This document shows, piece by piece, positions 1 through 38,026 of a DNA stretch of 38,026 nucleotides (the stretch's first letter is position 1; every line of letters starts with the position of its first letter). This stretch comes from an uncultured Spartobacteria bacterium (GTDB lineage: Bacteria > Verrucomicrobiota > Verrucomicrobiia > Chthoniobacterales > UBA6821): assembly GCA_903913785.1 (NCBI GenBank), contig CAIWMF010000021.1, positions 1-38,026 on the forward strand. The letters run 5' to 3'. The notes under the pieces were generated by a model that was not told the origin of the DNA, searched no databases, and saw only the letters and a list, made by a program, of their open reading frames with translations. Both the position numbers and the translations under genes were made by a program.

Positions 1-101
1 AAGCCTTCTAGTATCGGAAAGTTTGCCTTGCGACGTAGGAGTGTCTTGATTGCCCAGTCAAACTGAATGAGCTTTTTGACTTGTGGTTCTTCGGGTTGCA
101 T
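1..101 (-). CDS. PD-(D/E)XK nuclease family transposase / Rpn-like, N-terminal fragment cut by window edge
   Basis: Reverse complement reads MQPEEPQVKKLIQFDWAIKTLLRRKANFPILEG..., typical N-terminus of the family; near-identical inverted copy at 37868-37968 (3 differences seen by eye, all synonymous third positions). Confidence 0.72.
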   Translation of the reverse strand, partial: MQPEEPQVKKLIQFDWAIKTLLRRKANFPILEG

Positions 102-355
102 AGGACCAAGGACATTACTAGGCTGAGGCAAGGGATGTCAATGAGTAAGGATCACGAGCATCTAAAAAAAAGAGCCCAAAAAAAGATTGCCAAAAAAAAG
201 GTTGCCTTGAGGATCTCTTTTCAAATAGCTTGAACGTGTTCCTCTTCCTTCTTAGAGGAGCAAAACCGAGCACACTTAAACCAAGCAAAATTGCCTTTTG
301 ATAAGCCTGGGCGCTCGCCTTTATTTTTTAAAACCAATATAGAGTTAATAAGGTT

Positions 356-2746
356 ATGGACCGTGCATCAAAACTCCGATGGCCAACAAAACCGCAAGTT
401 ATTTCAGGTGAGCCGCAAGTTATTTCAGGTGAGAACAAAACAAGCGCGACTCTGTGCAATCAAACTGTTAGCCAAGTACCTAGCACACAAGGACAGTCAC
501 ATGCGGCAGCTCCTATTGATTCACAGAATGTGACTGGTTTGAAAGTTAATCCTGCACGTCACCATATTACTCAACAACATCAACAACACTCACAAGATTC
601 CTCCGTAGTTGAACAAAAGGGTGATTTAGTACCTGGTGATTTAGTACCTATTAACACACAAAATTCATCTTTAGTGAACCCTGCTTCATTACAACCTTCT
701 GTGACACAACAAGCACCAAGTTATCCTAACAGCAATGTAGAAGGTCCGAGTGGTGTTCCACAGAGTAATATTCCTCAGCAGACAAACATACTGAATCTAG
801 ATACATGGCTTGAGTTAACTGAAAAGTTGAGGGCTGTTGCAATGGCAAATGATGAAAAGAACAATACAATAGTGTATGACCTAGCCACAGACAACAATGT
901 TTTTATGAAATGTTTGATATATCCATTAGGAGCGTATTGCTACCATCAAAACGAGCAAACAAAAGAGGAAGTCTCTTCTCCTAGCAATTCAAGTGATTCG
1001 ACTGCGCTAACTTCCGGCAACACAGAATTAACTCATTCCAATGGTCATTCAGTTTTGAGCAAACAAGAAAAATTAGAGAAAGGCCTAAGTAACATTGAGG
1101 CACTATTTAACGCTGTTAAAAATCGTCGAATACATTTGGAAGATCCAATGAATCAAGAGGAATCTGCTACTAATACAACACAAACAAAAAGCGATGGGAT
1201 TTCAAGTTTATTCGGTACTGTATATTCTTGGTTTTTCCCTCAGTCAGAACCGCCGACAGAGTTAACACCCAAGACAGTATCTGATGTATCTCAAGAATTT
1301 AAAAAATTTTATACATCAAATAAAATGGACTTCGAGGTTCTAAGGTATGCTGTAGATACACAATTCAATACTACATTATTTGAGAAGTTATATAATGCAA
1401 TTAATGATGAATATGTTGGAGAGAATAAAAAACAGGGTGCTTCAACCAACACATTAAATAATCTGAATCAACAGAAAGAACAAGCTTCGCAGATGTTAGG
1501 ATATTATAAAAAATTAAAAAACGCTTCATTCGCATTAATTGATGAAAAATATAAAAATTTGAATGTTCAGGATAATGTCTCTTTAAGTCCATTAGATCAA
1601 AAGAATCAAGTATTGCTTTTAAGCATGGGAATGACTGCTCTGAAAGCAAAAAATACTCAATCTAAAACTGATGATATACGATCGATAATAAATAAAAATC
1701 CAGCTGAGAAGCGTTCAACACTCTGTGAACAATGGAATACCAACGTGAAGTTTACAAATGATGACTATGTTGTCTTGAATGACGAAAATGAAATATCAAA
1801 CAAGGATCAATACAAGAAACCTTCCCATCTGATAACACGGTTTTTCTATTCTTTATCGAGAAGATTAAGCCCCACTGATTACTCTGGTGAATATCGGGAG
1901 GCAATGGAAAAAGTGAGAAAGAGTGTATCTGATGATTTTGGATCTCAAGCAAGCCAGCGATTTAATATTGAATTTGGGAGTCGTTATCGTTCTGGAAGAC
2001 CATTAACTTTTGGAGCGCTTCGTAAATTTTTAACAAAAGAAAAAGCACTTGCTAATGGAAAAGAATACGTTTTACAAGCAAGTCCTGGTGAGAATATTTT
2101 ACAACAAGAATTTGAGAAAGCCTATCCTAATACTCGACAAGAAGGCTTTCTTTCTGAAGATAAAAAGGTATTGCTTGCACAGTTTCTCAAAGATCATCAG
2201 GATTTTATTGTTGTTAAGAAAGATGAAAATTCAAGTGGTGACACTAGTTCTTTAGGCAAAAAAGATTGGTGGTTGTGGCCTAGCCAACCTGATATAAAAA
2301 AGGCAAACCGTGAAACTTTGGAGTTATCCGAACCCAAATTCAAAGAATTATTTGAAAAAAATACAGCAGGCACTCTATTAGTACAGCCGGCAAGGACAGC
2401 AGAATTTCAAGAAAAAATTACACCTTTTTTACAACAAGAAAAATATTTAACTATTGCTGATATCACTCAAGTGCAAAGTTTTGTAGAAAATTTATCTGAG
2501 AAAAAATATGATGGTTTGCAAGGGACTTTCGAAGCTCTAGTAAGTATATTATCGGGGCCTTCCGAAGCAATGACGACAGCAACTAATATTGCACACGCTG
2601 CGGCAGGAGCTAGAGCCTTCGGTAACGGGAACACCGTGCTTCATGGAGTAGGAAATGCTGCATCAATAGGTACGCTATTAGCAGCTCTTCCAGAAGAGTA
2701 TGGAATTCGTCTGGCAGCAGCAACTATCTTCGCACTGAGGGGATAG
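356..2746 (+). CDS. Hypothetical protein, 796 aa, Asn/Ser/Gln-rich N-terminus, hydrophobic Ala/Gly-rich C-terminus
   Basis: Long uninterrupted ORF; AT-rich relative to neighbours; no family recognised; start codon uncertain. Confidence 0.75.
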   Translation: MDRASKLRWPTKPQVISGEPQVISGENKTSATLCNQTVSQVPSTQGQSHAAAPIDSQNVTGLKVNPARHHITQQHQQHSQDSSVVEQKGDLVPGDLVPINTQNSSLVNPASLQPSVTQQAPSYPNSNVEGPSGVPQSNIPQQTNILNLDTWLELTEKLRAVAMANDEKNNTIVYDLATDNNVFMKCLIYPLGAYCYHQNEQTKEEVSSPSNSSDSTALTSGNTELTHSNGHSVLSKQEKLEKGLSNIEALFNAVKNRRIHLEDPMNQEESATNTTQTKSDGISSLFGTVYSWFFPQSEPPTELTPKTVSDVSQEFKKFYTSNKMDFEVLRYAVDTQFNTTLFEKLYNAINDEYVGENKKQGASTNTLNNLNQQKEQASQMLGYYKKLKNASFALIDEKYKNLNVQDNVSLSPLDQKNQVLLLSMGMTALKAKNTQSKTDDIRSIINKNPAEKRSTLCEQWNTNVKFTNDDYVVLNDENEISNKDQYKKPSHLITRFFYSLSRRLSPTDYSGEYREAMEKVRKSVSDDFGSQASQRFNIEFGSRYRSGRPLTFGALRKFLTKEKALANGKEYVLQASPGENILQQEFEKAYPNTRQEGFLSEDKKVLLAQFLKDHQDFIVVKKDENSSGDTSSLGKKDWWLWPSQPDIKKANRETLELSEPKFKELFEKNTAGTLLVQPARTAEFQEKITPFLQQEKYLTIADITQVQSFVENLSEKKYDGLQGTFEALVSILSGPSEAMTTATNIAHAAAGARAFGNGNTVLHGVGNAASIGTLLAALPEEYGIRLAAATIFALRG
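392..433 (+). repeat. Perfect 21-bp tandem duplication inside the 796-aa ORF (PQVISGE x2)
   Basis: ccgcaagttatttcaggtgag repeated twice. Confidence 0.95.
620..649 (+). repeat. Perfect 15-bp tandem duplication inside the 796-aa ORF (GDLVP x2)
   Basis: ggtgatttagtacct repeated twice. Confidence 0.95.
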
Positions 2747-2891
2747 AAGAAAAAGTTGAGTGCTAGGAAAAATGCATTCGAGAAAAGTATACTATCTACT
2801 AGTTTCGTTCTTGGCGCAAATGAGGTGGATAATGCCTCATCTTTCGTAGTCTCTTGAGAGTATTTTACGTTTGATCTTTGTAAAATCTTTT

Positions 2892-3947
2892 ATGCCCAAT
2901 ACACCTCCTATTTCTCATAATAGGCTTCCTCTTCCTAATACTCCACCTGTTGCCGAGCGGTCTCTAGGTGAGACGATTTCTGATTTTTTATTTGATCATA
3001 AAATTGATGGGAAGGTTGTTGAGGTTGCCGAGATGCCTGAAGTGCTCTTGGGACGTGCTCAGTCTGCTGCAGGAGAGGTGGTCAAGCAGTTGAAGTCGTT
3101 TGTGAATTTTTCCACTGCTAGTGAGGGGCATAGACTCGGTGGAGGGGAAATGCCCGTAAGTCTGGAAGCATTACGGGCAAGAAGAATAGAAAAATTGACA
3201 GCACCCCACGTGGAGAATGCACTTGATACTTCTCTAGAGGAGACGAGTGGATTATCAGTTGCAGATGTCGCCAAGAGTATCGCAGGGATTGTGAATTATC
3301 GTGGGTTTGCCAAGAAATTAGCCTCAGATCTGCTCGTTGGTTATTTTCGAGGCGAAGATCCTCAACTAACAGTCATCAAAAGCATTGCTGGTTATGCCGG
3401 TGGTCTAGCTGTCGTCGGTCTACTAGGCGAAAAGAGTCAAGTAATTCATACACTCAAGGAATCCAAAAAAGACTTTCCTGGGTCTGCTCGCCGACTTGGG
3501 GGTGAGCATGAAGGGTCTTTATCACAAGAGGAATTGCAGGCTTGCATGCACCAGGCGGCTTTTGATCGTCTCCTCACTTCGTGTTGTCAGAGAGCTGCGC
3601 TACCTGCTAGCAAAGAACAATTAGAAGGATTCAAAGAACTGATCGGAGAAGATAGGTATCATGAGTTTATAGGAAAATTTCCTAACCCTACCCAAAATGA
3701 TCTGACACTTGAAATGAATCGTCCAACGTGGACACTTGCTCCAGAGACAACGCCTGGGAGTCAACAAAGAGACTTAGAAGAAAGTAAAGAAAATTTTCTT
3801 AAAGCGGCTCGCACAATCGCTCCTAGAATCGTTCCCATGATAGCCTCACTGACGGCCTCAGATCTGGCACAAGGGAAATGGGCAGATGCGGAGGAAACGG
3901 CAACAGAGGTTATTAAAAGTCTTCTTAGCACAAGTCGTGTAGGGTAG
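2892..3947 (+). CDS. Hypothetical protein (~351-358 aa)
   Basis: Long ORF 2871-3947; ATG at 2892 (MPNTPPISHNRLPLPN) preferred over upstream TTG. Confidence 0.7.
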   Translation: MPNTPPISHNRLPLPNTPPVAERSLGETISDFLFDHKIDGKVVEVAEMPEVLLGRAQSAAGEVVKQLKSFVNFSTASEGHRLGGGEMPVSLEALRARRIEKLTAPHVENALDTSLEETSGLSVADVAKSIAGIVNYRGFAKKLASDLLVGYFRGEDPQLTVIKSIAGYAGGLAVVGLLGEKSQVIHTLKESKKDFPGSARRLGGEHEGSLSQEELQACMHQAAFDRLLTSCCQRAALPASKEQLEGFKELIGEDRYHEFIGKFPNPTQNDLTLEMNRPTWTLAPETTPGSQQRDLEESKENFLKAARTIAPRIVPMIASLTASDLAQGKWADAEETATEVIKSLLSTSRVG

Positions 3948-4024
3948 CTCGAGAGGAAGTGATGGGCAAAGAACTTGGTTTCAGGTTTTGACCAACAGAC
4001 AAACTTTCTGATAGGTTCTTAACA

Positions 4025-5059
4025 ATGTTACCTCAAGACTCACGATTACAGGATGCAACCTTAGCAATACCGTACACACGCTCTCTTTTTTTTCTGCATG
4101 TTCTTGCCGTTGTGACGACGTTATTGACGTTTTTGCTCTTGTATAGTGGTGGTTTGGTGACGTCAAAAGGGGTGGGTATGTCCGTGCCTGATTGGCCGAC
4201 AACGTATGGATATAATATGTTTCTTTTTCCCATTTCACGTTGGGTGGGTGGGATTTTTTACGAGCATAGTCACCGCTTGTTAGCATCTGGGATTGGTTTG
4301 CTCACCGTACTCTTAACAGTGGCCACCTTTGCCCTTGAGAAGCGTCGTTTGCTTCGCATGCTGGTTGTCATAGCGCTTTTTGCGGTGATGTTGCAAGGTT
4401 TGCTTGGAGGTCTGCGTGTGACGCTCTGTCAAGATCAGATTGGTATTTTTCATGGTATTTTATCGCAATCATTTTTTTCGCTCTTGCTTGTTTTTTCTGT
4501 TGTGACGAGTCGGCAGTTTTCGGAGGGTCGATGGTTTCATGATCCCTTGGCGTGTTCTCTTCGTAGGCCTGCTTGTGTGGCGCTTGTGTTAGTCTATTTT
4601 CAACTCATCATTGCTGCGACAATGCGTCATAGTCATCTTGGTCTTTCTATTCCTGATTTTCCAACAGCCTACGGTCACTTGCTGCCTCCTTTTTCAGAGC
4701 AAGCGCTCGTGCTCATTAATAAGAACCGCCTTTTCCAGGGGATGATGCCAACAACTATTTTTCAAATCTCTCTTCAAATGATTCATCGCACAGGAGCTCT
4801 CTTACTAAGCGGAGTGCTGGTGCTCTTAATCATGCGTAGTTATAGTAACTTTCCAAAGAAGCATTGGGCACGCCGTTGGTCAGCGGCTTGGGGATGCATG
4901 CTCTTATGCCAGGTGATGCTGGGAGCATGGACGATTTGGTCCAATAAGGCAGCTGATATTGCCACGATGCATATGGCTCTTGGGGCCTTGATGCTTGGGG
5001 CAGCTTATCTCTTTGTCTTCCGGATTTACTCGGCGACGTCTCTCCTAAATGACAATTAA
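4025..5059 (+). CDS. ctaA: Heme A synthase, COX15/CtaA family
   Basis: VTSKGVGMSVPDWPTTYGYNMF, FYEHSHRLLAS, SIPDFPTAYGHLLPP, QMIHRTGALLL motifs; followed by ctaB. Confidence 0.9.
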   Translation: MLPQDSRLQDATLAIPYTRSLFFLHVLAVVTTLLTFLLLYSGGLVTSKGVGMSVPDWPTTYGYNMFLFPISRWVGGIFYEHSHRLLASGIGLLTVLLTVATFALEKRRLLRMLVVIALFAVMLQGLLGGLRVTLCQDQIGIFHGILSQSFFSLLLVFSVVTSRQFSEGRWFHDPLACSLRRPACVALVLVYFQLIIAATMRHSHLGLSIPDFPTAYGHLLPPFSEQALVLINKNRLFQGMMPTTIFQISLQMIHRTGALLLSGVLVLLIMRSYSNFPKKHWARRWSAAWGCMLLCQVMLGAWTIWSNKAADIATMHMALGALMLGAAYLFVFRIYSATSLLNDN

Positions 5060-5071
5060 CGCTGCACACTC

Positions 5072-5983
5072 GTGACTCTACCATCTCACTCCACAAGTAT
5101 CACTCCTGGGCAACTCATTAAAAATCGTGCTCATGATTTTATGGAGCTTGTTAAACTTCGCTTGTCGCTTCTGGTCCTTGTTACGACACTTGTCGGTTTT
5201 CTCTTAGGTTGGGTGGGACCTATGGATTATTTTTTGCTCGTGATCACTCTGATGGGCACAGCCTTCAGTGCCTTTGGAGCCTCATCGCTCAATCAATGGT
5301 GGGAACATGAATTTGATGCTCTCATGAAGCGCACACAAGATCGTCCTATTCCTGGAAGAAGATTGCATCCCAGGGATGCTTTCTGTTTTGGCGTCTTATC
5401 GATTCTACTGGGCAGTGGGCTTCTCTTCTTTTTTGTGAATACTATTTCTGCAGTATTAGGAATCATGACGGTGGTGATTTATATTCTTTGCTATACTCCG
5501 ATGAAACGCTATAGCACGTTCAATACCTTATTAGGAGCCATTCCAGGGGCGATTCCTCCACTGCTTGGCTGGAGCGCTGCAACCGGAGAGATCGGGTTAG
5601 ATGGGGTCGTTCTCTTTCTGATACTTTGGTTTTGGCAAATGCCGCACTTTTTAGCTATCGCATGGTTGTATCGTGAGGACTATGCGGCTGCAGGATTTCG
5701 GATGCTCAGTGTGGATGATCCCAGTGGTCTTGTGACATCACGTCAGGCGTTGCTCTATGCCTTGGGCTTGCTTGCAGTATCTCTAGTGCCCGGGCTTATT
5801 GGCATGGCATCCTTGCTTTATTTTATCCTGGCTTTTTTATTTGGTTTGCTCTTTGTGCTCACTGCACTTTTCTTTGTGATGAAGCGAACGAGAAAAAATG
5901 CACGTTATTTATTCTTCGCCTCCATTATCTATCTTCCCCTCATCTTGCTCATTCTCTTGTTGTGTCAGAGTGCACGCATCTAA
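5072..5983 (+). CDS. ctaB: Protoheme IX farnesyltransferase (heme O synthase)
   Basis: FMELVKLRLSLLVLVTTLVGF, NQWWEHEFDALMKRTQDRPIPGRRLHP, WFWQMPHFLAIAWLYREDYAAAGFRML; GTG start; stop codon TAA lies in a palindromic-arm-like sequence. Confidence 0.95.
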   Translation: MTLPSHSTSITPGQLIKNRAHDFMELVKLRLSLLVLVTTLVGFLLGWVGPMDYFLLVITLMGTAFSAFGASSLNQWWEHEFDALMKRTQDRPIPGRRLHPRDAFCFGVLSILLGSGLLFFFVNTISAVLGIMTVVIYILCYTPMKRYSTFNTLLGAIPGAIPPLLGWSAATGEIGLDGVVLFLILWFWQMPHFLAIAWLYREDYAAAGFRMLSVDDPSGLVTSRQALLYALGLLAVSLVPGLIGMASLLYFILAFLFGLLFVLTALFFVMKRTRKNARYLFFASIIYLPLILLILLLCQSARI

Positions 5984-6003
5984 CCCGAATATTTAACACT
6001 GAT
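5980..6003. repeat. Solo element arm overlapping the ctaB stop codon
   Basis: ctaacccgaatatttaacactgat versus ttaacccgaatatttcacaccgat in the 1704-aa gene copy (reverse strand). Confidence 0.6.
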
Positions 6004-6004
6004 T

Positions 6005-6118
6005 ATGTCAAAAAAAACACGCTATTTGATGGGTATGAGTATTCTTTTATTTGCTCTTGGATTAACAGCGACCGTTCTCTATCTCATGATGCTACGTGGT
6101 CCAGCGCTTGCTCAATAG
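6005..6118 (+). CDS. Small single-pass membrane protein, 37 aa (MSKKTRYLMGMSILLFALGLTATVLYLMMLRGPALAQ)
   Basis: Short ORF below the ORF-track cutoff, directly downstream of ctaB, positive-inside N-terminus and one hydrophobic helix. Confidence 0.45.
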   Translation: MSKKTRYLMGMSILLFALGLTATVLYLMMLRGPALAQ

Positions 6119-6160
6119 CGCATCTCAAGAAAGTAAAATGGGGTAACGTGTACCTAAAAA

Positions 6161-6237
6161 GCCCCCCCATAACAAATAACCCCGAATGTACGAGACAAAC
6201 GGGGTCATTGTGATTTTTGTTATGAAGCCATAGGGGG
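6161..6237. other. Strong multi-segment stem-loop between convergent genes (terminator or structured RNA)
   Basis: cccccc-cataacaaa-...-accccg-loop-cggggt-...-tttgttatg-...-gggggg. Confidence 0.6.
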
Positions 6238-6421
6238 GAGCCTAACTTCACCTTTTCTGGGGAGTCTTAGAAAATATTTTCAGAGTCTACTAGCAAAATA
6301 AATAGGTCATGAAGGTACTGGCTCTAGCCGAGTGCTTCAGGCGTACTCGATCGCTGTGCACCGTTGAATTCTTGTTTTCCATGATCCTTCATGAGCCTTA
6401 AGCGACTTTGAAAACAAGTTC

Positions 6422-6829
6422 TTATTTCTCTGAGGGTATAGATTCTATTTCTATTTTTGCTTCAGCAATAGGAGCGGAATCAACCCACTCAAGGTAGGCC
6501 ATCGGAGCGCTATCACTTTGACGGGGTCCTAATTTTGTGATTCTTGTATAGCCTCCCTCGCGAGTAGCTGCTGCAGGAGCTATTTTGTCAAAAAGAATTT
6601 TGACAATATCTTTGTGCTTAAGGTAGGAAATAGCTGTTCTACGTGCGTGAAGATCGCCGCGTTTACCCAGGGTTACCATGCGCTCTGCGAGTGGCCGTGT
6701 GGCCTTTGCTTTGGCAAGTGTTGTTTTGATGCGATGATGTTCAATCAAGCTACACACTTGATTGGCTAGGAGAGAATCGCGATGGGCCGTAGAGCGGCCA
6801 AGTTTAATAGTTTTTCTGCGGTGACGCAT
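6422..6829 (-). CDS. rplQ: 50S ribosomal protein L17
   Basis: MRHRRKTIKLGRSTAHRDSLLANQVCSLIEHHRIKTTLAKAKATRPLAERMVTLGKRG. Confidence 0.98.
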   Translation of the reverse strand: MRHRRKTIKLGRSTAHRDSLLANQVCSLIEHHRIKTTLAKAKATRPLAERMVTLGKRGDLHARRTAISYLKHKDIVKILFDKIAPAAATREGGYTRITKLGPRQSDSAPMAYLEWVDSAPIAEAKIEIESIPSEK

Positions 6830-6850
6830 AGGTCTAAATGTTGTTGAAGA

Positions 6851-7867
6851 TTACTCTAAAATAGTGGTCACAATCGAGGTCTGTTCGATGAGACCTGCTT
6901 CGAACTTCATGCCAAGTCCTAGACCAAGTTGTACTAATTTGTCTTTGATCTCATTGAGTGATTTTTTACCGAAGTTGCGATATTTTAACATATCTGGCTC
7001 TGATTTGGTGGCTAGCTGGCCAACGGTAGTGATGTTCGCATTGTTCAGGCAATTAGCGGCACGTACGGAGAGTTCAATTTCATTGACGCTCATGGCGAGA
7101 AGTTTCTTGAGGCGGCTGTTTTCCTGGCTGACTTCTGTTGGGGTTTCATCAAATTCCACTTGTGTGTCGTCAAAGTTGACAAAGACATCGAGATGATGGC
7201 GTAAGATGGCAGAAGACTGGAGGATCGCTTCCTCTGGGGTGAGGCGACCATCGGTCCAGACTTCCAGGATGAGCTTATCGTAGTCGGTGCGTTGTCCTAC
7301 ACGCGTATTTTCAACAGCATATTTGACCCGTGTTACTGGAGAGAAAATAGAATCAATGGCGATAACACCAACAGCCATGTCAGGATATTTATTTTCATCA
7401 CCAGTGGCAAAACCACGACCGACTTTGATTTCAAGTTCGGCTTCGAATTTCATCTTTTTGTCCAGCGTGCAGATGTGTTGATCTGGGTTGAGTACCTCGC
7501 ACTGAGCAGTGGAGGTGATGTCACCTGCGGTGACAGCTCCCTCTTTATTAACTGAAAGCGTGAGCATGCGCACTTCATGATCATGCGCTTTGAATTTCAC
7601 TTTTTTTAAGTTCAGGATAATTTCTACGACATCTTCAACAATGCCAGGCAAGCTTGTGAATTCATGAGCAGCACCTTCAATGCGGACCGAAGTGATCGCA
7701 GCCCCCTCTAAGGAAGAGAGCAAGGTGCGGCGTAATGAGTTTCCAATGGTGTGGCCATATCCTGCCTCAAAGGGTTCTGCAATGAATTTTGCATAGGTGT
7801 CGGTGGCAGAAGACTCTTCTTTTACGAGAGCTTGTGGCATTTCAAAACGACCAAGACGAATAGGCAT
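6851..7867 (-). CDS. rpoA: DNA-directed RNA polymerase subunit alpha
   Basis: AKFIAEPFEAGYGHTIGNSLRRTLLSSLEGAAITSVRIEG; C-terminal domain ELSVRAANCLNNANITTVGQL; ATG at 7867 preferred to ORF start 7930. Confidence 0.97.
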   Translation of the reverse strand: MPIRLGRFEMPQALVKEESSATDTYAKFIAEPFEAGYGHTIGNSLRRTLLSSLEGAAITSVRIEGAAHEFTSLPGIVEDVVEIILNLKKVKFKAHDHEVRMLTLSVNKEGAVTAGDITSTAQCEVLNPDQHICTLDKKMKFEAELEIKVGRGFATGDENKYPDMAVGVIAIDSIFSPVTRVKYAVENTRVGQRTDYDKLILEVWTDGRLTPEEAILQSSAILRHHLDVFVNFDDTQVEFDETPTEVSQENSRLKKLLAMSVNEIELSVRAANCLNNANITTVGQLATKSEPDMLKYRNFGKKSLNEIKDKLVQLGLGLGMKFEAGLIEQTSIVTTILE

Positions 7868-8090
7868 AGGATAGTGATAGTTGTTTGCCGGGTTTCCCTT
7901 AGCGCATTGCGTAATGACGGTTAAGATCATGACTTAAGGACCAACGGCAACTTTTTCTTAATATAAGTTTGCGCAAGCGCGTTAGACTACATGGTTTTTT
8001 GGGAGGTGCAAGAAATTTTTTAGAGGTATTGGGTCCTTTGTAGGAATCATGAATTCTTCCAACAAAGGTATAAGAATAGGTCGATCGAGA

Positions 8091-9041
8091 TTATGGGGCT
8101 TTTTCGTTAGGTGTATTATAGGCCTGCGCTCTTTGCTCGATCAGCGCTGCTATTTCTTGATTGGTCGATAGGTTTGTAGCCTCAATTAAAGGGCTTTTAT
8201 CATCCGGTCTTGCCGCCTCTGCTTCACCTACCGCCTCTGCTTCAACAACGCTGAGGCCATGGGGATTTTTATCGGATTTTGCTTGTTGTGCACTGATCTT
8301 TGAATCAGCTGGAGTCCCATAGGCTACGGGAATTGCATGAGGTATCGCAATGGGACCTCTAGCATCAGGTGGGGGATGAATACCAGCTAAAGCGGCTTCT
8401 GCAGCAGAAACGGGATATGCTCCCTTAGGAGTTGCTAAGGACTGGAGGCGCTGGGCATCGCTAAAAGCACGAGAAGCAGTTGTGAGTGTATTATAGTCGT
8501 TGGAGGCTTGATGGAGTGCAGTTCCAAAATCATCCCATGTGTTGAAGCGGCTGTTCACGTCACTGTTTAAAATATTCCAGGCATGACTGAAGGATTGCAC
8601 CGCTTTGATGAAAGCTGTTTTGTATGGCTCATATTCTGGAAGTGTGCGATTGATATGAGGGCTATCAAGTGCACGTGCACTCTCCATGAGTGAGTTATTC
8701 AAGGTGGAGAGTGCATTACGTTGTTCTGCGAGATCATCGGGAAGTAATACCGAAGTGCTATGAATAGATGCACTGGAAAGAGATCCTATCGCTGCATCGA
8801 ATGTGCGCACCGGATTGGCTATTAATTCCATGAAGTAATCTAGGTTCGATGTCCTTTCCTGATGAGGAATAGGAGGGGGAAGATAACTAGCAAGAGATTC
8901 ATGGGGGCTAACAGGTTGAATGGGTACTCCTGCCAAGTTTCCTTGCACCGGTTCTTGCGTATTCGTCGGTTCACTCAGAGTAGGTGTTAGATCGAAGAAT
9001 ATTGGATGGCTATCTCTGAGAGAAAGAGTAGGTGTGGTCAT
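8091..9041 (-). CDS. Hypothetical protein, Pro/Ala-rich (~316 aa)
   Basis: Long ORF; start MTTPTLSLRDSHP at 9041 preferred; no family recognised. Confidence 0.65.
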   Translation of the reverse strand: MTTPTLSLRDSHPIFFDLTPTLSEPTNTQEPVQGNLAGVPIQPVSPHESLASYLPPPIPHQERTSNLDYFMELIANPVRTFDAAIGSLSSASIHSTSVLLPDDLAEQRNALSTLNNSLMESARALDSPHINRTLPEYEPYKTAFIKAVQSFSHAWNILNSDVNSRFNTWDDFGTALHQASNDYNTLTTASRAFSDAQRLQSLATPKGAYPVSAAEAALAGIHPPPDARGPIAIPHAIPVAYGTPADSKISAQQAKSDKNPHGLSVVEAEAVGEAEAARPDDKSPLIEATNLSTNQEIAALIEQRAQAYNTPNEKAP

Positions 9042-9109
9042 GATTTTAAAAAATGATTTTCCGCAAATCATTCATTGAATTTTTTAACAAGACAACTATT
9101 TCTTATGGA

Positions 9110-9856
9110 ATGCAAAAAATTGTTTTCATTCGTCACGGGGAGAGTCTTTGGAATGTGGAGAATCGTTTTACGGGTTGGACTGATGTCGATCTCTCGGAAA
9201 AAGGTGTTGCCGAGGCTAAGGCGGCAGGGGCGCTTCTACGCAGGGAAGGATTTACTTTTGATCTGGCTTTTGTTTCGGTGCTCAAACGAGCACTTAAGAC
9301 AACGTGGATGATTTTAGAGGAGCTTGATGAGCTCTGGATTCCCATTGAACGTTCTTGGAGATTAAATGAGCGTCATTATGGTGCTCTCCAAGGACTCAAT
9401 AAAGCTGAGACCGCCCAACAATACGGTGATGCGCAAGTGCTAATATGGCGTCGGAGTTACGATGTCGCTCCATTGCCACTAGAGGCAAGTGATCAGCGCT
9501 CCCCACTGGATGACCCTCGTTATGCGATGCTTTCCAAAAAAGAACTCCCTTTAACCGAGTCCTTAAAGGATACGGTCGATCGTGTTGTTCCTTATTGGGA
9601 AGAGGCGATTGTGCCCGCCTTGCGTGAGGGTAAAAAAATTATTGTGGTCGCTCATGGTAATACGATTCGTGCGTTGATCAAACATCTCGATCACCTCTCT
9701 GCCGAGGAAATCATCCCGATTAATATCCCAACGGCTGTCCCGCTTGTCTACGAGCTTGATTCTGCACTCCTCCCTCTGCGTCACTATTATTTAGGTGATC
9801 AAGAAAAAATCTCAGCAGCCATGGATGCTGTCGCTGCGCAAGGCTTGCAACGATAA
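9110..9856 (+). CDS. gpmA: 2,3-bisphosphoglycerate-dependent phosphoglycerate mutase
   Basis: [67 protein letters not shown]. Confidence 0.97.
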
Positions 9857-9920
9857 AGTGGCTGTTGGCGTGAAGACAGAGCTTTTGCTCTCAAGGAGTT
9901 TTTTTCTTTCAAAAACTTAT

Positions 9921-10763
9921 TCATCCGAAAAAAGAGATAACTGCTCCTAAGACAAGCGCTCCGTCAGTTGCGAGAGAGGCGACTTCCTTGCCATAATATT
10001 TTGCGATTTCTGGCACAAGGGATAATCCCATCACGCTCCATAAAAAGGGATCAATAATGACATAATGGCCTAAAAATTTATTGAGCAAGAGAAGTGCGAG
10101 TCCGCTGGGCAATGTCCATAAGGCAGAGGGCATGAGCCCCATTAATAATGCTTTTCCTGCTACACCTCGCTCTAATCTAGCAATGAGGGTGGCATTAAGG
10201 AGGCAGAGTAGAAAAAAAAGCATCATAGACCAGAAAATAAGGAGATGATGATGACTCTCCTTGATCTGGCATAAGGGGACTAGGCCGCAGCCGATAGAAA
10301 AAATAAGGGAGATCACTATTTCTTTTCCGAAAGGCCAGATTGCATGTCTGAGGAAATAGGTGTTTAAAAAAAGATAGATGCCGGTCACAAGAGCAACCAA
10401 AAGACCTCCCATCAAAAGAGAGCGGCCAATATGTCTTGCGAGTGAAGTATCGATCATGATTGCAAGGAGACTTGCACTTAAAAAAAAGATGCTGTGTTTA
10501 CGAACAAAATCATGACGCGGCGCTTGCCCGGACATGTGATAAGACTTCTTGGATAACGCTACTTCTGCTGCAGATGTCTCTGGGGATCGATAGGCGACTC
10601 GTCCATCAAGCAAGTGATCGACACTGTAAATAATCCAAAGAGAAATGCCTAAAAGAGCACGTTCTTCTATGGTGAGCTTGATTCCTGGGACACGTGCTAA
10701 GACTTCTTGCCAGGTGAGTGCGACAAGAACGGCATCAAGTGAAAGGAGACTTAGCCATCGCAT
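9921..10763 (-). CDS. Polytopic membrane protein (UbiA-prenyltransferase-like appearance, uncertain)
   Basis: Multiple hydrophobic helices; IYSVDHLLDGR near N-terminus. Confidence 0.6.
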   Translation of the reverse strand: MRWLSLLSLDAVLVALTWQEVLARVPGIKLTIEERALLGISLWIIYSVDHLLDGRVAYRSPETSAAEVALSKKSYHMSGQAPRHDFVRKHSIFFLSASLLAIMIDTSLARHIGRSLLMGGLLVALVTGIYLFLNTYFLRHAIWPFGKEIVISLIFSIGCGLVPLCQIKESHHHLLIFWSMMLFFLLCLLNATLIARLERGVAGKALLMGLMPSALWTLPSGLALLLLNKFLGHYVIIDPFLWSVMGLSLVPEIAKYYGKEVASLATDGALVLGAVISFFG

Positions 10764-10776
10764 GAACGAGATGGCA

Positions 10777-11718
10777 TTAAGAGGCGCTCAGGCGTTCTAC
10801 GCCAGCTTGAAGAGATTCGAGATCACTAATGCTAATGACTTCAACGTCTTTACGAATACGATTGACGAGTCCAGCAATGACTTTTCCAGGTCCACATTCG
10901 ATAAAACGGGTGCAGTGACATTCATCAAGAAGGTATTCAATAGATTCTCTCCAACGCACCGATCCTGTGACCTGATCGGCGAGTGTTGTACGAATTAGAT
11001 CTGGTGAGATTGCAGGCTTGGCTTGAACATTTGAAATAACGGGAATGCGTGGTGTTGCTATCGCTGTTGTTGCTAAAACAATTTCTAATTTCTCGCGTGC
11101 AGGGTTCATGAGGCGTGAATGAAAAGCTCCTGAAACAGTCAGTTCAATGGCTTTGCGAATGCCATGTTCTTTGGCAAGTATGGTGGCATTAAGGATATTT
11201 TTCTTGGCACCAGAAATGACGATTTGACCAGGAGCATTCAAGTTTGCAACGTCGACATCGGCAACATGAGCCAGTCGACGCACGACTTCTTCTTCTGCAC
11301 CAATGATGGCAGCCATGCTTCCTTCTGTTTCTTCGCAGGCTTCTTGCATGAATTGAGCGCGCTGTTCGACGAGTTTTAAACCAGTTGCAAAATCAAATGT
11401 TCCTGCTGCTGTGTGAGCGGTGAATTCTCCAAGAGACAGGCCGGCAGCCGCATGAAATTCTAATTGCGGTAAGGCTTCCTGTAAGAGCGCCAAGGTAATG
11501 AGCCCATGTACGTAGAGGGCAGGTTGAGCGATAACGGTCTGGGTGAGTTGCTCAACAGGGCCTTCAAACATGATCTGTGAGAGGGAGGTTTGCAGGATGT
11601 GATCAGCTTGTTTAAAAAGAGCCGCGGCTCTTAGCGAGTGATGAGCAAAGTCCTGGCCCATGCCAACAACTTGTGATCCTTGACCTGAGAAGAGCAGTGC
11701 GGTGCGATGATGTGACAT
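10777..11718 (-). CDS. fabD: Malonyl-CoA-ACP transacylase
   Basis: LLFSGQGSQVVGMGQDF; AAGLSLGEFTAHTAAG (GLSLGE active site); VSGAFHSRLM; FIECGPGKVIAGL. Confidence 0.96.
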   Translation of the reverse strand: MSHHRTALLFSGQGSQVVGMGQDFAHHSLRAAALFKQADHILQTSLSQIMFEGPVEQLTQTVIAQPALYVHGLITLALLQEALPQLEFHAAAGLSLGEFTAHTAAGTFDFATGLKLVEQRAQFMQEACEETEGSMAAIIGAEEEVVRRLAHVADVDVANLNAPGQIVISGAKKNILNATILAKEHGIRKAIELTVSGAFHSRLMNPAREKLEIVLATTAIATPRIPVISNVQAKPAISPDLIRTTLADQVTGSVRWRESIEYLLDECHCTRFIECGPGKVIAGLVNRIRKDVEVISISDLESLQAGVERLSAS

Positions 11719-11864
11719 GAGCTAAAAAATGGAAGGTGAATGTGAAAGGAATTTGATATGCAAAAAAGTAGTCACAACACAAGGAGCAGGCAAGCAAGGA
11801 GAAAAGAAAAAACTGAGTCTATTGTGTCGCTTGTTCTCACTTCCACGTAGACTGATTTTCCTTG

Positions 11865-11930
11865 AGCCCGGATATTTCATACTGGTGCGTCGTGAGGCGC
11901 AGCAGATTCAGTATGAAATATGCGGGTTAA
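11865..11930. mobile_element. Short (~66 bp) palindromic element derivative at the 3' end of the midA-like gene
   Basis: agcccggatatttcatactggtgcgtcgtgaggcgcagcagattcagtatgaaatatgcgggttaa: both arms with a ~20 bp centre. Confidence 0.9.
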
Positions 11931-13026
11931 GTTGCCTAATGCCTGGGCGCTCATAGCGAAAGCAACCGAGTGGAGGTCTGTTCTCAATGGCTTTTCCTAG
12001 TCCTAGAAAATGGAATTGCCGTCCCATGGTTTCTGGATGAAGAAGGGTTTTTAACTGGCGCAAATAAGCTTGTGTAGAGGCATTCTGAAGATGGCCATCG
12101 AGTCTGTGCAGCCATTGTTCTAGGGCGCCTATCATAAAATGATGTTGGTCACTAAAGCCAAGGAGCTCGAAGTCTTGCTCGCGTGCGGTGTTGGCTAGTG
12201 CGGTAAAATCGACATGAGCCGAGATGTCACGGCTGCCTGGTTTTTCTAGAGGGTCGTTGTAGCGTCGATGATTGTGGTAGCAGGCAATACTTCCCTCAGC
12301 TCGGTAGGGAGCAAAACGATGCTCGCCAAAGTAACCATAATCCGCAATAAGGATCATCCCGCGTTCCATACGCTGGGCAATTGCATCGAGCCAGGGAGCA
12401 ATGTTGAGGCGTGCTTCCCATAGAAATCCTGGACTCAGATCGGTGGGCAAGGTGGCTGCTACTGCGTGAAGTTTTTTTTTCTTGATAGGGGTGTTAACCC
12501 AGGAAAAGCATTGCTTCTCTTGCCTTACGCGTTTTTCTAGCCACTCTTTTCCGCTCCAGGTGAGGATATGTACGGGAAAGGCATCAAGCAGTTCATTGGA
12601 AAAATGGACGCCAATGAAGCGAGGGAGTTGCGCAAGTTCTCGTGCCCAGGAAATATTCTTAAATGCTTTGAGTCGCTCTTTTTGGCGCTGCTCATGGAAT
12701 AAAAAAGGTTCTACAATCACGTATTGTGTGCAGGCAAAGAGTTCTTCGTATTCTTCTGCTTGTAAGGCTTCTAAAATATCGAGCGCAAGTCTTCCATCGT
12801 GTGCTCCTTGCTCAATGATGGAAAAGGGTTTGGGCTTGCCGAGCTTTTCCCAAAGGTCTTGGAAGAGAAGTGCTAGGGTTTTTCCATAAATAGGACCAAC
12901 ACTCACATTGGTATAAAAATCACCTTCTTTGCCAATGCGAACACGACCCGACGCGTAGTAGCCATGCTTGGGATCGTAGAGAGCCCGCTGCATGAAGGTT
13001 GCAAAGCAGAGAGAGGGATCAGGCAT
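11908..13026 (-). CDS. SAM-dependent methyltransferase, MidA/NDUFAF7 (DUF185) family
   Basis: FMQRALYDPKHGYYASGRVRIGKEGDFYTNVSVGPIYGKTLALLFQDLWE; SNELLDAFPVH; IADYGYFG; C-terminus LNPHISY* is encoded by a palindromic element. Confidence 0.88.
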   Translation of the reverse strand: MPDPSLCFATFMQRALYDPKHGYYASGRVRIGKEGDFYTNVSVGPIYGKTLALLFQDLWEKLGKPKPFSIIEQGAHDGRLALDILEALQAEEYEELFACTQYVIVEPFLFHEQRQKERLKAFKNISWARELAQLPRFIGVHFSNELLDAFPVHILTWSGKEWLEKRVRQEKQCFSWVNTPIKKKKLHAVAATLPTDLSPGFLWEARLNIAPWLDAIAQRMERGMILIADYGYFGEHRFAPYRAEGSIACYHNHRRYNDPLEKPGSRDISAHVDFTALANTAREQDFELLGFSDQHHFMIGALEQWLHRLDGHLQNASTQAYLRQLKTLLHPETMGRQFHFLGLGKAIENRPPLGCFRYERPGIRQLNPHISY

Positions 13027-14863
13027 TAAGATGACTCCCTTTTTTTTCTTTCCAATAAAACATCATCGCAATGCCAATACAGATTGCTAGTGATCCGATC
13101 CATTTGAGTAACCATCCTGGATCATAGAGGACCTGGAGGGTTGTTTCCTCAAGGTTCTGTGGGTTCCACTCTGCTTGTGAAAATTTATAATTGATCCCTG
13201 TTACGTTCGCTATGAATCCTCCAGGAAAACTTGCTGGATGATTCATTCTAATAGCGTCATGACGTGTTGTGTCAGTTTTGCCGCGTGTGCGATCATGAAA
13301 ACATACGGTTGCTCGAAAATCTCCTGGAGTCTCGGTTCCTTCGTCACGAGGAATTTGAAAATCAACGAGCTCTATGGAAAAGGGAATGGGACGTAGTTCT
13401 AATCCATAACCGATGCGAATAGGAATGTCCTTTAGGATAAGCGGGGTGATTTGTCCTGAGGAGACCCATGTTGCCTCACTCTTGAGGCCATCAGGATCTT
13501 CAAGAAAAGCATGAAAGCCAGGAGTGCCGGTGAGGTTGTTTTTTTTGGAAGAAGGTGGTGTTGGTCGGGTGCGCGAAACGATATGTTCATGATGACCGCT
13601 TTGTAGAAGTTCCATTTGCCAGTCTGCCCAGCCAAGGGGCACGACTTCGCCTATTAGTAAGGATCCACTTTGTTTCGTCTTATTGTGACGACCTAATAAA
13701 AACTCAACACGATCGCTGTTCGGTTCGAGAGCCAGTGCTAACCATGGTTTGTGGGTGGCGTAGGGAATTAACCCGGATATTTCACGCCGATCACCTGCGG
13801 AGACCGGGAAGCCTGATGGATCTTGCGTTAGACTCACATTGTGACTTGGGCGGTATGTACTCATACAGCCCGGCGTCAACATGCTCGTCTGCCTGCCCCC
13901 ATCCGCCTTCGCGGCCTCCTCGTCACGATCGGTATGAAATATGCGGGTTAAAGGAATCTTTTTGGTGCCTGTAGGAGACAATGCTGATAGCTTGGATTCT
14001 TCTTCAGGAGCGGTAGGAGGAGGAGTGAGCGGAGCGGGAGAAGTCGCTTCCTTGGCTGGAGGTTGGAGTGGTTTGTCTGAACGCATCAAGGTGATTGTTG
14101 CAAGACCAAAAAAATCAAAAACGTCTTCGTTTTTCTCCTCTAAGCTCAAAGCTACCAGATGCTCTTGATGGAGTGCTTGACTGCTTAAGCGTAGGAGCAC
14201 TGCCTCACTCTCATCCTTATTTGCTTGTCTCACCAGTGTAGGCACGTCCTCGAGGAATTCGCTCCAATCATCAATGACGAGATGGAGTTTTGTTTCTGGA
14301 ATCCTAAGGCGTGTGGGATGGTTTTTCGAAGGCCGAGCAAGCGTTGCATCAAAGGGAAGGAGATAGAGATGGTAATTAAGCGGGGTTTCCATTTCTAAAA
14401 CACTCTGATTGGTGGTGATGTTTTTCACTGCTGCTCCATGGACTTGTAGCGTCACATTTCCCTCAAATCCTAGCTTGGATCCAATGGCTGCGCCCATGAG
14501 TAAGGTGATAATTCCATAATGAGTGATGACAAAACCAAGATGCTTTCTTTCCCAGGGCCACCTGGTCAAGGTTACCGCAAAGAGATTGAGGCAAAGAAGT
14601 CCCAACCATGCTAGGAACCATGGTGCTTTGTAGATCATGGCATGCGCTACTTTGGTATCAAAATGTGATTCAGTAAACGTCGCCACGCCACAAGCAATGG
14701 CAATAGTGGCAAGGAGGATGAGCGCAAGTTGTAATGAGCCTAGCAGGTGAATGAGCTGCCAGAGGGTCGAATTTTTCTGACGCTCTTTGATCATCATGCG
14801 TCGGGCTTGGGCCTTGTTTTTTAGGGGGTAGATGTTTTCCTGTTGCGGGCTCTCTAGATGCAT
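13019..14863 (-). CDS. resB: ResB-like cytochrome c biogenesis protein carrying a 60-codon in-frame palindromic element
   Basis: LLGSLQLALILLATIAIACGVATFTESHFDTKVAHAMIYKAPWFLAWLGLLCLNLFAVTLTRWPW; LGFVITHYGIITLLMGAAIG; start uncertain (14914, 14863 or a later ATG). Confidence 0.85.
   Translation of the reverse strand: MHLESPQQENIYPLKNKAQARRMMIKERQKNSTLWQLIHLLGSLQLALILLATIAIACGVATFTESHFDTKVAHAMIYKAPWFLAWLGLLCLNLFAVTLTRWPWERKHLGFVITHYGIITLLMGAAIGSKLGFEGNVTLQVHGAAVKNITTNQSVLEMETPLNYHLYLLPFDATLARPSKNHPTRLRIPETKLHLVIDDWSEFLEDVPTLVRQANKDESEAVLLRLSSQALHQEHLVALSLEEKNEDVFDFFGLATITLMRSDKPLQPPAKEATSPAPLTPPPTAPEEESKLSALSPTGTKKIPLTRIFHTDRDEEAAKADGGRQTSMLTPGCMSTYRPSHNVSLTQDPSGFPVSAGDRREISGLIPYATHKPWLALALEPNSDRVEFLLGRHNKTKQSGSLLIGEVVPLGWADWQMELLQSGHHEHIVSRTRPTPPSSKKNNLTGTPGFHAFLEDPDGLKSEATWVSSGQITPLILKDIPIRIGYGLELRPIPFSIELVDFQIPRDEGTETPGDFRATVCFHDRTRGKTDTTRHDAIRMNHPASFPGGFIANVTGINYKFSQAEWNPQNLEETTLQVLYDPGWLLKWIGSLAICIGIAMMFYWKEKKGSHLNA
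13768..13951 (-). mobile_element. Palindromic element copy in resB (TTAA to TTAA, 184 bp, net 180 bp)
   Basis: ttaacccggatatttcacgccgat ... atcggtatgaaatatgcgggttaa; in gene sense LTRIFHTDRDEEAAKADGG...VSAGDRREISGL. Confidence 0.93.
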
Positions 14864-14888
14864 GGGATAGAGAATATAGCCTGTAGAA

Positions 14889-16502
14889 ATGAAAATCGCT
14901 ATTCTCAACTGCAAAATTTATACTCGTTCATTTTTAACAAGCATGCAATCATCGCGCACCATGGTCACCCCTTCGTTCCTCGTTCTACGAGTTCTTGTGG
15001 TTCTTTTTTTTATCATCTTCTCTCCTGCTTCTGGCGTTGAGGTTGTTGATGCGACTGGCAAAAATCTCTTTTCACCCACTTCGACAAAAGATCAGAATCA
15101 TGCCTCGAGTGTGGGAACGTTAAATTGCTCATTTCTCCCCAATAAAAAGTACCATCTAGGCAGTCTCATTGACTTAGCGCTCAATAATAATCCGATGACC
15201 CGTGGGGCATGGAGTGCGGCCAAGGCGGCATCTGCATCGGTTGGAGAGGCGCGTTCACTTTATTATCCATGGGTTAGTTCTGATTTTAGAGGGGGGTATG
15301 ATAAAACATTTACCCCTATTGCCTCGGGTCCGAATGCTGCGAGTCGTAATCAAGCGACCGTTTTTTTAAGTCTCGAATATATTCTCTTGGATTTTGGGAG
15401 GAGGGATGCTGATGTCCAGCGTACTATTGCCACCTTTCATGGGCTGGGACTCACCTATCAACGCAAATTACAAGAAGTTATTTTTACCGTCGAGAAAACC
15501 TACTTTGCCTATGAGGCAGCACTCTGGAAGCAAAAGGCCGCTGAGGCTAATCTCCTTTTTACCCAAACACTCAATGACATGGTTGTTCGTGAGCGTGTGA
15601 CTGGTCTTGCCGCAGACCCCGATGAATTAATAACCCGCAAACGCGTTCTTGAAGCCCAGTACGAGGTTGAAGCTGCCGTTGCTGTTGTGCGTAATACCTT
15701 GGGAGAAATCTGTATTGCTGTTGGGATTCCTGCTAATAGTCCACTGCAGTTTGTCGAAACACAAAAACCTCCCTCCACCAAAAAGCTCCTAGGTGATGTC
15801 ACTCTTCTCATTGAAAAAGCAATTGCCTTACGTCCTGATCTTGCAGCACGTGTTGCCGAGCTGCAGGCTAGCAAAGAGGCTACAAAAAGAGCGATGTCTG
15901 ATTTTTTCCCCACCATCAAGTTGGAAGGGCAATATGCAAATACCACCTTTGGATATCAGGGAAATCAGCGAAATCCTAGTGTGAGCGGTTATTATAATGG
16001 TTTTGGTGCCCCTTATGGGAGTGCATTTGTGACCGCGCACTGGGATCTCTTTGATGGATTTGATCGGGTCTTTCGTCTCAAGCGTCGTCAAGAAGAAGAT
16101 AAAGTCGCAGAAGAAAATGTAAGACAAACTCAACTCAACACCACACGTGATGTCTGGACCGCCTACAACAACATCCTGGCTGCTGCAAACCGGGTCGAGT
16201 ACGCAGAAGGGTTTGTTGCCTCCTCGAGAGAATATTTTAGCTCCATTAGTGCTGCTCAAGAAAGCGGACTGGCCAATGTGACCGATTACTCGCAAGCGGG
16301 AAGTAATTTGAGTTTAGCTCAGTTTGAACTTGCAAGCGCTGTTTCGGATTACTCAATAGCTTTAGCAGCTCTTGCCCTCGCTGTAGGATCGACCACTCCT
16401 TCCTCTCGCGTCGTGCATGAGGATTTAGGAGCTCCCGGAAAAATATCTAGTCACTTGCTTTCCAAAGAGGCAGCAGGCTTTCAGCCAGATATTTCTTACT
16501 AG
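14889..16502 (+). CDS. TolC-family outer membrane efflux protein
   Basis: Signal-like N-terminus; LGSLIDLALNNNPMTRGAWSAAKAASASVGEARSLYYPWVSSDFRGGYD; paired repeat architecture; start uncertain. Confidence 0.88.
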   Translation: MKIAILNCKIYTRSFLTSMQSSRTMVTPSFLVLRVLVVLFFIIFSPASGVEVVDATGKNLFSPTSTKDQNHASSVGTLNCSFLPNKKYHLGSLIDLALNNNPMTRGAWSAAKAASASVGEARSLYYPWVSSDFRGGYDKTFTPIASGPNAASRNQATVFLSLEYILLDFGRRDADVQRTIATFHGLGLTYQRKLQEVIFTVEKTYFAYEAALWKQKAAEANLLFTQTLNDMVVRERVTGLAADPDELITRKRVLEAQYEVEAAVAVVRNTLGEICIAVGIPANSPLQFVETQKPPSTKKLLGDVTLLIEKAIALRPDLAARVAELQASKEATKRAMSDFFPTIKLEGQYANTTFGYQGNQRNPSVSGYYNGFGAPYGSAFVTAHWDLFDGFDRVFRLKRRQEEDKVAEENVRQTQLNTTRDVWTAYNNILAAANRVEYAEGFVASSREYFSSISAAQESGLANVTDYSQAGSNLSLAQFELASAVSDYSIALAALALAVGSTTPSSRVVHEDLGAPGKISSHLLSKEAAGFQPDISY

Positions 16503-16503
16503 C
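16484..16503. repeat. Possible decayed arm at the TolC-family gene 3' end
   Basis: gccagatatttcttactag resembles acccggatatttcatactga; C-terminus QPDISY* parallels NPHISY* of the midA-like protein. Confidence 0.35.
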
Positions 16504-16606
16504 GGGAAGATTCTATACTCAAGGATCATGAGGCGTATATGTAAGGCTAAATTTTTTTATTTTATCCCTTGCCTTTATCGCATCTCTTTGATACTTTCCT
16601 GAACCC

Positions 16607-16816
16607 ATGCCTAAACCCATTGCACGAAGTAAAACTAAAAAGTCTGTTGCTAAGCGATTTAAAATCACGGCAACTGGCAAAGTCAAACGCTCTAAAGCTG
16701 GCCGTCGTCATTTATTGGAGTGTAAGAGTTCTAAGTTGAAACGTAATATGGGCAAGTCTGCAATTGTCGAGGACTGTGATGTGAGTCGTATTAAGCTGAA
16801 TCTCCCATGGGGATAG
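16607..16816 (+). CDS. rpmI: 50S ribosomal protein L35
   Basis: MPKPIARSKTKKSVAKRFKITATGKVKRSKAGRRHLLECKSSKLKRNM. Confidence 0.96.
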   Translation: MPKPIARSKTKKSVAKRFKITATGKVKRSKAGRRHLLECKSSKLKRNMGKSAIVEDCDVSRIKLNLPWG

Positions 16817-16915
16817 CTCCCGTCTCCCCTCCGGTCCTTCTGGATATCAAGACTTATTGCTGAGAGTTGCAGGGCATCATTGTTGTTAGCTTTCACATTT
16901 CTCAAAAGAAAAACA

Positions 16916-16967
16916 TCCGAATATTTTTCACTGTTTCAACAAAGAAACTATGAAATTTATTCCTAGG
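16916..16967. repeat. Possible decayed short palindromic element between rpmI and rplT
   Basis: tccgaatatttttcactgtttc ... gaaactatgaaatttattcctagg; imperfect inverted repeat with arm-like sequence. Confidence 0.4.
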
Positions 16968-17146
16968 ACTACGCATCCATGAGATAGCAGTTTGCTAGGA
17001 ACAAAATAATAAAAAGTAGAGAATGATTCATGGATCTGGATATTTATTGTGAATATCCTAACCGGGCAGGTGAGTTCCATGAAGCAATATTAACAAACAG
17101 CCAGCCCGACGAGGCTCCTTGTCTCATCACAAGGAGAAAATAAACA

Positions 17147-17530
17147 ATGCCTAGAGCCACTAATTCACCAGCTAGTCGCGCACGTCGTAAGCGAGTTATC
17201 GACGAAGCCGCTGGTTATCGCGGTCGTCGTTCCAAACTTTTCCGTTATGCCAAGGATGCGCGGATGAAGGCCAAGTATTGGGCCTACCGTGACCGTAAAA
17301 CACGCAAGCGTAATGTTCGTGCCCTTTGGATCACGCGTCTCAACGCTGCCGTGCGTGCTCAATCCCTCAACTACAATCGTTTTATTGAAGGGTTAAAAGC
17401 CGCTAATATCTTACTTGATAGAAAAGTTCTCTCCGATATTGCACTCACTGATGAGAAGACTTTTCTTGAGATTGTTGGCAAGGTAAAAGCTGCACTAGCT
17501 GCCAAAAACAGTCTGGTAACTCCCTGCTAA
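17147..17530 (+). CDS. rplT: 50S ribosomal protein L20
   Basis: MPRATNSPASRARRKRVIDEAAGYRGRRSKLFRYAKDARMKAKYWAYRDRKTRKRNVRALWITRLNAA; AAGGAG upstream of the ATG. Confidence 0.97.
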   Translation: MPRATNSPASRARRKRVIDEAAGYRGRRSKLFRYAKDARMKAKYWAYRDRKTRKRNVRALWITRLNAAVRAQSLNYNRFIEGLKAANILLDRKVLSDIALTDEKTFLEIVGKVKAALAAKNSLVTPC

Positions 17531-17733
17531 TAATTGATCGAGAGCTTGTGGTGAAGTCTTTTTCTTCGCTTGTCAACGTGAGAGAAAATGATCTTTCACA
17601 ATTGGATCACCTTTTTGGATGCTTCTAGTGGAGGGATTCGCGATCTCTGCCTGAGCACCGTCGTGTTTTTTTCTCTTGGCTTTATACTTCAAACTACCGA
17701 TCCTCAGGCCCTTCTTGTTTCCTTCTTCTAAGT

Positions 17734-18753
17734 ATGCAAGCTCTTATTGAACAACAGGAAAAAGAATCCCTAGCGGCCATTAGTTCCGCTTCCAATGACT
17801 CGGTCTTGCGTGAAGTTCGTCTCTTGTATCTTGGGAAGAGTGGCCTCATCTCTCGCATGAGCGAGCAGATGCGTGCTATTGCAAAGGAAGAACGTCCCAT
17901 CGTAGGCAAACTCCTCAACCACTGGCGAAGTTCTTTTACTCAGGTATTAGAAGCAAAAGAAAAAATATTCCGTGATCAAGCCGATGCTTTGTTGTTTGAA
18001 TCGCTCGATCCTACCTTGCCAGGCACCACTCGTTGTCAAGGTTCTTTGCATCCCCTAACGCTCTTAATTGATCGTGTGGTTGCCATTTATCGCCGCCTTG
18101 GTTTTGCAATGGCAGAAGGACCAGATATTGATTCTCCCTGGTATTGCTTTGATGCACTCAATACACCTGCTGATCATCCTGCGCGTAATGAGCAAGATAC
18201 TTTTTATCTTCCTGATGGACGTTTGCTGCGCACACATACCTCGACGGTACAAATTAGGGCCATGGAACAAGCCTTGCCACCACTACGGATTATTGTTCCT
18301 GGTTCTGCTTACCGCCGCGATGAGGTTGATGCGACCCATTTATCCCAATTTACTCAAATGGAGGTACTCTGCGTGGGTGAGGGAATAACGCTTGGTGATC
18401 TTAAAGGGACAGCAGAGTTTTTCTTCCGTGAGCTTTTAGGAGTGAACACAGAATGTCGATTTCGACCTCATTTTTTTCCATTTACAGAACCGAGTTTTGA
18501 AATTGATATTCGTTCTTCTCATCTTTCCAAGAAATGGCTTGAACTTGCTGGTTGCGGTATGGTTGATCCAGCAGTCTTTGAAGCGGTTAACCAAAAGCGT
18601 GGAGACCATGCCTATGACCCTGAAAAAATTTCCGGCTTTGCGTTTGGTTTTGGTCTCGATCGCTTGGTGATGATGCTCACTGGCATTGATGATATTCGCA
18701 TGCTGAGTGAAAACGACCTGCGCTTTTTAAAACGATTTACCGGGGAGTACTAG
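17734..18753 (+). CDS. pheS: Phenylalanyl-tRNA synthetase alpha subunit
   Basis: LYLGKSGLISRMSEQM; HPLTLLIDRVVAIYRRLGFAMAEGPDID; LRTHTSTVQIRAM; FAFGFGLDRLVMMLTGIDDIRML. Confidence 0.97.
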   Translation: MQALIEQQEKESLAAISSASNDSVLREVRLLYLGKSGLISRMSEQMRAIAKEERPIVGKLLNHWRSSFTQVLEAKEKIFRDQADALLFESLDPTLPGTTRCQGSLHPLTLLIDRVVAIYRRLGFAMAEGPDIDSPWYCFDALNTPADHPARNEQDTFYLPDGRLLRTHTSTVQIRAMEQALPPLRIIVPGSAYRRDEVDATHLSQFTQMEVLCVGEGITLGDLKGTAEFFFRELLGVNTECRFRPHFFPFTEPSFEIDIRSSHLSKKWLELAGCGMVDPAVFEAVNQKRGDHAYDPEKISGFAFGFGLDRLVMMLTGIDDIRMLSENDLRFLKRFTGEY

Positions 18754-18757
18754 TACG

Positions 18758-19225
18758 ATGATGAAACCTCTTTTTTTTCTTCTCTTATTGCTTGTGCCTT
18801 TTATTTCTTTTTCCGCGCCAAGCAATGATGGACCTGAGGTAACTATTGACCTCAGACAAGATGGATTTTTCTCTATAAGAGAAGATATTGTTTTAGCAAC
18901 AGGGCAAGAATTTTATCTCCGTATCAAGAATCCACAAAACAAGTGGTACCTTGCAGGTGATTCTTATGACCCGAATGCTCTTAGGATAGAAATCAAGGAG
19001 GTCAATCATGCTGGATTCGATTTTCTGGGTAGTGCCATGAAGGTCTTGCTAGTAAGAGAGGATTGCGATGAGAATTTCCTAACGTATTATTTTAAGGCTG
19101 GCGATCATTCAACGAGCGTCAATGTCCGCTTTTATCAGGAGTATTACACGACAGGAAATCTCAGGGGAGAACCAACTCCACAAAAAAAATATTGTAATCC
19201 CTCTCTTCATATCACCATTGAGTGA
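18758..19225 (+). CDS. Hypothetical exported protein, 155 aa, between pheS and pheT
   Basis: ATG 5 bp after the pheS stop; signal peptide MMKPLFFLLLLLVPFISFSAPS; four cysteines would not be needed for the call; no family recognised. Confidence 0.72.
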   Translation: MMKPLFFLLLLLVPFISFSAPSNDGPEVTIDLRQDGFFSIREDIVLATGQEFYLRIKNPQNKWYLAGDSYDPNALRIEIKEVNHAGFDFLGSAMKVLLVREDCDENFLTYYFKAGDHSTSVNVRFYQEYYTTGNLRGEPTPQKKYCNPSLHITIE

Positions 19226-19236
19226 TCGCGTGCCTT

Positions 19237-21786
19237 ATGAAAATTTCTCTCTCGTGGCTTCACACTTATCTTAAAACGACTCAAAGCCCGCAAGAGCTTG
19301 CCGAAACGCTCACGCGTTCCGGGATTGAAGTCAAATCCATCATCTCTACTGGCTCAAACCTGAGCAATGTCGTCGCAGCTCAAATCCTCTCGAGCGACCC
19401 ACATCCCAATGCGGATCGTCTCAGTGTCTGTATCGTGGATGATGGGAGTGCTCACCAGCGTCAGATTGTCTGTGGTGCTAAAAATTATCATGTGGGAGAT
19501 AAGGTTCTCCTTGCGCTCCCCGGAGCCCTCCTTCCAGGAGGAATAAAAATTAAGATTGGTAAGCTACGTGGTGTGGAGAGCGAGGGAATGATGTGTAGTT
19601 CTCAAGAATTAGGTTTGGGTTCGGGGGCGAGTGGCCTTCATATCCTTCCAGCAGAGACGATTCTTGGCACAGAAGTGCAGGAGCTTTTCCCAAGTGATAC
19701 TATCTTAGAACTCGAAGTCACTCCGAACCGTCCTGACTGGCTAGGACATATTGGAGTTGCTCGTGAAGCGGCTGCTTTTGGGGCGGGAGAGTTAACCCGC
19801 ATATTTCATACTGATTCTGCTGCGGCTTGCGAACACCTGATGGATACTGCGTCAGCTTCGAATTGTTCCTCGGGCAGTATGAAACATACAGCCGTCGTCG
19901 CAATCCATCACCTTCCTTGTCACCATCAGGATTCGCGGCGCCTCGCTACAAACCAGTATGAAATATGCGGGTTAATAGAAAAACCACATATTTCTCCTTT
20001 ACTCTCTCATCAAGATTCTAGTGCTCCAAGAGTCATGGATGCCCATGCGTGCCCCTTTTATAGTGTGCGATTTTTCGATCTTATCCAGGTGAACCAGGTC
20101 TCTTCGTTGCTCTCGCGTCGCTTAGAATCCATAGGTGTAAGAAGTATCAATAATATTGTTGATATTGCTAACTATGTGATGATGGAAACAGGTCAGCCTT
20201 TGCATGCCTTTGATGCAAAAAAAATCCAGGGAATACTCACCGTTCGCTTTGCTAGGCAAGGGGAATCCTTGGAGGCTCTCGATGGGGTGACCTATCATCT
20301 TCGATCCTCTGATCTCATCATTGCTGATGAAAAGGGACCGCAAGCCTTAGCGGGTATTCTGGGTGGCATGGCTAGTGGTGTGAGAGAAAGCACGGAGTCG
20401 ATTTTACTAGAGAGTGCTGTTTTTAATCCTACCGTCATTCGCGCATCTGCTTGCTTTCATGGTATAAGAACGGATGCTTCTTATCGTTTTGAACGAGGGT
20501 CACATGCTGCACTTGCAAGTGAAGCCTTAGAACGTGCAACCTCACTGATCAAAGAATGCTCTCAAAATGTGGTCGTACATGAAGTCGCAGTGATTGGTTC
20601 GCTTCCTGCAGCAACGCTGCTGCCTCTTCGCTATGATCGCGTTCGTAGTCTCCTAGGTTTTTCTCTTAAGGATGAAGAGATCTCTTCATTACTCACAAAA
20701 ATAGGATGTACTCCCTGCGAGCATGGGTGGAGGATTCCATCGTGGCGTTTGGATCTCACACGTGAAGTGGATTTGATTGAAGAAATCATCCGTCTCTATG
20801 GAATTGAACGCATCTCTCCTCGATATTTTAGCATTCCCTCTGAGTCGAGCTTGGCTGATCGGCGCTATGATGGAATGATGTTACTACGTCGACGTCTCAT
20901 GGCTTCTGGTTTTTGTGAAGTACGCACGAGTGCCCTCGTGGCCCCGGAGGTCAGTGCGTTGCAGACGATCAGACTGCGTAATCCCATGGGAGAAGAGCAA
21001 TCTGTGTTACGCACAAGTCTCCTCCCAGGGCTCAAAGCAGTCATCGAGCATAACCTCTGTCAAGGAGCAAAGGGACTTAGAATCTTTGAAGTAGGAAAAG
21101 TCTTTGTCAAATGCGTGGAAAATACGAGCGCCCAAGAAGAATCCCTATCCCTAGCTCTCATCATGACAGGTGAGGCAGAGTCCTCTTCTTGGCGTGGCGG
21201 AGTTCGGCGCTCGCTCGATCTCTATGATCTTAAAGGAGCACTTGACGCCTTGCTTCCAGGGAAAATGACCTACCATCCCTCGGTGCGTCCATTGCCTGAG
21301 CCAATGGCTATTGCCATGGATCTCTTTTGTGATGATCACTATTGTGGCTACATTGGTTGCCTCTCTCCTGAGGAAGCGCGTAAATTTATGCTCAGCGGGC
21401 AAGATGATGTTCTCATTGTTGCGCAAGTCGAGCTCACTCCTCTTCTGCAAGCGCTCGATCATGGTGCCTGGAAGAAGGAAGGGCCCCTACCTATCTTTCC
21501 AAGTATGACACGTGATCTGGCCGTCGTTGTTGCAAAAAGCATCTCTTATCACGCTCTTGAACAAGCACTCCTTGCACAACAAGAACCATCTCTTAAGAAT
21601 ATCCTTCTCATTGATATTTTTACTGATCCTACAGGTGAAAAAATTTCAGCCCAACACAAGTCCTTAACCTTACAACTGACCTTTCAAGACGAACATCGAA
21701 CGTTAACAACTCAAGAAGTCAACATGATCTGTGAGCGGATGATTGTTGTGCTCAAAGAATCATTTGATCTTGCAATCCGTTCGTAA
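19237..21786 (+). CDS. pheT: Phenylalanyl-tRNA synthetase beta subunit carrying a 60-codon in-frame palindromic element
   Basis: MKISLSWLHTYLKT; LELEVTPNRPDWLGHIGVAREAAAFG; RSINNIVDIANYVMMETGQPLHAFDA; IPSWRLDLTREVDLIEEIIRLYG. Confidence 0.97.
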   Translation: MKISLSWLHTYLKTTQSPQELAETLTRSGIEVKSIISTGSNLSNVVAAQILSSDPHPNADRLSVCIVDDGSAHQRQIVCGAKNYHVGDKVLLALPGALLPGGIKIKIGKLRGVESEGMMCSSQELGLGSGASGLHILPAETILGTEVQELFPSDTILELEVTPNRPDWLGHIGVAREAAAFGAGELTRIFHTDSAAACEHLMDTASASNCSSGSMKHTAVVAIHHLPCHHQDSRRLATNQYEICGLIEKPHISPLLSHQDSSAPRVMDAHACPFYSVRFFDLIQVNQVSSLLSRRLESIGVRSINNIVDIANYVMMETGQPLHAFDAKKIQGILTVRFARQGESLEALDGVTYHLRSSDLIIADEKGPQALAGILGGMASGVRESTESILLESAVFNPTVIRASACFHGIRTDASYRFERGSHAALASEALERATSLIKECSQNVVVHEVAVIGSLPAATLLPLRYDRVRSLLGFSLKDEEISSLLTKIGCTPCEHGWRIPSWRLDLTREVDLIEEIIRLYGIERISPRYFSIPSESSLADRRYDGMMLLRRRLMASGFCEVRTSALVAPEVSALQTIRLRNPMGEEQSVLRTSLLPGLKAVIEHNLCQGAKGLRIFEVGKVFVKCVENTSAQEESLSLALIMTGEAESSSWRGGVRRSLDLYDLKGALDALLPGKMTYHPSVRPLPEPMAIAMDLFCDDHYCGYIGCLSPEEARKFMLSGQDDVLIVAQVELTPLLQALDHGAWKKEGPLPIFPSMTRDLAVVVAKSISYHALEQALLAQQEPSLKNILLIDIFTDPTGEKISAQHKSLTLQLTFQDEHRTLTTQEVNMICERMIVVLKESFDLAIRS
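19792..19975 (+). mobile_element. Palindromic element copy in pheT (TTAA to TTAA, 184 bp, net 180 bp)
   Basis: ttaacccgcatatttcatactgat ... ccagtatgaaatatgcgggttaa; LTRIFHTDSAAACEH...NQYEICGL. Confidence 0.94.
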
Positions 21787-21978
21787 TTTTCTCTACTCTG
21801 CGTAACCCTGTGGTGTTCGAGATACCGGTATTATTGCTCCCGAACCTATGTTAAATAGTACGGAAGCCTCAACCAGATGAGATCATGACATGCCTTCACT
21901 GGACTTCAGCGTTTCGATTGGCGGCATCCACCTTTTCCTTGCGGAACGGATTAGCATCCTTAACGGCATTGTGGGGTA

Positions 21979-22148
21979 CTAGAGTATTTTAAAAAGAGTT
22001 ATAGCATTGTTTGTGTGGCGTCCTGCGCTGCTCGCTTGCTCGAAGATTAGAGAATATATTGCCAAGTCTGCAAGAGCGGCTTCGACGGCTAGCTGTGTTC
22101 TCGTTCCTGGCACTTCACCCTGCTAGCACTCTTTTTAAAATGCTCTAG
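21979..22148. mobile_element. Second type of palindromic element, CTAG-bounded, ~170 bp
   Basis: ctagagtattttaaaaagagt ... actctttttaaaatgctctag: 20 of 21 arm positions complementary. Confidence 0.7.
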
Positions 22149-22169
22149 CCCGGATATTTCAAATAAGCG
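22145..22169. repeat. Solo element arm (ctagcccggatatttcaaataagcg) abutting the 22170 copy
   Basis: Matches the arm consensus CTAGCCCGGATATTTCA. Confidence 0.7.
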
Positions 22170-22449
22170 TTAACCCGCATATTTCATACCGATTCTGCTG
22201 CGGCTTGCGAACACCTGATGGATACTGCGTCAGCTTCGAATGGCTCCTCGGGCAACACCAGTGCTCGGGAGAGCCTTGGGGTAGACTGCCGTAACCGTTA
22301 GGTTAGGGGGTCAGCCCGTAAGGGCGAGCCGAGCAGGTGCGAGCGAGTCAATATGGACTCATACAGCCGTCGTCAGACTTCATCGCTCGCCTTGCCCCAT
22401 CAGTCTTCGCTGCCTCCTCGTCACGATCAGTATGAAACATCCGGGTTAA
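22170..22449. mobile_element. Long intergenic palindromic element copy (TTAA to TTAA, 280 bp, net 276 bp)
   Basis: ttaacccgcatatttcataccgat ... atcagtatgaaacatccgggttaa; left ~80 bp nearly identical to the pheT copy, plus ~96-bp central module. Confidence 0.92.
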
Positions 22450-22471
22450 AGTTATTTTTTTCTTCTTCACA

Positions 22472-25400
22472 ATGTTTCAGTCTAGAAAAACCTCAAAAAA
22501 CCCCTCCTTTTTATTATTCCTTTTTTTGTGTGCTGCTTGGTTAGTACCTGCCAGAGCTAATAATATTGGGAGTGAAAAGCCTTTGTTAGCTAGTACACAG
22601 GATCCCATAACGACTCAGAGATATTGTGATTTTTTAAATACAAGCACTCTCCTGAATGAGGATTCTCTTACCGAAAAGGGGGAATCACTAGGTCACCTTG
22701 CAGTCGAATGCCTCTCTAATAATTTTTATGACGAGGAAATCTTGGGAGAGACAATCATTCGCATCGGTTTTCCTGAAAATTATCACTATGAATTGGCGTC
22801 ACTAAGAGCCATGGAGGGGTTGAGCTATTATGATATCTCTAGCTACTGCCGTTGGACAAAAAGAACGGATACATTACTTTCCTCTGCTATCGAGTTTTCG
22901 GCGAATGTGCCTCTCTCCAGCATTGATCGAGAGTTAAGATCAACACAAATTCACTCTTTCCTCAAACACGATGCCGTTGCGCAAAGTAGCACTTCTGAAA
23001 ATGAGGAGACATCATGGTCTTCTCCCTCCTATTTAGAGGAACTAGCCGGTCTGGCATTGCTTGTGGGTGGAGGATGCCTAGCTTCTCGCTACAATAGTTC
23101 GCCCAAATATCGTGGGCTCTCGCATCAGAATCAACAGGCATTTGATGCTATTGTGCAGGTGCATTATCCAGAATTTATTGTGAATAATATTGCTGTCGAA
23201 CCTTCTGCTGGCGTTGGCGTAGTATCAAGAACTAACTTTTCCCATGAATTCTCGCGTAACGGGTTCAGGAATATAGGGCATCAATTCTGTGATGTTACTC
23301 TAAACCCAGTGCTTTATCATCTTCCTTTAGAAATACGTCGTGATTGGAATGGGTCAAAAAAAATAGTTTTTGCTGACTGGAACGAGATAAATCCTCCAAA
23401 AAGTTATGATCTTCACGAGCAGTTTCAGAATGCACTAGGCATATTTGCTGATCATTTTCATGAATTTCAAGAAGCACAAAAGAGCGGACTCACTCCTTTC
23501 ATGATTCACGAGACGCTAACGCGTGTTGTGAGCACTCTTGATGCGTTCAAGGCATTTAAAAGTAGGCTCCATGATGCCCCTCAGATCAACAATTCGAGTT
23601 ATTTAAAGCAACTCTACTCAACATGGGATGATGCCACACAAAACTTATCTCTTAATGGAGCGGAGCTATCTTGTTCTCAGGAGATGTGTGAAGATATGCA
23701 GAATCTATTCACGCAGTACTGTGCATCTCAAGAAGAGAAAAACTTCCTGGAGCCACGTTCAGATCTAAAGTCAATACTTCCAAGGTTCTTAGAATACAGT
23801 ATTAAAGCACATGCTGATGTAGGCAAGAGTACCGCATTACAACACAAATCGGTGCTGTCTTCTAATAATAATAGACTCAAGGCGCTACCTCCGAATGAGG
23901 TAAATGATTTTTTTCAAGGAGAGCAGGATCATGTGTCTTATCTGCAAGACACACTCTCATCGCGCTTCAGTACACTTGGAGAATATAGGAGTGGTGCCAT
24001 TGCAAAGAATATTCGCTCCTCTTCTGCTGTAAGATATCAATGTCACTCTATTGAATTCTTAAATAAGGCTCTTGAGACCGTCCAGGCAATAGACACATCT
24101 TCCCTATTGAACAATGAGGCTAACTGCAGAAACAGATCAGACATTCTTACTCAACGCGATGAACTCCATAAGAATTTCATCACGAGACTGAAGAACATAT
24201 CAGAAGAATATAAAGAGCGAGCAAACCAGGAATACTGGATCGAGCAAAACTCTAGTAATCCATCTCATAATAATTCTTCCTTAGCGAGTGTCTCTCATGG
24301 AAGCGAGCGTTCATCTAGCATGACTTCTGTTAGTTCAAGCCTTTTCGGTAATTCTCAAGGGAGGGATGCTCTTCTCCATCGTTTAAAAGAGGCTGCAAAA
24401 CAAGAGGAGCTTGCTCTTGGGTACGCCAATCAAGGCTTGGCAGCAAGCTCAAATAAAGATCATATTAGTAGCTTGAGAGTAGATCTTTTAAGCAAGATGG
24501 CCGAGAATCATAAAGACGTGGCTGCTGCTATTTTAAAAGATAAACGCTCTGACATGAACGACTCTCCTCATGCTGGAAAAGTCGAGGATCGAGATGGCTT
24601 GCGGAGCCGCCCCAACCAAGACAACAACGAAAAAGTTTACACAAATATTATTGATTTGAGTCTGCTGGGCTGTCAGAAAAAACAACTAGAGTGTCTCAAC
24701 AAAGCTAGTGAAGCAGAAACTGCCGGTCTAAATACGAAACCTTTTCTTGACCAGGCAGAAGCATGGCAAAAAACAGCATTGGCCGCACAGAACGTACTTG
24801 AAGAAGAAAAAACGCAATATAGCAGAAGAGAGGATATTCACGATGAGCATCACCTGGATCCCTCAAGTAAAAGATGGTGGACTGTTTCTTCCAAGATTCT
24901 CAAAGAGCAAAAAACATTAACCCGTTATTACTATGACGATGCATTGGCTCTTTCAGGACAAGAGCCCCCCTTACAAAAGGCTCAACGTAGTAAGGCTATT
25001 GAGATGCAAAGGAAAGTTATTGCCTGTCTAAGCTCTTCTTGTATCAGCGGTCATAGCGAAAATCCCCAAGACTTAAAAAATGCGACCATGTATAGCGCTC
25101 TGGCAGATGAATTCCGTGCTTCTATCCCGGTAGAGCAAACATTATTAGCATTAGAATCCCAAAAAAACAGTTTAACCCGCATATTTCATACTGATCGTAA
25201 CGAGGAGGCTGCGAAGGCTGATGGGGTCAGTCAGACGAGCATTTTGACGCCGGGCTGTATGAGTCCATACCGCCCAAGTCACAATGTGAGTCTAACGCAA
25301 GATCCATCTGACTTCCCGGTCTCCGCAGGTGATCGGTGTGAAATATTCGGGTTAAGCCAAGAGAAAGCATATACGCACAATACATTACTAGGGAATCTTC

Positions 25401-27586
25401 TTGATCAAGCAATAGAGTGCCACGAGCTTCTAAAGCAACATATTGAGAAAACACGAAACAATATTGAGAACTCTCTATTGAAAACAGAAGCGGTATATAA
25501 GGCAGAATACGAAATTCGAGAGTTGCTCACAACTGTTGCCGCTGGGGCAGAAAAAGATGTTCGTTCCACACAAAAAATACTTGAGGCCGCATCAAGTTTG
25601 ACCTCAAGCAAGGTCAATGAGAGAGATCCATCTCATGACGGTTTGATTCATGACAATGGAGATGTAGATACAAGTCATGAGAATACTTTTTCTCATCTGA
25701 CTCTTTGTAAGAAAAGCATCGCGGCTAATACCGAGGATTTGGATCAAGTGATTTTGAGCCTCACAGCACGTCTTGAAGACTACAACACGCTCCTTGTTCA
25801 TCTATCCGAGGATAGTATCCCGCTCAACAAGGAGAAGAGTATTGAAGTTTTTCGCATCACCACTAAGAAATACAGAACACTTGTACAAGCCCTCCTCGAT
25901 CGTATTGATGCTAGAATAACATTAGCTGAGCAAGAGCTCTCGAGAAGTGCTTCTTCAGCACAAGATGATCATTCACCACAAATATCGGTTGCACGCAAAG
26001 CCGTTGAGTATCGGAGTAAGAATGTCACTCTTGCAGAACATATGATACAGGCTTCATCTTCTGAAGATTGTTGGGGGCGTCACCGTGAGGATGATGTGCG
26101 AGGCTTTAGTATGGAGTGGAACAACCGACTTGCTCGCTTGGCAGAACACATCGTCGCGTTGGACCGCAAGGCCGCGACAAGCGAGCACCAAGCAAGTACT
26201 CGTGTAGAGTATGGAGGGCTTAAAAAAATTTCCATTCGTGGCTTACGTAAAATCACGAATGTACTGTTAGAAAAAGTTTTTGATCAAGAAATAAAACTCT
26301 CTCAAAAAGCCCTCGCGCATCCATTCAATTATTTTGGCGGTAGATTTCAAAGCTGGCATGTTCCCTTAGAGGAGACGCACCGATGCGTCTTTGATAGGTG
26401 TTCTAAAACCTTGGATCAACTCATCACATTCTTTAACCAGTCGAAAAAAAATGATATTCCTCTTGGAGAAGCTCACAAAGATGTCATACAAGGCATAGAA
26501 AATTGGATTGAGAAGGCAAGGGATCGATTCATATCGAAAATATCAGATCCTCAACAAGAGCATAACAATTACGCAGGTATATCTGACGAGGTAGCAAGAG
26601 ATGGGTTATACATGAATTCTATACACGAGTTATTAGCAAATGCTAACCGTTTAGATCAGCTTCAAGCGAGCATGCTAGCAAATGACCTGCCCAAGTGGCA
26701 TGATGCGATAGCCACTCAAAAATGTCTCGTGGATTTACACAAGAGATATCTTGATCACCAAATATCCTCACAACTTCTTGATACGAAGCCTGTGGCATTA
26801 GCTTCGGATCAGGTGCATGGTGATCTGAGAAATGAGGACAACACTCCTAGTGCTTATTCTTGGTTGAATCCAGATCATTTTCAGGATCCTTACTACTTGA
26901 AGGAAGCAATTTTCGAAATGACCAAACCAACACTCGACCTCGTTGCCTACTCAACAAGACATCTAGTGAAAGACACCAATGAAGAGCGCAAGGCCCTTCT
27001 CCAAGAAAATCTCAATACTAATCAGAGGATTCTTGAGCATATTGCCAGCGGTAATGTGTGGCATGAACACCTCCTCACCCTTGCTCACAAAGAGATAGAA
27101 TTCTACAATATGCTGCTTAAAAAGGAGAAATTAACTCATAGCCTGCATGAGGCAAAGGATCACTTTGAAGGATTTTTGCATCATTCGAATACGAACGATT
27201 CCTTAGAAGCAAGGCTAAAAGCGAAACGTCGTAATCATGAAACATTCATTGAAGAACTTCATACTCACGCTAAGTTCGACTTAGCCAAGCGTTATGAGAA
27301 TGATTTTCACACAAAGGACTGGCCAGATTTTATCAAGGCTCAACGTCAAGAAGCAGTCACGCGTGAAGAAAAATTCATACGTGCCCAGAAGGAGTCTAAA
27401 GATATAGAGGAACTAGTCAGTAACTCGATGAATGATCCTATGTATTGGCAAACAAGGGCAGAGCAGGTGAATCATCCAGTTCTCTCATGGTGGAAGAAAA
27501 TACCTTATCTCCTTGATCCATATCTCCCGTATTATCCGAGTGATGAATATTTTTTTACCCCGCTAACTCAGGATATTTTCTACTGA
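22472..27586 (+). CDS. Large exported coiled-coil-like hypothetical protein, 1704 aa, carrying a 60-codon in-frame palindromic element
   Basis: Single uninterrupted ORF; signal-like N-terminus FLLFLFLCAAWLVPARA; Glu/Lys/Gln-rich helical body; further hydrophobic stretch LAGLALLVGGGCLA. Confidence 0.82.
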   Translation: MFQSRKTSKNPSFLLFLFLCAAWLVPARANNIGSEKPLLASTQDPITTQRYCDFLNTSTLLNEDSLTEKGESLGHLAVECLSNNFYDEEILGETIIRIGFPENYHYELASLRAMEGLSYYDISSYCRWTKRTDTLLSSAIEFSANVPLSSIDRELRSTQIHSFLKHDAVAQSSTSENEETSWSSPSYLEELAGLALLVGGGCLASRYNSSPKYRGLSHQNQQAFDAIVQVHYPEFIVNNIAVEPSAGVGVVSRTNFSHEFSRNGFRNIGHQFCDVTLNPVLYHLPLEIRRDWNGSKKIVFADWNEINPPKSYDLHEQFQNALGIFADHFHEFQEAQKSGLTPFMIHETLTRVVSTLDAFKAFKSRLHDAPQINNSSYLKQLYSTWDDATQNLSLNGAELSCSQEMCEDMQNLFTQYCASQEEKNFLEPRSDLKSILPRFLEYSIKAHADVGKSTALQHKSVLSSNNNRLKALPPNEVNDFFQGEQDHVSYLQDTLSSRFSTLGEYRSGAIAKNIRSSSAVRYQCHSIEFLNKALETVQAIDTSSLLNNEANCRNRSDILTQRDELHKNFITRLKNISEEYKERANQEYWIEQNSSNPSHNNSSLASVSHGSERSSSMTSVSSSLFGNSQGRDALLHRLKEAAKQEELALGYANQGLAASSNKDHISSLRVDLLSKMAENHKDVAAAILKDKRSDMNDSPHAGKVEDRDGLRSRPNQDNNEKVYTNIIDLSLLGCQKKQLECLNKASEAETAGLNTKPFLDQAEAWQKTALAAQNVLEEEKTQYSRREDIHDEHHLDPSSKRWWTVSSKILKEQKTLTRYYYDDALALSGQEPPLQKAQRSKAIEMQRKVIACLSSSCISGHSENPQDLKNATMYSALADEFRASIPVEQTLLALESQKNSLTRIFHTDRNEEAAKADGVSQTSILTPGCMSPYRPSHNVSLTQDPSDFPVSAGDRCEIFGLSQEKAYTHNTLLGNLLDQAIECHELLKQHIEKTRNNIENSLLKTEAVYKAEYEIRELLTTVAAGAEKDVRSTQKILEAASSLTSSKVNERDPSHDGLIHDNGDVDTSHENTFSHLTLCKKSIAANTEDLDQVILSLTARLEDYNTLLVHLSEDSIPLNKEKSIEVFRITTKKYRTLVQALLDRIDARITLAEQELSRSASSAQDDHSPQISVARKAVEYRSKNVTLAEHMIQASSSEDCWGRHREDDVRGFSMEWNNRLARLAEHIVALDRKAATSEHQASTRVEYGGLKKISIRGLRKITNVLLEKVFDQEIKLSQKALAHPFNYFGGRFQSWHVPLEETHRCVFDRCSKTLDQLITFFNQSKKNDIPLGEAHKDVIQGIENWIEKARDRFISKISDPQQEHNNYAGISDEVARDGLYMNSIHELLANANRLDQLQASMLANDLPKWHDAIATQKCLVDLHKRYLDHQISSQLLDTKPVALASDQVHGDLRNEDNTPSAYSWLNPDHFQDPYYLKEAIFEMTKPTLDLVAYSTRHLVKDTNEERKALLQENLNTNQRILEHIASGNVWHEHLLTLAHKEIEFYNMLLKKEKLTHSLHEAKDHFEGFLHHSNTNDSLEARLKAKRRNHETFIEELHTHAKFDLAKRYENDFHTKDWPDFIKAQRQEAVTREEKFIRAQKESKDIEELVSNSMNDPMYWQTRAEQVNHPVLSWWKKIPYLLDPYLPYYPSDEYFFTPLTQDIFY
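25172..25355 (-). mobile_element. Palindromic element copy in the 1704-aa gene (TTAA to TTAA, 184 bp, net 180 bp)
   Basis: ttaacccgcatatttcatactgat ... atcggtgtgaaatattcgggttaa; internally near-identical to the resB copy. Internal sequence is opposite to the pheT copy relative to the host gene (orientation label arbitrary). Confidence 0.94.
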
Positions 27587-27933
27587 TCGTGACGAGGAGG
27601 ACGCGAAACTAGGGTTGGGTAAGACGAGTGATGAAGTCTGATGACGGCTGTATGTATAGAGCCCTCTCCAAGTCAGAATGTGAGTTTGAGCGTAGCACAT
27701 CTAGCCCGGATATTTCATACTGATCACCTTGCGGAGACCGGGAAGCTAGGGTGAATGCTGCGCCCAAGCTCGAAGTCTTCCTCGAGCAGTATGGACTCAT
27801 ACAGCCGTCGTCAGACTTCATCACTTGCCTTACCCCATCAGCCTTCGCAGTCTCCTCGCGACGAACCAGTATGAAATATGCGGGCTAAATTGCCTGTCTC
27901 CGCAGTAGCTTCGGTATGAAATATCCAGGCTGG
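27563..27933. mobile_element. Outer, decayed palindromic element split by the 27701-27888 copy
   Basis: ctaactcaggatattttctactgatcgtgacgaggagg ... ctgtctccgcagtagcttcggtatgaaatatccaggctgg; both halves collinear with the 25172-25355 copy. Confidence 0.8.
27701..27888. mobile_element. Intergenic palindromic element copy nested inside another copy (CTAG to CTAA, 188 bp)
   Basis: ctagcccggatatttcatactgat ... accagtatgaaatatgcgggctaa. Confidence 0.9.
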
Positions 27934-27963
27934 TTCTCATCCCCCCCCATCACGATATCCGCG

Positions 27964-29439
27964 CTACGGCTCAGGGTAAGCGCTCATAAAACGACTCAAC
28001 CAAATGCCAGGTGGTGTGATATGGCGTTCATGAGTTTTTTTATCATAGGAAAAGAGGCCAAATTGGCCGTGCCATCCTTCTGTCCATTCATAGTTATCCA
28101 CAAGCGTCCAGGGAAAATAACCCCGTACATCAACACCATCATTCATTGCACGACGCATTTGTGCGATGTGATTGCGGAAAAAGGCGATTGATTTTTGGGC
28201 GCTTTGTGTGGCAATGCCATTTTCAGAAACCACAATGGGCTTATGGTAACGATCACGAATACAACAAAGAGTTCGATACAGTCCTTCAGGAACGATTTCC
28301 CAGCCCATCTGTGTGTACTCGGAACTCCGTTCTCCCATGGGGCGCACGATGAGTTCACGGATGCTAGAACTTTTTGAGTAATAATAGTTCACGCCGATGA
28401 TGTCACAAATATCGACAACTTTATCAAGGTGGTCATAGTTTTGTCGTTGATAAATATTATAAATGAGTGCTGTGGGATCATGAAGGAAGGAACGACGGCA
28501 CTCAGGAAGAGAATAGATGCCCATGATCATGGCATCGGGGCGTTCTTTTCGCACGATAGCAGCCGCATCACGAAACATGCAGGCAGCCGTATTCATCGCC
28601 TTCTTATATCCGAGAGGATGCAAGAGAAGTCCTGGCGGCCAATGTCCTGCAATCCATCCTAGCTGCAAGGCGCCATTGGGTTCGTTTTGTGGGACATAAA
28701 TTTTGACATAAGGAGCAAGCGCATGAACGGTACGTTCCATGTGGGCATGCCATGCCTTTTCAACGCTAGGGTGGGAAAAGTTAGAATGAGACTTATCTTT
28801 TCCATCATAGAGCCAATCAGGAAAGGTGAAGTGCCATAGGGTAACAATGGGTTCTATCCCAGCTTCTTTTAGTTCGCGTGCCATGCTGACGTATTGCTCA
28901 AGAGCCTCATCATTGATAACTCCTGGATGTGGTTCGATACGTGCCCACTCGACCCCAAAGCGAAAATGATTGACGCCTAGTTCTTTGGCGGCAGCAATAT
29001 CACGATAAAATTCACTCCATGAAAACACGGCGTCTTCGCCTCGCGCTGGGACGAAGCCTTCTTCTGCATATCGATCCCAATCGGTTTTAAAATACCATGG
29101 GGAATTTGGTCCGTAGCCGCGATCTTCATTTTGAAAGGAGGCTGTTGAAATGCCCCACCAAAATGGTTCCTTGGGAAGTGGCTTAAGAACAAGTTTCTGA
29201 GAAGTTGCTCGGTAGGGGCCAGGTCCAGTAACACAACCGCTGAGCAACAAAAGGATGATACCAGCAAGATGAATTTTAAATATTAGACTTCTTTGGAAAT
29301 TTGACTGGTAAGGCAAATCTCTCTCTCTTTTGGGTCCTCGCTGCTCGATTGTTTCCATATATACTGGGCTGCTGTGTGCTGAGGTCTTCTTGCAGTTCAT
29401 CCTCATGAGCGATTTGAAAAAGAAATCTATTGTTGTCAT
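27964..29439 (-). CDS. Glycoside hydrolase family 1 (beta-glucosidase-like), predicted lipoprotein
   Basis: FWWGISTASFQNE; FRFGVEWARIEP; PQNEPNG acid/base; VVSENGIA nucleophile; lipobox-like LLLLSGC near N-terminus; start uncertain. Confidence 0.9.
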   Translation of the reverse strand: MTTIDFFFKSLMRMNCKKTSAHSSPVYMETIEQRGPKRERDLPYQSNFQRSLIFKIHLAGIILLLLSGCVTGPGPYRATSQKLVLKPLPKEPFWWGISTASFQNEDRGYGPNSPWYFKTDWDRYAEEGFVPARGEDAVFSWSEFYRDIAAAKELGVNHFRFGVEWARIEPHPGVINDEALEQYVSMARELKEAGIEPIVTLWHFTFPDWLYDGKDKSHSNFSHPSVEKAWHAHMERTVHALAPYVKIYVPQNEPNGALQLGWIAGHWPPGLLLHPLGYKKAMNTAACMFRDAAAIVRKERPDAMIMGIYSLPECRRSFLHDPTALIYNIYQRQNYDHLDKVVDICDIIGVNYYYSKSSSIRELIVRPMGERSSEYTQMGWEIVPEGLYRTLCCIRDRYHKPIVVSENGIATQSAQKSIAFFRNHIAQMRRAMNDGVDVRGYFPWTLVDNYEWTEGWHGQFGLFSYDKKTHERHITPPGIWLSRFMSAYPEP

Positions 29440-29552
29440 AGTGATGATGGATACTTGATATGTCAGGCGACTACTAGTAACTAGAGCTTGACTAAAAGTG
29501 AACCAGTTTTGAAAAGGAATTCTTATTTTCTTGTCTCATCTGCTACAACTAA

Positions 29553-29651
29553 AGACGAAATAATGAGTCATGAATAATGGGTTTATAAACGATAACAGGA
29601 CAATTTTAACTCTTTATATTCACTCATGACTCATTACCCTTTACTTCGTCT
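29553..29651. repeat. Imperfect inverted repeat in the divergent intergenic region
   Basis: agacgaaataatgagtcatgaata ... tattcactcatgactcattaccctttacttcgtct. Confidence 0.7.
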
Positions 29652-29724
29652 GATCAATCAGGTGCCAGGAGCTTTGGAGAGTAATCGCATTAGAGATTAT
29701 TAGCCCATAAGAAACCCTCTATCT

Positions 29725-30633
29725 ATGAAAAAAATTATTTTAAACCTATTCTTTCTCTCTTTTTCTTTGGGAATTTCCTCTGCCACTAATCGTCTCTCTC
29801 CTGATTATGTGATCATGAAAGATGGAACACGCTATGAGGGCTTGATCATTAAAAATGATGCAAAGGAACTCATTCTTCAGCAGTCTCTCGGGGAGCGCAC
29901 TATCGATAAGGCATCTGTTGAGCGTATCAATGATGCTGATAAAAGTATGGTCTATTTTGCAGATCTTGTGGATCCCGACAAAGCTCCTCCATGGCGAATG
30001 ATGGTTCAGGATTTGCGCTGTAATGATCGGATTAAATCATTTTTTCAAATACCAGCCACACGTATTAATAAAGGATATTTGAGAAATGTTCCCTATCTCT
30101 CTTTTCACGTGAATGCTTATGGTGAAATGAATATTTATGGAAATCCTGAAGATCCTGCCTGTGTGGAGCTAGGTATGTATGCACGTGGAGAACAACTAGA
30201 AAAATTCCAAGAACTTGCACGTAATTTTCTTGCAGGATATATTTCCTCACGCTCCGCGCTAAGGACCTTTTATAGTCTTAATCTCAAGGGGGATGAAAAA
30301 CGTGCTGGAAAATTTATTTTTAAAATCATGCCTCCGACAGAACCCAATGCTTTTGGAGGTTGGTGGATTTCAATTTATGATCCTCTCCGTCTTCAAAGGG
30401 CCCGTATCAGCGATCGTGAGTATGAAAAATTTACCTTACCTTCCTATCAAATTAGAAAAAAGGATGGGACGCTACACAAACATTTGGACCTGAAGGATCA
30501 TGCTTTTTTAACGACCTCGATGATGGATTGGTCTGGTAAACTTGCTGGCTTCTATGGTTTTTATCGTGATGGGGATAATGAGTTGAAAGTTGTTCCTTTT
30601 GCTTCTTCGGCTCAGGAGAAGCCTGCACACTAA
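29725..30633 (+). CDS. Hypothetical exported protein, 302 aa
   Basis: Signal peptide MKKIILNLFFLSFSLGISSA; DYVIMKDGTRYEGLIIKNDAKELILQ N-terminal beta-rich segment. Confidence 0.75.
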   Translation: MKKIILNLFFLSFSLGISSATNRLSPDYVIMKDGTRYEGLIIKNDAKELILQQSLGERTIDKASVERINDADKSMVYFADLVDPDKAPPWRMMVQDLRCNDRIKSFFQIPATRINKGYLRNVPYLSFHVNAYGEMNIYGNPEDPACVELGMYARGEQLEKFQELARNFLAGYISSRSALRTFYSLNLKGDEKRAGKFIFKIMPPTEPNAFGGWWISIYDPLRLQRARISDREYEKFTLPSYQIRKKDGTLHKHLDLKDHAFLTTSMMDWSGKLAGFYGFYRDGDNELKVVPFASSAQEKPAH

Positions 30634-30635
30634 TA

Positions 30636-32063
30636 GTGATGCCTTTTAAAACCTTCATGAAGAGAAGACGTCATGATTTATTTCTCTTGAAATTCGAAGG
30701 GATCAAGGACTCTGTGTGCCTCCGCTCTTTGTTTTCTTTAGCCAGATTGACATATTTGCTCTTCATCACAGGCTGTGTGTTACATCCCCTCGGGCCACTA
30801 GAGAGGCCGCCTCAAAATTGCGCTCTCACATGCACGGGTTATCGTCCTTTTGCCTGGGGGATTTCAACGAGTAGTTTGCAGTATGAGGATCGTGCTGTAG
30901 AAACAGGATCGAGGGAATACTTCGAGCGCGATTGGGATCTCATGGTCCAAAAAAAGGAGGCTCCTATTATTGGTAATGCACTTTATAGTTGGTCTCACTT
31001 TGATGAAGATCTTAAAGCGCTCAAAAAAATTGGAGTTAATGCCTATCGCTTTAGTATCGAATGGGCTCGGATTGAACCACGACCTGGCGAGTATAATCAA
31101 GAAGCAATCCATCATTATGTGGAAATGGCGCGCAAGCTCAAAGAATCAGGTATTGAGCCCTATGTGTGTCTTTGGCATTTTACATTTCCTGCGTGGTTAA
31201 GTGATCAAAAAAATAGTACTCAGACCAATTGGCTTCATCCCTTAGCTCGTTCTCATTGGAATCACTATGTGGCTCGCATGGTCGAGGCAATGTCGCCCTA
31301 TGTCACTTATTATGCGCCTCAAAACGAACCCAATGGTCAGGTTCTCACTGCCTATATTGTTGGCTTGTGGCCACCTCATCATCTCTGTGATTTTAAAGGC
31401 TACAAAAATGCGATGTCGATGAGTGTGAATTTTTTCCGAGATGCTGCTACGCGTATCAAAGAAATCAAGCCTGATGCTAAAATTGTGAGTATCGAAGCTA
31501 TTCCCTACTGGTATCATGGTTGGCTGGATCCAGGTGGGCTCATTTATAATACAGTTGAGCATAATGCCTTTGATCATCTTGATAAGGTCTATGACCTCTG
31601 TGACATTATTGGATTTAATTATTACTACAGCCAGGTTGCTGGTCCTTTCAGTCTGCTCACTCAGGGAAGTCACCGTGGAACTCACTTTACGATGATGGGA
31701 TGGCGTATTGATCCACTAGCACTAGGAAAGCTGATTCGTAAAATTGGGAAACGCTATCACAAACCACTCATGATTACAGAAAATGGTATTGCTACCTTAG
31801 ACGAGCAAAAGCGTATTGACTACTTGAGAGATCATATAGCCCAAATTCAAAAAACAATGTCGCAAGGCTATAATATTAAAGGCTACTTTATCTGGTCTCT
31901 TGCTGATAACTACGAGTGGCATTATGGATATGTTCCAAAATTTGGGCTTGCAACGATGGATCCAAAAACATTTCAGAGAAAATTCAAGCAATCTGCCTTA
32001 TACTACCATGATGTTATTCATGCTTCTCAGAAGTCAGGACAGGTTGTTCCATCTCCTCGGTGA
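30636..32063 (+). CDS. Glycoside hydrolase family 1 (beta-glucosidase-like), predicted lipoprotein, paralogue of 27964-29439
   Basis: FAWGISTSSLQYEDRA; YRFSIEWARIEPRPGEY; PQNEPNG; MITENGIA; lipobox-like LLFITGC. Confidence 0.9.
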   Translation: MMPFKTFMKRRRHDLFLLKFEGIKDSVCLRSLFSLARLTYLLFITGCVLHPLGPLERPPQNCALTCTGYRPFAWGISTSSLQYEDRAVETGSREYFERDWDLMVQKKEAPIIGNALYSWSHFDEDLKALKKIGVNAYRFSIEWARIEPRPGEYNQEAIHHYVEMARKLKESGIEPYVCLWHFTFPAWLSDQKNSTQTNWLHPLARSHWNHYVARMVEAMSPYVTYYAPQNEPNGQVLTAYIVGLWPPHHLCDFKGYKNAMSMSVNFFRDAATRIKEIKPDAKIVSIEAIPYWYHGWLDPGGLIYNTVEHNAFDHLDKVYDLCDIIGFNYYYSQVAGPFSLLTQGSHRGTHFTMMGWRIDPLALGKLIRKIGKRYHKPLMITENGIATLDEQKRIDYLRDHIAQIQKTMSQGYNIKGYFIWSLADNYEWHYGYVPKFGLATMDPKTFQRKFKQSALYYHDVIHASQKSGQVVPSPR

Positions 32064-32078
32064 GGACTATAAAAACTC

Positions 32079-32900
32079 ATGATTTTAGCAATGACTTGTT
32101 GTATGCGGCATCTCCCTTTTCAACTTTCCCTCGTCTTATCAACGTTGTTTTATTTTTCAAGCTGTTTGTCTTCCTTGCTTGGTTTTCGCTCTAGGGGACT
32201 TCGTCCAGGACGTTTTGATTGGATGGTGATTGCTCTTGGGGTGCTTGCGCAAAGCTGGTTTTTAATGACACAAGGGGCCATGGAACACGCATGCCCTATT
32301 CGTACTCTTCCCGAGGTCATGATTTTTTTGAGTTGGGCGATTGGTCTCTTTTATCTCGTCGTAGGAACAACCTATCGCATCTCACTCATGGGTGCTTTTA
32401 GTGCACCGCTCATCTTAGCCTTACAATCCATAGCACTTCTTTTACCGGGTGCAAAAATGCCCTTGGAATCCTCTATCAATCCCTGGATTGAACTCCATGC
32501 TGCCCTATCACTCATTGCCTTTGGTGCTTTTGGACTAGCTTCCATTTCAGCAATCATGTTTCTTGTCCAAGAGAAACAACTCAAATCTCAACACCCCACA
32601 ACCATTTTTCATTATCTCCCTCCTATGCGTCTTCTCGAAGCAGTGACCCTACGCTTGCTCTGGCTTGGCTGGGTCTTGCTCAGTATTAGTTTTGCGGCAG
32701 GATGGCTTCCCTCTCACTCCATTTCAGGAATGAAATTTGGAATTTCGCTCCTTGTTTGGGGATCGTATGTTCTTACGCTTTTCTTGTATCATAAACATCG
32801 TGTGGGGGCCCATCATCTGGCTTTGATGGCAATTTTAATCTTCTTTTTTGCACTGATGATCTTTCCTGTGATGCGCTATATATCAGGCCTCTATTTCTGA
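32079..32900 (+). CDS. Cytochrome c assembly protein CcsA/HemX-like integral membrane protein
   Basis: 8-TM-like hydrophobic pattern; WIELHAALSLIAFGAFGLASISAIMFLVQEKQLK; immediately upstream of hemA. Confidence 0.82.
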   Translation: MILAMTCCMRHLPFQLSLVLSTLFYFSSCLSSLLGFRSRGLRPGRFDWMVIALGVLAQSWFLMTQGAMEHACPIRTLPEVMIFLSWAIGLFYLVVGTTYRISLMGAFSAPLILALQSIALLLPGAKMPLESSINPWIELHAALSLIAFGAFGLASISAIMFLVQEKQLKSQHPTTIFHYLPPMRLLEAVTLRLLWLGWVLLSISFAAGWLPSHSISGMKFGISLLVWGSYVLTLFLYHKHRVGAHHLALMAILIFFFALMIFPVMRYISGLYF

Positions 32901-33931
32901 TGAATATTTTTTGTGCAGGCCTGAATCATCGTACTGCCTCTCTTCAAATAAGAGAGAACTTTGCGGTCAAGCAAGAGGAGATGGCAGAATTACTCGGGCG
33001 CCTGCGTGCTCGGGATGGCCTTTCTGGCGCGGTAATGCTTTCGACTTGTAATCGCGTAGAACTCTATGCGTCGAGTCTTTGTCCGCTCCAGACACTCGAT
33101 GGTTTTCATACCATCTTAAAAGAGCGGGTTGGAAGTGACGTTCCCCTCTACTATCATACAACTCCGGAAGCTGTGAGGCACCTCTTTCGAGTTGCTAGTG
33201 GTCTTGATTCCATGGTGCTCGGAGAGACGGAAATTTTTGGGCAGGTAAAAAAAGCCTATTCCTTTTCTGTCGAACGAGGTGTTACAACACGTCCCTTGCA
33301 CCGCCTCTTTCAACATACTTTTCGCGTAGCCAAACAACTACGTACAGAAACACAAATCACACGTGGCGCATCTTCCATAGGTTCCGTGGCGGTGCAACTT
33401 GCGGAGAAGATTTTTGGACAACTCGATGACTGTCGAGTGATGATTTTAGGAGCGGGAGAGGTGAGTGAGAGAACGGCACGGAGTCTTCAATCTCGTGGGG
33501 TGAGAAGCCTGATTGTTTCTAATCGTCACTACGATAAAGCTGTGACCCTCGCTGCTCAAATTGGAGGAATGGCCTTGCATTTTGATCATTGGGAAAAAAA
33601 CATACGTGATGTTGATATCATCATCAGTGCAACGGGAGCACCTCATGCCATCTTAACGGTTGAAAAACTCCAACCTCACTTAAGACACCGTCGTGGATGT
33701 CCTCTCTTTATTATTGATCTTGCGGTACCACGAGATGTCGAACCCAGCATTAACAAGATGCAAGGAGTCTTTCTCTACGATATTGATAGCTTGCAAAAGA
33801 TCGCTTCAGAATCCATCGACATACGTCGCCAAGAGATTGTTCACTGTGAATCCCTGATCGCACAACATGTGAGGGAATTTCTTCTCTGGATGAGAAAAAA
33901 TCCCTTCATGTCATTTTCCTGCTGCTCCTAG
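32900..33931 (+). CDS. hemA: Glutamyl-tRNA reductase
   Basis: GLNHRTASLQIRENFA; LSTCNRVELYA; SGLDSMVLGETEIFGQVKKAY. Confidence 0.96.
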   Translation: MNIFCAGLNHRTASLQIRENFAVKQEEMAELLGRLRARDGLSGAVMLSTCNRVELYASSLCPLQTLDGFHTILKERVGSDVPLYYHTTPEAVRHLFRVASGLDSMVLGETEIFGQVKKAYSFSVERGVTTRPLHRLFQHTFRVAKQLRTETQITRGASSIGSVAVQLAEKIFGQLDDCRVMILGAGEVSERTARSLQSRGVRSLIVSNRHYDKAVTLAAQIGGMALHFDHWEKNIRDVDIIISATGAPHAILTVEKLQPHLRHRRGCPLFIIDLAVPRDVEPSINKMQGVFLYDIDSLQKIASESIDIRRQEIVHCESLIAQHVREFLLWMRKNPFMSFSCCS

Positions 33932-33940
33932 CAAAAACTC

Positions 33941-34912
33941 ATGATGAGGCCCTCTTTTTTTTCTATAGGAACTCGAGGAAGTGCCCTCGCACTTGCTCAA
34001 ACAAGATCTGTGGTCCATTTGCTTGAGAGCAAGTATCGTGATCTTAAGATAGAGCAAAAAATTATTTCAACACGTGGGGATGCCCATCCTAAGATAGCTA
34101 TCCATCTACCAACAAGCGAGGCAAGTGGTCTTTTTACCCGTCAGCTCGAGGATGCATTGCTTGCTGGCGAAATCGATATGGCTATTCATAGTCTTAAAGA
34201 TCTTCCCATAAGAATCCCTGAGGGACTCATGCTTGCTGCAATCTTACCTCGTGCTAGTTCAACTGATCTGCTCATTAGCCTCGAGCCTCACAAAATTTCT
34301 ACCTTACCCAGGCAAGCAACTATTGGAACAAGTAGCCCGCGTCGCACAGAAATTCTACGCCATATAAGACCTGATTTCATCTTTCAGGCAATACGAGGCA
34401 ATGTGCCAACACGCTTACGCAAACTTGTTTTTAAGGAGTCTCCAGATCAACTCGATGCTCTTATTCTTGCACAGGCTGGGCTGGAGCGCCTCGGCTATGA
34501 TTTTAGAATCGATGATGGGCGAGGGTTCTTTGACTTTGAGGGGAGGAGACTCTATCTAAGAGAACTTGCCGCCATGCTTCCTGCACCAGGACAAGGTGCC
34601 ATTGCTATTGAGACACGTTGTGAGAACACTCCTGCCTCTGCTGCCCTCTGTGTTCAGGTGCTTCATGATGAGAATACAGCCCTTTGTGTAAGTACAGAGC
34701 GACTCTTGCTCTCGTACTTGGGAGGCGGGTGTCACATGGCCTTAGGTGCGTTGGCAAGGGTTGATAACGTAGTAAAAAAAATTCATCTTCAAGGTGTCTA
34801 TTTTCCTTATGAAGGAGCTATCCCTCGTTTGGGAGAAGCCAGTGGTCATACTCCAGAGGAGGTAGCCCTGCGTGTGGCCACTATGCTCGGAGAAAAATTA
34901 GCCATCTCATAG
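33941..34912 (+). CDS. hemC: Porphobilinogen deaminase (hydroxymethylbilane synthase)
   Basis: IGTRGSALALAQTRSV; IDMAIHSLKDLPIRIPEGL; GTSSPRRTEIL; LPAPGQGAIAIETR; LGGGCHMALGA. Confidence 0.97.
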   Translation: MMRPSFFSIGTRGSALALAQTRSVVHLLESKYRDLKIEQKIISTRGDAHPKIAIHLPTSEASGLFTRQLEDALLAGEIDMAIHSLKDLPIRIPEGLMLAAILPRASSTDLLISLEPHKISTLPRQATIGTSSPRRTEILRHIRPDFIFQAIRGNVPTRLRKLVFKESPDQLDALILAQAGLERLGYDFRIDDGRGFFDFEGRRLYLRELAAMLPAPGQGAIAIETRCENTPASAALCVQVLHDENTALCVSTERLLLSYLGGGCHMALGALARVDNVVKKIHLQGVYFPYEGAIPRLGEASGHTPEEVALRVATMLGEKLAIS

Positions 34913-34938
34913 TTTTTTCATTTTTATACCCTAACTTT

Positions 34939-36513
34939 ATGAAACAAAATCCCTCTTCTAAAAAAAAACACGGCATCTGTTATCTTGTGGGCGCAGGTCC
35001 TGGTGATCCAGGGCTCTTCACGATTCGAGGTAGAGAATGCCTCTCACGTGCAGAGGTAGTCCTCTATGATTATTTGAGTAATCAAGAATTACTCCGTTAT
35101 GCTCCAGTTGATGCTGAAAAAATTTTCGTTGGCAAGAGTGCTAGAAAACATGCGCTCTCTCAGGAGGAAATCAATGCGTTGTTAGTCAAAAAAACGCAAG
35201 CAGGTCATTGTGTTGTTCGACTTAAGGGAGGCGATCCTTTTCTCTTTGGCCGAGGTGGGGAGGAGGCTCAAGCATTAGCCGAGGCAGATCTTTCATTTGA
35301 AATTATTCCTGGTGTGACCTCTGCTATCGGGGGACTCGCCTATGCTGGTATTCCTGTGACGCATCGTAGTAATAATTCACAACTGACTATTTTTACTGGT
35401 CATGAAGATCCCTCTAAGGAGGTTTCCTCGCTTCATTATAAGTCTCTTGCCATGGCTCCAGGAACAAAAGTGATGCTCATGGGTGTGGAGCGATTAGATG
35501 CTATTACTACCTCCTTAATGGAGGCAGGGATGGAAGCAGCCACCCCGGCGGCTCTTGTACGGTGGGCTACAACAGGGAGGCATGAAACCATTACCGGAAC
35601 AGCTGCAACCATTGCTCGTCTTGCTCAAGAAAAAAATTTTTCAGCTCCTGCTATTGCTGTTTTTGGAGAGGTGGTTTTGCTTCGAAAAAAATTAAATTGG
35701 TTTGAAACGCGTCCTCTTTTTGGACGTCGTATTGTTGTTACTCGAACGCGTGAACAAGCTAGTGAGCTTGTGACAGGCTTGCGTGAGCTTGGCGCTGATG
35801 TGTACGAATTACCAACCATTCGCATCGAAGCCATCGAAAACAAAGAAGAAAAAGCAGCCTTCCTTGAGGTCGTCAACTATGCCCATGCGTACGATTGGAT
35901 TGTCTTCACAAGCCCGAATGGCGTGAGCGCTTTTTTTGAAGAATTTTATCACCATCATCACGATGCTCGCGCCTTAGGAGCCGCACGCATTGCTGCTATT
36001 GGCCCAGGAACAGAGAAAAAAATTCGTGAATATCGTTTTTCTGTAGATCTAGTGCCTCCAACATTTGTCGCAGAATCGTTGCTTGAAGAGCTCAAGAAGG
36101 TAGGTGTAGAAAACCTTCGTATTCTTTTGCCTCGAGCTAGTGGAGCTCGAGAATTTTTAGCCACAGCCCTTGAAGACCTGGGGGCAATTGTTGATGATGT
36201 GCCGGTTTACCATACTCGTCGAGAACTCGATGATAAAGAAGGAGGGATTCAACGTTTTTTGCAAGAGGGAGCTGATATGATTACCTTTGCAAGCGGATCG
36301 AGTGTGGAATATTTTGACGCATTGTTAAAAAATCTGGGAAGAAGATTGCCCGATTATTGTCACACCGCAAGTATTGGTCCCATTACCTCAAGCAAAATGA
36401 GGGAACTGGGCGTTCCTATTAGTATTGAGGCAAAAAAACACCATATTCCAGGGCTTGTGGAGGCAGTAGTTAGATTTTTTGATAAGGATCAGCCATCAAG
36501 TTTTCTCGCATGA
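34939..36513 (+). CDS. cobA-hemD: Fused uroporphyrinogen-III C-methyltransferase / uroporphyrinogen-III synthase
   Basis: N-terminal CYLVGAGPGDPGLFTIRG, VRLKGGDPFLFGRGGEEAQAL, VTSAIGGLAYAGIPVTHR; C-terminal FGRRIVVTRTREQASELVTGLRELGADVYELPTI. Confidence 0.94.
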   Translation: MKQNPSSKKKHGICYLVGAGPGDPGLFTIRGRECLSRAEVVLYDYLSNQELLRYAPVDAEKIFVGKSARKHALSQEEINALLVKKTQAGHCVVRLKGGDPFLFGRGGEEAQALAEADLSFEIIPGVTSAIGGLAYAGIPVTHRSNNSQLTIFTGHEDPSKEVSSLHYKSLAMAPGTKVMLMGVERLDAITTSLMEAGMEAATPAALVRWATTGRHETITGTAATIARLAQEKNFSAPAIAVFGEVVLLRKKLNWFETRPLFGRRIVVTRTREQASELVTGLRELGADVYELPTIRIEAIENKEEKAAFLEVVNYAHAYDWIVFTSPNGVSAFFEEFYHHHHDARALGAARIAAIGPGTEKKIREYRFSVDLVPPTFVAESLLEELKKVGVENLRILLPRASGAREFLATALEDLGAIVDDVPVYHTRRELDDKEGGIQRFLQEGADMITFASGSSVEYFDALLKNLGRRLPDYCHTASIGPITSSKMRELGVPISIEAKKHHIPGLVEAVVRFFDKDQPSSFLA

Positions 36514-37751
36514 AGTTCTTAATGCGGATTCCGTATTGGAGATATTTTTTCTTACGAGGGTTTTGTTTGTTTCTCGTAACGACTGTATCATTATTCGGGT
36601 CTTCGAGTCACCCTTGGCATCTCGTGCAACGCAAAGCACTAGCCCGGATATTTCATGCCGATCTACTGCGGAGGTCGGGAAGCCAGATGGATGCTTCGCT
36701 CAACTCACATTGTGACTTCGGCAGTATGGACACATATAGCCCGGCGTCAAAATGTGAGTCTGTGTTGACTTGCTTGGCGAAGCTCGTCTCGCCCTTACGG
36801 GCTGCCCCTAACCTAAAACGGTTACGGCAGTCTACCCCAGGCTCTCCCGAGCACTGGTGTTGCCCGAGGAGCCATTCGAAGCTAACGCAGTATCCATCAG
36901 GTGTTCGCAAGCCGCAGCAGAATCGGTATGAAATATGCGGGCTAGAGCCTATAAGCTCTGGAAAATCTCCCCCGCGGTCTCTTGGACCGCCGGTGGTGCC
37001 CCGTCAAGCTTCACGCCCTCCTTGTCAGAATCAGGATGAAATATCCGAGTTACGTACAATAGAGCCCTCGGGTATTTTAGTATCATTTTCTTTTGAGACT
37101 CCCACGAGTGAACAGGCCGAGGTCCAAGCTTTGATTTTTGAGGAAAAAGATTTTTCGCTCCTTGTTGTCGATCAGCCATTGCAGGATCAATCTCTTTTAG
37201 AAATGATGCAGAAGACCTCCTGTGTTGCTGGAATCAATGGAGGCTATTTTCAGCCTGATGGGACACCGCTTGGACTGCTAGTACACTATGGGAAGATGAT
37301 TCATCCCCAACAACGAGGAAGTATCTTGAGTGGATTTTTTGTGAGTTCTCCCGAGAAAATGACTATTCTGCGCCTTGGTGAAGAGATTCCTGCAAGTGCC
37401 AGAGAGGTCCTTCAAGCAGGACCCTTCTTGCTTGACCATGCACGTCCTGTGATAGGACTCGAATCGACTAAAAAAGCCTGCCGCAGCTTTCTTGCAACGA
37501 GTGATCAAGGAATGTGGGTGATGGGTATTATTTCCCCTGTGACCCTTGATCAGGCTTCTCATATTCTTGATGCACTTTCAGGTGTGCTCTCCGAGGAAAA
37601 AAAGGAAAAAAAACTAACACGTGCCTTAAACCTCGATGGGGGCTCTTCTTCTTCATTCTGGGCTAAGACAACACTTGTCCCCTTTTCGTTTCGCAGCGAT
37701 GTCTGCGTCAGGAATTATTTAGGGGTCAAAGAAAAAAAATCATCACAATGA
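36510..37751 (+). CDS. Exported phosphodiester glycosidase (NAGPA-like) domain protein with palindromic-element insert after its signal peptide
   Basis: Signal-like N-terminus; VAGINGGYFQPDGTPLGLLVHYGK, ALNLDGGSSSSFW typical of the family; ATGA overlap with the upstream stop. Confidence 0.82.
   Translation: MKFLMRIPYWRYFFLRGFCLFLVTTVSLFGSSSHPWHLVQRKALARIFHADLLRRSGSQMDASLNSHCDFGSMDTYSPASKCESVLTCLAKLVSPLRAAPNLKRLRQSTPGSPEHWCCPRSHSKLTQYPSGVRKPQQNRYEICGLEPISSGKSPPRSLGPPVVPRQASRPPCQNQDEISELRTIEPSGILVSFSFETPTSEQAEVQALIFEEKDFSLLVVDQPLQDQSLLEMMQKTSCVAGINGGYFQPDGTPLGLLVHYGKMIHPQQRGSILSGFFVSSPEKMTILRLGEEIPASAREVLQAGPFLLDHARPVIGLESTKKACRSFLATSDQGMWVMGIISPVTLDQASHILDALSGVLSEEKKEKKLTRALNLDGGSSSSFWAKTTLVPFSFRSDVCVRNYLGVKEKKSSQ
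36639..36945. mobile_element. Long palindromic element copy in the phosphodiester glycosidase gene (CTAG to CTAG, 307 bp, net 303 bp)
   Basis: ctagcccggatatttcatgccgat ... aatcggtatgaaatatgcgggctag; carries the extra central module shared with 22170-22449. Confidence 0.9.
36946..37055. mobile_element. Second, partial/decayed palindromic element in tandem with the previous one
   Basis: cgccctccttgtcagaatcaggatgaaatatccgagttac resembles the right half of full copies (gcctcctcgtcacgatcagtatgaaacatccgggttaa). Confidence 0.65.
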
Positions 37752-37867
37752 TGCGATCTCCATTTGCACTAGCACCAGACTGGAGATAGCCTTATAGGGC
37801 AAAAAAATAAAACTCTTTTTTTTGATTTGACCCATCTTGGCGTGATGAAATAAGCTCCCCCAGTCCT

Positions 37868-38026
37868 ATGCAACCCGAAGAACCGCAAGTCAAAAAGCTC
37901 ATTCAGTTTGACTGGGCGATCAAGACACTCCTGCGTCGCAAGGCAAACTTTCCGATACTAGAAGGCTTCCTCTCCGAGCTACTGCATACCGATGTGGTCA
38001 TTGAATCTTTGCTGGAGAGCGAATCC
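37868..38026 (+). CDS. PD-(D/E)XK nuclease family transposase / Rpn-like, 5' part, runs off the window
   Basis: MQPEEPQVKKLIQFDWAIKTLLRRKANFPILEGFLSELLHTDVVIESLLESES... Confidence 0.78.
   Translation, partial: MQPEEPQVKKLIQFDWAIKTLLRRKANFPILEGFLSELLHTDVVIESLLESES

What the first reader, a model, noticed from the sequence alone, without database searches (positions are those of the whole stretch)
11865..37055. Dispersed palindromic-element family that repeatedly inserts in frame into protein-coding genes
Seen: the arm YTARCCCG(C/G)ATATTTCATACYGAT and its inverse bound at least seven elements in about 25 kb (midA-like 3' end, resB, pheT, pheT-downstream intergenic, 1704-aa gene, 27.6-27.9 kb nested pair, phosphodiester glycosidase gene). 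Four genes read straight through an element and stay open. Established knowledge: Rickettsia palindromic elements (RPEs) are the known precedent for palindromic selfish DNA tolerated inside ORFs. Inference: this is a different family with its own arms, length classes and YTAR-type boundary. The coding copies would create new 60-100 aa peptide segments in essential enzymes.
Basis: partly seen in the sequence, partly recalled or inferred. Interest (0 to 1): 0.93.

Follow-up and report, generated by a model that had tools for sequence, protein, structure and literature searches.

The report
Gene-tolerated mini-transposons in a Verrucomicrobiota genus
A short palindromic mobile DNA, present in about two hundred copies in this uncultured bacterium, jumps into four-base YTAR sites; its length and reading frame let it sit inside genes such as pheT, resB and rnpA as an extra 60-residue segment, or slip harmlessly into their stop codons, much like the selfish palindromes known from Rickettsia but in an unrelated phylum.

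Summary
The arm occurs 17 times in the window (0 expected) and 422 times in the whole genome, a Chthoniobacterales (Verrucomicrobiota) MAG; 0 of 207 genomes of the order outside its genus carry it. Copies are mostly 184 bp including two flanking 4-mers, which are a direct YTAR target-site duplication: these are non-autonomous transposons (MITEs). Net insert is 180 bp (60 codons). Relatives lack the inserts (resB, pheT), and all 10 homology-defined genic insertions are in frame. YTAR gives three outcomes. At xxY|TAR a gene's stop codon is regenerated; these sites are the most occupied (10.6% and 30% in two genomes). At YTA|R the element reads through as ~60 residues (LTRIFHTD...). At xYT|ARx the protein usually ends NPHISY*. 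Deep genic insertions are 25 to 1 for the read-through phase (p=5e-6). Both consensus subtypes are open in that phase on both strands. A complete IS1634-family transposon in a sister genome has the same CCCG end and a YTAR duplication, so an IS1634-like transposase is the likely mobiliser, but no autonomous partner was found. It works like Rickettsia palindromic elements but is a separate family. Translation is inferred, not shown.

The parts
13768..13951 (-). 184-bp element (subtype B) inside resB, read through in frame (resB aa 322-382)
   Evidence: TTAA flanks both sides; arms; ORF; G003 orthologue lacks it...TNTTPLIPVATHKPWL vs ...KKIPL[insert]IPYATHKPWL
19792..19975 (+). 184-bp element (subtype A) inside pheT, read through (PheT aa 191-251)
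   Evidence: all 17 relatives with PheT lack the segment; lies in the linker between tRNA_bind (51-150) and B3_4 (276-446) domains
25172..25355 (+). 184-bp element (subtype B, reverse orientation) inside the 1704-aa ORF, read through (aa 901-961)
   Evidence: I1 inverted repeat with 13768-13965, 91%; no orthologue available to show the empty site
36639..36945 (+). 307-bp long-class element near the N-terminus of the NAGPA (phosphodiester glycosidase) ORF, read through
   Evidence: CTAG flanks both sides, net 303 bp = 101 codons; G001 orthologue aligns only from aa 177, just after the element array
36946..37053 (+). right half of a second element, read through in the same ORF
   Evidence: arm at 37030-37053, 3 mismatches
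22170..22449 (.). 280-bp long-class element, intergenic between pheT and the 1704-aa ORF
   Evidence: TTAA flanks
27563..27933 (.). decayed outer element interrupted by an inner one; the 1704-aa ORF ends inside its left arm
   Evidence: left arm CTAACTCAGGATATTTTCTACTGATCG at 27563, right arm 27910-27933; length without the inner copy 187 bp
27701..27888 (.). inner 188-bp element nested in the previous one
11863..11930 (-). 68-bp short element at the 3' end of the midA-like gene; the gene ends inside it as LNPHISY*
5980..6003 (+). lone diverged arm whose YTAR overlaps the stop codon (TAA 5981-5983) of the ORF 5072-5983

Best explanation
[quoted passage not shown] Core CCCG(C/G)ATATTTCATAC..GTATGAAATAT(C/G)CGGG, about 176 bp and hairpin-forming, inserts at YTAR and duplicates those 4 bp (shown). 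Net gain is 180 bp = 60 codons (shown). The site's codon phase decides the outcome. At a stop codon (xxY|TAR) the duplication restores the stop and the protein is unchanged. At YTA|R the element reads through as ~60 residues in either orientation. At xYT|ARx the arm usually supplies an early stop (NPHISY*). Selection removes most genic insertions except read-through ones and those near gene ends (inferred from the phase and length biases). Mobilisation in trans by an IS1634-like (IS4-superfamily) DDE transposase is inferred from shared CCCG ends and YTAR duplications. The genic copies are presumably translated as insertions rich in Ser, Leu and Arg (inferred).
For: Copy number 422 arms. 128 paired elements in 733 kb, 75 of them with identical flanking 4-mers of YTAR type, and asymmetric CTAA/TTAG flanks are direct repeats 10 to 2. 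Empty sites in relatives: pheT, resB; homology-defined genic insertions 10/10 in frame. Emptied-sequence census, which does not use the element's own sequence: occupancy of stop-codon sites 10.6%/30%, intergenic 3.6/3.7%, phase 0 0.74/0.81%, phase 1 0.32/0.62% in G000/G003; length a multiple of 3 in 42/44 phase-0 copies vs 58/122 elsewhere (p=2e-9); deep insertions 25 vs 1 (p=5e-6). Both consensus subtypes are stop-free in phase 0 on both strands and in no other phase; chance of both strands open 1-4% per subtype. Nested and tandem copies share one YTAR. A complete IS1634-family IS in sister genome G004 is TTAG|CCCGAGTTCCGCAG...CTGCGGAACTCGGG|TTAG, and another in the order has CTAA/CTAA flanks with CCCAAG ends.
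Against: No autonomous element carrying the CCCGSATATTTCATAC ends was found. The G000 and G003 assemblies hold no IS1634 transposase above the cut-off, only a truncated IS4_1 fragment in G000, and the match to the G004 IS ends is only the terminal CCCG. IS5 also duplicates YTAR (PMC10359306). No expression or protein data. ORF calls in the census are crude (120 aa or longer), and the sample is 45% of one MAG plus part of another. Stop-codon sites are occupied even more than intergenic sites, which neutrality alone does not explain.
Confidence: 0.87

Rival explanations
1. The inserts are removed from the product (RNA excision, translational bypassing, or protein splicing), so the frame does not matter to the host.
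For: The copies fold as strong hairpins (z -7.3 and -7.8; interior alone mean z -4.2), as bypassing elements and introns can.
Against: Frame length (42/44) and codon phase (25 to 1 for deep insertions) would not be constrained if the insert were removed. No intron or other Rfam RNA family matches the window. The inserted peptides carry no intein match in Pfam.
Confidence: 0.05
2. Rickettsia-type palindromic elements proper, acquired horizontally.
For: Same way of life: palindrome, in-frame insertion in many conserved genes (PMC10969869, PMC2229807).
Against: 184 bp versus 105-146 bp; clear YTAR duplication versus none established for RPE (PMC2229807); confined to one Verrucomicrobiota genus in the genomes searched.
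Confidence: 0.03
3. Ancestral protein segments conserved in the genes, that is, not insertions.
For: ORFs are uninterrupted.
Against: Orthologues in 17 genomes lack the PheT segment and relatives lack the ResB one; the same DNA lies in unrelated genes and between genes.
Confidence: 0.01
4. Assembly artefact: repeats wrongly joined into genes.
For: Many contigs end in element copies, so the repeats do break the assembly.
Against: Both flanks belong to the same gene, in order and in frame, 10 of 10 times. Copies differ by about 10% from consensus, so they are individually resolvable. A second MAG, G003, shows the same pattern.
Confidence: 0.02

Closest known systems
Rickettsia palindromic elements (RPE; Ogata 2000 and 2002, described in PMC2229807 and PMC10969869) and the Wolbachia counterparts (Ogata 2005, cited in PMC2229807)
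   Same: Palindromic, 100-200 bp, hairpin-forming, non-autonomous, read in frame inside conserved protein genes including essential ones
   Different: Different phylum; 184 bp; 20-bp arms; a demonstrated 4-bp YTAR duplication (RPE: '?'); only one codon phase readable, in both orientations; large use of stop codons
Other coding-capable bacterial MITEs: ERIC/RU-1, YPAL/RU-2, RU-3, Correia/NEMIS 107-bp form (PMC2229807, PMC2759123)
   Same: MITEs with target duplications or TA termini that sometimes fuse in frame to ORFs
   Different: Mostly intergenic with some fusions; here the in-frame copies are numerous and net length is 60 codons
IS1634-family insertion sequences of Chthoniobacterales (e.g. 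L147, G004:C29:26403-28172)
   Same: Ends CCC(G/A), 4-bp YTAR duplication
   Different: 2.0 kb with a 590-aa transposase (NF033559, 316 bits); inner end sequence differs

Membership tests
MITE (miniature inverted-repeat transposable element) | short, no transposase gene, terminal inverted repeats | tested here: met
   Main class 184 bp; 20-bp arms at both ends; interior without a transposase
MITE (miniature inverted-repeat transposable element) | target-site duplication | tested here: met
   YTAR on both sides, direct repeats
MITE (miniature inverted-repeat transposable element) | high copy number and empty sites in relatives | tested here: met
   422 arms; empty sites
MITE (miniature inverted-repeat transposable element) | a parental IS with the same ends | tested here: inconclusive
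   Only terminal CCCG plus YTAR duplication shared with a G004 IS1634 element; no exact parent
Rickettsia palindromic element (RPE) | same sequence family | not tested
   RPE sequences not at hand; the arm was absent from all genomes searched outside the genus, but Rickettsia was not among them
Rickettsia palindromic element (RPE) | palindromic, 105-146 bp | tested here: not met
   Palindromic, but main length 184 bp
Rickettsia palindromic element (RPE) | in-frame insertion in conserved protein genes | tested here: met
   10/10 homology-defined cases; hosts include pheT, resB, rnpA, malQ, glnD, a class A PBP
Rickettsia palindromic element (RPE) | insert is translated and protein stays active | not testable with these tools
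   Needs proteomics or enzyme assay
IS1634-derived MITE | mobilised by an IS1634 transposase | tested here: inconclusive
   Shared end CCCG and YTAR duplication, but no transposase in G000 or G003

The most novel reading that the evidence does not exclude
The element has been selected as a 'gene-safe' transposon. Target choice (YTAR, so stop codons are regenerated), net length (60 codons) and a stop-free frame on both strands together minimise damage, letting it colonise essential genes and steadily add new 60-residue segments to the proteome of a whole genus.
Probability: 0.35. Interest if true: 0.8.

Novelty: new variant of a known kind. Interest (0 to 1): 0.66.

Why it matters
Protein-coding palindromes were described chiefly from Rickettsiales, and a 2024 review could only say a similar process was 'conceivable' elsewhere (PMC10969869). 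Here it appears at about 200 copies in an unrelated phylum, with clean empty sites and a clear target duplication, so both mechanism and selection can be measured. It gives a simple rule (codon phase of YTAR) for which insertions survive, and a natural set of essential enzymes carrying fresh 60-residue insertions.

Tried and rejected
IS701 as mobiliser: no DDE_5 match in 18 genomes. IS1380: only a sub-cut-off hit, in G004. An autonomous copy between outward-facing arms: in the spans of 0.5-3 kb listed no transposase was recognised; not every ORF there was identified, and the one read in full, C43:1169-2711, holds what looks like a host membrane protein. The IS4_1 fragment next to an arm in C52 is outside the arms and truncated. 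Viral contigs: no arm. Rfam: no match in the window. A deficit of stop codons in ORF-hosted copies was set aside because hosts were chosen by open frame; the and 86 censuses avoid that circularity. Internal base-pair covariation (8 of 49 pairs with double changes) comes partly from the TSD and from a swapped middle block, so it is not counted as independent proof of a functional RNA. Folding of PheT was not attempted because relatives' sequences from the genome search are not accepted by the folding tool and a single-sequence model would be poor.
Full report
Check of the observation. The arm YTARCCCGSATATTTCATACYGAT occurs 17 times in the window with up to 3 mismatches and never in 100 shuffles; repeat finding shows the same families as direct and inverted repeats. 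In the whole genome (1.63 Mb, 220 contigs, 93% complete) it has 202 forward and 220 reverse hits at up to 2 mismatches and none in the reversed-pattern control. Many contigs end in element copies.

Where it lives. Of 213 genomes of the order, 5 of the 6 in one genus match, or 4 sister genomes plus its own, and 0 of 207 others do. Across 387 genomes sampled over the phylum only the same genus is hit. Copy number varies strongly: hundreds of arms in G000 and G003, a diverged CCCGCAAATTTCATAC form in G002, a few in G004 and G005, two decayed arms in G001. This is a lineage-specific expansion.

Anatomy. I fetched 733 kb of G000 (with some overlap) and paired arms into 128 elements. The commonest length is 184 bp (45 copies), with neighbours at 185-188 and a longer class around 265-307. 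The two flanking 4-mers are identical YTAR words in 75 of 128: TTAA/TTAA 44, CTAG/CTAG 21, CTAA/CTAA 6, TTAG/TTAG 4. Because CTAA and TTAG are not palindromic, their repetition in direct orientation (10 direct, 2 inverted) shows a true 4-bp duplication of YTAR rather than symmetric ends. Adjacent copies share a single YTAR, and one copy sits inside another at window 27563-27933, as expected if the elements also jump into each other. Two subtypes, A (e.g. pheT) and B (e.g. resB), differ at 77 of 184 positions; some copies are mosaics. Copies average about 90% identity to their consensus. Single copies fold as strong hairpins (z -7.3, -7.8), also without the arms (mean z -4.2).

Empty sites. PheT orthologues in all 17 relatives lack the segment. 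For example, G003 aligns to residues 3-193 and 265-853 with only about 30 nt between, and the site falls in the linker between the tRNA-binding and B3/4 domains. In ResB, removing the insert gives ...KKIPLIPYATHKPWL against G003 ...TNTTPLIPVATHKPWL. Using blastx of masked loci against relatives, every insertion flanked on both sides by the same homologous gene was in frame: 8 of 8 in G000 and 2 of 2 in G003. One row of that table lists a TGA in the pheT line; the stop count there starts at the beginning of the alignment, which can lie upstream of the gene, and the pheT ORF itself is open from 19222 to 21786. Host genes include pheT, resB, rnpA (RNase P protein; a two-copy insert), malQ, glnD, a class A penicillin-binding protein, an FtsX-like permease and an LMW phosphatase.

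Three outcomes. For a census that does not depend on the element's own sequence I removed every element in the script, kept one YTAR, called ORFs of 120 aa or more on the emptied sequence, and asked where each insertion and each unoccupied YTAR lay. Since TAR is a stop codon, a YTAR in a gene can only be YTA|R (phase 0), xYT|ARx (phase 1), or the gene's own stop (xxY|TAR). Occupancy in G000/G003: stop codon 21 of 199 (10.6%) / 18 of 60 (30%); intergenic 59 of 1634 (3.6%) / 24 of 651 (3.7%); phase 0 33 of 4431 (0.74%) / 11 of 1364 (0.81%); phase 1 11 of 3471 (0.32%) / 7 of 1130 (0.62%). At stop codons the 4-bp duplication restores the stop, so the protein is unchanged. In phase 0 the element is read as LTRIFHTD...(about 60 residues). 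In phase 1 the arm usually ends the protein within six residues (NPHISY*), as in the midA-like gene of the window. Insertions at least 40 codons from either gene end are 25 in phase 0 and 1 in phase 1, although sites are available 56:44 (p=5e-6). Of phase-0 copies, 42 of 44 have a length that keeps the frame, against 58 of 122 intergenic and stop-codon copies (p=2e-9). This is the pattern of purifying selection on translated insertions. The excess at stop codons over intergenic DNA (p=6e-5 and 3e-10) is not explained by neutrality alone; it may reflect promoters in intergenic DNA or a target preference at gene ends.

Coding compatibility. Among 184-bp copies every stop-free frame is phase 0 (77 of 77 in G000, 45 of 45 in G003). 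Both consensus subtypes are open in phase 0 on both strands and in no other phase. Shuffling the interior while keeping the arms leaves both strands open in only 1-4% of trials per subtype. The subtypes share sequence, so this is suggestive rather than conclusive of selection for readable copies.

Mobiliser. DDE_5 (IS701) is absent from the relatives; DDE_Tnp_1 searches found a truncated IS4_1 fragment in G000 and a complete IS1634-family IS in G004. That IS is TTAG|CCCGAGTTCCGCAG...CTGCGGAACTCGGG|TTAG: same terminal CCCG, same kind of 4-bp duplication. Another IS1634-like element in the order has CTAA|CCCAAG ends with CTAA again on the other side. No transposase of this family was found in G000 or G003. 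The mobiliser is therefore inferred as IS1634-like and may be lost or unassembled. IS5 also duplicates YTAR (PMC10359306), so the end sequence, not the target alone, carries the inference.

Comparison. Rickettsia palindromic elements are the nearest analogue in behaviour: 105-146 bp, hairpins, in-frame insertions in conserved genes, with one product, guanylate kinase, shown to be translated and active (PMC2229807). Their target duplication is listed as unknown there. ERIC, YPAL and a Neisseria element also fuse in frame. The present family has its own length, a proven YTAR duplication and a fixed readable phase, so I file it as a MITE that works like an RPE, not as an RPE.

Limits. No expression data; crude ORF calls; 45% of one MAG and part of a second; RPE sequences not compared directly.

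Noticed in passing
21979-22148: A second, unrelated inverted-repeat element of 170 bp with ends CTAGAGTATTTTAAAAAGAG / CTCTTTTTAAAATGCTCTAG, also flanked by CTAG; a 231-bp relative lies at L124:12762-12992, and 19 fuzzy end matches were seen in 733 kb, though G001 gave 15 in 793 kb, so many may be chance.
   Followed up: partly
1-106 and 37863-37968: Both ends of the contig carry a 106-bp inverted repeat (97%) that by eye reads like the start of a PD-(D/E)XK (Rpn-like) transposase-type gene; the contig probably breaks in a repeated gene family.
   Followed up: partly
L083:28-624 (G000 contig C63): rnpA carries roughly 80 extra residues from a partial plus a full element, so the RNase P protein would be 199 aa instead of about 120.
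   Followed up: partly
L147:1188-3193 (G004): Complete IS1634-family transposon with a 590-aa transposase and TTAG target duplication.
   Followed up: yes
L084:2672-3420 (G000 contig C52): Half an element joined to a 5'-truncated IS4-family transposase, then a lone arm: remains of a rearrangement.
   Followed up: partly
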